From Bacteroidota bacterium (GTDB lineage: Bacteria > Bacteroidota > Bacteroidia > Chitinophagales > Chitinophagaceae), in NCBI GenBank assembly GCA_013286315.1, contig JABDFX010000008.1, forward strand, positions 1 through 64,000: a DNA stretch of 64,000 nucleotides, written 5' to 3'. A model generated the notes under the pieces. The model was given only the letters and a program-made list of their open reading frames with translations. It searched no databases and was not told where the DNA came from. A program made the position numbers and the translations under genes. Positions 1 through 64,000 of this stretch are shown here, piece by piece. Numbering within the stretch: the stretch's first letter is position 1; each line of letters starts with the position of its first letter.

Positions 1-254
1 TTTCCAATGCTGACATGGGGGGCAGGCACAGAAAGAAGCCAGTTCGGACAAATATCATGTGTGGCTTTCAACATAAATGCAGCGATCTGATTCAGAACTT
101 GTCCTTTATAAGGTATGAGACGGGGAAGAATCACGTCGAATGCTGAAATGCGGTCTGAGGCGATCATGATCAGCAAGCCATTATTTAAACTGTATACATC
201 ACGAACTTTTCCTCTGTAAAATCCCGTTTGATCCGCGAAATGGTATGCCGTCAT
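1..254 (-). CDS. purC: Phosphoribosylaminoimidazole-succinocarboxamide synthase, N-terminal part (runs off window edge)
   Basis: Reverse-strand translation from ATG at 254: [60 protein letters not shown]..., the classic SAICAR synthase N-terminus ([15 protein letters not shown], KGxVLNQ). Not in ORF track because truncated. Confidence 0.9.
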
Positions 255-282
255 TTTGCAATTTTGGGTACAAAGATTAGGT

Positions 283-355
283 AAAAACTAAAAAGTAAAA
301 ATTTAAAAGTAAAGGAGGAAAAGATCATTTTCCTTTTTATTTTTTACTTTTTAAA
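283..355. repeat. A/T-rich imperfect inverted repeat of short words (AAAAGTAAA...GGAGGAAAA / TTTTCC...TTTTTTACTTTTT) between divergent purC and TonB receptor
   Basis: Left arm AAAAACTAAAAAGTAAAAATTTAAAAGTAAAGGAGGAAAA; right arm TTTTCCTTTTTATTTTTTACTTTTTAAA is approximately its reverse complement. Confidence 0.6.
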
Positions 356-404
356 AAGATAGTACATATTTGTATCGGGAAATTCAATAAACTAACTACT
401 TGCC

Positions 405-3155
405 ATGAAAACATTTACACGTGCTTTTTTTATATGCCATATTGTATTCCTGTCTCTTGGTAATTCCTTCGCCCAAACGCAAATCATAACGGGTAAAATC
501 AATAATGGAGACAACAAAGAACCCGTTCCGGCCGCTTCTGTTTTGATCAAAGGAGGAACCAGGGGAACATTTACTGACAACCATGGGAATTTCAAACTTA
601 CGGTCCAGTCTTTTCCAGTCACATTGATCATTTCATCGGTTGGATACGAAACGCAGGAATTCCAGGTGGTATCTGCCTCCACTGTTATTTCCATTGATTT
701 GAAACCCGCTTCCATTATGGGTACGGAAGTGGTGGTATCCGCAACGCGCTCACAGATACGAAGCCTTGAATCACCTGTCTCCATCGAACGCATGAGTTCA
801 TCCTATATCCGCGAAGTACCTGCGCCTTCTTTTTATGATGCCATCGCCAATTTGAAAGGGGTGGATGTGGTCACTTCATCTATTCTGTTTAAAACCATGG
901 GAACCCGCGGATTTAACGGCTCGGGAAATGTCCGGATGAACCAGCTGGTGGATGGAATGGATAACCAGGCACCGGGATTGAATTTTGCCGTGGGTAATAT
1001 CGTTGGTTTGAATGAACTGGATGTGGATAATGTGGAATTATTACCAGGTGCGTCATCTGCCTTGTATGGATCCGGCGGCATGACGGGTACGATATTGATG
1101 ACCAGCAAGGATCCCTATAAATACCAGGGTTTAAGCGCCATCGTTAAATACGGCCGGAATCATATCAGCGATCCCAGTACGAGTGCAGCTCCATATTATG
1201 ACGTCATGTTACGATACGCGCAATCCTTTAATAAATTTGCATTCCGAATTTCAGGGGAATACACGAAGGCGAAAGACTGGACGGCGACCAATTACAGCAA
1301 TTACTCACCGTATCAGGGTACCCCCATTGCCGGCGACAGGAGTTTACCGAATTATAATGGAGTGAATGTATACGGAGATGAAAGTCCTTTTTTCACAGTA
1401 TACAATGGACTACAAAGTGCAGCTAATCAGTATCAACAGGCGGGAGATCCTGTAACAGCTGCCAAGCTGAGGGGCATCGCTGCGTTAACTCCGGTAAATT
1501 CAAGCGTAACAAGAACCGGATACAGTGAAGATTCACTAACAAATTATAATGCTTATAATTTAAAAGTTTCGGCCGGTTTATATTATAAGGTCAGCGACAA
1601 CACGACGGTAAGCCTGACTGGAAATTTCGGAGAGACGAATACAATCTATACAGGAACCGACCGCTTTAGTTTAGTCGACACAAAAATCGGACAGTATAAG
1701 GCTGAAGTAACCGGTAAGAATTTTTATGCAAGGGCCTATACAACGCAGGAAGATGCGGGCAATTCCTACGACATGGTAGCAGCTGCTACGCTTCTCAATG
1801 AATCGTACGCGCCTACCGCAACAGTATGGGCACCCACTTATATCGGAACCTATGCACAGGCATTTGGGGCGGCACTTGCACTTGGAGAAACACCTGCCCA
1901 GGCCTATGTGAGTGCCAGTGCAGCTGCGAGATTCAATGCAGATAAAGGCAGGTATCAGCCGGGAACAGTCCCGTTCAACAATGCATTGGATTCACTGAAG
2001 AAACTGGCAATTCCTGCGGGTGCAAAATTCAATGATAAGACAAACCTGTATGTCGCGGAAGGCATGTATAATTTTTCTGATCTGATCAAATGGGCCGACA
2101 TCAGCATCGGTGTTGCTACCAAAGAATATGTGTTGAATTCCCATGGGACGATCTTCGCGGATACAGCCGGTGTGATCAATATCAACGAGACAGGTGGTTT
2201 TGCCCAGATTCAAAAAGGATTTTTTGAAGATTACCTGAAAATAACTGTGGCAGGCCGGTACGATAAGAATTCCAATTTCAAAGGAAGATTCACACCGAGA
2301 ATTACAGCCGTATATGAAGTGGCCAAAGATAACTATATCCGTGCCTCATATCAGACGGCTTATCGTTTTCCTTCTACGCAGAATCAATATATCAACCTGC
2401 AGACGGGTTCCGCGAGACTGATCGGCGGTCTGCCACAATTTATTTCCTACTATGGTTTAACAACTAATACGTATGACACGGCAGAGCTTGGAAATTATGC
2501 GAGAACCGGCACACCGCCAACACAATATCAATTCAAAGAATTCAAACCTGAAACCGTGGCTTCCTGGGAATTGGGATACAAGGGGATTATCGCAAATAAA
2601 TTATTCATAGATGTTTATGGTTTCTATGCGCAGTACACAGATTTTATCGGGCTGACCGTGCTGGTTAAAAACCCGTTGACCCAAGGACAAAATGCATTGA
2701 ACACTTTCGGCATATATACAAACAGCAGTAATAAGGTGAATACGGTTGGCGCCGGTATCGGTCTACAATATACATTGCCGAAAGGATTTTTTGTGGGTGG
2801 TAATCTTGCGTACAATGATATATCCAATAATGATGCGAATGTGCTGACGCAATTTAATACACCGAAAATCAAGTACAATATTTCTGTCGGAAACTACACG
2901 ATCAAAAAAGTTTTTGGCTTCAACCTGACCTATCACTGGCAGGATAGCTATTTATATGAATCATCATTCATTTCCGGTACTACACCATCCTTCGGCGCAC
3001 TGGATGCACAAATCAGCATGAAACTTCCAAAATTGCAGAACAGTATGATCAAGATCGGCGCTACGAACCTGTTGAATAAATATTATTCCGATGCGATCGG
3101 TAATTCACAGATCGGAGGATTGTACTACGTGAGTATTGGTTACAACGTCTTCTAG
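405..3155 (+). CDS. TonB-dependent outer-membrane receptor with N-terminal carboxypeptidase-regulatory-like domain
   Basis: Signal peptide; ITGKINNGDNKEPVPAASVLIKGGTRGTFTDNHGNFKL (CarboxypepD_reg-like), plug (LKGVDVVTSS...RGFNGSGNVRMNQLVDGMDNQ), C-terminal barrel ending in F. Confidence 0.9.
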   Translation: MKTFTRAFFICHIVFLSLGNSFAQTQIITGKINNGDNKEPVPAASVLIKGGTRGTFTDNHGNFKLTVQSFPVTLIISSVGYETQEFQVVSASTVISIDLKPASIMGTEVVVSATRSQIRSLESPVSIERMSSSYIREVPAPSFYDAIANLKGVDVVTSSILFKTMGTRGFNGSGNVRMNQLVDGMDNQAPGLNFAVGNIVGLNELDVDNVELLPGASSALYGSGGMTGTILMTSKDPYKYQGLSAIVKYGRNHISDPSTSAAPYYDVMLRYAQSFNKFAFRISGEYTKAKDWTATNYSNYSPYQGTPIAGDRSLPNYNGVNVYGDESPFFTVYNGLQSAANQYQQAGDPVTAAKLRGIAALTPVNSSVTRTGYSEDSLTNYNAYNLKVSAGLYYKVSDNTTVSLTGNFGETNTIYTGTDRFSLVDTKIGQYKAEVTGKNFYARAYTTQEDAGNSYDMVAAATLLNESYAPTATVWAPTYIGTYAQAFGAALALGETPAQAYVSASAAARFNADKGRYQPGTVPFNNALDSLKKLAIPAGAKFNDKTNLYVAEGMYNFSDLIKWADISIGVATKEYVLNSHGTIFADTAGVININETGGFAQIQKGFFEDYLKITVAGRYDKNSNFKGRFTPRITAVYEVAKDNYIRASYQTAYRFPSTQNQYINLQTGSARLIGGLPQFISYYGLTTNTYDTAELGNYARTGTPPTQYQFKEFKPETVASWELGYKGIIANKLFIDVYGFYAQYTDFIGLTVLVKNPLTQGQNALNTFGIYTNSSNKVNTVGAGIGLQYTLPKGFFVGGNLAYNDISNNDANVLTQFNTPKIKYNISVGNYTIKKVFGFNLTYHWQDSYLYESSFISGTTPSFGALDAQISMKLPKLQNSMIKIGATNLLNKYYSDAIGNSQIGGLYYVSIGYNVF

Positions 3156-3158
3156 TGT

Positions 3159-3261
3159 GGAAGTATGGAAGAATGGAAGTTTGGAAGTATGGAAGAATGG
3201 AAGTATCTGAAACTAATTAACTATTACTTCCAAACTTCCATACTTCCATTCTTCCATACTT
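3159..3261. repeat. Tandem octamer (GGAAGNNT) array folded into an inverted repeat between convergent genes
   Basis: GGAAGTAT GGAAGAAT GGAAGTTT GGAAGTAT GGAAGAAT GGAAGTAT, 19-nt spacer, then ACTTCC AAACTTCC ATACTTCC ATTCTTCC ATACTT (reverse complement words). Confidence 0.9.
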
Positions 3262-3274
3262 GTGATAAGTGGGG

Positions 3275-4375
3275 CTAAACATTGAAACGAAAGTGCATAA
3301 CGTCCCCGTCCTTTACGACATAGTCCTTTCCTTCAATCCTGAGTTTCCCTGCTTCGCGGCAGGCTGCTTCGGATTTATATTTTATGAAGTCATCATAGGC
3401 GATTACTTCGGCTTTGATAAATCCTTTTTCAAAATCGGTATGAATAACAGAAGCTGCCTGCGGGGCTTTCCATCCTTTTTGAATGGTCCACGCCCTGACT
3501 TCCTGCACACCGGCCGTGAAATAAGTTTGCAAGGTTAACAGGGCATAAGTACTCCTGATCAGTTTATTCAAAGCGGGTTCCTTCATTTTATATTCTTCCA
3601 TGAACATGGCTTTGTCATCTGCATTCTCAAGTTCTGCGATTTGCTGTTCAATGGAATTATTCATTACGATCACCTGAGCATGTTCAGCTTCCGCGGCTTT
3701 TTTCAGCGCCTCGGAATATTTATTTCCGGTATGCATCGATTCCTCGTCCACATTGGCGACGTATAAAACGGGTTTGTCTGTTAATAAAAACAGATCCGCG
3801 ATGGCCGTCTTGTCATTTTTATCCAGGTGAAGCTCACGGATATTTTTTCCTTTTTCAAGATACTCCTTACAACGTTTAAGCACTTCAAATTCCAATTTCT
3901 GTTTAGGGTCTGCTGTTCTGAGTAATTTTTCAGCTTTCTGATATTTTCTTTCTACCCCATCCAGATCTTTCAGTTGAAGCTCCGTATCTATAATTTCTTT
4001 ATCGCTGACGGGATTGATGGCCCCCTCATCGCGAAGGATATTTTCATCTTCGAAACAACGGATCACGTGGACGATAGCGTCTACCTCGCGTATATTGGCC
4101 AGGAATTTATTTCCCAGACCCTCACCTTTGCTGGCTCCTTTTACGAGTCCCGCAATGTCTACGATTTCAATCTGGGTTGGTACGATTCGATCGGGATGCA
4201 CCAGCGCCGCCAGTTTATCCAGTCTTTCGTCCGGCACATCCACAAGCCCGATATTGGGTTCAATCGTACAAAACCGGTAATTGCTTGCCTGGGCTTTTGC
4301 ACTGGTACTGACCGCATTAAACAACGTGGATTTTCCTACATTCGGTAACCCTACGATGCCTGCCTTTAAAGCCAT
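3275..4375 (-). CDS. ychF: Redox-regulated ATPase YchF (OBG-family GTPase-like)
   Basis: MALKAGIVGLPNVGKSTLFNAVS...NYRFCTIEPNIGLVDVPDERL; 366 aa; C-terminal TGS-like domain (LQTYFTAGVQEVRAWTIQKG...YVVKDGDVMHFRFNV). Confidence 0.97.
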   Translation of the reverse strand: MALKAGIVGLPNVGKSTLFNAVSTSAKAQASNYRFCTIEPNIGLVDVPDERLDKLAALVHPDRIVPTQIEIVDIAGLVKGASKGEGLGNKFLANIREVDAIVHVIRCFEDENILRDEGAINPVSDKEIIDTELQLKDLDGVERKYQKAEKLLRTADPKQKLEFEVLKRCKEYLEKGKNIRELHLDKNDKTAIADLFLLTDKPVLYVANVDEESMHTGNKYSEALKKAAEAEHAQVIVMNNSIEQQIAELENADDKAMFMEEYKMKEPALNKLIRSTYALLTLQTYFTAGVQEVRAWTIQKGWKAPQAASVIHTDFEKGFIKAEVIAYDDFIKYKSEAACREAGKLRIEGKDYVVKDGDVMHFRFNV

Positions 4376-4484
4376 AGAAAATAAAATTTATTGATTCAGA
4401 ATACCCGTGTTTTTGCGCCCGCAAAGATAGAAGTATTTGAGGGATCGTTATTTAATTACTTATATTCAACCCATAATTCCGGCT

Positions 4485-5717
4485 ATGGCCCTCAATCTGA
4501 TCTGGATCATTTTTTTTCTGATAGCATTCATTACGGCACTTGTGCGGCTGATTTTTTTCGGGGATACGGAGATATTCAAAACAATTATCGATGGGGTTTT
4601 TGATTCCGCGGGTACGAGTGTACAAATAGCCATCGGACTGATTGGTGTACTGGCAATGTTTCTGGGATTCTTAAATATCGGAGAGAAGGCTGGCGCCATC
4701 AATTTTCTGTCCCGCATTATAGGTCCTTTTTTCAGTAAACTTTTTCCGGAGGTTCCGAAAAATCATCCTTCGATGGGACATATGGTAATGAATTTTTCTG
4801 CGAACCTGCTGGGTCTTGATAATGCCGCTACTCCGTTTGGTCTAAAAGCCATGAAAAGCCTGCAGGAGCTGAATCCTGTTAAAGATCAGGCTTCCAATGC
4901 GCAGATCATGTTCATGGTACTGCATGCCTCGGGACTCACGATCATTCCGGTGAGTATTATTGCCCAGCGTGCCATTCTCAAGTCGAACGACCCCACGAGC
5001 ATTTTTATTCCCTGTATGATTGTCACTTTTGTTGCGACCGTGGTGGCCCTTACGGTGGTTGCAATCAAACAAAAGATCAATTTATTCCAGCCCGTGATTT
5101 TGTTATGGGTGGGAGGCATCTCTGTATTAATCGGCGCGCTCGTGTATTTTTTGCACCTGCACAGTAATTATATTGATCCTTTTTCAAAGATATTCAGCAA
5201 TGGCCTGATCCTTTTATTGTTTGTGATATTTATCATCGGGGGCCTGGTGCGGCGTATCAATGTATATGAATCTTTCATAGAAGGTGCCAAGCAGGGTTTC
5301 CAGGTGGCTGTTACGGTGATTCCTTACCTGGTGGCGATGCTTGTTGCCATCAGCGTGATTCGAAGTTGCGGCGTGCTCGATTTTATTACCGGTGGAATAG
5401 GATCTTTCTTTCATCTGCTCGGTATCAATAATGATTTTGTTCCGGCATTACCGACAGCCCTGATGCGTCCCTTGAGCGGAGCTGCCGGTCGGGGTATGAT
5501 GATTACTGCAATGCAGCAGTACGGACCTGATTCCTTTATTGGAAAACTTTCCTGTATTTTCCAGGGAACCACGGATTCAACATTTTATATCGTGGCATTA
5601 TATTTTGGTTCTATTGGTATCAGCAAGACCCGCTATACGATACCAGTTTCATTACTGGCAGATTTGTCGGCGATTATAACGGCGATTTTGATATCGTATA
5701 TATTCTTTGTGCATTGA
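4485..5717 (+). CDS. Fused SpmA/SpmB-like nucleoside-recognition (Gate) domain membrane protein
   Basis: MALNLIWIIFFLIAFITALVRLIFFGDTEIFK...FDSAGTSVQIAIGLIGVLAMFLGFLNIGEKAG...; two Gate-like halves. Longer start at 4437 possible. Confidence 0.85.
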   Translation: MALNLIWIIFFLIAFITALVRLIFFGDTEIFKTIIDGVFDSAGTSVQIAIGLIGVLAMFLGFLNIGEKAGAINFLSRIIGPFFSKLFPEVPKNHPSMGHMVMNFSANLLGLDNAATPFGLKAMKSLQELNPVKDQASNAQIMFMVLHASGLTIIPVSIIAQRAILKSNDPTSIFIPCMIVTFVATVVALTVVAIKQKINLFQPVILLWVGGISVLIGALVYFLHLHSNYIDPFSKIFSNGLILLLFVIFIIGGLVRRINVYESFIEGAKQGFQVAVTVIPYLVAMLVAISVIRSCGVLDFITGGIGSFFHLLGINNDFVPALPTALMRPLSGAAGRGMMITAMQQYGPDSFIGKLSCIFQGTTDSTFYIVALYFGSIGISKTRYTIPVSLLADLSAIITAILISYIFFVH

Positions 5718-5719
5718 GA

Positions 5720-5784
5720 GGGGCGGGATGCAGGAGGCGGGAGGGGTGAAGTACCTCAACCTTCTAGCCTCCCGCTTCCGGCTT
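5720..5784. repeat. G-rich word repeat / imperfect inverted repeat at convergent junction
   Basis: GGGCGGGATGCAGGAGGCGGGAGGGG ... CCTCCCGCTTCCGGC; 11/12 match of GGAGGCGGGAGG to the reverse complement of CCTCCCGCTTCC. Confidence 0.55.
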
Positions 5785-7407
5785 GATTGGGTTTTCAAAC
5801 AGCTCAAATTTCGATTTCGGTCTTCGCTCGTCGAGCCATTTGAAATTACGGAGTTTCATTTCATCGAGGTTTACTTTTTTGATCGGGTACATGATGCCGT
5901 CGGCATCCTGGCGGAGAACCACTTTGTTCAACTGTTTATTGAGAAAGATCATATCGATGACATCTGCTTTATTCACCCGGTTGACCCCAACAAAGGCCGC
6001 ACTGTCATCCTTTATATAATAAACAGCTTCGGCACTTCCCTTACTTCGCATATAGTCTATGACACCGTCCTTAAAATATCCGTTCAGCGTATTGCCTTTA
6101 ATCTGATTAAACATATTCGTATAGGCTTTTCCAACCACCAGGCTGTTTTCGAAAACATATAGCCGGTCAGGTTTTTTATTTTTTGTATATAGAAACATCG
6201 TGTCACCGGTAACCTGAAACCCACCAGCCCAGGCAATGGGGTTTGTGTATAATCGGAAAATGGAATCGAGTCCGGAATAATAACAACTATCAGCCACAGC
6301 CTGCAGGGAGTCTGAAAAAATTCTTACATGATGATAGATTTGTAAATAACGGAGGCTGCTGTCGTGCGGATTTTTTGCACTGCGAACGATTTCCGAACCC
6401 TGTACCGAATCGGGCCTGTTTAAAACAGAGTCAGGAATTCGTGCTGAATAAACTGTGTCACCCGTTATATAGATCGAATCCTTATCCTGTTTTAAAATGA
6501 TCAGGGGATTCTGTGTGGCAAAAAAAGTATTCGCTTTACTGTTCGCAATCATCAGATTTGAAATCAGGGTCAGGTTTTGAACCGTATCCCTGAAAACGGC
6601 ATGTCCACGAGCGAGACTCAGGCCGGTGCTGTCATCAAAACGAATATCATCGGCCGTGATCGTTTCCGCTTTATCTGTTATCGTTGGACGTTTTCCAAAC
6701 TGCGCCCGGTGATTTTTCAAATCATAATATCCCTCCTTTGTTCTGATGGTCCTGCCCGTACTGTCGATGATATACGTACTGGTAATAAAAGTTGCCAGCT
6801 GGTTTTCAGAGTTATAAAGTAATGAATCTGCCGTCAAATCATAAGCGGGATCCTTCAGTTTGACGTTCTTCTTAAAATAAATATCCTTGGTTGCTTCATA
6901 GTAGGTCCCTTCCTTACTGGTGACAACCGTATTTTTATTGATCACCTTCCCGCCATTATAATAATCCCCGATATGCTGATTCATATCATAATGCAATTCG
7001 TCGGTTGTTAAAGTGCCTTTCCCGTCTTTCAACACAACATTTTTCTGAAAAATAATCTGCTTCGTGTCAACAAAATATCTCATGTAATCCGAATAGATAT
7101 CTGTTGAATCCTTGTCGTTGATATGCACATGGCCGAAGGCTTCGATCGTGTTATCCTTATGGTTCATTGCGAGACTATCGGTATAAAACAATGTTTTGTC
7201 ACTCTGCAGTTTTACATGACCGAACAAAGATTGAATATCAACAGAATCCTTTTGCACCTGACGAAGCGTATCAGAGTGCCATATATAAATGGTTTGCGTG
7301 CTGTCGCTGGTTTTGGACTTGAAAGCAACAGCAATCTGCGCAAAGGATTGAAATCCTGACATGCACAATATCAGTAAGGCCAGAAAATGGGCCGGTTTTT
7401 TCATCAC
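5764..7407 (-). CDS. OstA/LptA-like LPS-export-associated protein
   Basis: Signal peptide; repeated OstA-like beta strands (VKLQSDKTLFYTDSLAMNHKDNTIEAFGHVHINDKDSTDIYSDYMRYF...); 547 aa; coupled with the MCE gene by a 4-bp overlap. Confidence 0.85.
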   Translation of the reverse strand: MMKKPAHFLALLILCMSGFQSFAQIAVAFKSKTSDSTQTIYIWHSDTLRQVQKDSVDIQSLFGHVKLQSDKTLFYTDSLAMNHKDNTIEAFGHVHINDKDSTDIYSDYMRYFVDTKQIIFQKNVVLKDGKGTLTTDELHYDMNQHIGDYYNGGKVINKNTVVTSKEGTYYEATKDIYFKKNVKLKDPAYDLTADSLLYNSENQLATFITSTYIIDSTGRTIRTKEGYYDLKNHRAQFGKRPTITDKAETITADDIRFDDSTGLSLARGHAVFRDTVQNLTLISNLMIANSKANTFFATQNPLIILKQDKDSIYITGDTVYSARIPDSVLNRPDSVQGSEIVRSAKNPHDSSLRYLQIYHHVRIFSDSLQAVADSCYYSGLDSIFRLYTNPIAWAGGFQVTGDTMFLYTKNKKPDRLYVFENSLVVGKAYTNMFNQIKGNTLNGYFKDGVIDYMRSKGSAEAVYYIKDDSAAFVGVNRVNKADVIDMIFLNKQLNKVVLRQDADGIMYPIKKVNLDEMKLRNFKWLDERRPKSKFELFENPIKPEAGG

Positions 7408-8405
7408 TTCTTGGTTGGCGGATTGGAATTGGCGCTGCTGTCATTCAGGGGGGCCATCAGGGGTCCTTTTTTATCCTTGCTTCCGAAAACAGAAATGTTG
7501 ACATAACGTTTCGGATGCATTCGCAGGTCGTCCAGTAAAATATTCAGACTCCGCGTTGTGCTTTCCAGGTTGAGGTAAAGTTTTTTGTCATTTATGAGTA
7601 AGCCGAGTGTACCATTCGGACTGTTCACTTTGTTTAATGCATCCCTTAGTGAATTCATCGCATTCTGCGCGCTGGCCAGGGTCTCATCTATTTGCGCATT
7701 GGCCAGTTTATTGGTCGTTTTTTCGAGATTGTCGAGGGTACCGGTAATCCGTTGATTATTGCTGGCCAGGTTGTTGGTGAAACTGTCCAGGTGTATCATT
7801 GTATGAGCGAGTGCACTGGTCCGGTCGTTCAGCATAATCTGAAGCGAGACTGATGATTTGGCCAGGTTGCTGATGATCGCAGCGAAATTATTTTTTACTT
7901 CCGGGTTAAACATCGTTGTTATCTGCAGGATCAGCGAATCCAGGGAACTCAGCGTTTTGTTGAGGCTCTTCATGACCGGCGCAAGCCTGCCCTGAACTTC
8001 CGACAGAATGCTGCCCTGATCTACAGTCTGCAGTGTATCGCCATCCTGTAACATCTCCGTGGCATCTCCCTTGTTGATAACAATATTTGAGGAACTGATC
8101 AGTGCTGATTTAATAACCGCAGCAGAGTTTTTTGGAATGTTTACATCCTGCTTCATACTGATGGTGACCAGGATACCGTCAATATTTGGATCCGTTGCCT
8201 TTATGGCGTATACACTGCCCACATTTAATCCTTTGATACTAACAGAATTTGATAATTCAAGACCATCCACGTTTTTGAACACGGCGTAAATTTTCTTGCT
8301 ATGTGAAAAAAGATCTTTTCCCTTCAGAAAATTAAATCCCAGGATGAGCAGCACGATGGCAACCGACGTTAGTGCACCAATTTTTGTTTCGTTCGTAATT
8401 TTCAT
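7404..8405 (-). CDS. MlaD/MCE-family protein (lipid ABC transporter substrate-binding component)
   Basis: MKITNETKIGALTSVAIVLLILGFNFLKGKDLFSHSKKIYAVFKNVDGLELSNSVSIKGLNVGSVYAI; MCE domain after one TM helix. Confidence 0.93.
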   Translation of the reverse strand: MKITNETKIGALTSVAIVLLILGFNFLKGKDLFSHSKKIYAVFKNVDGLELSNSVSIKGLNVGSVYAIKATDPNIDGILVTISMKQDVNIPKNSAAVIKSALISSSNIVINKGDATEMLQDGDTLQTVDQGSILSEVQGRLAPVMKSLNKTLSSLDSLILQITTMFNPEVKNNFAAIISNLAKSSVSLQIMLNDRTSALAHTMIHLDSFTNNLASNNQRITGTLDNLEKTTNKLANAQIDETLASAQNAMNSLRDALNKVNSPNGTLGLLINDKKLYLNLESTTRSLNILLDDLRMHPKRYVNISVFGSKDKKGPLMAPLNDSSANSNPPTKK

Positions 8406-8498
8406 TCGCAGTTTTGTTTAAAATAGCCGCCGCCAACATCTTTTATGCTCTACAAACCTAAGGAAAAAGATCGTTCCCCGTTGAGGATCTCTACTCCT

Positions 8499-9491
8499 TT
8501 ATTGGCGAATGGAATCCTGTGCCGACGCCGGAGGAACAGGAACATTGCCTTCAACCTGGTTTTTATAACGTTCCAGAGCATCAACAATATTCTCTACAAC
8601 TTCATCCTGTCCTTTATTACTGTTCAGATATTCTTCTTCCTCTTTATTACTTAAAAAACCCACTTCTATTAATACACTCGGCATACCGGTTGCCTGCAAC
8701 ACCTGGATACCCACGTCCCGTTGTTTAACGCCATAACTCTGTCTTCCTGCTGCCGCGAAAGATTCTTCCACCATGGTTGCGAAAAGGGCGCTGTTATCGA
8801 AATATTTTTTTTCATATAAAGTGGCGCGCATACGGGCCTCGGGAGATGTCAGGTCAAAAGCTTCTTCCGCTGCGGCACTACTGCTGCTGTCGGCAACATC
8901 CTCGCCACTTTCCTCGCGTTCATTGATTGCGTCGTTCTTATTTTCCTGCTTTCCTGCTTTCCAGATATATGTTTCCGTTCCAACGCGCGTATTCTTCACC
9001 CAATATGACTCATATATAGGTGCATTGATCCATTTCTTTCTTTTCTTTGAACCCTTACCAACATATACCAGCTTTTTTTTGTGCCCGATCACTCTTTTCT
9101 CATAATACCCACCGGCCGGCTGTCTGGTGGAATTGCAATGTATACTGATGAATAAATCTCCTTTGGCCTGATTTGCAATTTGTGCGCGGCCATGCAAATC
9201 ATCGTGCAGGTTGTCTGCATTGTTTACGCAGGCATCGGTTGTTCTGGTAAAAACAACTTTGGTATTGGGAAATCTTGCTTTGATAGCTTCTCCAAGTTTG
9301 AGGGAGATATCGAGCGTAACATCTTTCTCCGCAGAGATTAGTCCCCGGGTGCCGGGGTATAATCCACCATGACCCGGATCAATTACGATGGTGCGTAATT
9401 TAATTGCAGCCGGATGATTACCCGAATGAAAAGACGAAAAAATAAAAAAAATGAAAACAGAAATGAACAGGCCAAATAGTGTTCTCACCAT
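8499..9491 (-). CDS. N-acetylmuramoyl-L-alanine amidase (Amidase_3) with large internal insertion
   Basis: TIVIDPGHGGLYPGTRG...EKDVTLDISLKLGE...TRTTD...GDLFISIHCN...IQVLQATGMPSVLIEVGFLSNKEEEEYL. Confidence 0.95.
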   Translation of the reverse strand: MVRTLFGLFISVFIFFIFSSFHSGNHPAAIKLRTIVIDPGHGGLYPGTRGLISAEKDVTLDISLKLGEAIKARFPNTKVVFTRTTDACVNNADNLHDDLHGRAQIANQAKGDLFISIHCNSTRQPAGGYYEKRVIGHKKKLVYVGKGSKKRKKWINAPIYESYWVKNTRVGTETYIWKAGKQENKNDAINEREESGEDVADSSSSAAAEEAFDLTSPEARMRATLYEKKYFDNSALFATMVEESFAAAGRQSYGVKQRDVGIQVLQATGMPSVLIEVGFLSNKEEEEYLNSNKGQDEVVENIVDALERYKNQVEGNVPVPPASAQDSIRQ

Positions 9492-9547
9492 AGTTATCTT
9501 TTGACTGTCAAGATGTTAATCTTCTTAAATACTTAGATAGATACCCC

Positions 9548-9555
9548 TATTTTTG
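9548..9555 (+). promoter_or_regulatory. Possible Bacteroidota -7 element (TAnnTTTG) upstream of lptD
   Basis: TATTTTTG 15 bp before the 9570 start codon; no clear -33 element verified. Confidence 0.35.
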
Positions 9556-9569
9556 TACCATTGTAATGT

Positions 9570-12278
9570 ATGAACAACGGGGGCAAAATTAGTTTAAAAT
9601 ACCTTTCCACGCTGATTTTAACATTGCTATTCTTTTGTGTAACTGTTAACAGTTCAGCCCGTTATTATAGAAATCGTGACAAGCCTCCGCCGGATGTTGA
9701 GGATACAATTCCAAAAAAAAACATTTCCTCATTAAAAGATACCGTCATCATCGATTCAGCGTTGCTGGATACCCTTCCTTTTCATTCAGACAGTGTCAGG
9801 CTGCAGGTTGATACGATTCATGCCCCTTATTCAAAAGATTCGCTGGATGCTCCCATCTCCTACAGTGCACAGGATTCCGTAGTTCTGGACGTGCCGACCA
9901 AGAATATTACATTATATAACAAGGCGAATACAAAATTCAAGGATATTGATCTGGATGCCTATAATATCCGGATGGATCAGGCCAACAGCCTGCTCCTGGC
10001 TACTTACGCAAGAGATACATCCGGCGCTATGATCGGGCGGCCGAAAATGACACAGGCCGAGACAAAAATGGAGTCGGATTCTATGGTCTTCAATATGAAA
10101 ACGAAGAAGGGCATCACCATCAATACGTTTACGCAAAGCGGTGAAATGTATGTGATGGGGGAGAAGATGAAAAAGATTTCCACGAATGACTATTATGCAT
10201 TCCGCGGACGTTTCACAACATGTAATCTGGATACACCCCATTTTGCATTCCGGACAAATAAGATGAAGCTGATCAATAAGCAAATGGCGATCACAGGACC
10301 AGTACATCCTGAATTTGAAGGTGTTCCGATTCCGATATATATTCCATTTGGGTATTTCCCGATTTCGCAGGGAAGACACTCCGGATTCCTAGCGCCCACC
10401 TTCGATGTGAGTTCCCAATATGGTCTCGGACTACAGGGGCTTGGTTATTATAAAGTGCTGAGTGATAATTTTGATGTAGCCTTCCGGGCTGATATTTATT
10501 CGTACGGGGGGTATACGTTACACCTGACGCCAGAATACAGGGTCCGGTACCGTTATAGCGGGCGAATGAATTTTATTTATCAGAATATCCGTATACTCAA
10601 TAATTCGGGTGAGGCTGCATACACCTCCTCTAAGACCTATAACCTTCAGTGGGCACATAATGTGGACAGCAAGGCCCATCCCGGTCAGAATTTTTCTGCC
10701 AACCTAAATCTGATGTCGGCTTCCTTCAACAAATATGTTTTAACTAACCCGACAGCTGTTTATAATAACCAGATCAGTTCATCCATTGCCTATTCAAAAA
10801 CATTTGAAGACGGTAGATACAATTTGACGGTGAACGCAAACCATAACCAGGATAATATTTCTGGTCTTGTAAATATTAATGCACCGTCTATTGGGTTTAC
10901 CGCCATCACCATTTATCCTTTTGCTCCCAAAGATTATGTCGGTATTCCCAAATGGTATCAGAAACTCGGGATCGGACTGAATTCCAATATTTCGGGTGCG
11001 ACCAGTTATTATGATTCCATGGCAAGCTTCAGTCATGTTTTGGACACTTTTAAATGGGGTGCACAAAATAATGTCCCGATTACCCTGGCCTTACCTCAGC
11101 TGGGTTTTTTACAAATCACACCCGGCGTGAGTTTCCAAAACAGGATCCTGAGCATGAAATATAATTATGCCTGGGATTCTCTTAACCAGAAGCTTGATAC
11201 GCTGCCGACAGAAAAAGGGGTATTTTTTGCCAATAACGTAGCATTCTCTCTGAGCCTGAGTACTGCGATCTTTGGAACGTTCCAGCATTTCGGAAAGAAC
11301 AGCAAGATCCTGGGTATTCGCCACACAGTAAGGCCTACCATCAGTTTTTCTTACTCTCCGGACCTGTCTAAAAGTTACTATACGGAGAATATTCAGTATA
11401 CTAAGGAGGGTAATAAACAAAGCTTCAACCGTTTTAACGGAAACATATACAGCGCGTTTTCTCAAGGATCTTTCGGAGGATTGAGTTTCGGAATAGATAA
11501 CAATATTGAAATGAAAGTAAAATCAAAAACGGACACCAGTGCGGGCGCGAATGAAAAAGTGAAACTGATCGACGGATTTGGTTTTACCGGAAGTTATAAT
11601 TACCTGGCCGACTCTTTTAAACTGAGTCCTATTTATTTTTATCTGCGTAGTACATTATTCAAGAACATTAATATCTCTGCAACCACCAGTTTAAATCCTT
11701 ATCAGCACGATACCCTGGGAATAAATATTAATAAATATGCCTGGGAAGGCAAAGGATTTAGTCTCGGACGAATTGTCGGTGGTAATATTTCCATATCCAC
11801 TTCCTTTAAAAGCAAACCGATCGATCCGAAGAAAAATGAACAGGATCAAAAGAATATCGTGGACAACCAGATGCCGATGACCATTGATGAACAGCAGGCA
11901 GAACTGGCTTATATCCGAAGTAATCCGGCAGAATTTGTCGATTTTAATATTGCCTGGTCGCTCAATGTTTCATTTGCGTATAGTTTTACAAACACATTTG
12001 TTGTAAACCGGTATGTCACACAAACCAGTTCCTCCCTTATTTTAAATGGAGATTTTAATCTGACAGAAAAATGGAAAGTGGGGTTCAATTGCTATTACGA
12101 TGTAAAGAACCTGGTGATGAATAACCTCACAACTTTTCTTTCGCGGGATATGCACTGCTGGCAACTCTCTATTAATGTGACACCTGTAGGTGTTTATCGG
12201 TCTTTCAACATTACCATCAGCCCCAAATCAGGCATTTTACGCGATCTGCATATCAATCGCTCGCGTACGTTCTATTGA
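9570..12278 (+). CDS. lptD: LPS-assembly protein LptD-like outer membrane protein
   Basis: YYAFRGRFTTCNLDTPHFAFRTNKMKLINKQMAITGPVHPEFEGVPIPIYIPFGYFPISQGRHSGFLAPTF, typical Bacteroidota LptD; 902 aa. Confidence 0.9.
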   Translation: MNNGGKISLKYLSTLILTLLFFCVTVNSSARYYRNRDKPPPDVEDTIPKKNISSLKDTVIIDSALLDTLPFHSDSVRLQVDTIHAPYSKDSLDAPISYSAQDSVVLDVPTKNITLYNKANTKFKDIDLDAYNIRMDQANSLLLATYARDTSGAMIGRPKMTQAETKMESDSMVFNMKTKKGITINTFTQSGEMYVMGEKMKKISTNDYYAFRGRFTTCNLDTPHFAFRTNKMKLINKQMAITGPVHPEFEGVPIPIYIPFGYFPISQGRHSGFLAPTFDVSSQYGLGLQGLGYYKVLSDNFDVAFRADIYSYGGYTLHLTPEYRVRYRYSGRMNFIYQNIRILNNSGEAAYTSSKTYNLQWAHNVDSKAHPGQNFSANLNLMSASFNKYVLTNPTAVYNNQISSSIAYSKTFEDGRYNLTVNANHNQDNISGLVNINAPSIGFTAITIYPFAPKDYVGIPKWYQKLGIGLNSNISGATSYYDSMASFSHVLDTFKWGAQNNVPITLALPQLGFLQITPGVSFQNRILSMKYNYAWDSLNQKLDTLPTEKGVFFANNVAFSLSLSTAIFGTFQHFGKNSKILGIRHTVRPTISFSYSPDLSKSYYTENIQYTKEGNKQSFNRFNGNIYSAFSQGSFGGLSFGIDNNIEMKVKSKTDTSAGANEKVKLIDGFGFTGSYNYLADSFKLSPIYFYLRSTLFKNINISATTSLNPYQHDTLGININKYAWEGKGFSLGRIVGGNISISTSFKSKPIDPKKNEQDQKNIVDNQMPMTIDEQQAELAYIRSNPAEFVDFNIAWSLNVSFAYSFTNTFVVNRYVTQTSSSLILNGDFNLTEKWKVGFNCYYDVKNLVMNNLTTFLSRDMHCWQLSINVTPVGVYRSFNITISPKSGILRDLHINRSRTFY

Positions 12279-13012
12279 TGCTGAACAATAAAATTTTTCA
12301 TCAGATCAAATACGCGTGCTTTTAATTGTTCTACAGTTTCACCGGGTAATACTTCCACTTCGGGAAGAAATTCCATTTTTAATTTTACGGGCATAAGATA
12401 AAAACCTTTATCGGGCGGATTGGCCTTCCGGCTATTGAAAATGATCATCGGAATAATTGCATGGCCCGAGGTCACAGCGAGTCGGAAGGCACCGTCGTGA
12501 AAAGGTTTGATTGGCTCTGCTGAAGTATTTCTGGTTCCTTCCGGATAAATGCACATATGCAGGCCCATGTCCAGCACTTCTTTCATTTTTGTATAACTCT
12601 CACGCCTGCTTTTTTCATTTTTCCTGTCAACAAGGATACTTCCAGTTTGGTAAATCAGTCCGAAGAGCGGAATTTTAGCCATCTCTGCTTTGGCGATGGT
12701 TTTGTTTCCTCCGGGAATACCAGGTGAGGAAACGGGCACGTCGATCAGCGCATTGTGATTACAAACGACGATATAAGTTTTCCCATTTTTAAAATATTCG
12801 CGCCCGCGAATGGTCAGTGGGCAGCCGACAAGGCCGAGGAAAACATCCATCCATATCCTTGAGTAACGTATAAATCGGTTTGTTTTTCTGGGATCCTTCT
12901 GAAAATAAATAAAAAGGAAAAAGGGAATCAGGAAAAGAAGCATGGTTGAAACGAAAATCAACGCCCCCCAGGCCGCCCAGATTCTACCGAAAATATTTTT
13001 AATAATTTGCAA
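12272..13012 (-). CDS. 1-acyl-sn-glycerol-3-phosphate acyltransferase (PlsC family)
   Basis: VCNHNALIDVPV (NHxxxxD-like), FPEGTR-like IYPEGTRNTS; 246 aa; overlaps the lptD 3' end by 7 bp. Confidence 0.92.
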   Translation of the reverse strand: MQIIKNIFGRIWAAWGALIFVSTMLLFLIPFFLFIYFQKDPRKTNRFIRYSRIWMDVFLGLVGCPLTIRGREYFKNGKTYIVVCNHNALIDVPVSSPGIPGGNKTIAKAEMAKIPLFGLIYQTGSILVDRKNEKSRRESYTKMKEVLDMGLHMCIYPEGTRNTSAEPIKPFHDGAFRLAVTSGHAIIPMIIFNSRKANPPDKGFYLMPVKLKMEFLPEVEVLPGETVEQLKARVFDLMKNFIVQHQ

Positions 13013-13029
13013 GACGATTCATTTGGTGG

Positions 13030-13701
13030 TTATAGTTTCCAGTCGATCGGATCTATTCCGTTCTTCATCAGGTAGGTATTGGCTTTCGAAAAATGCCTGC
13101 ATCCGAAAAATCCCTTATCAGCAGAAAAAGGGGAGGGATGGGCAGCTTTCAAAACATAATGTTTGGTTTCATCGATCAGGGATTGTTTTTCCTGAGCAAA
13201 TTTCCCCCAAAGAAGGAACACCAGATTTTTTTTAAGATCGGAAAGTTTCTGAATCACCGTATCCGTAAATTCTCCCCATCCGGCCTGGGAATGACTGGCC
13301 GGAGCATTTGCCAGCACGGTCAGATAGGCATTGAGTAATAACACTCCCTGCCTGGCCCACGGACTCAGATTGCCGGTCTGTGGAATCGGCATTCCAACGT
13401 CAGTATTCAATTCCTTAAAAATATTCTGCAAAGAGGGCGGGGGCCGGATTCCATCCGGGACGGAGAAGCACAGTCCGTGCGCCTGACCCGGCCCATGATA
13501 AGGATCCTGACCGAGGATGACCAACTTCGTGTTTTCAAAAGGGCACATTTCGAAGGCATTAAAAATCTGGCTCCCTGGCGGATAAATTATTTTGCCAAGA
13601 ATCTTTTCCGTCTTGAGAAAATGTACGATCTGTAAGAAATAGGGTTTGCTGAATTCGGCTTCCAGTACTTTTTTCCAGCCGGCTTCCATTTGGACATTCA
13701 T
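13030..13701 (-). CDS. ung: Uracil-DNA glycosylase
   Basis: VILGQDPYHGPGQAHGLCFSVPDG...LLLNAYLTV...VFLLWGKFAQEKQ...AAHPSPFSADKGFFGCRHFSKANTYL. Confidence 0.98.
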   Translation of the reverse strand: MNVQMEAGWKKVLEAEFSKPYFLQIVHFLKTEKILGKIIYPPGSQIFNAFEMCPFENTKLVILGQDPYHGPGQAHGLCFSVPDGIRPPPSLQNIFKELNTDVGMPIPQTGNLSPWARQGVLLLNAYLTVLANAPASHSQAGWGEFTDTVIQKLSDLKKNLVFLLWGKFAQEKQSLIDETKHYVLKAAHPSPFSADKGFFGCRHFSKANTYLMKNGIDPIDWKL

Positions 13702-13718
13702 GTTGCAATTTAAGTCCT

Positions 13719-13857
13719 TAAGCTCAAAGCATAAGGTCTAAAGCCTAAAACTGAATTTGGAAATTGAAATGTTTCTTTATGAATGGAAGGTTCCGTTCGA
13801 AAAAAGCTCTTTATACTTAAAGAAGTTTTAGACTTTAGGCTTTGGGCTTTTGGCTTA
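13719..13857. repeat. AAGCCTAA-word inverted repeat flanking divergent promoters (ung / VOC)
   Basis: Left TTAAGCTCAAAGCATAAGGTCTAAAGCCTAAAACT; right AGTTTTAGACTTTAGGCTTTGGGCTTTTGGCTTA, an imperfect reverse complement about 70 bp apart. Confidence 0.8.
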
Positions 13858-13881
13858 GTTGTATATTTAAAATAAAAAATA

Positions 13882-14301
13882 ATGTCAAATATCCAACTTG
13901 AAATGATGCCCTATCTCTCTTTCCAGGGCAATTGTGAAGAAGCACTGCATTTCTACAGCGAGATACTGGATGGGCGGATTGAAATTGTATCCCGTTATGA
14001 TAATCCTGCAATGAATACAGCAGTGGATTTTAAAAATAAGATCCTGCATGCGCGTTTTTCTTTTGGGAATTACACACTGTTTGCAAGCGACGTAATGCCT
14101 AAAAAACAAGATGAACAAATGACCAGCAATATTGCCATATCTCTGGGGTTTCATGATGAAGTGGTTGCTGAAAATATTTTTGACAGACTGAGTGCGGATG
14201 GTGACATTCATATTCCATTTAAGAAACAGTTCTGGGGAGACTGGCATGGCAATTTCAAGGATCGTTTTGATATCCGCTGGATGGTGAATTGTACAAAGTA
14301 A
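13882..14301 (+). CDS. VOC-family protein (PhnB/glyoxalase-like)
   Basis: MMPYLSFQGNCEEALHFYSEILDGRIEIVSRYDNPAMNT...WGDWHGNFKDRFDIRWMVN; 139 aa. Confidence 0.9.
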   Translation: MSNIQLEMMPYLSFQGNCEEALHFYSEILDGRIEIVSRYDNPAMNTAVDFKNKILHARFSFGNYTLFASDVMPKKQDEQMTSNIAISLGFHDEVVAENIFDRLSADGDIHIPFKKQFWGDWHGNFKDRFDIRWMVNCTK

Positions 14302-14359
14302 AATAGGTGATTACATTGGCGGCAGGTTCTGTTGTTGTAGTCATGTCCATAAAAATTGC

Positions 14360-16363
14360 ATGATGTCAATATCTCGTTATAATATAAAATCAGTCATCTC
14401 GGTCTTTGCATTCACGGTTATTTCTGTGTACGCATGGAGCTTTCCCCCGGCACCCCTGCGTTTATTCAGTCCTGATAAAAAAATAGTTTTTGAATTTGAA
14501 ATTCGTCAGGGCAAACCGGGTTACAGTGTGCGATATGAAGGCAGAAGGGTGATTGATTTTTCAATGCTGAATTTGCTGTTCAAAAACGGTTCGCTGGAAA
14601 ATGGCGTCAGGCTGGTAAATTTAGTACGCATGGATTCTGCCGAACAATATACTTTAATGACCGGCAGGTCGTCGGCGGCGAATGATTCTTTTCGTCAGAT
14701 CAGCTTGTTTTTAAAAGAATTGCATGACCCCATGCGTGATTTTGTATTGCAGGTTCGTGCATTTAACGACGGCATCGCATTCCGGTACGAATTTCTAAAA
14801 ACCGGAGAAGATTCACTCATTCTGGCAGAGGAGAAGGATGAATTTCAGATTACCGGAAATCCTGCCACGCACGCGTTGATACTTGATGGATTTGAAAATG
14901 CACACGAAGGAAATTATTTACGCCGTGCATACTCTGATCTGCCAACAGACAGTCTCATGGATATGCCCATATTATTTTCGTTTTCTGATAGTATTTACCT
15001 GGCCATCACAGAAGCTGCACTGTTGGATTATGCTGGCATGTATCTGGTAAAAACGAAATCAGGACTTGAATCAAAACTATCACCAGATCCTTCAAGGCCA
15101 GGATTTGCCGTTACCGCACTCTTACCGCATCTAAGTCCCTGGCGGGTTTTACTGATCAGTCGTCGTGCCGGAAAATTTTTAGAGACCAATCTGCTCACGG
15201 ACCTTTCGCCGCCTAACCGGATGAACGATCTGAGTTGGCTGAAGCCGGGCAAAACAACTTTCCCCTGGTGGAACGGGAATGTAACGGCAGACACGTTGAA
15301 TGCTCCCGGAAACAATTTCGTTACGCAACAATATTATATTGACTTCTGCGAAAGAAATAAAATTGATTACCATTCTGTGGTGGAATATGGTCTTCACCAA
15401 TGGTACCAGGATGACGGAATCAGTTTTATGCCCGGACCACACAGCAATGTGCTCAAACCTGTGCCGGGGCTGGATATGAAACAGGTCTGCGATTATGCAC
15501 ACAGTAAAGGAGTCGGTGTAAGAGTTTGGGTTCATTGGAAGGCGCTTTATCCAAAACTGGATAGTGCTTTTACGTTATTTGAACAATGGGGATTGTCAGG
15601 AATGATGGTGGATTTTATGAACAGGGATGATCAGGATATGGTGAATATACAAACTGACATTCTTCAAAAAGCAGCGGCACATCATTTACATATACAGTTT
15701 CACGGAGCATATAAACCAACTGGCCTCAGCAGAACGTATCCAAATGAATTTACCAGGGAAGCCACTTTGAATTATGAGGCGGACAAATGGAATCCCAAGG
15801 GCGTTGACCCGGATCACGATCTGGATATTGCCTTCACACGTTTGATAGCCGGCAGCACGGACTATCATCTGGGTGGTTTCAGAGCGGTTACCGCCGATAA
15901 ATTCCGGGCTCAGTATACAAGGCCACTGGTGCTTGGAACAAGAGCCCACATGCTGGCAATGTATGTAGTGCTGGAAAATGCCAATGCGATGGTATGTGAT
16001 TATCCCGAAGCATATGAAGGTCAGCGCGGATTTGAATTTATTCAGGAGGTACCAGTGACATGGGATAAAACAATAGTACCTGATGGTATACCAGATCAAT
16101 ATTTAATGATAGCGAGAAAAAAAGGCAATAACTGGTGGATAGGAGGCATCACGGGTAATTTATCCAGGGAATTGAAATTAAATCCGGTCTTCTCTTTGGG
16201 AGAGAATAATACATGGCGGGCAACTATTTATCAGGACGATTTGAAATCACCTTTTAATCCGAATGGAATATTAATCAGCACAATCAGTGTAAACCGGAAG
16301 ACCGTGTTGAACATCCCTTTAGCTGCCGGTGGTGGATTTATGATTAAATTAGAAAGAATATAA
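14360..16363 (+). CDS. Glycoside hydrolase family 97 protein
   Basis: SPDKKIVFEFEIRQGKPGYSVRYEGRRVIDFSMLNLLF...FPWWNGNV...YIDFCERNKIDYHSVVEYGLH...GMMVDFMNRDDQDMV...HFHGAYKPTGLSRTYPNEFTREA. Confidence 0.93.
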   Translation: MMSISRYNIKSVISVFAFTVISVYAWSFPPAPLRLFSPDKKIVFEFEIRQGKPGYSVRYEGRRVIDFSMLNLLFKNGSLENGVRLVNLVRMDSAEQYTLMTGRSSAANDSFRQISLFLKELHDPMRDFVLQVRAFNDGIAFRYEFLKTGEDSLILAEEKDEFQITGNPATHALILDGFENAHEGNYLRRAYSDLPTDSLMDMPILFSFSDSIYLAITEAALLDYAGMYLVKTKSGLESKLSPDPSRPGFAVTALLPHLSPWRVLLISRRAGKFLETNLLTDLSPPNRMNDLSWLKPGKTTFPWWNGNVTADTLNAPGNNFVTQQYYIDFCERNKIDYHSVVEYGLHQWYQDDGISFMPGPHSNVLKPVPGLDMKQVCDYAHSKGVGVRVWVHWKALYPKLDSAFTLFEQWGLSGMMVDFMNRDDQDMVNIQTDILQKAAAHHLHIQFHGAYKPTGLSRTYPNEFTREATLNYEADKWNPKGVDPDHDLDIAFTRLIAGSTDYHLGGFRAVTADKFRAQYTRPLVLGTRAHMLAMYVVLENANAMVCDYPEAYEGQRGFEFIQEVPVTWDKTIVPDGIPDQYLMIARKKGNNWWIGGITGNLSRELKLNPVFSLGENNTWRATIYQDDLKSPFNPNGILISTISVNRKTVLNIPLAAGGGFMIKLERI

Positions 16364-16406
16364 ATCAGGCAGATTATTTGCAGTTCCATCAGAAGAAAAT
16401 ATATTA

Positions 16407-17381
16407 ATGAAAGTATTTATCAGCAGGAAAATTCCGGAAGCAGGGTTACAATATTTGCGTGATGCATCCGTTGAGATTTCAGAGTGGACGGAAAAAAGAG
16501 ACCTTTTGCCGGAGGAGTTAATCGCATATTGCAAAAGTGCAGACGCATTTTTGAGTGCGGGTGGGAATAAGATTGACAAAACATTTCTGCATGCGGTAAG
16601 GCACTTGAAAGTGATCAGCCTGCATAGCGCAGGTTATGACAATGTGGATGTTGCTGCTGCAACCGAAATCAAAATGCCGATTGGAAATACACCGGGCGTG
16701 TTAAGTGATGCCACAGCAGATATCGCCTTTTTACTGATGTTGGCTACATCCCGCAAAGCCTTTTATATGAGCAGAATCATTCAGCAGGGTGGCTGGGGTT
16801 TTTTTGAACCGACCGCCAACCTGGGAATCGATATCCGGTACAAAACACTGGGCATTTATGGATTGGGAAAAATTGGATTTGAATTGGCTAAACGGGCTGC
16901 CGCAGCCTTTGGCATGGAAATTATTTATCATAACCGTAGTCATAATGAAGAAGCTGAACAAGAACTTCATGCTCAATGGGTATCTTTTGATGACTTGCTA
17001 GAAAAGAGTGATGTACTTTCCGTTAACACGGCACTGACAGCAGAAACTAAAGGGAAATTCAATAAAGATGTTTTCGCGAAGATGAAACCCACAGCGATAT
17101 TCATCAATGCAGCGCGTGGTTCAATTCATAATGAAGAGGATCTGACGGAGGCTTTGGAAAAAGGAATTATCTGGGGGGCCGGTCTGGATGTAACGAATCC
17201 GGAACCTATGCGGCCGGATCATCCACTGCTTTCCATGCCCAATGTTTGCGTTCTGCCGCATATTGGTTCAGCAACGGAAGAAACGCGTGCGGCCATGTCG
17301 CTGCTTGCCGCAAAAAATATCGTTGCCGGTTTAAAAGGGGAAAGGCTGCCGTTTATTGTAAATCCAGCCATTTATGCGTAA
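16407..17381 (+). CDS. D-2-hydroxyacid dehydrogenase (glyoxylate/hydroxypyruvate reductase-like)
   Basis: LGIYGLGKIGFELAKRAAAFGM-like Rossmann motif, AIFINAARGSIHNEEDL, GLDVTNPEPM, VLPHIGSATEETR. Confidence 0.93.
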   Translation: MKVFISRKIPEAGLQYLRDASVEISEWTEKRDLLPEELIAYCKSADAFLSAGGNKIDKTFLHAVRHLKVISLHSAGYDNVDVAAATEIKMPIGNTPGVLSDATADIAFLLMLATSRKAFYMSRIIQQGGWGFFEPTANLGIDIRYKTLGIYGLGKIGFELAKRAAAAFGMEIIYHNRSHNEEAEQELHAQWVSFDDLLEKSDVLSVNTALTAETKGKFNKDVFAKMKPTAIFINAARGSIHNEEDLTEALEKGIIWGAGLDVTNPEPMRPDHPLLSMPNVCVLPHIGSATEETRAAMSLLAAKNIVAGLKGERLPFIVNPAIYA

Positions 17382-17422
17382 AGCCATATTTTAGCATGGT
17401 GAGCGTGGAAGCATAGAAAATT

Positions 17423-17505
17423 AAAAAGGTGAAAGTTGATAAAGAAAATGATGATGTGATAATATTTTTTCAAACTATCATTTCCTTTTTCAACTTCCAC
17501 TTTCC
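17423..17505. repeat. Purine/pyrimidine imperfect inverted repeat at convergent junction
   Basis: AAAAAGGTGAAAGTTGATAAAGAAAATGAT vs reverse complement of ATCATTTCCTTTTTCAACTTCCACTTTCC: 23/29 positions match by hand alignment. Confidence 0.65.
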
Positions 17506-17536
17506 CTCATTTCCCACCCTCATCACATTTGCCACA

Positions 17537-18460
17537 CTAGATTTGGGCTTTCGGCTTATTATGTGGTTTTAGATTGAAGATCCTCGAAATATTGAATCCG
17601 AAATAAATATCTCCATTGCCCCAGCTTCCCACGGTCTGACCAATATACTGCGGCTCATTCATGGTCTGTGCATTTGTGAAAACAAGTTGGAATACATGCC
17701 CTCCCGTTTCAATATCCCAGCCAAAAGAAAGTGCGTTATGTAACGGCAATCCGGTATATGAACTTAATTGATTTGGAAATAAATAGTTGTATTCTGCCGT
17801 AATGGCCATTCGTTTGGTGATCTTAAACCGGCCACCTGCACTAAGAGCAAAAACATTATTATGTTCACTGGCAGAATCGACCAGGTTGTAATGGATGAAG
17901 GTTGGGGTAATTTGAAATGAAAGCTTGCTACTGAATTTCCTGGCGATCAGGATCTGCGCCGTGTAGGCTAAACGGTATGCACTTTTAAAAGCGCTATCCA
18001 GTTTGGGGTTGGCTATTTTATCTGTATAATAGCTGGTAGTCCCCAATAGTGCAATAGACACAGGGACGCTCGCGGGATTATCCGTTTGTCTTAATAATTT
18101 ATATTTCACATAACCATCAAATGTTTCCAGCACAGAACTTCTTCCGATGCCAACAGAAAGGCGGTCGCTGATCCCATAGTCCAGTCCCAGTCGAAGCGTT
18201 GCAAAATCCAATCCCCACAGATGGTAAGCGCCTTGGTTGATGGTCCCGAACCGGTGTTGAATTTCAAAATTTAATGCACCTGCGGCCGGAGCTTCAATTG
18301 TTTTCATATTTACGATGTACAAGGCTTTGAAAGTTCCGGTAACATACTGAGTGCCGTGTGCAGCAGACAATGAATCGCTGATGGAACGCAGCAGACTATC
18401 CTGCGCAATTGACTGAGATGAAATAATTAAACATATCAGGCTGAAATAGATCTTTCGCAT
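17537..18460 (-). CDS. DUF5777-like beta-barrel protein
   Basis: MRKIYFSLICLIISSQSIAQ signal; FKALYIVNMKTIEAPAAGALNFEIQHRFGTINQGAYHLWGLDFATLRLGLDYGISDRLSVGIGRS. ORF track start is 18493; 18460 fits the signal peptide better. Confidence 0.8.
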   Translation of the reverse strand: MRKIYFSLICLIISSQSIAQDSLLRSISDSLSAAHGTQYVTGTFKALYIVNMKTIEAPAAGALNFEIQHRFGTINQGAYHLWGLDFATLRLGLDYGISDRLSVGIGRSSVLETFDGYVKYKLLRQTDNPASVPVSIALLGTTSYYTDKIANPKLDSAFKSAYRLAYTAQILIARKFSSKLSFQITPTFIHYNLVDSASEHNNVFALSAGGRFKITKRMAITAEYNYLFPNQLSSYTGLPLHNALSFGWDIETGGHVFQLVFTNAQTMNEPQYIGQTVGSWGNGDIYFGFNISRIFNLKPHNKPKAQI

Positions 18461-18470
18461 ATTTATTATT

Positions 18471-19016
18471 TTATGTATTTCGCGTCCAGACAATTTGAAC
18501 CTTCACATCGATTTCCTGCGCAATCTTTTCCCTCACTAAACTGGGAATGGTTATCTGATAATCTTCGGGTTTGATTTTGAAAGCGGACGAACCCGTGATC
18601 TTCCCGTTTTTTACTTCAATCTGCCCCGTGGTTTCCAGCGGTTTTGTTACCCCATGTAAACTCAGGTCCCCTTTTACAACAACCTGATAAATGCCGTCTT
18701 TAGATAAATCCATATCTCCGGTACAGCTTCCGGAAAATGTTGCTTTCGGAAACTTATCGCTTTCCACATAGTTCTCATTAAAGTGCGTCTGCATTAATTC
18801 TTTGGGAAAAATGAATCCTTTCAGTAGTGCGGCGAAGGCCATATGATGACTGGCAGGATCCAAAACAGCATATACCTGGTTGTTTTCGCCCCGGATATCT
18901 TCCAACGGAGTTTTCGAGTAAAAACCAATAAAACCGGTTTTGGTTGTGTAGTTCTGACAAATCCCCTTCAAAGAGAAGAAAATCGTAAACAGAAAAATGT
19001 AATACTTTAAAAGCAT
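18471..19016 (-). CDS. YceI-family secreted protein
   Basis: Signal peptide; ENYVESDKFPKATFSG...VVVKGDLSLHGVTKPLETTGQIEVKNGKITGSSAFKIKPEDYQITIPSLV. Confidence 0.92.
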   Translation of the reverse strand: MLLKYYIFLFTIFFSLKGICQNYTTKTGFIGFYSKTPLEDIRGENNQVYAVLDPASHHMAFAALLKGFIFPKELMQTHFNENYVESDKFPKATFSGSCTGDMDLSKDGIYQVVVKGDLSLHGVTKPLETTGQIEVKNGKITGSSAFKIKPEDYQITIPSLVREKIAQEIDVKVQIVWTRNT

Positions 19017-19028
19017 AGTTATTTCTAT

Positions 19029-19406
19029 TTAATTATTAGGAGCTCCCTGGAGTGTCCAGTCCAGGATTTTATTGATGGTACATTCATCGAGCATTTGCGA
19101 TTCATAGGGCATGGGAACGAATCCGGGCAAGTGCGCAACGTTTCCGTAGAGCTTGCCATTGTCTGCATAAGGTTTAATGTTTTCATGCCCTTCCAGCAGA
19201 ATGCCACCGCTCCCTGCAGTGTTACCTGTTCCATGACAGCGGTAACAGTTTCCCTGGAGAATGGGAACGATGTCTCTGGCATATTGCATGCCTACTGTAT
19301 CGCAGGAATCCGGAACAAGATTTTGTATGTTTTCCTTCGTGCAGGCAACGATGCAAATTGCAGGAAAAGAGATGATCATAAGTATAACAGCGAGTTGTTT
19401 CTTCAT
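19029..19406 (-). CDS. Secreted c-type cytochrome-like protein (single CxxCH)
   Basis: Signal/lipobox region (AICIVAC); YARDIVPILQGNCYRCHGTGNTAGSGGILLEGHENIKPYADNGKLYGNV. Confidence 0.88.
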   Translation of the reverse strand: MKKQLAVILMIISFPAICIVACTKENIQNLVPDSCDTVGMQYARDIVPILQGNCYRCHGTGNTAGSGGILLEGHENIKPYADNGKLYGNVAHLPGFVPMPYESQMLDECTINKILDWTLQGAPNN

Positions 19407-19428
19407 ACCTAAATTATTGTCCGTGGAA

Positions 19429-19839
19429 TTATTTTTTTATAATACAATCAACCAGATTTACATCCATCAGAAAACCTGTGCATTTCCCTTTAACAATAAT
19501 GGAATCACCCTTATTGAATTTATTATTTTCGGGTAAATCCTTTTTCAACACACTGCAATTCACACCACCATCCGTATTGGCAGCCAGGTTCAGAGAAACA
19601 TAATTACCTGCTTCGGTGACGGACGAAATGATTCCCTTTACTTCCAGAATTTTTCCTACCCATTTTTGATTTGCCTGCGATTCATTCTTCACAAATTCAT
19701 TGTACAGGCTGGCTGCCGTCAACGTGGCCACGGCATCTTCCCCTTCCACATTCCGGTGTGGTTTGTATATCGAATATATTCCCCAGCCGGCCAGGCAAAT
19801 CAATAAAATGCCTATGCCGAAAAAATATTTTTTTCGCAT
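19429..19839 (-). CDS. OB-fold (tRNA_anti-like) membrane-anchored protein
   Basis: N-terminal TM; LTAASLYNEFVKNESQANQKWVGKILEVKGIISSVTEAGNYVSLNL...GDSIIVKGKCTGFLMDVNLVDCIIKK. Confidence 0.7.
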   Translation of the reverse strand: MRKKYFFGIGILLICLAGWGIYSIYKPHRNVEGEDAVATLTAASLYNEFVKNESQANQKWVGKILEVKGIISSVTEAGNYVSLNLAANTDGGVNCSVLKKDLPENNKFNKGDSIIVKGKCTGFLMDVNLVDCIIKK

Positions 19840-19861
19840 AAAAGATTTCTTATGGTCAGCG

Positions 19862-21265
19862 TTAGCGGAAAGAGTGGGTGATACCTATGTATATGCCAAA
19901 GCTCGCAATGGGCATATAACCTCTGCCAATCCCCTGTAAGGGAATTTTCACATAGGGTTCCACTCGCATTTTTGTTTTGTCACTGATTGCCCGTTCATAA
20001 CCACCACTTATCTGAAGGATACTGAAAATATTATTTCGTAATGTGTCGTTTTTAAAGGACCTGTTGTATGGAGGGTAATTCGAGTTAAATGTATAATTCT
20101 CCGAAGTCATCAAATAAGAAGACAATCCGGCTTTGGCAAAAAACCCGTGATTCTTTCCGGTAGCAAAATCAAAACGAATATCAACCGGAATTTCAAACAT
20201 GCTGCAATTACCGTTCAACGTTGTGGTTGGAGGAAGCGGCGCCCCCCCATCCTTTTTATAATATTCACCGTTGGAATAGTAATATTTTTTATCCCAGATC
20301 ACCCCGGTTTCAACAGACAAACGATTATTGAAACGATAACCAATTAACGCGCCCACACTAATTCCGACTTTATTAACTGACTGAAACTTCACCGTACTTA
20401 CATCCGGACCGGCGAATAAACCAACATAGAATCCCTTAGACTTCTTTGAAACGGTATTGGTTTTCTTATTTGCCTGAGAACTGACAGGCGACGTCTTTTT
20501 TGAAGAATCAGTTTTGTCAGTATTATTTTTTGTAACAGCGGCGGTTTCATTTTGAATTGCTACAGCCGGTGGAATAGCCGTGGCAGCTGCTTTTGGCACG
20601 GATTCATTTGCAGAGGGAGAAGTGGTGTTTGCGGATTTCCCGGCAACAATTGCCTCTGTTTCTATTGATCCCTGCACGTCATTATTTGAATTCAGACCAG
20701 ATTTCGTCTTATTTCCCGCAGGTGTTATTTGTTTTTGCGCATCCGGCATATGGTTGGATGTCAATTGTTTTCCGCCGCCGGCAGCATCGACCAGTCCCTT
20801 GTTTATGTTAGACAGCGTACTCTTCATACTGCCATCTTCAGAATCGTTCTTTTTACCGGGTATGCTTTGACTTTCATCTGACGCTGCTGTTTTATTATGA
20901 TCTGCTTTAATATTTTCCGCAGTGGTGGCTGGTACTGAGTGGTTATCCGGAATTACAGGGTTTATTTTGTTTTGATCAACAGAACCACTCAGGGGTTTTG
21001 CTGAAACCGCCTTTTGATGTTCCCGATTCATATTTCCTGAAAAATAATAAACGCCAATGCCCATCGGAATAAGTAACAGAAGCAATAGCCATGTTTTTCT
21101 GCGGTTACGAATAGCAGCAGGTCCGGTCAGATCGTGTACCTCACGGGTTCCTTCGTTCTGCAGTTTGCCAGCCACAGCATCCCAGTCCGATCCGGTAGTT
21201 TTAAGCGGATACAGTTCTCCTGCTTTTTGGAACAGGTCGTCCATATCGTTTTCTAAATGCTCCAT
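19862..21265 (-). CDS. Trans-envelope protein: cytoplasmic anti-sigma-like N-terminus, TM, low-complexity linker, outer-membrane beta-barrel
   Basis: About 70 aa acidic N-term, RNRRKTWLLLLLLIPMGIGVYYFSG TM, about 180 aa Asn/Ser/Thr/Ala/Lys-rich linker, then GFYVGLFAGPDVSTVKFQ... porin-like barrel. Confidence 0.75.
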   Translation of the reverse strand: MEHLENDMDDLFQKAGELYPLKTTGSDWDAVAGKLQNEGTREVHDLTGPAAIRNRRKTWLLLLLLIPMGIGVYYFSGNMNREHQKAVSAKPLSGSVDQNKINPVIPDNHSVPATTAENIKADHNKTAASDESQSIPGKKNDSEDGSMKSTLSNINKGLVDAAGGGKQLTSNHMPDAQKQITPAGNKTKSGLNSNNDVQGSIETEAIVAGKSANTTSPSANESVPKAAATAIPPAVAIQNETAAVTKNNTDKTDSSKKTSPVSSQANKKTNTVSKKSKGFYVGLFAGPDVSTVKFQSVNKVGISVGALIGYRFNNRLSVETGVIWDKKYYYSNGEYYKKDGGAPLPPTTTLNGNCSMFEIPVDIRFDFATGKNHGFFAKAGLSSYLMTSENYTFNSNYPPYNRSFKNDTLRNNIFSILQISGGYERAISDKTKMRVEPYVKIPLQGIGRGYMPIASFGIYIGITHSFR

Positions 21266-21825
21266 GATTTGGCCTCCTCCTTTTCTTTTATGATCTTTTG
21301 CAAAATGCCTCTCGCACGTGATAAATTCGATTTCGATGTACCAACGGAGATACCCAGGGAATCGGCAATTTCAAAGTGGGTGCAACCGTCTATCACAAAC
21401 ATATTGAACACAACCCGGTACATGGGCGGAAGATTCTTCACATAACTGATCAGCTCCTTATATAATAAAAGGTGGTCGGCTTTTTGACTGTTATCAGGTT
21501 CTTCCCACACATATTCCGGTATGCCGCCAATTTCCGGGGTCATATTATTTTTTCTCAACTCGTCGATAGACGTATTGATAACAATCCGCTTCATCCAGGC
21601 CATCATGAGCCTTTCGGGAAATTCTTCCTCTTCATACCGGAACCTTTCAATGTGACGGAATATTTTAACAAATCCGTCATTGGTAACATTCACGGCGATA
21701 TCGTACCGGTACACGTAGCGAAAAGCTATTTTTAACGCATAACCATAAAACCTCTCGTAGAGCATCTTCTGGCTCTTCGGTTCCTGCCTTTTGCAGCCCT
21801 CTATGATCTGAATAATGTTATCCAA
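21253..21825 (-). CDS. ECF-type RNA polymerase sigma-70 factor
   Basis: QEPKSQKMLYERFYGYALKIAFRYVYRYDIAVNVTNDGFVKIFRHI...LPPMYRVVFNMFVIDGCTHFEIADSLGISVGTSKSNLSRARGILQKII. Confidence 0.95.
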   Translation of the reverse strand: MDNIIQIIEGCKRQEPKSQKMLYERFYGYALKIAFRYVYRYDIAVNVTNDGFVKIFRHIERFRYEEEEFPERLMMAWMKRIVINTSIDELRKNNMTPEIGGIPEYVWEEPDNSQKADHLLLYKELISYVKNLPPMYRVVFNMFVIDGCTHFEIADSLGISVGTSKSNLSRARGILQKIIKEKEEAKSWSI

Positions 21826-21854
21826 AGTTTTCTACTATCTATCGGATGAAACAA

Positions 21855-22736
21855 TTATAGCGGTGCTGATTTACTCGCCTGGTCCATCACTGGCCAGGGT
21901 CCCGGAATCGTAACGCTTACACCCTTTGTGTTACCTCTTGTATTCGCATCTGCCCCGAACTTGTAGATCGGCCATCCCTTATATGTCAGTTGAGGTTTTG
22001 TAAATACAGTTATACTTGAAAAGGCTGATTTATCCAATACTGAAGGTACGTTTTGTATCGTGTTTATTTGTACGATTGGCCAAACGGCGTCATTGCTGAA
22101 ATCCGATAAAGTATAATTATTCTTTTCCGATTTATCAATGGAAAGTGAATACAGAGTAACTCCGTGGTCATCCGTCATATACAGTGTGGCGCCTATGCCG
22201 GCCTTTAGTGTACTATCGTATTTTACCCCGTCAATTCCTACGAGTTGTGTCACTGCCAGCATTACGGTATAATCCGGCTTTGCCACGAACCATATACCCA
22301 TAACTCCATCACCATTTACGGCACCCGCAGCAGCGTCACCGGAATAAGTATATAACGGCCAGCCCTTGTAGGTGGACTGCTTACTACCGTCGGAACGCGT
22401 TATACTTGAAAAATCTGAAGCCGTTAATCCGGCGCCAAAAGTGGAACCGGCGTTATAGGATACGGACCAAACTGCCAGGCAACCGGCAGTGCACGCCGAT
22501 TTCCCATCGGCGTCCAGTGAAAAGAAATAAAGTGTGTTTCCGTTAGCATCTGCCAGGATTGACCCAAAATGGGAATCGGTTTTTAATTGAAATGCAGGGC
22601 CGGGAGTGTTTGCCGGGGGAACCGCAGCGGGTGGTGTCGTACTGCCGTACCCTCCTCCGGAACTCTTTGAACATGAATTAAACGTGCCAAGGACTATGAT
22701 GGAAAGGAACGGAATTAAAATAAATCTTAAACGCAT
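21855..22736 (-). CDS. Lipoprotein with two COG4315-type 'secreted repeat' domains
   Basis: Lipobox LGTFNSCSK; SILADANGNTLYFFSLDADGKSACTAGCLAVWSV...SDFSSITRSDGSKQSTYKGWPLYTYSGD and a second, more degenerate copy. Confidence 0.87.
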   Translation of the reverse strand: MRLRFILIPFLSIIVLGTFNSCSKSSGGGYGSTTPPAAVPPANTPGPAFQLKTDSHFGSILADANGNTLYFFSLDADGKSACTAGCLAVWSVSYNAGSTFGAGLTASDFSSITRSDGSKQSTYKGWPLYTYSGDAAAGAVNGDGVMGIWFVAKPDYTVMLAVTQLVGIDGVKYDSTLKAGIGATLYMTDDHGVTLYSLSIDKSEKNNYTLSDFSNDAVWPIVQINTIQNVPSVLDKSAFSSITVFTKPQLTYKGWPIYKFGADANTRGNTKGVSVTIPGPWPVMDQASKSAPL

Positions 22737-22866
22737 GATCTGTAAATTGTTATCTGATTTTAATGAAAAATTAAGCGCTTAGTAGTGAGTACGATCTTTT
22801 ATAAACCGGGTTGCGTGTATTGGAAATTGATTCATCACAGGTGAATATGAATGCGTTTAATTTATT

Positions 22867-23535
22867 ATGTTTGGCAAACCCGAACAAACTCATGTGCGCC
22901 GAATATTCGTCCTGCTTTTATCCCTGACATTTCTTAACAGCTTTGCAAATGGCGAAACCCAGGCGCCGGGCAATTATTTTAACTGGTTCAACATCTGGTT
23001 AAGTTTCTTCTTCGGGTTACTTTTTACCATTTTATTCCGTTTCCTGAATAAATACTCTAAAACAATCGATCAGCGCAGTAATCCCGGAATGCCTTTGAGT
23101 GGATGGGTCATGTTTTTAGGAATCAACCTGCTGGCACGATTCGTCATTCAAATTTATTTTTTCTGGCATGCAAATTATTTTTTAGAGTCAGTATGGATAC
23201 ATCTGGGTCAACTAGGCGGGACGAGATATCAGGTTCTATTTATTATTGAACTATTCCTTTCCTTAATTGCAGTTGCAGGTACCGGTGCCTTAATATATTG
23301 GTTTTTTGGAAGAAGAGATATTTTCCCGACCCTCTTTATTTATTATGCTGGGATCTATATCGTTGTGACCAGTTTACTGTTATTCATATATCATTTCATG
23401 AATCTGCCCCCGGAAATGATCAGTATCCGGCGGGATATGTATATGCAGATCCTCAGAATAACTTACACATCAGCCTGGGTGATTTTCGTCTGGAAATCAG
23501 ATCTGGTGAAACAAACTTTTGTTTATCCGAAGTAA
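22867..23535 (+). CDS. Multi-TM membrane protein (DUF2569-like)
   Basis: GMPLSGWVMFLGINLLARFVIQIYFFWHANYF; five or so hydrophobic segments. Confidence 0.6.
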   Translation: MFGKPEQTHVRRIFVLLLSLTFLNSFANGETQAPGNYFNWFNIWLSFFFGLLFTILFRFLNKYSKTIDQRSNPGMPLSGWVMFLGINLLARFVIQIYFFWHANYFLESVWIHLGQLGGTRYQVLFIIELFLSLIAVAGTGALIYWFFGRRDIFPTLFIYYAGIYIVVTSLLLFIYHFMNLPPEMISIRRDMYMQILRITYTSAWVIFVWKSDLVKQTFVYPK

Positions 23536-23560
23536 GTCCAAAGCCTAAAACCTCATATCT

Positions 23561-23607
23561 GTCAACCGTCTACCGTCAACAGTCAACCGTCAACCGCCAA
23601 CCGCCAA
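23561..23607. repeat. Heptamer tandem repeat GTCAACC (about 6.7 degenerate copies) between convergent genes
   Basis: GTCAACC GTCTACC GTCAACA GTCAACC GTCAACC GCCAACC GCCAA. Confidence 0.9.
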
Positions 23608-23612
23608 GTGTT

Positions 23613-25829
23613 TCACAATTGCTGCAGATATCCCGCCAGTTTGTTAATAGAAAACGCAGCGCGTTTTATTTCAATTTCTGCCTGGAGAAAGTTTCTTTGT
23701 TCAATGGATTCCCTGATGCCGGGTAAAGTTTTTACTGAGTAACCGGTATAAAATCCGGGGGCATATAACACATGTTTATACCAGGGCCTCAGAGGTAAAC
23801 CCTGATCCAGCAAAAGTTCCTGTTCCGCCCGGTAAAGCATCCGGTTCAGACTATCCATTTGTTTTTTGCTCAATCCTTTTATATTCATGGCTTCGAATGA
23901 ATGATCGGCAGCCCTGCCGAGACTGATGATTGCATTTTGCAAAGGAGAGAAATCGATATAAGGAATCTCCTGTTTCTGAACAGGGGTCAAAAAACGATTG
24001 GTGGCATCCGTCGCTATAAGAAAATATTTTTTTCGGATGATCTCATTATTGACCGATGTTGACTCCCGGAGATTTGAAATCATCGTTTGTAATTCTGTTG
24101 TATAGGTTTTTATCTCTTTATACAGAATCCGGAAATCGAATGGCAATATATCTGCATTTAGCATGCGCAGGGAAACATGTCCCGCCATTTTAGAAAGTGT
24201 TGCACCATAATAAAACCCGGGGTCTATAAAACGGATAAAATTGTCATACGAATCATAAATGGAATGATAGTCACCGCTGTTATCTTCTCCTGAAAATCCC
24301 AGATTTAAAACAGGTAACCCGAGATGCTGCAGGAAGGGTGAAAAATCGGAACCTGTGCCCAGGGCATCCAGGTGAATTTTGGTTTTATCCATCTTTTCCT
24401 TTGCCAGTTGTGGATTCGCAGCAGTGATCACCTCTCTTGCCTTTAATCTTTCAAATAAATTCGCCCCGGTTTGTGGGTCCGGGATATTTTTAGCCACTTC
24501 ATCCACCAGTTCTTCCAGAGCGTGCGAACCGCCGGCTTCGAGAAACCCTCTTCCGTTTTCATCAGAGTTAATATATACAACGGTGTTCTGCTGTAATAAC
24601 CCGGTATGATCCTCAACCCACTCGGTGGATCCTACCAGTGCAGGTTCTTCGCCGTCCCAGGCGCAGTATACGATGGTTCGTTTGGGTTTCCAACCAGATT
24701 TTATCATCACACCCATGGCTTTCGCTTCCTCCAGCATGGCTGCCTGTCCGCTGATCGGATCCTGGGCCCCATTTACCCAGGCATCATGGTGATTACCCCG
24801 GATCACCCATTCATCCGGGAATTCTTCACCTTTTATCATCGCAATCACATCATAACAGGGAACCATCTTCCAGTCAAATTGCAGTTCCAGATGCACGGTC
24901 GATTTCCCCGGACCAATATGATAGGTAATCGGTAGCGCTCCTCTCCAGTCTTCCGGCGCCACCGGACCGCTGATGGCCTCCAGTAAGGGTCTTGCATCGT
25001 GATAGCTGATGGGCAAAACAGGAATTTTAAGCAGATTGGGTGCTTCATTATGTGAAGCGAATCTTTTTGCATCGGTTGTTGCACCAATACCCGGAGTCAG
25101 GGGGTCTCCCGGATATACCACCATATCCATCACGCTGCCGCGCTGAACGCCGAATTCATTTTTGAAGGGTCCTTTCGGATATACATCTCCCTGAAAATAT
25201 CCATCGTCTTTCGGATCGGAGTAAATGATACATCCGATGGCTCCGTGTTCCTGTGCAATTTTTGGTTTAATTCCCCGCCAACTCTTTCCATAACGGGCAA
25301 TGACGATCCTGCCTTTGACATCTATGCCTCGTTTAGCGAGTTCTTCATAGTCATCATTCAAACCATAATTCACATATACCAGTTCCGCGGTTACATTACC
25401 ATCAGCACTCCAGGCATTATAAGTCGGAAGCTGGTCCTTCTGTCCGCTCGTGCCATCTTCTTTCAATGCGGGTTCCTTTAGTAAAGCGTGGTAAACCTGC
25501 GGGGCCGTCATTTCCAGAACCCTGACTTTTGGTACAGGGAATAAAACCTGGTATACATCCATATGAACATCAAAACCATAGTCACGGAATTTCTGTTGAA
25601 TTTTTTCAGCAACCTTCATGCTGCCGGAAGAACCCAGATTATGTGGAATGGACGAAAGATCCTGTATGGTCCTGCCGATATTTTCCCGGCTGATTTGTTC
25701 ATCGAATGCCTTCTCTGTTTTCAATTCTCCGAGCGCGTTGCTGTCGTAAAATCCCAAAAGATGGATCGACTGGGCTGGTAAAAAGCTATGTAAAGTAAAG
25801 AGCAATAATAAAAGAAATCCCGTACGCAT
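23613..25829 (-). CDS. M28-family peptidase, glutamate carboxypeptidase II-like (PA domain + transferrin-receptor-like dimerisation domain)
   Basis: VIRGNHHDAWVNGAQDPISGQAAMLEEAKAM...IVYCAWDGEEPALVGSTEW...YINSDENGRGF...FSGEDNSGDYHSIYDSYDNF. Confidence 0.95.
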   Translation of the reverse strand: MRTGFLLLLLFTLHSFLPAQSIHLLGFYDSNALGELKTEKAFDEQISRENIGRTIQDLSSIPHNLGSSGSMKVAEKIQQKFRDYGFDVHMDVYQVLFPVPKVRVLEMTAPQVYHALLKEPALKEDGTSGQKDQLPTYNAWSADGNVTAELVYVNYGLNDDYEELAKRGIDVKGRIVIARYGKSWRGIKPKIAQEHGAIGCIIYSDPKDDGYFQGDVYPKGPFKNEFGVQRGSVMDMVVYPGDPLTPGIGATTDAKRFASHNEAPNLLKIPVLPISYHDARPLLEAISGPVAPEDWRGALPITYHIGPGKSTVHLELQFDWKMVPCYDVIAMIKGEEFPDEWVIRGNHHDAWVNGAQDPISGQAAMLEEAKAMGVMIKSGWKPKRTIVYCAWDGEEPALVGSTEWVEDHTGLLQQNTVVYINSDENGRGFLEAGGSHALEELVDEVAKNIPDPQTGANLFERLKAREVITAANPQLAKEKMDKTKIHLDALGTGSDFSPFLQHLGLPVLNLGFSGEDNSGDYHSIYDSYDNFIRFIDPGFYYGATLSKMAGHVSLRMLNADILPFDFRILYKEIKTYTTELQTMISNLRESTSVNNEIIRKKYFLIATDATNRFLTPVQKQEIPYIDFSPLQNAIISLGRAADHSFEAMNIKGLSKKQMDSLNRMLYRAEQELLLDQGLPLRPWYKHVLYAPGFYTGYSVKTLPGIRESIEQRNFLQAEIEIKRAAFSINKLAGYLQQL

Positions 25830-25859
25830 ATTATTCAGATTATCTTAAAAGTACCAAGA

Positions 25860-25896
25860 AAGTATGGATGTATGAAAGTCTGTCCCGCCTTGGCGG
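25860..25896. repeat. Degenerate octamer word (AAGTATGGATGTATGAAAGT) followed by CCGCCTTGGCGG hairpin
   Basis: Read directly; similar composite found on the other side of the AI-2E gene at 27001-27069. Confidence 0.6.
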
Positions 25897-25969
25897 AATG
25901 GGAATGCTGCATCATTGCTATCGGATTATTTGTCTAAAAGTAACTTAACTTCAATCATAAACCGGTAGG

Positions 25970-26995
25970 ATGAAACCATATGATACCGAGAAGGTCAGAC
26001 AGTTTTTCTTTATCGTGGTATTGGCTGGGATGGCTATTATCCTGTTCACCTATCTGAAATCATTCCTGCCATCCTTCCTGGGTGCGATAACTTTTTATGT
26101 GCTGATGCGCCGTCATATGAAGCGTATGCTGATAAAGGGATGGAAACCTGCGTCAGCAGCCCTGATCCTGATGTTGTTTTCATTTATAATGATTTTATTT
26201 CCGGTTTTTATTCTGATAAATACCGTCAGTTCGAAAATAGGATATGTGATTGACCATGCAACAGAAATCACCAGCTCGCTGGTGGACTTCCTGAAAAATA
26301 TCGAACTACGTGTCGGATATCATTTTATGAATGCCGACACGATTCGGAACCTGAGTGGAATAGCCTTATCTGAATTACCATTGATACTGGGTGCAACCGT
26401 GAATTCCATCGTGGCACTTGTGGTGATGTACTTTCTGTTATACTTCATGCTCACCAATGGTAATCGACTGGAGGACTGGATGGAGGATGTACTTCCGCTG
26501 AGAAAGGATAATCTGCAGCGCGTTCGCCACCAGATGAACCAAATGGTAATATCAAATGCAGTAGGTATTCCCTTGATTGCCTTGTTGCAGGGGATTGCTG
26601 GATTGATCCTTTACCTGATTTTAGACATCAAAGAACCCCTGCTTTGGTTTGCGCTGACCGCGTTTACCTCCATTCTGCCGCTTGTCGGCTCTTCTCTTGC
26701 ATACGTGCCTCTGGCCATTATACAAATAGCAAATGGCGACACAACAAAAGGAATCATCGTTCTGGTGTACGGATTGGGTGTAATCGTTACGATGGACAAT
26801 GTCTTTCGGCTGTGGCTGCAAAGGAGAATCGGAAATGTTCATCCGCTGATTACCTTATTCGGGGTATTTGTCGGCGTACCGTTATTTGGATTCATAGGCC
26901 TCATCTTCGGTCCCTTGCTCATTTCAATTTTTATATTACTGATGCGTATTTACCGGGTTGAATTTATTGCTCCGGAAGAAAGTCTGGATGATTAA
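25970..26995 (+). CDS. AI-2E/PerM-family membrane transporter
   Basis: Multi-TM; LIALLQGIAGLILYLILDIKEPLLWFALTAFTSILPLVGSSLAYVPLAI...HPLITLFGVFVGVPLFGFIGLIFGPLLIS. Confidence 0.92.
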   Translation: MKPYDTEKVRQFFFIVVLAGMAIILFTYLKSFLPSFLGAITFYVLMRRHMKRMLIKGWKPASAALILMLFSFIMILFPVFILINTVSSKIGYVIDHATEITSSLVDFLKNIELRVGYHFMNADTIRNLSGIALSELPLILGATVNSIVALVVMYFLLYFMLTNGNRLEDWMEDVLPLRKDNLQRVRHQMNQMVISNAVGIPLIALLQGIAGLILYLILDIKEPLLWFALTAFTSILPLVGSSLAYVPLAIIQIANGDTTKGIIVLVYGLGVIVTMDNVFRLWLQRRIGNVHPLITLFGVFVGVPLFGFIGLIFGPLLISIFILLMRIYRVEFIAPEESLDD

Positions 26996-27000
26996 AACAC

Positions 27001-27036
27001 AAGTATGGAAGTATGGAAGTATGGAAGAATGGAAGT
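27001..27036. repeat. Tandem octamer array (AAGTATGG)n
   Basis: AAGTATGG AAGTATGG AAGTATGG AAGAATGG AAGT. Confidence 0.9.
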
Positions 27037-27054
27037 TCACTTAATAACAACCGT

Positions 27055-27070
27055 TCCCGCATGTGCGGGA
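27055..27070. repeat. Perfect 16-bp palindrome TCCCGCATGTGCGGGA
   Basis: Self-complementary by direct reading. Confidence 0.85.
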
Positions 27071-27083
27071 TCAACTGTCAACA

Positions 27084-27113
27084 AAAAAGGACCGCTTTAT
27101 ACCGGTCCTTTTT
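27084..27113. terminator. Bidirectional intrinsic terminator between AI-2E transporter and HU
   Basis: AAAAAGGACCG-CTTTATAC-CGGTCCTTTTT: perfect 11-bp stem with flanking A/T tracts, convergent genes. Confidence 0.92.
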
Positions 27114-27131
27114 ATAATATCGAAAAAACGA

Positions 27132-27401
27132 TCACACGCGGCTTGCAAGTTCTTTGCCCGCTTTGAACTTTGCTACTTTTTTCGCCTTTATCTTGATGGT
27201 TGCACCGGTTTGAGGATTCCGGCCATTACGTGCTGCACGTTTTGAAACAGAAAAAGTTCCGAATCCGACAAGTGTTACTTTGTCTCCTTTCCTGAGTGTT
27301 TTGGCTATGGCTTCTGTAAATGAATCGAGCGCGGCGCCGGCCTGCGTTTTAGTGAGACCCGCGTCATCGGCTAATTTTGCAATCAGATCTGCTTTGTTCA
27401 T
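27132..27401 (-). CDS. HU-family DNA-binding protein
   Basis: MNKADLIAKLADDAGLTKTQAGAALDSFTEAIAKTLRKGDKVTLVGFGTFSVSKRAARNGRNPQTGATIKI. Confidence 0.98.
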   Translation of the reverse strand: MNKADLIAKLADDAGLTKTQAGAALDSFTEAIAKTLRKGDKVTLVGFGTFSVSKRAARNGRNPQTGATIKIKAKKVAKFKAGKELASRV

Positions 27402-27579
27402 GGAAAATGTTTTTATTGATTTCGAGAAAGAGCAAATATAAGGTTATGCCCTAAGAAGCCTGATGCTGAAAAAATATTTACTACTCAGACAGTCTGAAAT
27501 ATAGGTTTTAGTGCTCAAATCTGTTTTTCCTAAATAAATTGCGGAATTCGTCATGTACGTCAATGGAATAAACCACCGA

Positions 27580-28269
27580 TTATATATACTTCATCAGTTG
27601 CGCTGTCAATTCCTCAATACCTTCCGTTGCCGGTTTTTGAATGCTGTAAAGGTTTTCAATACCCCGTGTGTAAGGAATATTTTTGTCTACGATGAATTTT
27701 GGTATTTGTGGCGAAGCAAAATCAATGAGACCCGCTGCGGGGTAAACGGCGAGGGAGGTTCCGATGATGACCATAATATCCGCCTTACGAACCAGCCGGC
27801 TGGCATCTGCGATCAGTGGAACAGGTTCTTCAAACCACACGATATGCGGTCGAAGTTGTCCGCCGTCCGGCGCCTGATCGCCGAATTTGATATCCTCCCG
27901 TATGGAGTAAACTATGCTTTCATTTAACTCACTTCGCATTTTGAAGATTTCCCCATGCAGATGTAAAACACGTGACGAACCTGCCCTTTCGTGCAGATCA
28001 TCGATATTCTGTGTGATGATTTGCATGTCGAAATATTTTTCCAGTCCGGCCAGACCATGATGGGCGGCATTCGGAATCGCATCACGAACATTATTCCGTC
28101 GCATATTGTAAAACTCGAGAACCAATTCCGGATTCTTTTTCCAGCCCCTGGGGGTGGCGACCTCATTTACATCATATCCTTCCCAAAGTCCATCACTGTC
28201 CCGGAAGGTTTTCAATCCGCTCTCTGCACTGATGCCAGCTCCGCTGAGAACAATGAGTTTCTTTGTCAT
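27580..28269 (-). CDS. cobB: NAD-dependent protein deacylase (sirtuin)
   Basis: LIVLSGAGISAESGLKTFRDSDGLWEGY...IITQNIDDLHERAGSSRVLHLHGE...PHIVWFEEPVP...IIGTSLAVYPAAGL. Confidence 0.95.
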   Translation of the reverse strand: MTKKLIVLSGAGISAESGLKTFRDSDGLWEGYDVNEVATPRGWKKNPELVLEFYNMRRNNVRDAIPNAAHHGLAGLEKYFDMQIITQNIDDLHERAGSSRVLHLHGEIFKMRSELNESIVYSIREDIKFGDQAPDGGQLRPHIVWFEEPVPLIADASRLVRKADIMVIIGTSLAVYPAAGLIDFASPQIPKFIVDKNIPYTRGIENLYSIQKPATEGIEELTAQLMKYI

Positions 28270-28307
28270 TTATGAAATTACAAATAGTCGCGTAGTTGCC
28301 GTACATT

Positions 28308-28577
28308 TTACCCAGATACAAGGGTCCCGGCTTTTTCTTCAACAGGGTTTTCTTCAGCATCGTTTTGTAATGCCGTCAACGGACAATATCCTGTAAGACC
28401 ACGCATGATCAGCAAGGTTCCGGCCGTCATCCGTACGGATCTTCGGAACGAGGATTTACCAAAGCCAAAAACACCCATTGCCAGGAGAAGGCCCCCGGTT
28501 ACGGCAGATATCAGTCTTTGTTTTTCGGAAATATTGACAACAGGGCTTACGACCTTATTTAGATCTGTGTACTTCAT
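28308..28577 (-). CDS. DUF2892 (YgaP-like) membrane protein
   Basis: VNISEKQRLISAVTGGLLLAMGVFGFGKSSFRRSVRMTAGTLLIMRGLTGYCPLTAL. Confidence 0.8.
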   Translation of the reverse strand: MKYTDLNKVVSPVVNISEKQRLISAVTGGLLLAMGVFGFGKSSFRRSVRMTAGTLLIMRGLTGYCPLTALQNDAEENPVEEKAGTLVSG

Positions 28578-28661
28578 AACACGGTTTTAATAATGGGTGC
28601 AATCCACGTGCCCTGTTTCACATGACGGATTGAGACATGAAAGAACTTTACGTTTTACGCT

Positions 28662-30680
28662 TCAGTTTAAGGCTTTTAACGCCTTCTTCATATCGATACC
28701 CTTTCCAAGAACAGGCTTGAAAATATCTTCCTCCCTGATAATTCTTGCGACGGCATTGCGCATCGTAAAGTCCTGCATCTTTAATCCCTTTTTTAATTCT
28801 TCCCAATGGAGTGGCATAGAAACGGTAGCACCGGGTTTTGGTCTGACGGAATAAGGGGCAGCCAGCGTGGCTTGCGGCCTGTTCTGCAAAAAGTCAAGAT
28901 AAATTTTCCCCTTTCTACTGGCCGTGGGCCTTTCAATGCTCGTAAACTTCGGAATTTCTTTTTGTACCCTCGTTACAATTGTACGGGCAAATTCTTTTGA
29001 TTCTTCATACTTATATTTTGCACCCAACGGGATGTAAATATGTATACCGGTTGAACCGGATGTTTTGCAGAAGGAATCGATGCCCATACTCTCAAGCAAT
29101 TGATAAGTAACCGTCGCGGTTTCTATGACCTGATCGAAAGGATTTTTATCCGGGTCAAGATCTATGATGCACCAATCCGGATAGTCTGGTTTTTTAATCG
29201 TACTCGACCATGGATTCATTTCTATACAACCCAGCGATGCCATATATAATAAGCTGGCTTCATCGGTAGCAACCAGAAATTCTTTTTCACGACTATCATC
29301 TTCGGAATGATAAGCAAAAGTCTGCAGCCACTCGGGCGCTTTTCCTTTTACATCTTTTTGGTAAAAACTTACGCCATTAATTCCATTCGGAAACCGGTTG
29401 AGTGACTGGGGCCGGCCGGTCAGGTAGGGCAAAATAAAGGGCGCCACCTGATAATAATAATTGAGCAGGTCGCGCTTGGTAAGTTTTTCTTTGGGCCAGT
29501 ATATCTTGCTGAGGTTGGTGAATTTTATTTCATGCCCTTTTATCTTTTTCACCTGTGTTTCTTCAGAAGGATTTAATAACGATTTTAGTTCACCTGTTGG
29601 AGTTGCCATGATGATATTGATTTGATCTGGTAATTTTTTATGATGCCTTATTTGATCTGTCGGAATTTCTTTTCCCATTACAACTGAATCCGGATTTTTA
29701 TCCGATCGCATTCCTTCAAATGACGGATGCCGCATGACACCGTCGGAAGTCATTTCGGCAAAACTGACTTCGCAGACCAGTTTTGGCTTCAGCCAGATCG
29801 CTTTGGCATTCGGAGGATCAGGTCTGAAACGGGAAGGTTTATTGATATCCGGTATTGATTGAAAGGGGGCGGATTTTATGATCAGAGGCTTGAATCGCCT
29901 CAATAGTTCTCCCTGTGTTTCCTGGTTAAAGCCCGTTCCGATTTTGCCCGTATAAATCAGGTTGCCATTTTTATAAACGCCGACCAATAGGGAACTGAAT
30001 AATTTGGAAGAACCATCGTTGATCGTGTATCCCCCGATAACCACTTCCTGCCGCTGATGTGACTTTATTTTAAGCCATTCCCGCGTTCGGTCATTTTCGT
30101 GATAGGTGCTCCATTTATTTTTAGCAATGATCCCCTCGAGGCCTAATTCCTTCACGGATTCAAAGAGCCGGATGCCTGATTCTTCAAATCCCTCGCTGAT
30201 GCGTAAATTGATCGAAGGGAGTTTCAGCCTTTTGAGAATTTTTCTTCGTTCCATGAGGGAAAGCGACTTCAGATCATAACCATCCAGCCATAGAATATCA
30301 AAGATGTAATAAAACAGTTCGCCATCTGCCTCGCTCCTCCAATTCTGTAATGCACCGAAGTCTGAATTACCCGTTTTATTGATCACAACAATTTCCCCGT
30401 CAAGAACTGCGTGCAGATTGCATTTTACCAATGCTTCATAAATGGGATAGAATTTTTCATTAAAGGATTTATCGTTCCTGGATTGGAGTGCAACAGATTT
30501 TGCATTCATAATGGCGATGGCCCTGTAACCATCCCATTTCACTTCAAAAATCCAGTCCGGATCATCGAATGGCTTGTTTACCAGGGTTGCCAGCATGGGC
30601 TTCACCCGCTTGGGCATTGGGCTTTTTTCTGCAGAGGAACTGGTTTTTTTAACCGGTCTCGTTTTTGCTTTGACAACCAT
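28662..30680 (-). CDS. ligD: DNA ligase D: ATP-dependent ligase + primase/polymerase domains, no N-terminal phosphoesterase domain
   Basis: Ligase motif EVKWDGYRAIA, LDGEIVVI, IIAKNKWSTY; C-terminal POL domain KGHEIKFTNLSKIYWPKEKLTKRDLLNYY...CIIDLDPDK...CKTSGSTGIHIYIPL...RKGKIYLDFLQN; 672 aa. Confidence 0.93.
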   Translation of the reverse strand: MVVKAKTRPVKKTSSSAEKSPMPKRVKPMLATLVNKPFDDPDWIFEVKWDGYRAIAIMNAKSVALQSRNDKSFNEKFYPIYEALVKCNLHAVLDGEIVVINKTGNSDFGALQNWRSEADGELFYYIFDILWLDGYDLKSLSLMERRKILKRLKLPSINLRISEGFEESGIRLFESVKELGLEGIIAKNKWSTYHENDRTREWLKIKSHQRQEVVIGGYTINDGSSKLFSSLLVGVYKNGNLIYTGKIGTGFNQETQGELLRRFKPLIIKSAPFQSIPDINKPSRFRPDPPNAKAIWLKPKLVCEVSFAEMTSDGVMRHPSFEGMRSDKNPDSVVMGKEIPTDQIRHHKKLPDQINIIMATPTGELKSLLNPSEETQVKKIKGHEIKFTNLSKIYWPKEKLTKRDLLNYYYQVAPFILPYLTGRPQSLNRFPNGINGVSFYQKDVKGKAPEWLQTFAYHSEDDSREKEFLVATDEASLLYMASLGCIEMNPWSSTIKKPDYPDWCIIDLDPDKNPFDQVIETATVTYQLLESMGIDSFCKTSGSTGIHIYIPLGAKYKYEESKEFARTIVTRVQKEIPKFTSIERPTASRKGKIYLDFLQNRPQATLAAPYSVRPKPGATVSMPLHWEELKKGLKMQDFTMRNAVARIIREEDIFKPVLGKGIDMKKALKALN

Positions 30681-30724
30681 CTAATGTGGGATTTACCCGC
30701 TAACAGTTTATAAAACCATGCCAT

Positions 30725-30849
30725 CAAGCCTAAAGGCCTAAAGGCCTAAAGCCCAAAACTAAATTGATAATGAGTAAATATTCAAATATGCGAATGATTA
30801 GAGGCGTCATTTGAATTAAAAAAGTTTTAGACTTTGGGCTTTAGGCTTG
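30725..30849. repeat. AAGCCTAA-word inverted repeat, right arm overlapping the ACP stop codon
   Basis: Left CAAGCCTAAAGGCCTAAAGGCCTAAAGCCCAAAACT; right AGTTTTAGACTTTGGGCTTTAGGCTTG. Confidence 0.88.
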
Positions 30850-31116
30850 TAAACCCATTTTGGAGATAACATAATCGTACAGATCCTGGATGCTGTGAAT
30901 ATCCGCCAGGTCAGCAGGGTCAACTTTTATATGCAGGTTTTTTTCCATCACAACCACGAGGTCGATATAATCCAGGCTATCCAGATCCAGGGTGGATTTT
31001 AAATCGGCAGATGGAGTAATCCTGGAACTGTCCACTTCAAACTCTTCCCGGATAAAATCATTTATTATTTGAATTATCTGACCGGCTGACAGTGTTTTAT
31101 CATGCTCATTCACCAT
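30841..31116 (-). CDS. Acyl carrier protein
   Basis: DLKSTLDLDSLDYIDLVVVMEKNLHIKVDPADLADIHSIQDLYDYV; phosphopantetheine-site DSLD. Confidence 0.9.
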   Translation of the reverse strand: MVNEHDKTLSAGQIIQIINDFIREEFEVDSSRITPSADLKSTLDLDSLDYIDLVVVMEKNLHIKVDPADLADIHSIQDLYDYVISKMGLQA

Positions 31117-31188
31117 AGGTTAAAATTACCATTTTCTACCCGAATGTTTTTTTTATATCGTCCGGAGGGATTTTGTTAAATTACTGAC

Positions 31189-32904
31189 ATGCGGAACCAG
31201 GAATTTAAGGATTATTACGACGTTATCGTGATCGGTGCGGGCATTGGGGGCCTGACTTCTGCAGCTTTACTGAGTAAGGCGGGACTTTCTGTTTGCGTAC
31301 TGGAAAAAGAGCCCCGCGTAGGAGGTTACCTGGCGGGATTCCGGCGTAAGCATTTTATTTTTGATACGGCCATACACTGGCTGAACCAGTACGGACCCGA
31401 TGGGATGCTGGATAAATTATTCAGCGCTATAGGAACTGATCATCCTAAGGCGATTGAACAACAACGGATACGGCGTTACAAAGGTGAAAATTTCGATTAT
31501 CTGCTTACTAATCAGCCGGATGATCTGCGAAACCAGTTGATCCGGGATTATCCGGAGGAAAAAAAAGGTATTGAAAAGTTTTTTTTAAAAGCCAGGCAGA
31601 TCGGGCGCTCTTTTAAAAATTATAACCGGATTTTCCGTTCCGAGGAGACCATGCCGTTCTTCCGGAAGTTGAAAAACAAATTCAGAATGCTGGAATTCGC
31701 CATTCCCTTTATTCCCTATTTGTCTTTTTCCGGTGAAAAAGGGTTAAAAAAAGGACTTGATCGATTCTTCAAAAATCCACGTCTCCATCAGATATTTTCG
31801 GGTGAACAGGAATTGCTTGGATGTCTGATTCCGATCGGCTGGTCCTATTTTCATGATTTTCAGAGCCCACCCAAGGGAGGTAGCCAGGTGATTCCGCAGT
31901 GGCTTCAATACGTTGTCAACTATTACCGGAATCCGGTGGCCCTTCAGTGCCAGGTGAAAGAGATTTTTCTGGATAAAGGGCGGTGCACGGGACTTAGTTT
32001 CGAACACAGGGGAAAAATTCAACGGTTGAACAGTAAATATATTATTGCCGCCTGCGATATCGAAACAGTGTACGAAAAAATGCTTCCACCCGACGCCATT
32101 CCATCGGATCTGAAGAAGAGACTGAGAAAGGCAGATTTATACAGTTCATCCATCACCGTTTCCCTGGCACTGGATTGTACGGCTGAATCCCTTGGTTTCA
32201 ATGAAGAACTGGTTCACCTGGTGGATGAAAATCAGCATTTTAATGACCAGAGCGGCGGAGATCCGAAGCTTTCAGAGATCAGCATTCTTGCACCTTCCAT
32301 GCGTGATAAATCACTGGCCCCTGAAAACCAGGGAACTCTTACACTGTATATGCCAGCTTTTATGGATTATAAAAACGAATGGGAAACACATTTGGATGTA
32401 TTTGGGAAACGTGTAAGAGGAGCAGCTTATCAGCAATTGAAAAAAGAGGTGGCTGACATCCTGATCCAAAGGGTAGAGGAAAAAATTGCACCCGGACTGC
32501 GGGACCACATATTATTCTACGAAGTGGCAACTCCGGTTACCCATTGGCGTTATACGGGAAATAAGAATGGTACCATGATGGGAGCAAGGCCCGGAAGACA
32601 GAATATGAAGAATAAAATATCTCATTACCGGACACCAGTGAAAAATTTGATTTTGGGCGGTCACTGGGCTGAACTGGGAGGCGGTGTTCCGATCGCTGCT
32701 AAAGCCGGGGCAAATGCCAGTCTCCTCATTTTAAAAAAGGAAAAACCCCGGACATTCCGCTTATTGGCAGGCTATATGAACAATACCGTAACACTTGCCT
32801 CCATGAACGGAAATGATTGCTTCTTGCCGTATGATAATTCCTGGGTCAGATCAAAAACTCCCGCAGAATCAGATGCGCACCAACCGAAAGAAATGACCCT
32901 CTGA
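31189..32904 (+). CDS. FAD-dependent oxidoreductase, phytoene desaturase / carotenoid isomerase / retinol saturase-like
   Basis: YDVIVIGAGIGGLTSAALLSKAGLSVCVLEKEPRVGGYLAGFRRKHFIFDTAIHWL...LILGGHWAELGGGVPIAAKAG. Confidence 0.88.
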   Translation: MRNQEFKDYYDVIVIGAGIGGLTSAALLSKAGLSVCVLEKEPRVGGYLAGFRRKHFIFDTAIHWLNQYGPDGMLDKLFSAIGTDHPKAIEQQRIRRYKGENFDYLLTNQPDDLRNQLIRDYPEEKKGIEKFFLKARQIGRSFKNYNRIFRSEETMPFFRKLKNKFRMLEFAIPFIPYLSFSGEKGLKKGLDRFFKNPRLHQIFSGEQELLGCLIPIGWSYFHDFQSPPKGGSQVIPQWLQYVVNYYRNPVALQCQVKEIFLDKGRCTGLSFEHRGKIQRLNSKYIIAACDIETVYEKMLPPDAIPSDLKKRLRKADLYSSSITVSLALDCTAESLGFNEELVHLVDENQHFNDQSGGDPKLSEISILAPSMRDKSLAPENQGTLTLYMPAFMDYKNEWETHLDVFGKRVRGAAYQQLKKEVADILIQRVEEKIAPGLRDHILFYEVATPVTHWRYTGNKNGTMMGARPGRQNMKNKISHYRTPVKNLILGGHWAELGGGVPIAAKAGANASLLILKKEKPRTFRLLAGYMNNTVTLASMNGNDCFLPYDNSWVRSKTPAESDAHQPKEMTL

Positions 32905-32921
32905 CATAAAACAAATCTGAT

Positions 32922-34013
32922 ATGCGTTTCCGGTCATTCAATATAATTCAATTATTGCTCTTGGGGTTCCTCTTGTCCGGACCCATATCCTGCTCAAAGA
33001 AGGATCAGCCCGCACCTGTATCTGCAGCCAGTATCCGGAACTTCAGTTTGTTTCCCGGAAAGGATATTTCAAATATGGATCTATCCAGACACTGGATATC
33101 AGTGCGTGTTCCGGATACCGTCCTGACCGGTACGGCACTCGCCGCCAGCTTCATAATCACAACGGGTGCAAGCCTTTCCGTAAATGGCCAGATTCAACAA
33201 AGCGGTATCACAAAAAATAATTTCGAAAATGATTTGCAATATACTTTAACTCCTTCTGACCGGCATAGCGAGCAACTCTGGACCGTGCAGGCTTCCAATA
33301 ACGATTATTCACTTTCCTGGGGCCTGGGTCATTTTATAAATGGCTACGGGAGTAACGAGAAAAATTATAACTGGTATATCGACCAGTCAACCAGCGGAAA
33401 TTTTGCGAATGTAAACTGCGGACCGGCTTCTGTTACTATGGCAATCAAATGGGCGGATCCGGATTTTACAAAAACGGCACTTGATGCAAGAAGGACTTAT
33501 GAAGTAAGTGGTGGATGGTGGTACACCAAAGACATCGATTCATATTTGACTGATAACGATATTACCCATGCGATCGTTGCACTCACAGATCAGGCTGACA
33601 GTACCGCAGCCATTCTGAAACGGCAATTGATGAATCAGCAGATTATTATTCTTTGCCTGGACATGAATTATGTACGCGCCGCAGCAGACACATTGTACCG
33701 GACAGATAAATTTTATGCCACTACCCCGGCCTGGGGTCATTTTATTATTTTGAAGGGATACAAAATAACTGACGGAGAATTATTTTTTGAAGCATATGAT
33801 CCTTATAGTTTTGGACTGAAGAACGACGACAATACGTTGAAAGGCATGAACCGGTACTACCGGTTTGAAGACCTTTCCGCAGCCTGCCTTCAATGGTGGA
33901 ACTATGCATTCGTTATTGCAAAAAAAGGAGGGACTTTGAGTCTGGATGCTGTGAACAGAAAATTAAATCCCGCCCATGTTCCGGCGGCACATAGTACCAC
34001 CAGAATTTTTTAG
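32922..34013 (+). CDS. Lipoprotein with C39-like peptidase domain
   Basis: Lipobox LSGPISCSK; NVNCGPASVTMAIKWADPDFTKTALDARRTYEVSGGWWYTKDIDSYLTDN...AWGHFIILKGYKITDGELFFEAYDPYS. Confidence 0.82.
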   Translation: MRFRSFNIIQLLLLGFLLSGPISCSKKDQPAPVSAASIRNFSLFPGKDISNMDLSRHWISVRVPDTVLTGTALAASFIITTGASLSVNGQIQQSGITKNNFENDLQYTLTPSDRHSEQLWTVQASNNDYSLSWGLGHFINGYGSNEKNYNWYIDQSTSGNFANVNCGPASVTMAIKWADPDFTKTALDARRTYEVSGGWWYTKDIDSYLTDNDITHAIVALTDQADSTAAILKRQLMNQQIIILCLDMNYVRAAADTLYRTDKFYATTPAWGHFIILKGYKITDGELFFEAYDPYSFGLKNDDNTLKGMNRYYRFEDLSAACLQWWNYAFVIAKKGGTLSLDAVNRKLNPAHVPAAHSTTRIF

Positions 34014-34217
34014 AAATACTGCACCGTCAATTAACCATGTAACATTTATCAAGAATCCGCTAAATCAAAAATTACGTCAAACTAGCTGGTTTCACCGATT
34101 CCGGTAAATTCTCCCGGTCGAAAGAGGTAAAAATTACAGTAGAAGGCATCGTATGGGAGAATTATCGGACAAATTTTCAGTTTCTAATACTGGATTGATT
34201 GTTGAATTCCCCTTGGC

Positions 34218-35210
34218 ATGACTCAGGTAATAGAACATCCCGATTTTGTAGCTAACAACGACCGGCAGCTGTTAGACTCGTATTCAACAACCATCACGGC
34301 TGTTGTCAGAAATGCCTCCCAGGCGGTGGCACATATTAACGTTACGAAAAAAACAAAACATCCCCGTACAGGTAAATGGGTGGAAATGCCGGCTTCAGGT
34401 TCAGGATTCGTTATTTCTACTGATGGTTACATGGTGACTAATCATCACGTGATAGAGGGTGCAAGCATGATCAAAACTTCATTTGCCGATGGACTGGAAT
34501 TAACTGCCAGCCTGATAGGTGCCGATCCCTCCACAGATATGGCCGTATTAAAAGTTTACAAAGAGGATTTGAAACCATTGCAATTCGCGGATTCAGACCT
34601 GCTTGAGCCGGGTCAGATAGCGATAGCTATTGGCAATCCCATGGGTCTGCAACATACGGTAACAGCAGGTGTGGTCAGTGCGACCGGCCGTACACTGAGA
34701 GCAAATAACGGAAGACTGATTGATGACATCATTCAGACTGATGCCGCTTTGAATCCCGGCAACAGTGGCGGGCCTTTGGTGAATTCGGAAGGGAAAATAA
34801 TTGGAGTCAATACAGCGGTGATTGCAACTGCGCAGGGTTTGTGTTTTGCTGTTTCTTCCAACCTGGCAACCTATGTGGCCGGTCAGTTAATTATGCATGG
34901 TAAAGTGAAAAGGGCTCATTTGGGAATCGCCGCACAGCCTGTGAATCTTACAGCACGTATGATAGGTGCAAACCAGTTGCGGACAAAAACCGGAGTATAT
35001 GTTTTTGAAATAACAGCCGACGTCAATGCTCAAAACAATCAGTTAAAATTGGGAGATATCATCGTGGAATTTGACGAAAAACCAGTGGCCACCGTAGATA
35101 ACCTGCATAAATATTTAAACGAAACTGTTATTGGAAAAAGAACTTCTCTGGGAATTTTGAGAGAAGGAAGAAAGCAAATCATAAGCGTAGTACCAGGCGA
35201 ATTGAAATAA
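34218..35210 (+). CDS. HtrA/DegP-like S1C serine protease with one PDZ domain
   Basis: GSGFVISTDGYMVTNHHVIEGA, DPSTDMAVLKV, NPGNSGGPLVNSEGKIIGVNTAV, C-terminal PDZ (LKLGDIIVEFDEKPV). Confidence 0.95.
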   Translation: MTQVIEHPDFVANNDRQLLDSYSTTITAVVRNASQAVAHINVTKKTKHPRTGKWVEMPASGSGFVISTDGYMVTNHHVIEGASMIKTSFADGLELTASLIGADPSTDMAVLKVYKEDLKPLQFADSDLLEPGQIAIAIGNPMGLQHTVTAGVVSATGRTLRANNGRLIDDIIQTDAALNPGNSGGPLVNSEGKIIGVNTAVIATAQGLCFAVSSNLATYVAGQLIMHGKVKRAHLGIAAQPVNLTARMIGANQLRTKTGVYVFEITADVNAQNNQLKLGDIIVEFDEKPVATVDNLHKYLNETVIGKRTSLGILREGRKQIISVVPGELK

Positions 35211-35349
35211 TTATCACAGATCATTTCTACAATACTCTCTCCACTCACTTCTTTTCCGAAATGTTGAAATAATCATTACGATAAATTTAGTTTCGGTAAA
35301 GCAAAGTTAGAAAGATTCGTTAAATTTAGGAACATTAAAAACGATTGCT

Positions 35350-35733
35350 ATGAACTCAAAATCTATTTACAGGGTTGGCATTGTTCTTTATGCCTTGGTT
35401 ATCGGCTTCTTCGGAGTGAATCATTTTTTAAATGGTACGGGTTTTCAGAACACCATTCCCTCCTTCCTTCCTTATCACATTTTCTGGGTTTATCTTACCG
35501 GAGTTGCGCTGATCGCGGCGGCCATTTCATTTTTATCGGGTAAGCAAACCAAACTGGCAGGATTATTCTTATTCGCTTACCTGATCATTATTGTGCTGAC
35601 CATCCATTTGCCAGCCGTCATGCGTTCGGAAGGTTCACCGATCATCAGTATCGCTTTAACAAACCTTGTAAAAGATACCGGTCTGGCGGGCGCGGCGCTG
35701 ATGATTGCCGGCAGCGGACACAGGATAAGCTGA
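35350..35733 (+). CDS. DoxX-like small membrane protein
   Basis: Four TM helices; RVGIVLYALVIGFFGVNHFLNG...; 127 aa. Confidence 0.7.
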   Translation: MNSKSIYRVGIVLYALVIGFFGVNHFLNGTGFQNTIPSFLPYHIFWVYLTGVALIAAAISFLSGKQTKLAGLFLFAYLIIIVLTIHLPAVMRSEGSPIISIALTNLVKDTGLAGAALMIAGSGHRIS

Positions 35734-35786
35734 TATTACTACCAGTGCCGTGACACCGGGATATTCGTCAGCAGAGTAACTGATCG

Positions 35787-36224
35787 TCAAACCTGCAGTC
35801 GTTTTTCATAAGGCACCCATTCCCCGTATTCTAAATGACGTTTGAGTATTCTCAGATACATGGCCCAGCAATAACTGGAGATTTTGTAATGTTCATTTTT
35901 TTGCGGCCAGCCAGTGTGATAAAAATTTACATCTGTCTTGCCTTGACGGTTAACCAGATTAAATCCGATTTTAGTTCCCAGCCAGTCGTCATCCGCTTCA
36001 GTCATTTCCAATTCAAATATGCCGGCTTTTACATATGCTGTAACAATAGCTTTCCAAACATACCCAGGACCAAAATCAAGGGTATACATTCCGCCAGGCA
36101 ACGGGTTTACAACCGAGCCCTTCGTCCACCATTTATCAAGCCCTTCTGAGCGGCTGATAGCTTCAAATACTTTATCAGTTGTGACTTCGATCGGAAAATT
36201 GTGAAAAATATCTGCCATGGCCAT
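35787..36224 (-). CDS. SRPBCC/START-like (AHSA1-type) domain protein
   Basis: FPIEVTTDKVFEAISRSEGLDKWWTKGSVVNPLPGGMYTLDFGPGYVWKAIVTAYVKAGIFELEMTEADDDWLGTKIGF; start reassigned from 36467. Confidence 0.82.
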   Translation of the reverse strand: MAMADIFHNFPIEVTTDKVFEAISRSEGLDKWWTKGSVVNPLPGGMYTLDFGPGYVWKAIVTAYVKAGIFELEMTEADDDWLGTKIGFNLVNRQGKTDVNFYHTGWPQKNEHYKISSYCWAMYLRILKRHLEYGEWVPYEKRLQV

Positions 36225-36379
36225 TGGTTTTAGATGCTGTTCAGATATCTGAATGCTGATAGTCAAATTTATACCTTTTATATAGGCATCCGTCTCAATT
36301 TGGGAACCTTTCGGGAATGATAGATTGGCATATGCATTGCAGAGATATACACGGTACTTATCAATCATCTTCCTGCGAT

Positions 36380-36763
36380 ATGAATAAAATAATCCTGCTT
36401 TTATTTTTGCTGACGATTTCCATTCACGGCAACAGTCAGTTGAAGGCTCAGATAGACAAAAAGTCAAAGGAGTTCACCATTAATCCCAGTTCCGATCCCA
36501 AGGCCGAATATAAAATATTTGGCTATCAGTTTCCCAACGCTACCACTAAGCTGATGATCTGTTTTTCTTCCTATAGATATGATGTTACTGAAAACGTAAA
36601 CAAATGCCCGCTGGGGGCATATTTTGATTCAGGTCGTATGAAAGAAGGGGACAGGATCGTGTACCTGGGCAATGTCGGTACATTTGGGAAGATGAACTTT
36701 ATATCGGCAAATGGTACAAAGACGCTTTTTTACGTTCCGAAAACAAGTTTCGTCATTAAATAA
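36380..36763 (+). CDS. Small secreted protein of unknown function
   Basis: MNKIILLLFLLTISIHGNSQ signal peptide; no domain recognised. ORF track start is 36317. Confidence 0.55.
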   Translation: MNKIILLLFLLTISIHGNSQLKAQIDKKSKEFTINPSSDPKAEYKIFGYQFPNATTKLMICFSSYRYDVTENVNKCPLGAYFDSGRMKEGDRIVYLGNVGTFGKMNFISANGTKTLFYVPKTSFVIK

Positions 36764-37022
36764 TCCAGACTTCCCTTCCGGAATTTTTATTTCTCCCGAA
36801 AGCAACAATTCCCTGCAACAATTTCCCTGCTTTGTCCCTCCTTCAGATAACTATTATAGTGCCGGATCGATTATCGTACACACCTGTATCGTTAGCGGAC
36901 ATTTATTTGGATGGCGAATTGCAATAAATTGATTCTTAGCTTTTTGTATTTCGGTACTCTTTTTAGTGATAAATCCAGTGATTTCTTAGTAACATTTTCC
37001 CCCGGATGCTTAATTCCATGTT

Positions 37023-39458
37023 ATGATAAAAAATTACCTCAAGATCGCCTGGCGTAACCTGATGAAGTATAAATATATTTCATTCATTAATTTATTCGGT
37101 TTAACAGTTGGTCTCACCTGCTGCCTGCTCATCATGACCTATATCATCAACGAATTAAGTTATGACAGGTATAATAAAAATGGAGAAAACACCTACCGTG
37201 TTACCAGGAGTTTTAATAACGCTGAAGGAGTCGTTTCGCTTACGCTGAGTACGGTGGCTCCTCCCTTTGGGTATTATTTCCCGACGGATTTTCCTGAAAT
37301 AAAAAAAATGACAAGGCTGATCGATAATGGCACCACACCTATAAAGTACAAGGATAAACTCCTGAATGAGTCCGATGTGTATTTTGCAGATGAAAACTTA
37401 TTTCAGGTTTTTACACTTGACATATTAAAAGGCGATCCGAAGACGGCATTAAGGGATCCGTTTTCTGTCATGCTCAGTGAGGAAACGGCCAGGAAATATT
37501 TCGGGAACGAAGATCCGATGAACAAAGTACTCAGGGCCAATAGTCAGTTTGACATAAAAGTGACCGGAGTCTACAAAGGGTTTCCGGCAAATTCGCATAT
37601 GCATCCGGGTATGTTGGTTTCGTTCTCCACCTTGAATGATCCGAATGTTTATGGAGCGGAAAATATGCGAACCAACTGGGGTAATAATTCCTTCTTCACT
37701 TTTTTTGTTTTACCTGATCACTTCAATCCGAAAAATTTAATAGATCGGTTCCCTGCTTTCGTAGACCGCCGTATGGATCATAAAATTTATAATGGAGATC
37801 TGCCCTCAAAATATACGAAGCTGGGTTTACAAAAATTAACCGATATCCACCTGTATTCGCATACGGATTATGAAGCGGAGCCGAATGGAGATATCAGCCG
37901 CGTATATATTTTTTCCATTATCGCATTGTTTATATTACTAATTGCCTGCATAAATTACATGAATCTGTCGACAGCCAGGTCTGCATTAAGAGCCAGGGAA
38001 ATTGGCATCCGGAAAGTGGTTGGTGCAAGAAAGAAAGAATTGATTTTTCAATTTCTCAGCGAGTCTGTATTAGTATCCTGGGCGGCCATCATTATCTCTT
38101 TTGTTCTTTTATATTTTTCGCTGCCATGGTTAAATAATATTTCAAAACAAAACCTGAATGTGCAAATATTGTTGAAGTGGCAGATTTTGATTCCCATTTT
38201 TTTAACGCCCTTTGTGGTGGGAATTTTATCCGGACTATATCCGGCACTGTTCATGTCGTCTTTTCAGCCTGTCAAAACCCTGAAGGGACTATTCAAAGTT
38301 GGAGCAGGTAATATTTCTTTCAGAAAAGTTTTGGTCGTTGCCCAATTTTCCATTTCCATCATACTGATCATTACTACTATCATTGTGTTCCAGCAGCTGC
38401 GTTATCTGCAACAAACTTCGCTGGGATATGATAAGGAGCATATCATTACAATCCCATATAATAATTTTCTCAATACATCCTATGAGGCATTCAGAAATGA
38501 CCTGCTGAAAAATTCAGATATAAAGGATGTTGCCCGTTCTTCGCGGATCCCAACCGGCAGGCTGCTGGATGCCATGGGCGCTTCCACCAATGCGGGCGAC
38601 TCCCTGCGTCCCGTCACCGCTACGATAAAATATGTGGCATCTGATTATGATTTTGTTCCGACATATGGTATAAAAATCATTGCAGGCCGGAATTTCTCAC
38701 GCACGTATGGAACAGATACCTCGAATTTTTTATTGAATGAATCGGCCGTTAGCGCGGTCGGCTGGAAATCACCCGCCGAAGCAATCGGGAAGGATTTCAA
38801 ATATGGATTTATAAAGGGTAAAGTGATTGGCGTAATGAGGGACTTTCATTTTGAATCGCTGCGGCAGAAAATAGTACCGTTCGTTCTAATCAATCCGGCT
38901 ACCAGTGCGAATCAATCCTTCTTTAACAGTCTGTCTTTAAAAGTAAGTGGACATAATGTGGCGGGGACGCTGGCAGTCGTTGAAAAAACCTGGCGCCAAT
39001 ACCTTCCGGAAATACCCTATCAGTATACTTTTCTGGATGAGAATTTTGCCAACCTGTATGAGTCGGAACAACGTCAGGGTACTTTATTCACCGTGTTTGC
39101 CTGTATCGCTATTGTTATCGCCTGCCTTGGATTATTCGGACTTTCTGCCTTTGCAATTACGCAGCGGGTTAAAGAAATTGGTGTGCGGCGAGTATTGGGT
39201 GCCAAAGTAAATACCATCGTCACTCTTTTATCAAAAGACTTTTTAAAACTCGTTTTAATAGCGTCACTTATTGCATTCCCGGTTGCATGGTATGCCATGT
39301 CGAACTGGCTCGAGGATTTTGCTTACAGGACCAGCATTCAATGGTGGGTATTTATTCTGTCAGCTATCCTGGCGCTGATTGTCGCCCTGGGTACGATTAG
39401 TTACCATGCAATAAAAGCTGCTGTCGCGAACCCGGTAACCAGTCTCCGTTCTGAATAA
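37023..39458 (+). CDS. ABC transporter permease, MacB/FtsX type
   Basis: MIKNYLKIAWRNLMKYKYISFINLFGLTVGLTCCLLI; ARSALRAREIGIRKVVGARKKELIFQFLSESVL; AITQRVKEIGVRRVLGAKVNTIVTLLSKDFLKLVLIA. Confidence 0.95.
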   Translation: MIKNYLKIAWRNLMKYKYISFINLFGLTVGLTCCLLIMTYIINELSYDRYNKNGENTYRVTRSFNNAEGVVSLTLSTVAPPFGYYFPTDFPEIKKMTRLIDNGTTPIKYKDKLLNESDVYFADENLFQVFTLDILKGDPKTALRDPFSVMLSEETARKYFGNEDPMNKVLRANSQFDIKVTGVYKGFPANSHMHPGMLVSFSTLNDPNVYGAENMRTNWGNNSFFTFFVLPDHFNPKNLIDRFPAFVDRRMDHKIYNGDLPSKYTKLGLQKLTDIHLYSHTDYEAEPNGDISRVYIFSIIALFILLIACINYMNLSTARSALRAREIGIRKVVGARKKELIFQFLSESVLVSWAAIIISFVLLYFSLPWLNNISKQNLNVQILLKWQILIPIFLTPFVVGILSGLYPALFMSSFQPVKTLKGLFKVGAGNISFRKVLVVAQFSISIILIITTIIVFQQLRYLQQTSLGYDKEHIITIPYNNFLNTSYEAFRNDLLKNSDIKDVARSSRIPTGRLLDAMGASTNAGDSLRPVTATIKYVASDYDFVPTYGIKIIAGRNFSRTYGTDTSNFLLNESAVSAVGWKSPAEAIGKDFKYGFIKGKVIGVMRDFHFESLRQKIVPFVLINPATSANQSFFNSLSLKVSGHNVAGTLAVVEKTWRQYLPEIPYQYTFLDENFANLYESEQRQGTLFTVFACIAIVIACLGLFGLSAFAITQRVKEIGVRRVLGAKVNTIVTLLSKDFLKLVLIASLIAFPVAWYAMSNWLEDFAYRTSIQWWVFILSAILALIVALGTISYHAIKAAVANPVTSLRSE

Positions 39459-39476
39459 ATCCATGTGCAATGTAAA

Positions 39477-40652
39477 TTAAGGCCAGTAAGACGGCTTTAA
39501 TGGACTACCGCCATTATACGCGCAATCGACGCAGAGATTGGTGGAATAAAAGTAAACTGGTCCGGGATTCATTTTGGCCGTATCGATTCCCTGGCCAATC
39601 AGACTGTTACCATATGGCCCTCCGGGGGGCTGGAAATCAATTGAAATCAACCCCAAAGCTTCAGATCTCAGGATACATTTGCCATAATATGGTTGGTAAT
39701 TCCATGCAATCAGGTCGTTCTTATTAATGAAAATTCTCTGTTGCTGAAGAGTTGTAAAACTAATAAAACCAATACATTTTACGTCGGGGTTGTTCATACA
39801 TTGTATGTTTCCCAGTTCTGAAAAGGGTTGCAAATCAAACAGGGTTCCGAGTTGTTCAGTATTTTTTTTCAGGTTTGTCCAATAGTTGAACCCATCTACA
39901 GTAATTGCATATTGTTTAATCAGGGTGCTATATAGTGCGGAAAGCTTGATGGATCCTGTCGGAATAAAAGCAGCTTCATACTTATACACAATATCACTGG
40001 ATAATTTTGCAGTTGATGTTACCTCTATATTCGTGGAATTGTGGTATTGATAACATCTGTAAATTTGATTTGCCAGACTTCTTGGAATAATATTATTTTC
40101 ATTTATATAAATCAGAAAGGAATCAAAATCGGAAAGATATTCCCATGTTTCCGAGTATTCGTAGCGGTAATACCTGGTATTATTGGTTGGATCATGCGTG
40201 TTTACATAGATATGGACACCGGCAGAGTCCTGAACCCAATACAGGGAATCCATCGGCGGACTTGGATGAATATTATTCAGTTCTGACCGAAACTCATTCC
40301 CGTCACCGGTAATTATTTTCAACTGGTATTGCTGGGAATTATCCAGTAGAAGTTGATCTGCTTCATATTGACCATTCCCCAATTCGGTCAGCGGGTACTC
40401 CACACCCGATTTGCCTAACACAGAAACGCGGGCATTCAATTCTTTAATCTGGGGTGCAGTATCAGTTAGTGACTTCGTGCGCGAAAGGGTAATTTTACTT
40501 GAGTCATTCCCACTGAAAATTATTCCGTCTACTACGAGCAGGAATGGATTGTTCTTAACAGTAGGAGGATTATATACTTCCTTGCAATTCAATGAAGTAA
40601 TAATCAAAATAAAAAAAAACAATATATATTTTAGACTCCTCATCCAGAACAA
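39477..40652 (-). CDS. DUF4249-like lipoprotein
   Basis: LNCKEVYNPPTVKNNPFLLVVDGIIFSGNDSSKITLSRTKSLTDTAPQIKELNARVSVLGKSGVEYPL...; 391 aa. Confidence 0.85.
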   Translation of the reverse strand: MFWMRSLKYILFFFILIITSLNCKEVYNPPTVKNNPFLLVVDGIIFSGNDSSKITLSRTKSLTDTAPQIKELNARVSVLGKSGVEYPLTELGNGQYEADQLLLDNSQQYQLKIITGDGNEFRSELNNIHPSPPMDSLYWVQDSAGVHIYVNTHDPTNNTRYYRYEYSETWEYLSDFDSFLIYINENNIIPRSLANQIYRCYQYHNSTNIEVTSTAKLSSDIVYKYEAAFIPTGSIKLSALYSTLIKQYAITVDGFNYWTNLKKNTEQLGTLFDLQPFSELGNIQCMNNPDVKCIGFISFTTLQQQRIFINKNDLIAWNYQPYYGKCILRSEALGLISIDFQPPGGPYGNSLIGQGIDTAKMNPGPVYFYSTNLCVDCAYNGGSPLKPSYWP

Positions 40653-40859
40653 TATTCGGGATTCCGCCGGGGCAATACTTTAAGTCACTAAATATCCACG
40701 ATCAGGTTGTTTCACCTTTTAAAGCCACTCTTTCATTCTTGCTATTGGTCAAATCACAACCTTTTTGATGTAAATTACGTAGTATTAACCTGTTCCACTC
40801 ACCTCGTATTCCTTTCTTCTAAGCCCGGGACTCAATAATTAACTGAAACAATACGCCGT

Positions 40860-43313
40860 TTGATGAAGTACAGGATGGCTGTTTTGATAATGCTGATTTG
40901 CTTTCGGTCATACTCCCAAACGCAAACCTGTCCCATTAACATCAATTTTGCTACGGGTAATCTCACGCACTGGTATGCATATACAGGTAATAATGCCAAT
41001 GGGAATGGAGAATCAGCTATAAAGAAAAGGTATGATTCCACAGTTACAGCTCCGAATGGTACCATTGGTGCATCCATTTTTACTGAATACGGATTGCCTT
41101 CCAGAAATGGAATTCAGGTTATCACCATCAGATCAAACGATGTTTTTGGTGGATTCCCAACTATTCCAACACTGAATGGGTATAATTATGGTTACTCCAT
41201 TCTGCTGGGTTCTACAGCTATTTCAAGGAATGGCGGTCCAAATGGCACCGGTGCCGGTGGTTATATTCGCGGGGTAAGTTATGGTATTCATGTTCCTCCG
41301 GGTCCGTCTACAGAACCTTATACCATGACATACGCTTATGCCATGGTGCTGGAAAATGGAACACATATGTCCAGTCAGCAGCCTTATATATCGGTTACTC
41401 TCAAAACCTCGGAAGGTGTGATCACTTGTGCTTCTCCAAATTATTTACTGCCCACTTTCGGTAGTTCGGGCCCATTTGGAAATAATAAAGGACTTACACT
41501 GGACAGTGCAACGGCTAAAAGAAATGGCTTTAAAGTAAGTCCCGTGCCTTCCCCTAACGAAGACCCGGGGCCAAACGGTGGCGGTAGCGGACAATACTTA
41601 CAGGATGTGTGGACAAAGGGCTGGACTGAAGTTACCTATGACCTCTCACCTTACAGAGGACAGGACGTGAGCCTGACTTTTGAAGCTGATAATTGTGTGC
41701 CGGGAGGCCATTTTGCTTATGGGTATATCGCAATCCGGAATATTTGCGGCGGTCTGGTAATTAGCGGTGACTCTCTTGTTTGCAATAACTCTGTAGAAAC
41801 CTATTCTGTACCTACCCTGGCAGGAGCAACTTATAACTGGTCAATCCCGGGAGACTGGACAATGCTTTCCGGTGATACTTCCAATATCATTCAGGTCAAG
41901 GCATCGGTAAATGGAGGCTCTGTTACCGTACATGAGAAAAATAGTTGTGCCGACCTGCTGGATACGATTCAAATTAAAACCCTTCCTGCACCAGTCGGGG
42001 GAACACTTCAGGGCTCTTCCACAGTTTGCGCTGGGGAAAACAGCACCCTGTTAACTCTGTCGAATTATTCAGGTGCCATAAAAAACTGGCTTTCTTCAAC
42101 CGACGGGAGTACATGGGCGGTGATTCCCGATACCGACCCTCAGTACACAGCCCAGAACCTGAGCGATTCAATTATATACAGGGTTGAAGTTGGCAAGGGA
42201 GATGTATGTCCGTCAGATACCAGTACGCAGGCGCTCGTAGCCGTTGATCAAAAATCAGTGGGTGGACAAATTACACCCCTCGAGTCTACTTTATGTTTGG
42301 GCCAGTCTGCCGGAGAAATTCTGACTCTGTCGGGTAATACCGGTTCGGTTGTAAACTGGCAATATTCTACAGATGGAGCAAATTGGACAAATTTCACACC
42401 CGTTGTGAATACCCAAACAAATACGGTGAAAGATATTATAGTATCCACGCAATATCGTTTGATAGATAAAAATGGCGTTTGTCCGGAAGATACAAGTTCA
42501 GTCGCCAGCATACTTTTCGATCCTGTTTCATTTCCCCAGGCCACAGCGTATCCTGCTGATACAACGATCTGTTACGGGACCATTGCTTCGCTGAATGCCA
42601 GTATTCAAACCGGAACAAGTTATACATGGGAGCCTGTTTCAATCGGCAACAGCGATATAAAAACAACGCCGATTAATCTTGTTAACCAGGTTTCACCGTC
42701 AACTACAACAGATTATATTTTACGGATCTTAAATGAGGGATGCCCGAATCCATTACTGGATACCTTCCATATAGCTGTGCTTGCACCTGTGATCGTGGAT
42801 GCCGGAAGGGATACTTCCGTTGTCGCGGGACAGCCTTTACAATTTAACGCTTCGTCCAGTGATCCGGGTCCTGATACGTACTCCTGGTCGCCGGTTATTG
42901 AACTTAATAATCCTTTGATTCCGGATCCCCTGGCGACTTATACAATGGAAGACAATATTATCCGGTATGCCGTCACCGCAACAACCGCATTTGGATGTAC
43001 GGGTGTGGGATATATTACAGTGAAAATTTTTAAAACAAAACCGGACATATTCGTGCCGAATGCATTTACGCCCGGAGGGACTGTCAATATCATATTTCGT
43101 CCGATACCGGTCGGCATAGCATCACTGCATTATTTCAGAATTTATAACAGGCTCGGTCAGTTAGTATATAACACATCAGCCATCGGTAGTGGTTGGGATG
43201 GAAGACTGAATGGTTCTCCTCAGGCTTCCGGAGGTTATGTCTGGATGGTACAGGGAACCGATTATCTGGGAAATACCATTACAAAAAGCGGTACAATGGT
43301 TCTGGTCAGATAA
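40860..43313 (+). CDS. Large secreted protein with Ig/PKD-like modules and C-terminal gliding-motility (CHU_C, T9SS type B) domain
   Basis: Signal peptide; C-term DIFVPNAFTPGGTVNIIFRPIPVGIASLHYFRIYNRLGQLVYNTSAIGSGWDGRLNGSPQASGGYVWMVQGTDYLGNTITKSGTMVLVR. Confidence 0.93.
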   Translation: MMKYRMAVLIMLICFRSYSQTQTCPININFATGNLTHWYAYTGNNANGNGESAIKKRYDSTVTAPNGTIGASIFTEYGLPSRNGIQVITIRSNDVFGGFPTIPTLNGYNYGYSILLGSTAISRNGGPNGTGAGGYIRGVSYGIHVPPGPSTEPYTMTYAYAMVLENGTHMSSQQPYISVTLKTSEGVITCASPNYLLPTFGSSGPFGNNKGLTLDSATAKRNGFKVSPVPSPNEDPGPNGGGSGQYLQDVWTKGWTEVTYDLSPYRGQDVSLTFEADNCVPGGHFAYGYIAIRNICGGLVISGDSLVCNNSVETYSVPTLAGATYNWSIPGDWTMLSGDTSNIIQVKASVNGGSVTVHEKNSCADLLDTIQIKTLPAPVGGTLQGSSTVCAGENSTLLTLSNYSGAIKNWLSSTDGSTWAVIPDTDPQYTAQNLSDSIIYRVEVGKGDVCPSDTSTQALVAVDQKSVGGQITPLESTLCLGQSAGEILTLSGNTGSVVNWQYSTDGANWTNFTPVVNTQTNTVKDIIVSTQYRLIDKNGVCPEDTSSVASILFDPVSFPQATAYPADTTICYGTIASLNASIQTGTSYTWEPVSIGNSDIKTTPINLVNQVSPSTTTDYILRILNEGCPNPLLDTFHIAVLAPVIVDAGRDTSVVAGQPLQFNASSSDPGPDTYSWSPVIELNNPLIPDPLATYTMEDNIIRYAVTATTAFGCTGVGYITVKIFKTKPDIFVPNAFTPGGTVNIIFRPIPVGIASLHYFRIYNRLGQLVYNTSAIGSGWDGRLNGSPQASGGYVWMVQGTDYLGNTITKSGTMVLVR

Positions 43314-43576
43314 ATTAATGAAATGAATCGAGTCTGATAATCGGATTGCCCATCATTTTATTCCTGCGCATGCCGCGAAGCAAAGGTTCTTATGAAGAAT
43401 TTCAGTATGACTAAAACCAATTTTTTCATGAGTGATCGAACCGGGCTTTGATTTCTGCTATGGTTGATTTGTTCTTCATCATATCGTCGAATTGTTTGGA
43501 TTGAATTAGGGCCTTATTCTAGCGTTCATTATAAATCATTATTGATACATCGAAGCAGAGCCGAAAAATAAACATT

Positions 43577-44725
43577 CTAAATACGACGGTTCAGGATTCC
43601 TGTTGAAATCATTTTGCCGAGCCCGAAGGATGTTCGCCGGAGATTCGCAACTGTATGTGACATCGCGGATTCTAAATTTTCATACGACTGATTGATTGTC
43701 ATCAAAACATCGAAATAACGGTCAAGTTCAGTATTCGCTGTCAATGGTACCTGTCCTGCCAGGCCGATCACTTTAATATTTTTTTTCTTTGCCCTTCGGG
43801 CAACACCGTATGGGCCTTTGCCTTCCAATGTTTGAAGGTCGATGCTTCCTTCTCCTGTAATCAACAAATCAGTATTTTCCAGGGCCTTGTCAAACCCTGT
43901 CATATCGAGGAAATATTCTATTCCCTGCACGAGCCTGGCATTTAAATAAATATTTAGCCCAGCTGATATTCCACCACCTGCACCTCCGTGGCGAAGATTG
44001 TTCATGTCCGATCCTGTCTGGGAAAAGGAGAGATCCCTGAGCCTTGTAAGTGCGTTTTCCAATTGGATAACATTGAGTTCTGAAGCCCCTTTTTGCGGTC
44101 CAAATATAGACGCCGCTCCATTTTTCCCCAGCAGGAAATTGTCAACGTCACAGAGAATGATGAACCTGGTATCAAAAATCCTTTTGTCAATTCCGGAGAA
44201 ATCGATGGTTTCCAGGTCAGTCAGACTTTCGGGCAGGCCTTTCAGTTCATTTTTCGATCGGTCCAGAAAGCGCACTCCTATTGCCTGGAGTGCGCCGCAA
44301 CCACCGTCAATAGTCGCGCTGCCTCCAACGCCCAGGATAATTTTTCTCGCTCCCCGGTTTAATGCCGCACAGATTAGTTCGCCACAACCAAAAGAGGTTG
44401 CATGCAAAGGATCAAATTCTTTTTGCTGCAAAAGTTTCAGTCCGGATACGTTAGCCATTTCTATGACCGCCGTTTTACCATCGTCAATGAAACCAACAGA
44501 GGTTTTGATTTTTCTTCCCAGAGGATCATTTGCATGCACGTCAATAAAAAAACCGCCCAGGTTGTTCACGATCAGTGATGCCGTTCCGTCACCCCCGTCT
44601 CCGACAGGAAAACATGCCATGCTACAGATCAGCCCGCTGTCCAGTAATCCTTCACGAATCGCTTTTGCTGCGTCGGGAGCAGAAAGACTGTTCTTAAAGG
44701 CATTGGGCGCAATGAGAATGTGCAT
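43577..44725 (-). CDS. Glycerate 2-kinase
   Basis: MHILIAPNAFKNSLSAPDAAKAIREGL...FPVGDGGDGTASLIV...GVGGSATIDGGCGALQAIG...ITGEGSIDLQTLEGKGPYGVARRAK. Confidence 0.96.
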   Translation of the reverse strand: MHILIAPNAFKNSLSAPDAAKAIREGLLDSGLICSMACFPVGDGGDGTASLIVNNLGGFFIDVHANDPLGRKIKTSVGFIDDGKTAVIEMANVSGLKLLQQKEFDPLHATSFGCGELICAALNRGARKIILGVGGSATIDGGCGALQAIGVRFLDRSKNELKGLPESLTDLETIDFSGIDKRIFDTRFIILCDVDNFLLGKNGAASIFGPQKGASELNVIQLENALTRLRDLSFSQTGSDMNNLRHGGAGGGISAGLNIYLNARLVQGIEYFLDMTGFDKALENTDLLITGEGSIDLQTLEGKGPYGVARRAKKKNIKVIGLAGQVPLTANTELDRYFDVLMTINQSYENLESAMSHTVANLRRTSFGLGKMISTGILNRRI

Positions 44726-44776
44726 GGGTTATTTCATGAATAAAGGTAATGGCTAAGCAAATAAATTTGAATCCTG

Positions 44777-44784
44777 TAATTTTG
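44777..44784 (+). promoter_or_regulatory. Possible Bacteroidota -7 element (TAnnTTTG) upstream of 44807 gene
   Basis: TAATTTTG 22 bp before the start codon. Confidence 0.35.
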
Positions 44785-44806
44785 ATGAAAGAAAACGAAG
44801 CAGAAC

Positions 44807-45655
44807 ATGATAGCATTTTTAGGAACTGGTCTCTTGGGGGCCAATTTTACCCGTGCACTCCTAAAGAAAGGAGAGAAAGTAAATGTTTGGAACAGAACTG
44901 CTGATAAAGCAAAAGCTCTGGAGGCTTACGGAGCCAGGGCCTTCGAACAGTTAACAGACGCCGTAAAAGGAGTAAGCCGCATTCATCTGACAGTTTCAGA
45001 TGATCAGGCCGTTGATGACGTTTTGGAAAAAGCAGCAGGCGGTTTTGATCCCGGTGTGATCATCATTGACCACACCACCACTTCTTCTCCGGGCGCCGCC
45101 AGACGTGCTGCTTACTGGAAAAAGAAAGGCTATACTTACATACATGCGCCTGTTTTTATGGGACCGCCGAATGCGCTGGAAGGTACCGGTGTCATGCTGG
45201 TATCCGGTGATCAGCAGGTGGTCAAAATACTGGAACCCGAATTGTCCCGAATGACCGGGAAATTGTGGAACCTCGGGGAGCTGCCCGAAAAAGCAGCTTC
45301 CATAAAGCTGTTGGGTAACCTCTTTCATATTTGTCTCACGGGGGGAGTTGCCGATATGCTTACGTTAGCGGGTTCATTGAATATACCTGCGCCGGAAATC
45401 GGAACCCTGTTGGAAGTACTCAATCCGGGTGTTGTGGCGCAGGGCCGGATAAAAAAGATTATCAGTAACACGTTTGATCAGCCTTCCTGGGAATTGAGTA
45501 TGGCCCGCAAGGATGCACGTCTGATGATCGAACAGGCAGATACAATTCATAAAACACTCATGGTCGTTCCGGCCGTTGCTAAAAAAATGGACGCCTGGCT
45601 GGGAAAAGGCCATGCGAAGGATGACTGGACAATCATTTCCAAAGACCCGGCTTAA
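44807..45655 (+). CDS. NAD(P)-dependent oxidoreductase, beta-hydroxyacid dehydrogenase (HIBADH/GLYR1) type
   Basis: MIAFLGTGLLGANFTRALLKKGEKVNVWNRTADKAKAL...IIIDHTTTSSPGAARRAAYWKKKGYTYIHAPVFMGPPNALEGTGVMLVSGD. Confidence 0.93.
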   Translation: MIAFLGTGLLGANFTRALLKKGEKVNVWNRTADKAKALEAYGARAFEQLTDAVKGVSRIHLTVSDDQAVDDVLEKAAGGFDPGVIIIDHTTTSSPGAARRAAYWKKKGYTYIHAPVFMGPPNALEGTGVMLVSGDQQVVKILEPELSRMTGKLWNLGELPEKAASIKLLGNLFHICLTGGVADMLTLAGSLNIPAPEIGTLLEVLNPGVVAQGRIKKIISNTFDQPSWELSMARKDARLMIEQADTIHKTLMVVPAVAKKMDAWLGKGHAKDDWTIISKDPA

Positions 45656-45906
45656 GCCATACAGGTTATACATTAATTAATTATTATCTGCTCAGGCTGT
45701 TCCTTGAAAGTTAATTTTCCGGCAGGGTGCAACATTTATACTAACCGCTGCGTCTCATGAATATGAGACAATTATCTTCAGAAAGTCTTTTGGTTTTACT
45801 TGCCCGAGGGCAGGAAAACCATTTATCCAGGCCCCTGGTGTCAGGCAATGACCTTCGGGAGGCCTGCAACAGGCATTTCATTCGTAAATCATTATTTAAA
45901 TCGACT

Positions 45907-46347
45907 ATGAAAGAAATAGCAAGAAACCTGGAAAAGACACTCATGGATTTCTTACACACGGATTTATTATCGAAAAACTGGAATTACAAAGCAGGACCCA
46001 ATAAATGGTCAAAAAAGGAAATAATAGGGCATTTGATAGATAGTGCCCAGATAAATCTTCAGCGATTTGTAAGGTCTACTTATACGGAAAATTTTACGCT
46101 GACCTATGATCAGGTGGAATGGGTTGATGCGCAACATTATATTTCTGCAGATATTGAAGAATTACTGGAGCTATGGCGCCTGTTGAACAGACAGATCATT
46201 CGGGTATTGGTAAATTATCCCACGCACAGACTGCAGATTCAAAGTGATACGGGCAAAACGGCCGTTTGTTTTCATACCGTGGAGCATCTTGCGCAGGATT
46301 ATGTAAATCATTTGAATCATCACCTGAAATCTATAGAGCTGGTATAA
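45907..46347 (+). CDS. DinB-family protein
   Basis: MKEIARNLEKTLMDFLHTDLLSKNWNYKAGPNKWSKKEIIGHLIDSAQINLQRFVRS...VCFHTVEHLAQDYVNHLNHHLKSI; start reassigned from 45757. Confidence 0.88.
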   Translation: MKEIARNLEKTLMDFLHTDLLSKNWNYKAGPNKWSKKEIIGHLIDSAQINLQRFVRSTYTENFTLTYDQVEWVDAQHYISADIEELLELWRLLNRQIIRVLVNYPTHRLQIQSDTGKTAVCFHTVEHLAQDYVNHLNHHLKSIELV

Positions 46348-46358
46348 AATTTCCGCAT

Positions 46359-46613
46359 CTAGCGATAATAATTATTTATCCATTCGCTTAATGCCTGCAC
46401 AAACGCTGAACTCCCCTGCATCACCCATTTGCCCATATATATAGAAATAGTCATGGTGGGTTTTCCTGTCATTCGCAGGATAAATGTATTTGGCATGCCA
46501 AAGGCCGGCAGTTTGCCAGATGCAGTTAGTGTGCCGGAATAAGTTTGACCTTCTGCTTCTATGGAAAATGGGATCGGCGCGTTGTTGTTTGTGGGCTTTC
46601 TATAATTCTCTGC
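46359..46613 (-). CDS. Hypothetical protein
   Basis: MAENYRKPTNNNAPIPFSIEAEGQTYSGTLTASGKLPAFGMPNTFILRMTGKPTMTISIYMGKWVMQGSS; start reassigned from 46652. Confidence 0.6.
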   Translation of the reverse strand, partial: AENYRKPTNNNAPIPFSIEAEGQTYSGTLTASGKLPAFGMPNTFILRMTGKPTMTISIYMGKWVMQGSSAFVQALSEWINNYYR

Positions 46614-46762
46614 CATGACACAAAAGTAGTCATTGAATCGCCGGCAAAACATCGGCCTCTTTAAAAAAATTATTCGACGTTCATAGGTTAATATAATTGG
46701 TTCATGGGTACCAGTGATCCGTTCGTATTTCTATGCTCTCAAAGGAATTTTGCCTTTGCAAT

Positions 46763-47206
46763 TCATGGCAATTTATATCCCTGACGTGCGAGTAATTTCC
46801 AGCCTTCACCCTTTTTTATCCAAATCATCAAAATACCGATTTTTAAGTCCAGGGGAGCCCCGTCCCGGGTCCCCTTAATTGAACAGATATTCCGTACGAT
46901 CGCCGTATTGTCAGTCACAGTTATGATCTGGTTTGCATTATCTATCTGAAAGAATTTAACTGGTCCCGATAATACATCCTTTATAAATTCCGATTTATTC
47001 TGTACAGCCCCTGTAGAATGGCCGTAACTTAAATCTTCTGCCGTTAACTTGTCCAGCGTGGATTTATCCGGCGAAATCATTGCTTTATTTAAAGTCTCAA
47101 TGGAAGATTCAATTTCTTTATCCGGTTTCTGTGCATTTGCACTGGTGTAAACGAGAAAACTGAACATAAGCAGGAAAATCCGGTTAGCCATGATTGATAT
47201 TTTCAT
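46763..47206 (-). CDS. Secreted NTF2/SnoaL-like (DUF4440-type) protein
   Basis: Signal peptide; ESSIETLNKAMISPDKSTLDKLTAEDLSYGHSTGAVQNKSEFIKDVLSGPVKF...GILMIWIKKGEGWKLLARQGYKLP. Confidence 0.88.
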   Translation of the reverse strand: MKISIMANRIFLLMFSFLVYTSANAQKPDKEIESSIETLNKAMISPDKSTLDKLTAEDLSYGHSTGAVQNKSEFIKDVLSGPVKFFQIDNANQIITVTDNTAIVRNICSIKGTRDGAPLDLKIGILMIWIKKGEGWKLLARQGYKLP

Positions 47207-47391
47207 CCAAGATACATATCAATCGCCAGTTGAAGCAAAAATGATGCACCATGGAGGGAAGTTAGCTCCGTGAAATAATTATTAAGTTATGAGTCCTGAA
47301 TGTGAGTTAAATATTAATAATTAAAGAAGTTTTTAAAACTGACGGGAATAAAATGAATCGGACTTAATTTAGCGATAAGATATTTAACGGC

Positions 47392-47961
47392 ATGACAAAG
47401 GAACAAGCTGTCCACGTAGCTGACACGATCATCCATCTCTATAAACAATATGGCGGGTCAGAATATGCCGGAGAAAAGGTATCCCAGCTGGAACATATGG
47501 TTCAGACTGCAGAGCTGGCCGAATCGGGTGGCTTTGATGAAGAAGTCATATTAGCCGCGTTTCTTCACGACATCGGGCATATAACAGAAGAGGCAACGGA
47601 AGAAAATGAAATGGATGAATATGGAATCAAAGATCATGAGGCCCTGGGTGCACAATATTTATCTGAAAATGGATTTTCATATAAAATATCAAAACTGGTC
47701 GCTTCACATGTGCAGGCGAAAAGATATTTGACCCGAAAGGACCCGGATTATTTCAACCAGCTATCTGAAGCGAGCCGGAAAACACTCGATTTTCAGGGAG
47801 GTGTGATGACTGGTGAGGAAGCAAACGCTTTTGAAAAAGATCCTCTTTTTTCTGAAATCATTATGATGAGAAGATGGGACGAACAGGCAAAGGTTCAGGA
47901 TAAGCCATTGCCTGATCTAAACCATTTCCATGACATGATCGTGCATCATCTCGTTTCGTAA
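47392..47961 (+). CDS. HD-domain protein, PhnZ-like (phosphonate degradation HD-domain oxygenase family)
   Basis: YGGSEYAGEKVSQLEHMVQTAELAESGGFDEEVILAAFLHDIGHI...EYGIKDHEALGAQYLSENGFSYKISKLVASHVQAKRYL...MRRWDEQAKV. Confidence 0.88.
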   Translation: MTKEQAVHVADTIIHLYKQYGGSEYAGEKVSQLEHMVQTAELAESGGFDEEVILAAFLHDIGHITEEATEENEMDEYGIKDHEALGAQYLSENGFSYKISKLVASHVQAKRYLTRKDPDYFNQLSEASRKTLDFQGGVMTGEEANAFEKDPLFSEIIMMRRWDEQAKVQDKPLPDLNHFHDMIVHHLVS

Positions 47962-47982
47962 AATAATTTCTGAAATAATATT

Positions 47983-49266
47983 TTGCAAAATTCCCTGACC
48001 TTATCGCCCGCAAGGAATAAACTGGCAGTCACACTATTTGCATCCATCATTACATTTCTGACATACTGTACCGTGTATGGATTCCGAAAAGGATTTACCA
48101 TCTGCACTTTTGATGGAATGGCTTATGCAGGCGTCAGTTATAAGGTATGGCTGGTGATCAGTCAGGTATTGGGATATGCCAGCAGTAAATTTTATGGGAT
48201 CCGGTTTATTTCGGAATTAAAAAAAATGGGTCGGGGGAATGTGATTTTATACCTGACCGGTATATCCTGGCTGGCACTTTTGCTGTTTGCGATAACACCG
48301 GCACCCTGGAACATATTATTTATGTTTATCAATGGATTTCCGCTGGGCATGATCTGGGGTATTATTTTTTCTTATGTGGAGGGCCGGATGACTACGGATT
48401 TCATAGGGGCTGCCCTTTCCGTCAGTTTTATTTTTTCATCCGGGTTCGTAAAATCCATTGCAGAATATATCCGGTTGCATTTTAATATCACAGAGTTATG
48501 GGTGCCCTTTTACACCGGGCTCGCATTTGCAATCCCGCTGATAGTTTGTGTTATTTTCCTGGAAAAGATTCCACCTCCGACCGAAGAAGATATTAATGCC
48601 CGGAGTAAGCGGCTCCCCATGTCCAAAGAAGACAGGAAAAAATTTGTAAGGATTTTCTTCCCGGGTTTGGTTGCTGCCATGAGTGTATACGTTTTTTCCA
48701 CTATGTTCAGGGACCTCAGGGATAATTTTATTGCTGATATGTGGATAGAAAACGGTTATGGAAACCAACCTTCTTTATTTACAAAAACCGAAACGCCCGT
48801 CAGTGTGATTTTGCTTATCCTGATGGGCAGTATGATATTGGTAAAAAATAATCTCAAAGCGTTTAAGTTTACTCATTATATCATTATCACCGGATTTTTA
48901 ATTACAGGAATTACCAGTTTGCTTTATATAGGACATCTTATTACACCCTTTTGGTGGCTGGCACTGGTAGGATTGGGGTTGTATACGACCTATATACCAT
49001 TTAACTGTATTTTTTTTGAAAGGCTGATAGCAACATTTAAATACCCGGGGACCGTTGGATTCCTGATTTATGTGGCCGACTCTTTTGGATACCTGGGTAG
49101 CGTTGTAGTGTTGTTTACAAAAGAATTTCTCAGGTTAAAAATAAACTGGTCCAATTTTTATTCCCATGGAGTAGTCATATTATCGGTTTTGGGAATCGCC
49201 GGCGCCATCTTGTCTCTATTATATTTTTCGAGTAAATTCGGGAAAACAATTCCCGGCAATGGCTAA
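47983..49266 (+). CDS. DUF5690-like multi-TM (MFS-like) membrane protein; TTG start
   Basis: TVYGFRKGFTICTFDGMAYAGVSYKVWLVISQVLGYASSKFYGIRFISELKKMGRG; about 12 TM. Confidence 0.82.
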   Translation: MQNSLTLSPARNKLAVTLFASIITFLTYCTVYGFRKGFTICTFDGMAYAGVSYKVWLVISQVLGYASSKFYGIRFISELKKMGRGNVILYLTGISWLALLLFAITPAPWNILFMFINGFPLGMIWGIIFSYVEGRMTTDFIGAALSVSFIFSSGFVKSIAEYIRLHFNITELWVPFYTGLAFAIPLIVCVIFLEKIPPPTEEDINARSKRLPMSKEDRKKFVRIFFPGLVAAMSVYVFSTMFRDLRDNFIADMWIENGYGNQPSLFTKTETPVSVILLILMGSMILVKNNLKAFKFTHYIIITGFLITGITSLLYIGHLITPFWWLALVGLGLYTTYIPFNCIFFERLIATFKYPGTVGFLIYVADSFGYLGSVVVLFTKEFLRLKINWSNFYSHGVVILSVLGIAGAILSLLYFSSKFGKTIPGNG

Positions 49267-50383
49267 TAAATCAGCTATCGTAGTGGGGGCAGGAATAGTC
49301 GGTATGGCTACCGCAAGAGCCCTGGCCCTTAATGGGTATGTTGTAAACGTATATGAAAGAAATTTGAAGGCATCAGGTGCCTCCGTCAGGAATTTTGGCA
49401 TGGTATGGCCAATAGGACAACCGGCAGGTAAATTGTATGAACGGGCGATCAGAAGTCGCAATTGCTGGAAGGATATAGGCGATTCAAGCAGATTATGGTA
49501 TGATCCTGTAGGAAGTTTACACCTTGCATATAACCAGATAGAATGGCAGGTGCTACAGGAATTATTTGAAACATTTAAAGAAGAAGGGCGTGATGTTGTT
49601 ATGCTGAATACGAATGAAGTGCATTCCAGATCAGGTATTGCCAAAAAAGAAAACTGCCTGGGTGGTTTATTTAGTCGCGAAGAATTGATTATAGATCCCA
49701 GGGAAGCCATTGCCATATTACCCGAATATTTTCAGTCTACTCTGAATATTCAATTTAACTGGGGAAAGGCAGTCACAGCTACCTCGTCCGGGAATATTAC
49801 TTCGGGCTCTGAAAGGTTTAACGCAGACCTGATATTTATTTGCAGTGGTTCCGATTTTAAAACATTATACCCCGGGGAATTTGAAAAATTCCCGCTTACC
49901 AAATGCAAACTGCAGATGATGAGATGGAAGGAAGAGGGATCGCCAAGAATTGGCGCTTCACTCTGCGGCGGTCTTTCTCTCATACATTATCCAAGTTTCA
50001 GAGCAGCCCCCTCACTCCACGAATTAAGACAATACTATGAAAAGGAGTTGCCGGAATATTTGGAATGGGGAATCCATGTGATGGTTTCGCAGAATCACCT
50101 GGGTCATCTCACCATTGGAGACTCACACGAATATGGCCTGTCACCTGATCCTTTTGATAAACAATGCATAAACGAATTAATTCTGAAATACCTGAATCAG
50201 TTTACCTCACTACGCAATCCAAAATTAATTGAAACCTGGAACGGGGTGTATGGCAAACTGACCAATAACGATACTGAAATATTTTACTCACCTGAACCCG
50301 GGGTTTACATATTAAACGGAGTTGGGGGAACAGGAATGACTATGTCCTTTGGTCTTGCCGAAGAAGTTGTCAATGTGTTATGA
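49259..50383 (+). CDS. TIGR03364-like FAD-dependent oxidoreductase (phosphonate-catabolism associated)
   Basis: SAIVVGAGIVGMATARALALNGYVVNVYERNLKASGASVRNFGMVWPIGQPAGKLYERAIRSRNCW; 8-bp overlap with upstream gene. Confidence 0.88.
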   Translation: MANKSAIVVGAGIVGMATARALALNGYVVNVYERNLKASGASVRNFGMVWPIGQPAGKLYERAIRSRNCWKDIGDSSRLWYDPVGSLHLAYNQIEWQVLQELFETFKEEGRDVVMLNTNEVHSRSGIAKKENCLGGLFSREELIIDPREAIAILPEYFQSTLNIQFNWGKAVTATSSGNITSGSERFNADLIFICSGSDFKTLYPGEFEKFPLTKCKLQMMRWKEEGSPRIGASLCGGLSLIHYPSFRAAPSLHELRQYYEKELPEYLEWGIHVMVSQNHLGHLTIGDSHEYGLSPDPFDKQCINELILKYLNQFTSLRNPKLIETWNGVYGKLTNNDTEIFYSPEPGVYILNGVGGTGMTMSFGLAEEVVNVL

Positions 50384-50660
50384 TTCTGCACTTGTAGTTA
50401 TTTCCAATAATATTTCTTTTTTATTAACTGCTATTATGAAATAGTTATTTGGAAGTATATCATTCCCGAAATCTGTTCCACGAACATAATATTGAATTAG
50501 CCTGCCAATAACATTTTAGTCATACCGATCCTTTCCATGTTGGGTGATTAGTTTTCTGTTAAAATTATTAACAATTAGTTTTTTTTTAGTTAATCACACG
50601 GAAATACGTCGCCGATACTTTCGCCGACGACAATCGCTAAAATAATTTAAAACTTCGCTT

Positions 50661-53600
50661 ATGACCAACAGAATCACCCTGCAAGACTATTTTAAATTAT
50701 TCCTCATCACCATTTTACTTTTACCTCTTTTCACCCGGGCAGGCAACTATCCCCCGGGGGAACCGAAGATCATTACCGGGCTGGTATTATCAGAAACTGA
50801 TCAGTCTCCTGTGGCAGGAGCTTCTATCGTTGTGAAAGGTTCCAAAGCGGGTACCTCATCCGGATTCGATGGAAAATTTTCAATTAAGGCAAAAGAAGGC
50901 GACGTGCTTGTAATCACCGGAGTCGGAATTACAAAACAGGAAATAACTGTCGGCGCCGACAGCTACCTGTCAATCTCGGTAGTTACGAACAGCAAAAACC
51001 TGAATGAAGTGGTGGTAACGGCAACGGGTATCCGAAAAGACTCCAAAAAGCTTGGTTATTCCATTCAGACTGTAGATGCATCCAAACTCACACAGGCTCG
51101 GGAAGCGGATCCCATCAATGCATTGAAGGGAAATGCGGCCGGTTTGCAAGTCAATATTACTTCGGAAGTGGGTCATTCACCCGATGTGATTATACGAGGA
51201 GAGAACGCACCTACTGACAGGCCTATGTTTGTGGTTGACGGTGTGCCACTCAGTTCTGATACGTACAATTTTAATTCGGATGATATTGATACCTACACCA
51301 TATTAAAAGGACCCAATGCGGCAGCGCTCTATGGCTTCCAGGGAAAAAATGGCGCAATAATCATTACTACCAAAAAGGGTGCAAGTGCCAAAGGTCATAC
51401 AGTAGTGACTTTTAATTCTACGACCCAGTGGAACCAGGGATTTCTTGCCTTGCCCAAATACCAGGATACTTATGGTCCCGGTGACAACGGCAAATATGCA
51501 TTCGGTGGAGGTGGTTCGAGTCCCCAGTCATATTTTGGTAACGGAGCTATTGGTGTCGGAAACAATGACTATGACTATGATGTTTGGGGACCACAGTTCA
51601 GGGGTCAGTTATTGCCACAATATGACGGAGCGTATGACCCGGCTCAGACATATACTACAACATTTGCCGATGGTTCAACTTACTCCGGACATGTGGCGCC
51701 CACACCTTGGCTGGCACGTGGAAAGGACAATCTGAAGCAATATATACAAACCGGACTTCTTTCTGTTAACAGTGTTTCAGTAAGCTCATCATCTGATAAA
51801 ACTGACATCCGTTTTTCTGTCGGAAACACTTATCAAAAAGGAATCGTTCCGAATACGGAACTGAACAATTTTAATTTTGCAGGAAGTATAGTTCAGCGTT
51901 TTAACGATAAGCTGACTGCCACTGCCTATTTTAACTTCAGCAGGCAATCCACACCCAATCTTCCGGATGTTGTATATGGACCCAACAGTATGATCTATAA
52001 TATTATTATCTGGGGCGGTGCGGACTGGGCCATGAGTGACATGAGAAATTACTGGCAAACGGGAAAGGTAGGTATCCAACAGAAATATGAAGAGTTCTAT
52101 CGATACAATAACCCTTATTTCATGTCATATGAGTGGCTGAGGGGGCATTATCAAAATAATGAGTATGGATATGTATCGCTGAATTATAAAATCAATAATG
52201 ATCTGGATATACAATTGAGGCCGAGTATGACAGCTTATGACATGATGAACAACGAAAAGATGCCTTATTCTGCCGGAGCCTATGGAAGACCGTTAAGACA
52301 GGGAGACTACCGGGAAGACCGGAGAGCGCTGTTTGAATCCAATACGGATGCACAGATCAGGTATCATAAAAATCAAATAGCCGGTTGGCTGGACGTATCG
52401 GCATTAGGTGGACTAAATGTTCGTAGTGAAACATTCAATTCTAATTTTACATCAACCAACTATCTGAATGTACCAGGCGTATATTCCTTCTCCAATTCTT
52501 TGAATGCGCTTACGGGTAGTACATTCAATTCAAACCTGCTGGTATTGAGCGCCTACTATTCTGTTGACCTGGGATATAAAACCTTTATAACTGCCAATAT
52601 CACAGGAAGAGTGGATAAATCATCTTCCCTGCCTCCCAGCGGGGACAGCTATTTTTATCCTTCCTATAATCTGGCAACCGTTGTTTCTGATTATGTGAAA
52701 TTGCCAACGGTTATTTCATTCCTGAAAGTCAGAGGATCCTATGCTGAAAGTAAGGACGGTGGTACTTCGCCATTTTTCTCACCGAATGTAAGTTCCACAC
52801 CAGCCAGCCAATATGGTTATTACTGGAATTCGCCGTATGATGGTCCTACTTATAAATTTGCGCAAACCTATAACCTGGCACCCACTTATTCTGCGCAGAA
52901 CAGTGCCGTATACACCGATCAGACAGTTAGCCCCGATATTGTTACGCAAAGCAGACAGGCAACTGAATTCGGTGCAGATATCCGGTTTTTCAACAATCGC
53001 CTGGGTTTTGATATCACAAAGTATCACTATAAAAACACGCAGATTGTCGCTCAGGGAACTTCGTCTGCTTCGGGTTATTCATCTTTCCTGACTAATGGAA
53101 ATGCATACACGAATGACGGATGGGAGATAGTGATGAATGCGAAACCGTTTGTAAATCCAAACGGATGGAGCTGGAACGTCGTAGTCAATTATGGAAGACT
53201 ACATTAGAAAGAAAACACTGCAGGGCGGACGTCATATTGAAAGTGCGGAAGGTGCACTGGGAGCTGCCAGACCGATGGATGAAGCCAATATCGCTGCATA
53301 TACCGGACAAGGTGTGAATTTATCCGGTCCCAACGGTATAGCGCTGGATCCGATTACCGGCCAGATCACAAATATGAAGGAACTGACAGTGACTCCCAAT
53401 ACAACCAAGAGCCAGGTGCAACCTTTTGTAACACGTGAAGCATCCATCGCCGATCTGGACATTGTAAAAAAGACTTATGCCAAACTGAGGGAGGTAACCA
53501 TTACCTATAATGTACCACAGAAACTTCTTGGTAACAATGGTGTAATTCGCAGTGCCAGTATTTCGCTGGTGGGTCGAAACCTATTGTACTTCTTCCCGGA

Positions 53601-53751
53601 AAAATTCAAGGACGTAGATGTGGATCAGTATTCCCAGGCAACTTATTCCGTGCAGGCAAATGGGCAATATACCAGTTCCCCTTCTTATCTGACCGGATTG
53701 CAGACACCAACGACTCGTAGTTACGGATTCAATATCAATCTGACCTTTTAA
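50661..53751 (+). pseudogene. SusC/RagA-family TonB-linked outer membrane protein, frame-disrupted with apparent internal deletion (fragments 50661-53207 and 53191-53751)
   Basis: N-terminal fragment: ITGLVLSETDQSPVAGASIVVKGSKAGTSSGFDGKF + plug LKGNAAGLQVN; ends VVVNYGRLH*. C-terminal fragment in another frame: MEDYIRKKTLQGGRHIESAEG...FAKLREVTITYNVPQKLLG...GFNINLTF*. Confidence 0.85.
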
Positions 53752-53768
53752 TTCTTAAAGAAAAAATT

Positions 53769-55403
53769 ATGAAAAATATAAAAAATATATTTTTAATCGC
53801 AGTCGCTTTTTTAGTGGCTACTTCCTGCAATAAACAAATTGAGGAGAAACAAAAGGATCCGAATGATCCGACCAAAGTGCCTTCCAGTTTAATCCTGGGT
53901 ACCGTGCTGACGGATATCTCCGGAACCGGAACCGCGGGAAGACTCAGTGCAACAGGCTCCAGTGAGGGTGTAAATTCCTGGGATGGTGCACACCGCTGGA
54001 ACCAGTACCATTGCAGTAATTACGATTACTATGATAATAATATATATTCCTGGACCAATGGCAATTTTGATCCCTACTTGGTGTTGAAAAATGTGATTCA
54101 GATGGAAAACGAAGCAACCGCCATCGGAACATCGAAATTAAATCCCTATGAAGCCGTGGGGCGGTTTGTACGTGCATATTATTTCTATAATCTGACTTCC
54201 ATGTTTGGGGACGTACCTCTCACGGATGCACTGCAGGGCGTGACAAATAAAACACCGACATATACTCCCCAGGCGCAGGTATTCGCTTATGTGTTGAATC
54301 AACTGGATACAGCGAACAGCGATTTTGCGGCACTGATTGCGGCCAATGATGTTTCCCTGTCTCCTTCACAGGATATTTTTTACGCGGGCAATCTCTCAGC
54401 CTGGCAAAAACTGGTAAATACCTTCAAACTCAGGGTGCTGGTTAGTGTAAGTAAGCATGCGGCCGACTTAAATGCACCGGCCCAATTTTCGGCCATAATG
54501 AGTAATCCATCCACATATCCGATTTTCACAGGTCAGAAGGATGACCTGAAATTTGTTTACAATCCCGGGGGCGCGAATATTTACAGCACATACCCATTCA
54601 ATCCCAGTAATTTCGGATCCATTGCGGCCAGGTTTAATATGGCGGATACTTATATGAAGACAATGGTATCATTGAATGATGCCCGCGTTTTTATTACTAC
54701 GGAACCCGCCTGGGCACTGGTTAAAACAGATACAGCCAATGCCGCACAGTATAAATATTTTGCCGGCGCGAGCACGGGAGAATCCCTTGCCACTATGTAT
54801 AATAATGCGAACGCGGGTCTTTATTCTTTTATCAACCGTTACAGATATTACAGCAATTTTACCGGGGAGCCAAATTCACTCGTTGGGTTCAAAGAAATGT
54901 GTTTCAATATTGCGGAAGGAATTATCAGAGGTTGGTACACTGGAAATGCAGAAACCTGGTATAAGTTGGGGATTACTGAGTCGATGGCTTTTTATGGAAT
55001 TGATATAACTAAAACCAGTTTTACCACTTATTTTCTACCGCCGGGCAATAGTTCTGTAACAGAAGTTCAGCCCTTTCCTTTCACATTTGATTTTAATACT
55101 TATTATACCCAGCCTACAGTTCAGCTTTCTACTGATCAGGCTACAGCAATTAATCAAATCGTCTTACAGAAATATATCGCATCTTTCCAGAATTCAGGAT
55201 ATGAACCTTATTATAACTGGCGCAGAACCGGTGTTCCCGCTTTTGAAGGAGGAACTGGAGTAGGTAATAATGGTATCGTTCCGGTGAGATGGGCCTATCC
55301 TGTAAAAGAACAATCACAAAATGCAGCTAATTGGAACGCAGCACTGAAAGCGCAGGGATTTACGCAGGATGACCTGAACCAGGTGATGTGGGTGATTAAA
55401 TAA
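53769..55403 (+). CDS. SusD/RagB-family nutrient-binding outer membrane lipoprotein
   Basis: Lipobox FLVATSCNKQ; AVGRFVRAYYFYNLTSMFGDVPLTDALQG; 544 aa; adjacent to SusC. Confidence 0.93.
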   Translation: MKNIKNIFLIAVAFLVATSCNKQIEEKQKDPNDPTKVPSSLILGTVLTDISGTGTAGRLSATGSSEGVNSWDGAHRWNQYHCSNYDYYDNNIYSWTNGNFDPYLVLKNVIQMENEATAIGTSKLNPYEAVGRFVRAYYFYNLTSMFGDVPLTDALQGVTNKTPTYTPQAQVFAYVLNQLDTANSDFAALIAANDVSLSPSQDIFYAGNLSAWQKLVNTFKLRVLVSVSKHAADLNAPAQFSAIMSNPSTYPIFTGQKDDLKFVYNPGGANIYSTYPFNPSNFGSIAARFNMADTYMKTMVSLNDARVFITTEPAWALVKTDTANAAQYKYFAGASTGESLATMYNNANAGLYSFINRYRYYSNFTGEPNSLVGFKEMCFNIAEGIIRGWYTGNAETWYKLGITESMAFYGIDITKTSFTTYFLPPGNSSVTEVQPFPFTFDFNTYYTQPTVQLSTDQATAINQIVLQKYIASFQNSGYEPYYNWRRTGVPAFEGGTGVGNNGIVPVRWAYPVKEQSQNAANWNAALKAQGFTQDDLNQVMWVIK

Positions 55404-55453
55404 AAATAAAATTTTTTAAAGGTCAGTATTTATTAGAGCGGTTTAAGTAAGTA

Positions 55454-55481
55454 CAGGCGAAACTTTTCTAAGTTTCGCCTG
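55454..55481 (+). terminator. Strong hairpin after susD
   Basis: CAGGCGAAACTT-TTCT-AAGTTTCGCCTG: perfect 12-bp stem, 4-nt loop; no strong U-tract follows. Confidence 0.7.
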
Positions 55482-55513
55482 TGCTATTTCAGTTGTCCGA
55501 ATGATGTCTGTTT

Positions 55514-55945
55514 TCAGACTGTCATATCATAAACCTTCTGCTGTTTTATTTCTTTAAAACCAATACTGCTATAAAAGGCATTGGCTTCTTTACGTATAAT
55601 ATTGCACCTCACCCGGATCATGTGGCAATTTCTGAGCAGGGACCATTCGACGATTTTGTCAACCAGATATCTGCCTAAACCGTTTCTTCTGAAATCTTCG
55701 TCTACGACCAAACCTCCGATTTCCACAAACGGATCAGATTCAATTCTAAGTGAGTAGATGCCGTGGATCCATCCGATAACCTGAGTATCATTCAACAGCG
55801 CATATATGATATGATCACCATTGTCTCTAATGTCCTGCAAACAGCGAAGCATTTTTTCTTTTGTTGACTGGTAGCCCCATTGTTCACACAGATATGCTAT
55901 CGTATGGGCATCATCCATTTCAGCAATACGGGTGTTAAACTGCAT
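55514..55945 (-). CDS. GNAT-family N-acetyltransferase
   Basis: EIGGLVVDEDFRRNGLGRYLVDKIVEWSLLRNCHMIRVRCNIIRKEANAFYSSIGFKE. Confidence 0.93.
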   Translation of the reverse strand: MQFNTRIAEMDDAHTIAYLCEQWGYQSTKEKMLRCLQDIRDNGDHIIYALLNDTQVIGWIHGIYSLRIESDPFVEIGGLVVDEDFRRNGLGRYLVDKIVEWSLLRNCHMIRVRCNIIRKEANAFYSSIGFKEIKQQKVYDMTV

Positions 55946-56078
55946 GATTTTTTTTAGTAAAGGTATTTGTCTGCGTAGAGTAATTTCTACATAATCATCA
56001 TGATTTGCCAGAAAAACAGGAATTGCAATGCGTTATGTCTGGCAGGGTTTTAGAAACATACGGGTATAATTACTTGTT

Positions 56079-56261
56079 ATGAAATACACTAAAACAAATA
56101 TGCTGGCACTTCTGGTTTTTCTTCTGGGACTGACATGTACAGTGTCAGGATGTGCTGAAAATCATTATTATAATGCCAATCATCATCACTCAAGAGAATG
56201 GTATGATCACCATCATACACCGCCACCAGCCGGAGTTAATTTTGATATAGATGTACGTTGA
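56079..56261 (+). CDS. Small His-rich lipoprotein
   Basis: LTCTVSGC lipobox; mature CAENHYYNANHHHSREWYDHHHTPPPAGVNFDIDVR. Confidence 0.65.
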   Translation: MKYTKTNMLALLVFLLGLTCTVSGCAENHYYNANHHHSREWYDHHHTPPPAGVNFDIDVR

Positions 56262-56298
56262 TAACGGTTAAAGTCATTCGTCATTGCTCCGTCATGGT

Positions 56299-56340
56299 AA
56301 ACCCCGATAGGATTTCAAAACTGGAAGCTGCGGGGTTTTT
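56299..56340 (+). terminator. Probable terminator (AAACCCCG ... CGGGGTTTTT)
   Basis: 8-bp stem with long loop followed by T-tract, downstream of 56079 ORF. Confidence 0.6.
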
Positions 56341-56731
56341 CTTTTCATAGCTCAAATAAACACCCACATAAAAATATTGGAAACTCGGGGATCGATGGTA
56401 ATCCGGCATTTCATCTTTCCTGCATTGGACTTTTTGAATTTAGGGTTGGTCGTACTGATAATAAAATGGGTACAGTTGCAGTTTCTGATTTTTTGTCGTC
56501 CGGGCTTTTCAGATTTCATCATCCCTCTCATAATGCAGGATGCCGTTAAACTGACTGAAGAATTACTATAACAGGCAGTCAAAGAGAATGCAAATCAAAA
56601 TCCTTTTCAAATAAATTGTTTTACTCCGTTTAAGATAGACAAAAATCAAACTGTTGGTTTTTCAGTAAATTTAAGATTTCGGAAAATGGATACCCCATTG
56701 CCATAATATTTTTTACTTCTTAATAAATCAT

Positions 56732-58366
56732 ATGAAAAGAAGAGATGTCCTGAAAGGGCTTTCCATTTTACCGTTAGGCGCGGCTACCGTTTTTCCTGCC
56801 AGGCATGCTCTCGCTCATGCAGCCACTCAAGCTCCGAAAGGTCCGCTGGTACCGGGTCCGGCGATATATCAGTCCATTGGTGTTGAACCGCTTATCAATT
56901 GCATGGGGACTTATACGATTATTGGCGGTTCAATCGAAAGGCAGATCGTTCGGGAAGCCATGGATTCCGCCGCTAAAAATTTTGTTCAATATGATGAGCT
57001 GGCTACCGGGGTAGGGCAACGGCTTGCCGAACTGACAAAGTCAGAATGGGGTATGATTTCAGCGGGATGTGCCGCCGCCATGAAACATGTTACCGCTGCC
57101 TGTGTTACGGGCGGTAACCCGGAAAAGCTGGTACGCATACCTGACCTCTCCGGATTTGAAAAAACCGAGGTGGTGATTCCACGTCCTTCACGAAACGTGT
57201 ATGATCACGCAATACGTAATATTGGCGTGCGGATCATCACGGTGGATAGTTTGCAGGAATTGCAGGATGCTCTGTGCGAACGAACAGCCATGGTATATTT
57301 TCTCTCGGACGGGAGCGGGGATGAAAGCCATTTTACGGTAGAAGCGATTGCAAAATTATCCAAACCGAAAAATATTCCATTTCTGGTGGATGCTGCGGCA
57401 GAAGACCTGACAGTTCCTTGCGTGCATCTGGAAAATGGCGCCAGCGTTGTGGCTTATAGCGGCGGCAAAGCGCTATGCGGACCACAGTGTTCCGGGATCC
57501 TGCTGGGGCAAAAAGATATATTGCAATCAGCCTGGCAGGCAAGTTCACCACATCATGGACCCGGAAGGGATAATAAAGTTGGCCGTGAAGAAATGATCGG
57601 CGCATTGGCAGCCATCGAAGCATGGGTGGCCATGGATCATAAAGCACAATGGGCAACATGGTTGTCTTATCTGGATAGGGTGTCCAAAAAGGTTTCTGAT
57701 ATAAACGGTGTGCGAACCCTGCTCAGAGAGCCCGATTCGCTCAACAACAACACGCCAGTACTGCTGATATCCTGGGATCCGCTGCAATTACACATAACAG
57801 CAGAAGATGCCTCTGAAGAATTGGGCCGAAATAAACCCAGAATCGCCGTTGCGATTGAAAAAATGAAACCCAAACCCGGAGAACCTGTTTTGACTTCGAT
57901 AAGGATAAACGCGGGACAAATGCAACCGGGGGAGGACAAAATTGTCGCAGAAAGAATGTATGAAGTCCTGTCAAAAACAAGATCTCCGAAAACGTCTCCT
58001 GCGAAAGCATCTTCTAACATCGCCGGCAGGTGGGATGTTTTAGTAGAGTACTTTACCAGTAAAACACAATATACCTGGATACTCGAGCAGGATCAAAATT
58101 GGATACAGGGAATCCATTCAGGAAAATTCGCGACACAAAATATCGCCGGAACTCTGGAGGGCGATATGATAAAAATAAAAAGCCAGGAAGGCGAAGTAGA
58201 AAACAGGATCAATTTTACTTTCACTGGTAAAGTGACAGGAGATTCTATAAGCGGATCCGTTTATATGGTTGAATATGGAACTGTCAGATTCTCGGCCGGC
58301 AGATATGTATATAAAGAAGAACAGCATCCGATTTTTGTTCCGGCCGGACCTCCTTTGTCTACATGA
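56732..58366 (+). CDS. Exported PLP-dependent enzyme of the SelA / aminotransferase-V-like superfamily with C-terminal beta-rich domain
   Basis: Tat-like MKRRDVLKGLSILPLGAATVFPARHALA; GVEPLINCMGTYTIIGGSIERQIVREAMDSAAKNFVQYDEL...AYSGGKALCGPQCSGILLG (PLP Lys region); C-terminal IAGRWDVLVEYFTSKTQYTWILEQDQNWIQGIHSGKF... Confidence 0.85.
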   Translation: MKRRDVLKGLSILPLGAATVFPARHALAHAATQAPKGPLVPGPAIYQSIGVEPLINCMGTYTIIGGSIERQIVREAMDSAAKNFVQYDELATGVGQRLAELTKSEWGMISAGCAAAMKHVTAACVTGGNPEKLVRIPDLSGFEKTEVVIPRPSRNVYDHAIRNIGVRIITVDSLQELQDALCERTAMVYFLSDGSGDESHFTVEAIAKLSKPKNIPFLVDAAAEDLTVPCVHLENGASVVAYSGGKALCGPQCSGILLGQKDILQSAWQASSPHHGPGRDNKVGREEMIGALAAIEAWVAMDHKAQWATWLSYLDRVSKKVSDINGVRTLLREPDSLNNNTPVLLISWDPLQLHITAEDASEELGRNKPRIAVAIEKMKPKPGEPVLTSIRINAGQMQPGEDKIVAERMYEVLSKTRSPKTSPAKASSNIAGRWDVLVEYFTSKTQYTWILEQDQNWIQGIHSGKFATQNIAGTLEGDMIKIKSQEGEVENRINFTFTGKVTGDSISGSVYMVEYGTVRFSAGRYVYKEEQHPIFVPAGPPLST

Positions 58367-58419
58367 GTGCGGCCTTATATTTACCAAAACGAATTAATTA
58401 TTTATCAAAATAACTCAAC

Positions 58420-58887
58420 ATGAAAACAGAAAGAAGATCAATGTTAAAAAAAATCAGTTTATCCATATTGGGATTTGTTGGACTTCGATCCATGGCAATT
58501 GCGGAAACAAACGGCAATGAAAATAAGAAAGAAGTTTCCGGAGTAGTGATGGACCAGGAGGTCCCTTTATTCTCCGGCTCCACAAAATTTGGTAACCTGG
58601 TATTCATTGCCGGGAAAGGGGCGCATTATGCCGGAGATATTAAAGCACATACCGAAACGGTTTTGCAGGAGCTGGAAAAAGAGTTGGTCAAAGCGGGTTC
58701 CTCCATGAAAAATGTATTGAAGGTGAGCGTCTTCCTGAGTGATATTGCAGATTATGACGGCATGAATGCCGTGTACCGTGGTCGTTTCGGTGATAAGCCA
58801 CCGGTACGTACAACAGTGGCTGTTGCAAAAGGAGGTGTTCCGGGAAATTCACTGGTGGAGATGGATTGTATCGCATTTATCTCCTGA
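58420..58887 (+). CDS. Exported RidA-family (YjgF/UK114) protein
   Basis: Tat-like MKTERRSMLKKISLSILGFVGLRSMAIA; GNLVFIAGKGAHYAGDIKAHTETVLQELEKELVKAGSSMKNVLKVSVFLSDIADYDGMNAVYRGRFGDKPPVRTTVAVAKGGVPGNSLVEMDCIAF. Confidence 0.93.
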   Translation: MKTERRSMLKKISLSILGFVGLRSMAIAETNGNENKKEVSGVVMDQEVPLFSGSTKFGNLVFIAGKGAHYAGDIKAHTETVLQELEKELVKAGSSMKNVLKVSVFLSDIADYDGMNAVYRGRFGDKPPVRTTVAVAKGGVPGNSLVEMDCIAFIS

Positions 58888-59206
58888 TTTATAAATCCAT
58901 TTTGAATAATGAAAATAAAATGTGCGGCTGCTTTCATGTTTTGATCCCCGTACAATTAAATGGGTTTTTGAAGAAAAGAACCTGGCTGATCCCTGCTGAG
59001 ATACAGGCACATTCTTTTTGATATTTTGAAACAAAACACTAAATTTGGTTAGGGTAAATTTCTGTTTTCCGATTCGAACTGTATTATTTTTGAGATCGCC
59101 GCCCTGGCTGGGGCCCCAATATTCCTTCAAAAACGGGTGATCTGCTCCGGATAGCATCTAAATTCCATTACATCCCTTGTAAATCAGTTGATTGTAACAT
59201 TCTTAT

Positions 59207-60499
59207 TTGTTACCTTTCCTAAATCAAACTGCTATGAGAATGAGTTTTTTTTGCAGACTGGCGATTATAACCATGCCCCTGCTTTTTAATTCCGCCCGAA
59301 GCCAGAATGATCATTTTGCCTACGCGGTTACCGCCGTGAATAAAGGGGGCTCTGAATGGATCGCGCTTCGTAAACTCGATACCCGTACAGGGGAATTCAG
59401 CAAAATATTATTAAACGTACAGGACAAGGATCAGGATCTGTTCGATTTTGCTGCTTATAAAGAATATGCAAATAAAAAGATCTCCAATGCTGCAAATGGT
59501 ACGCTTGCCGGTTTTAGTCCGCAACCGGCGTTGAACAGCAGTGTGGCAGCCATTGCCTACGACAGGAAAGCCAACCGTCTCTACTATGCCCCCATGAGTA
59601 TCGATCAATTGCGTTATATTGATCTGTCGACAATGGAAGTAGTTTCTTTTTCAGATCAGTTCTTCAGCAAAGCCGGCAAATACGATTTTAAGACCGCAGG
59701 TTCCATCAACCGTATGGTTATCGCGCCCGATGATTATGGGTATACCATTACAAACGATGGAAATCACCTGATTCGTTTTTCAACAAACGGTGCGCCCGCC
59801 CTGACGGACCTCGGCGAACTGCAGGACGATCCAATGAACAAGGATATGTCCATTCGTAACAATCCCTGCGCCAATTCCGGCGGCGATCTGATCGCCGATG
59901 ATGCAGGCAGCCTGTTTCTGGTAACCGGCAGCAACCGGGTTTTTAAAGTGGATATAGCGACTAGAAATACGACCTATCTGGCAACCATTTCGGCATTGCC
60001 GGCCAAATTCACGACAAGTGGAGCAGCGGTCACTGAGGATGGCAGGATTCTTATAAGCAGTTCCCTGTATGCGGATGGTTATTTTACGGTGGACCCGGAA
60101 ACCTGGAATGCGACAGCTTCTTCAGGAGCCCATGAAGCGTTTGGAAGTGCTGATCTGGCCAATAGCAATGTATTACATTCAAAAACGGCAGCTAATTCCA
60201 ATTTATTTATCACTAAAGCTCCCGATAAGTTAAGCCAGTTCAGGGTTTTCCCGAATCCTGTGATGGACGATGAAGTCAGTATTCAGTTCAACGGGCTTAA
60301 ACCCGGCAATTATACGATTCAACTGGCCAGTGTTTTAGGAAATACAGTATTAAAACAGACGGCAACAATTATCGGAAATATACAGACAGAATTGGTTCAT
60401 ATTCCAGGTTCCACGGCCCAGGGATTTTATTATGTCAGCATCCTGGATGAAAACAATAAAGTCGTGGGTACGCAAAAGCTGGTTGTCGAAAGATGGTAA
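59207..60499 (+). CDS. Secreted propeller-like protein with T9SS type A C-terminal sorting domain
   Basis: Signal peptide; C-term FRVFPNPVMDDEVSIQFNGLKPGNYTIQLASVLGNTVLKQ...GFYYVSILDENNKVVGTQKLVVERW. Confidence 0.87.
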   Translation: MLPFLNQTAMRMSFFCRLAIITMPLLFNSARSQNDHFAYAVTAVNKGGSEWIALRKLDTRTGEFSKILLNVQDKDQDLFDFAAYKEYANKKISNAANGTLAGFSPQPALNSSVAAIAYDRKANRLYYAPMSIDQLRYIDLSTMEVVSFSDQFFSKAGKYDFKTAGSINRMVIAPDDYGYTITNDGNHLIRFSTNGAPALTDLGELQDDPMNKDMSIRNNPCANSGGDLIADDAGSLFLVTGSNRVFKVDIATRNTTYLATISALPAKFTTSGAAVTEDGRILISSSLYADGYFTVDPETWNATASSGAHEAFGSADLANSNVLHSKTAANSNLFITKAPDKLSQFRVFPNPVMDDEVSIQFNGLKPGNYTIQLASVLGNTVLKQTATIIGNIQTELVHIPGSTAQGFYYVSILDENNKVVGTQKLVVERW

Positions 60500-60526
60500 T
60501 AACTGTCGCATTATAATTCGTGATTA

Positions 60527-61180
60527 ATGATACCGCAACTCATCGATCTCAGCCATACAATTTTCAACGGACTCATTACATACAAAGGACTACCTGCTCC
60601 CCTCGTCTGTGACTATATCAGCCGGGAACAATCAAAAGCAAACTATGATGAGGGTACGACATTCCAGATCGGAAAAATAGAAATGGTAACCAATACCGGA
60701 ACTTATATTGACTGCCCCTTTCATCGTTTTGAACATGGCAGGGATCTGTCAGAAGTAGGGCTGGAACAATTTGCCGATTTGGATGCCATCACTATCGACG
60801 CCAGAAGTGTCATGGCGGTGGGTCCGGAATTCTTCATAGATAAAGAGATCCGTAATAAAGCCGTTCTTGTTTTCACTGATTGGGCAAGAAATTGGAATAC
60901 GTCCGGATATTTTGAAGGACATCCTTATCTGACTGCTGAGGCCGCCGGATATTTAAAGGACCGTCAGGCTAAACTGGTTGGAATTGACAGTCATAATATT
61001 GACGATACGCGCGGACGGAGCCGTCCGGTTCATACAACGTTATTGGGTGCCGATATTTTGATAGTTGAGCACTTGTGCAATCTCGACAAACTGCCTGCAT
61101 TTGGCTACCGTTTTAATGCGGTGCCACCAAAATTTAAAGGAGCCGGTACATTTCCCGTGAGGGCCTATGCGAAAATATAA
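60527..61180 (+). CDS. Cyclase-family (kynurenine formamidase-like fold) protein with altered metal motif
   Basis: LIDLSHTIFNGLITYKGLP...MVTNTGTYIDCPFHRFEHGRDLSEVGLEQF...LVGIDSHNIDD...LVEHLCNL-like IVEHLCNLDKLP. Confidence 0.88.
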   Translation: MIPQLIDLSHTIFNGLITYKGLPAPLVCDYISREQSKANYDEGTTFQIGKIEMVTNTGTYIDCPFHRFEHGRDLSEVGLEQFADLDAITIDARSVMAVGPEFFIDKEIRNKAVLVFTDWARNWNTSGYFEGHPYLTAEAAGYLKDRQAKLVGIDSHNIDDTRGRSRPVHTTLLGADILIVEHLCNLDKLPAFGYRFNAVPPKFKGAGTFPVRAYAKI

Positions 61181-61209
61181 AGGGACGGTTTTTCAGATCC
61201 CCCAAACTA

Positions 61210-62625
61210 TTAAGAAACTTTAGGGGCAGGTTTTAGAAACCGGATAATATTTTTTTCTACCGGAAACCGGTAAATATTTTTTTCACATCGCCACTTCGCT
61301 ATTTTCTGCAATATAAATTTTGGTACCGTGGGTCTGCTCCAGGCCAGTTGTTCATAAAATTTAAATCGTTCTATAAACCTGATCTGATTGGCGGTCAGCC
61401 AGTCACTTTTCCCGGAGTCTACATAATCGAAATCACTCCATTCTTCAAGTCCCTGTGGAAATTGATAACCTTTTGAAGACAATTCGTCCGCGATCTTATT
61501 ACCCGGATAAGGTTTGTAATAATAAATACTCATCGAAAAATTCCCGCTCATCTTGCGTAGTCTTTTAACAACTTCCAATGTCTCCAAAACACTTTCCGGA
61601 CGTTCGCCCGGAAAACCCACAATAATGCTGAAGATGATGGCTATACGATAGTAAACGCATTTTTCAGCCGTTTCAAATATGTGTTCCAGTTTAATGTCCT
61701 TCTGCATCCAGTCAAGCATTTGCTGAGTACCGGCTTCCATACCGATCATGATCTTTTTCAAACCGGATTGTTTACACAATTGCCATGTTTCATCATCCAG
61801 CCTGACTCCCTGATCAGCGCGCATTGTCCCGAACCAGGTAATAGGCAACCGCCGATTAATAAACTCCTGCGCTACCTCCTGTACTCTTTTCTTGTTTGTG
61901 AAGAAGGTTTCATCCTGAAAATGTACATGGTCAAATTTGTGTTTCCTCCATAGTTGCCCGATCTCTTCACCCACCCGACGGGCAGAATAGCCATGCCATC
62001 CTCTTTTGTACATCACCGGGTCTGCACAGAAAGCACAACGGAAGCGACAACCTTGTGAAGAGATATAGTCAATTTGATTTTTACCGCTCAGTTTCATATA
62101 TCCTTTTACATCGATCAGATCATAATTCAATGCAGGGAAAGAATTGATGTCAGCAAGATGCCGCTCAGGGTTATTTTTTATAAGGCCATTTTCCTTATAA
62201 CTGATTCCGGGCAAACCGGATAATGTTTCCTTATGTAAGAACCGCTGCAATAATGCTTCAAAGCTTATCTCTCCCTGACCTTTTACAACGATGTCAATGG
62301 AGGGATCCTCCAGCGTCTCCTGTACAAACAGCGAAGGATGCCATCCACCCCAGACTACTGGTAATTCCGGAAATTTTTCTTTTACAATTCTTGAGGTATA
62401 TAAAGCATCTTTAATCGGATTACCCGTCAAAACCGTAACGGCAAAGCAAATGGCATTTGAAAGTTCGGAAAGAATTTTTTTTATTGGATCTTCTTCCAGT
62501 CTGCCGTCTATAATAATAACATTATACAGATTCGGATCGAGATAGGAACCGATGGCAAGTAATGCCAGGGGCATTGTATAAAAAACAGCTTTGGGATTGT
62601 ATAAAACAACTGCAGGTCTTTGCAT
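61210..62625 (-). CDS. B12-binding-domain radical SAM protein
   Basis: ISSQGCRFRCAFCADPVMYKRGWHGYSARRVGEEI (CxxxCxxC); N-terminal cobalamin-binding-like domain (LLAIGSYLDPNLYNVIIIDGRL). Confidence 0.93.
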   Translation of the reverse strand: MQRPAVVLYNPKAVFYTMPLALLAIGSYLDPNLYNVIIIDGRLEEDPIKKILSELSNAICFAVTVLTGNPIKDALYTSRIVKEKFPELPVVWGGWHPSLFVQETLEDPSIDIVVKGQGEISFEALLQRFLHKETLSGLPGISYKENGLIKNNPERHLADINSFPALNYDLIDVKGYMKLSGKNQIDYISSQGCRFRCAFCADPVMYKRGWHGYSARRVGEEIGQLWRKHKFDHVHFQDETFFTNKKRVQEVAQEFINRRLPITWFGTMRADQGVRLDDETWQLCKQSGLKKIMIGMEAGTQQMLDWMQKDIKLEHIFETAEKCVYYRIAIIFSIIVGFPGERPESVLETLEVVKRLRKMSGNFSMSIYYYKPYPGNKIADELSSKGYQFPQGLEEWSDFDYVDSGKSDWLTANQIRFIERFKFYEQLAWSRPTVPKFILQKIAKWRCEKNIYRFPVEKNIIRFLKPAPKVS

Positions 62626-62765
62626 TTTTGTTCTAATGTTTTACATTAGAACGAGATTTATACGTGCCCGGTTGCGGGAACCACAGAGCAGACATTTTAA
62701 GCATCTGACATATGATATACCGGAACTGAAGGATAAATCTGTTTATTTGCAATAAATAATGGAGC

Positions 62766-64000
62766 ATGATTTCGGGCCTCAGTGATTTCAAAACGGTTTT
62801 TTTTATTGGGATTGCGGGAACAGGTATGAGCGCCATCGCACAATATCTAGCCGGAACCGGCAAACAGGTCTCCGGTTCTGACAGGTATTTTCTTCCAGCT
62901 GTATTCAATGATACGCGTGACAAATTAGAAGCGTTGGGTATTCAATGTTTTCTCCAGGACGGTGAAGGCATCAGTCAGACAACCGACCTGGTGGTTATTT
63001 CAACGGCAGTGGAAGATACAGTTCCGGAAGTGCAAAAAGCAGCGGGGTTGAACATCCCGATTATTAAACGGTCAGAATTGCTTGCCTTCATTGCAGCAAG
63101 TAAGAAAACGGTTGCAGTGGGAGGCACCAGCGGCAAAAGCACCACCTGCGCCATGCTTTTCGATATCCTGCTATATGCCGGATTAGATCCCAGCATCATC
63201 AGCGGCGCCGGACTGGTAAGTATTATGAAAGAAGGCCGGATCGGAAATGCCAAAGCAGGCAAAGGGGAATGGTTGGTGATAGAGGCGGATGAGAGTGATG
63301 GGTCTATCGTTCAGTATAAACCGGAAGTGGGCGTCCTGCTGAATGTGGATAAGGACCACAAGGAGATGGATGCCCTGATGGAGATATTCAGGGAATTCAG
63401 GAACAATACACAGCAACTTTTTCTTGTCAACCTGGCGCAAACTGCAGCCAGGCAATTATCACAAAATGCCTCCGTTGACTTTTCTGCGGACCCTGCATTT
63501 CCTGCAGGTTACCAGGCTACCGGATTCAGACAGCAGGGATTGGTCATAAATTTTCAAATCAATGGAGTGGAATTTACCCTGAATACAGTCGGCAAACACA
63601 ATATGGAAAATGCACTGGCTGCATCGGCCGTAGCCTGCGAACTGGGTGTTGATCTCTCAATCAGTGCCGAAGCATTAAAATCATATGAAGGCATTTATCG
63701 GCGTCACCAGGTGCTGGGAAAAAAACACGGTGTATGGTTGATTGATGATTATGCGCATAACCCCATAAAATGTGCGGTGTCAATTGAAGCCTGCCAGGAA
63801 ATCGCACCGAAAGTGATAGCCTGGTTCCAGCCACATGGGTATGGACCCACCCGTTTCCTGCGAAATGATTTTGTAACAGAGATCGGAAGGGTGCTCAGGC
63901 CCACAGATGAAATTTGGATGAGTGAAATATTTTATGCGGGTGGCACAACTGTAAAGGATATTTCCGCCGCTGATCTGATCAAAGATCTGAAGGCGATGGG
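62766..64000 (+). CDS. Mur ligase family protein, MurC/Mpl-like but divergent (runs off window edge)
   Basis: MISGLSDFKTVFFIGIAGTGMSAIAQYLAGTGKQVSGSDRYF...VAVGGTSGKSTTCAMLFDILLYAGLDPSIISGAGL...LVIEADESDGSIVQYKPEVGVLLNVDKDHKEMD...WLIDDYAHNPIK; open to window end, hence absent from ORF track. Confidence 0.9.
   Translation, partial: MISGLSDFKTVFFIGIAGTGMSAIAQYLAGTGKQVSGSDRYFLPAVFNDTRDKLEALGIQCFLQDGEGISQTTDLVVISTAVEDTVPEVQKAAGLNIPIIKRSELLAFIAASKKTVAVGGTSGKSTTCAMLFDILLYAGLDPSIISGAGLVSIMKEGRIGNAKAGKGEWLVIEADESDGSIVQYKPEVGVLLNVDKDHKEMDALMEIFREFRNNTQQLFLVNLAQTAARQLSQNASVDFSADPAFPAGYQATGFRQQGLVINFQINGVEFTLNTVGKHNMENALAASAVACELGVDLSISAEALKSYEGIYRRHQVLGKKHGVWLIDDYAHNPIKCAVSIEACQEIAPKVIAWFQPHGYGPTRFLRNDFVTEIGRVLRPTDEIWMSEIFYAGGTTVKDISAADLIKDLKAM

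Follow-up and report, generated by a model that had tools for sequence, protein, structure and literature searches.

In cyanobacteria, Xanthomonas, Beggiatoaceae and certain Bacteroidetes, long simple-sequence repeats built from units of 7 nt are on record, and some of these repeats are inverted (PMC4679880, PMC4692102). For Bacteroidetes a mild heptamer excess with a median category of +0.75 was reported (PMC4060949). That bacterial genomes are over-rich in heptamer repeats has been recognized since 2007, as cited in PMC4692102, and there is no accepted cause. The arrays analyzed here share several properties with these systems. Like the cyanobacterial heptanucleotide STRRs and the Nostoc GGGGA(T/C)T repeats they include intergenic 7-nt tandems that are degenerate at fixed positions and in some cases inverted. 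However, the cyanobacterial repeats use one or few words (PMC4692102), whereas the genome investigated here employs more than 10 words of 7 and 8 nt, which lie at stop codons and are replaced between species. The Xanthomonas GGGAATC repeats are likewise intergenic heptamers, some of them inverted at convergent positions, and in two relatives they mostly have the same flanking genes but vary in length and sequence, as observed here; their word is the same in both organisms, whereas here it usually differs at a kept site (PMC4692102). The TAACTGA repeats of Beggiatoaceae, some cyanobacteria and five Bacteroidetes also form heptamer arrays that are absent from some close relatives, and in some Bacteroidetes other heptamers are mixed in, as in our case. 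They differ by a single favoured word and, in Maribeggiatoa, by a position mostly just upstream of start codons (PMC4679880). Of the hallmarks of STRR-type repeats, head-to-tail units of 6–9 nt over-represented in intergenic DNA were found for our arrays. In view of these described repeats, some of them inverted, the statement of the first-pass annotation that ordinary repeat families do not explain the arrays was too strong. Arrays of many words that lie next to stop codons and change their word at kept sites were not encountered in a literature search that had most subscription papers outside its scope.

The window, a stretch of 64,000 nucleotides, belongs to the metagenome-assembled genome (MAG) of a soil bacterium of the Chitinophagaceae, termed G000 (3.31 Mb assembly, 59% complete). 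The genome was assigned to this family by its YchF-type gene at 3275-4375; the nearest named record is the soil MAG JABDDT01, with Flavihumibacter and Pinibacter next. As gene calling took simply the longest ORF, start positions are approximate. The features of the window are listed in the table below. Eight tandem arrays of 7-8 bp words had been annotated. Five of these were recovered by TRF at period 7-8 and a sixth by our array scan; the one at 5720 is short and degenerate, and the inverted repeat at 17423-17505 is not tandem. Second arms, claimed for five of the eight, are clear at four loci, weak at the 5720 and 17423 loci and absent from the arrays at 23561-23607 and 27001-27036 in an inverted-repeat search. 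A search of the window against Rfam gave no match above the gathering score. The divergent promoter gaps 4375-4436 (GTTTTTGCGCCCGCAAAGATAGAAGTATTT) and 9491-9569 (TTGACTGTCAAGATGTTAATCTTC) are nearly invariant across the genus; array-free divergent promoter gaps such as the latter are strongly conserved.

Table: Repeat arrays and associated features in the window
Position	Feature	Strand	Evidence	Genomic context
281-355	A-rich heptamers TAAAAAG/GTAAAAA with T-rich second arm		TRF, period 7 (281-313); inverted arms 289-353 (289-313/329-353)	Between divergent genes
3154-3206	GGAAGNNT octamer array, first arm	+	TRF, period 8; inverted arms 3154-3261	Runs from the TonB-dependent receptor gene 405-3155, starting at its stop codon
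3225-3261	Second arm, CTTCC words	-	TRF; arms 94% complementary over 35 nt	Words are GGAAG when read along the convergent YchF-type GTPase gene 3275-4375 (Pfam)
5720-5784	Short degenerate GGCGGGA heptamers	+	Read in the sequence; below the thresholds of TRF and array scan	Partial second arm within the final codons of gene 5764-7407 (-)
13719-13857	AAAGCCT heptamers, folded, 84-nt loop		Array scan, not TRF (13827-13856); inverted arms 13727-13856, 78% complementary	Between divergent genes 13030-13701 (-) and 13882-14301 (+), the latter with Pfam support
17423-17505	Loose purine-rich/pyrimidine-rich inverted repeat		Inverted repeat; no tandem array detected	
23561-23607	GTCAACC/GCCAACC heptamers, single arm	+	TRF	
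27001-27036	AAGTATGG octamers, single arm	+	TRF	Begins 3 bp past the stop codon of gene 25970-26995
27083-27118	Canonical bidirectional terminator		A-tract/GC-stem/U-tract	Adjoins array 27001-27036; by an HU-like gene
30725-30851	AAGCCTAA words, folded, 75-nt loop	-	TRF (30728-30751); inverted arms 30725-30851	Directly adjoins the acyl-carrier-like gene 30841-31116 (-) (Pfam) at its stop codon

The abundance of such arrays was determined in 1.23 Mb of G000, comprising 131,879 intergenic bases and 1.09 Mb of coding DNA, and chance expectation was derived from dinucleotide-preserving shuffles of the intergenic DNA. This census revealed 117 intergenic arrays of period 7 and 40 of period 8, compared with 0.2 each in the shuffles. 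Thus, the arrays are real, genome-wide and far beyond chance, and the enrichment over shuffled intergenic DNA on which the earlier proposal depended is borne out. Coding DNA contained 10 period-7 and 3 period-8 arrays. Other periods were scarce: 0 to 7 arrays were counted for periods 3-5 and 9-12 and 8 for period 6, and the period-14 arrays represent 2 x 7. Arrays occurred in 37% of the convergent, 20% of the co-directional and 9% of the divergent gaps. Within co-directional gaps the median distance was 4 bp to the upstream stop codon and 36 bp to the downstream start. Two of the annotated arrays, 283-355 and 13719-13857, depart from this genome-wide trend by their position between divergent genes. 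Most word families have a fixed orientation relative to the preceding gene, with ratios of 26:3 for GGAAGNNT, 17:3 for AACGCNT, 13:2 for AAAGCCT, 11:0 for GGMRGGA and 10:5 for GGTTGAC-sense words. The purine share of gene-sense arrays was mildly elevated (0.57 versus 0.51 in the background). Concentration of the arrays in the first half of the window is real but not special: arrays clump throughout the genome (variance/mean of 2.9 in 20-kb bins), which accounts for the array-empty second half. Dense regions such as contig C18 (L060, L070) and C1:1-36000 (L031, L032) hold up to 10-12 clusters per 20 kb compared with a mean of 2.2, and carry several distinct word families side by side. One CCGCCAA array contains an assembly gap of N (L032:1718-1868). 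Arrays in MAGs are hence probably longer than the assemblies show, and contigs may break at them.

One architecture is spelled with different words, as had been read from the window. More than 10 word families are present in G000, among them AAAGCCT, CCGYCAA, AATTGTY, AACGCNT, GGMRGGA, AATAATT, AAAAAGT, GGAAGNNT, AGTATARG, AGTATGRG and the 6-mer AAGGCT. In one word count the reversed-pattern control was itself a variant of the CCGYCAA family and hence not independent. Triplets of GGAAGNNT were found 114 times genome-wide and the reversed pattern 0 times, while each of 59 relatives, 32 of them of the same genus, contained 0-1. AGTATARG was counted 122 times in the relative G017 and 26 times in G000, and was absent from the remaining 31 genomes of the genus. 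The word lexicons are species-private. De novo scans detected arrays of period 7/8, spelled with other words, in G017, G005, G015 and G030, and hardly any in G007; word densities in the G015 and G019 stretches are inflated, as these were partly picked for word matches. No arrays were detected by de novo scan in samples of G006, G002 and G009 (20 kb each). The arrays are thus dispensable, as some congeners have few or none. A set of 80 Chitinophagaceae-type loci (0.95 Mb) contained 29 period-7 and 18 period-8 intergenic arrays with still other words, and arrays were also present in the isolates Pinibacter aurantiacus (L173) and Longitalea luteola (L197). Strong octamer arrays elsewhere in the family are those of L204:5880-5969 (AACACCTA) and L197:3970-4398 (ATCATCACATTATCAC); the latter, from L. 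luteola, is repeated several times within one gap.

Word turnover at the same junctions, for which a comparison of sister strains had been suggested, was observed between sister species. The junction 3155-3274 contains folded GGAAGNNT in G000, folded AGTATARG in G017 and short unrelated hairpins in G015, G019 and G007; among the relatives, the junction after the YchF gene is occupied by other arrays, short hairpins or canonical terminators. GGCGGGA words at junction 5717-5763 of G000 correspond to folded GGTAGAT in G005 and a tiny U-tract hairpin in G015. At 13719-13857 the G017 junction has GTTGGCG words, and at 17381-17536 folded TAACGCA was found in G017 and folded GGTTGACG in G007. GTCAACC at 23535-23612 corresponds to folded TTATGGA in G017 and an 11-bp gap in G015. 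The G017 junction orthologous to 281-355 keeps similar words.

Conservation of array sites was quantified mostly with one relative, G017, which is syntenic with the first 30 kb of the window. Among 79 junctions syntenic between both genomes (about 75% identity) arrays were present in both at 15, in G000 only at 4, in G017 only at 8 and in neither at 52, corresponding to an odds ratio of 24 (p 2e-7). The association persisted when only gaps of 40 bp or longer were counted (15/4/8/29, p 5e-5), after removal of the array-dense contig C18 (7/4/7/29, p 0.009) and after removal of weak orthologues (11/4/8/27, p 0.001). Control for region or gap length by permutation weakened the effect without abolishing it, with p 0.04 within loci and p 0.003 within gap-length classes. 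Nevertheless, only 2-3 of the 15 shared array sites have a word common to both species; at one site (L070 5942) the word is the same and the unit order is shifted. Sites persist while words are replaced; the effect is real, partly regional and documented mainly for one species pair.

Folding was regarded in the first-pass annotation as part of the general design. This is not supported, since a strict second arm was found at only 44 of 135 array-bearing gene ends in G000. Where arms exist the predicted hairpins are indeed strong, with a median of -42 kcal/mol and a z of -9 for RNA hairpins of folded arrays at convergent ends. Some pairs share rare variants in register in both arms (e.g. L047:13666-13759 and L127:18594-18663). 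Comparison of arm unit order with permutations placed 37 pairs above and 19 below the null. This slight excess is too weak for the arms to be exact inverted duplications, an origin that we rejected, and would be expected from template switching and from selection on pairing alike.

The suggested role as bidirectional terminators is not supported. Bidirectional intrinsic terminators are hairpins between convergent genes as well, but the arrays have arms of tandem words, are mostly unfolded and coexist with canonical terminators, and no U-tract was found after the GGAAG second arms. Coexistence is illustrated by the terminator at 27083-27118 beside its array; the design of this terminator, not its stem sequence, is conserved in G017 and G015. 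Canonical terminators were found at 10 of the 135 array ends in G000, a share that does not exceed the 15% elsewhere. Raw counts in three data sets, from G000, G017 and other Chitinophagaceae, gave a lower share of them at array ends. With length-matched ends and array space masked, 5.2, 3.7 and 2.3 terminators were predicted and 10, 8 and 3 observed. The depletion thus vanishes or reverses and is explained by occupied space. Consequently, arrays as terminator substitutes were discarded. A stop-codon back-up was also rejected: words of some families appear to be based on TAA, TAG or TGA, while GGAAGNNT and GGCRGGA contain no stop.

Taken together, the shared sites with different words probably reflect a process that makes repeats at gene ends and not the conservation of a signal. 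Our preferred reading, for which we judge the chances to be evenly balanced, is that the arrays are lineage-specific long simple-sequence repeats of the STRR/heptamer kind which arise after genes by slippage and template switching. Replication slippage would generate the tandem 7-8 nt units, and template switching between nearby copies the inverted arms. Arrays may accumulate just past stop codons because this DNA is transcribed and untranslated: insertions would be tolerated there and the nascent RNA would be free of ribosomes, while arrays would be purged from promoters and coding DNA. Transcription could also account for the gene-relative sense and for site persistence. In our proposal only local permissiveness or transcription matters, so that an array keeps its site and its word can be freely replaced and homogenized within each species. 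Observed directly are the strong restriction to periods 7, 8 and their multiples, the location, the gene-sense orientation, the species-private words and the persistence of sites with exchanged words. From these, and from the two thirds of arrays without a second arm and their dispensability in congeners, we infer the source of the arrays, the part played by transcription and the lack of a required function. Pure neutrality does not readily explain one word at dozens of loci in one species, the gene-sense orientation and stable folds could reflect selection, and a further objection is that site persistence has a regional component.

The main rival to slippage is a 3' element of which only the structure is selected, with the arrays as arms of bidirectional terminators or of hairpins protecting 3' ends and with free spelling. 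We consider this possible, if on the unlikely side. The location at the ends of genes with a peak at convergent junctions, the gene-sense word coming first, the z values at convergent ends and the slightly better matched arm order all agree with it, as does the variety of arrays, hairpins and terminators after the YchF gene of the relatives. However, such an element fits the folded third and not the rest, the GGAAG hairpins lack a U-tract, the array at 27001 adjoins a conserved canonical terminator, and the apparent terminator depletion disappeared under space control. A sequence-free 3'-end element, for which selection keeps the tandem or folded array while slippage and conversion respell it in each species, appears rather doubtful. 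The regular spacing and gene-relative orientation would also agree with tandem sites bound by a protein that recognizes RNA or DNA, a role suggested for the Beggiatoaceae TAACTGA repeats; more than 10 unrelated words in one genome, their replacement at kept sites and a position after stops instead of before starts make this reading improbable.

Dispersed mobile palindromes of REP/RAYT or MITE-like type that carry the arrays along would place the same word at dozens of loci, and REP elements with RAYT are dispersed extragenic palindromes at gene ends, too. In contrast to these, the arrays show no fixed element length and combine freely between families. The RAYT-type transposase Y1_Tnp was not found in the 59% complete G000 assembly with positive controls, and the loops between arms are only slightly more similar across loci than shuffles. 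Spread of the whole folded module as one mobile unit or fixed palindrome is therefore unlikely, and we give the mobile-element explanation as a whole little credence. In its favour, a near-constant, non-repeat CCTAAAACT lies at the inner end of folded AAAGCCT arrays at many loci. The same is seen in G017, which hints that this one family has a fixed inner boundary. Chance, low-complexity DNA or an assembly artefact might be suspected from an incomplete MAG with an N gap inside one array. This is hardly credible and is refuted by the 0.2 arrays in shuffles and the like arrays in isolates; the synteny with G017 also speaks against it.

With many words per genome, a strict period of 7 or 8, placement and sense relative to gene ends and word replacement, the genus offers a comparative system. 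Such a system allows a mutational origin of the arrays to be weighed against selection on structure only.
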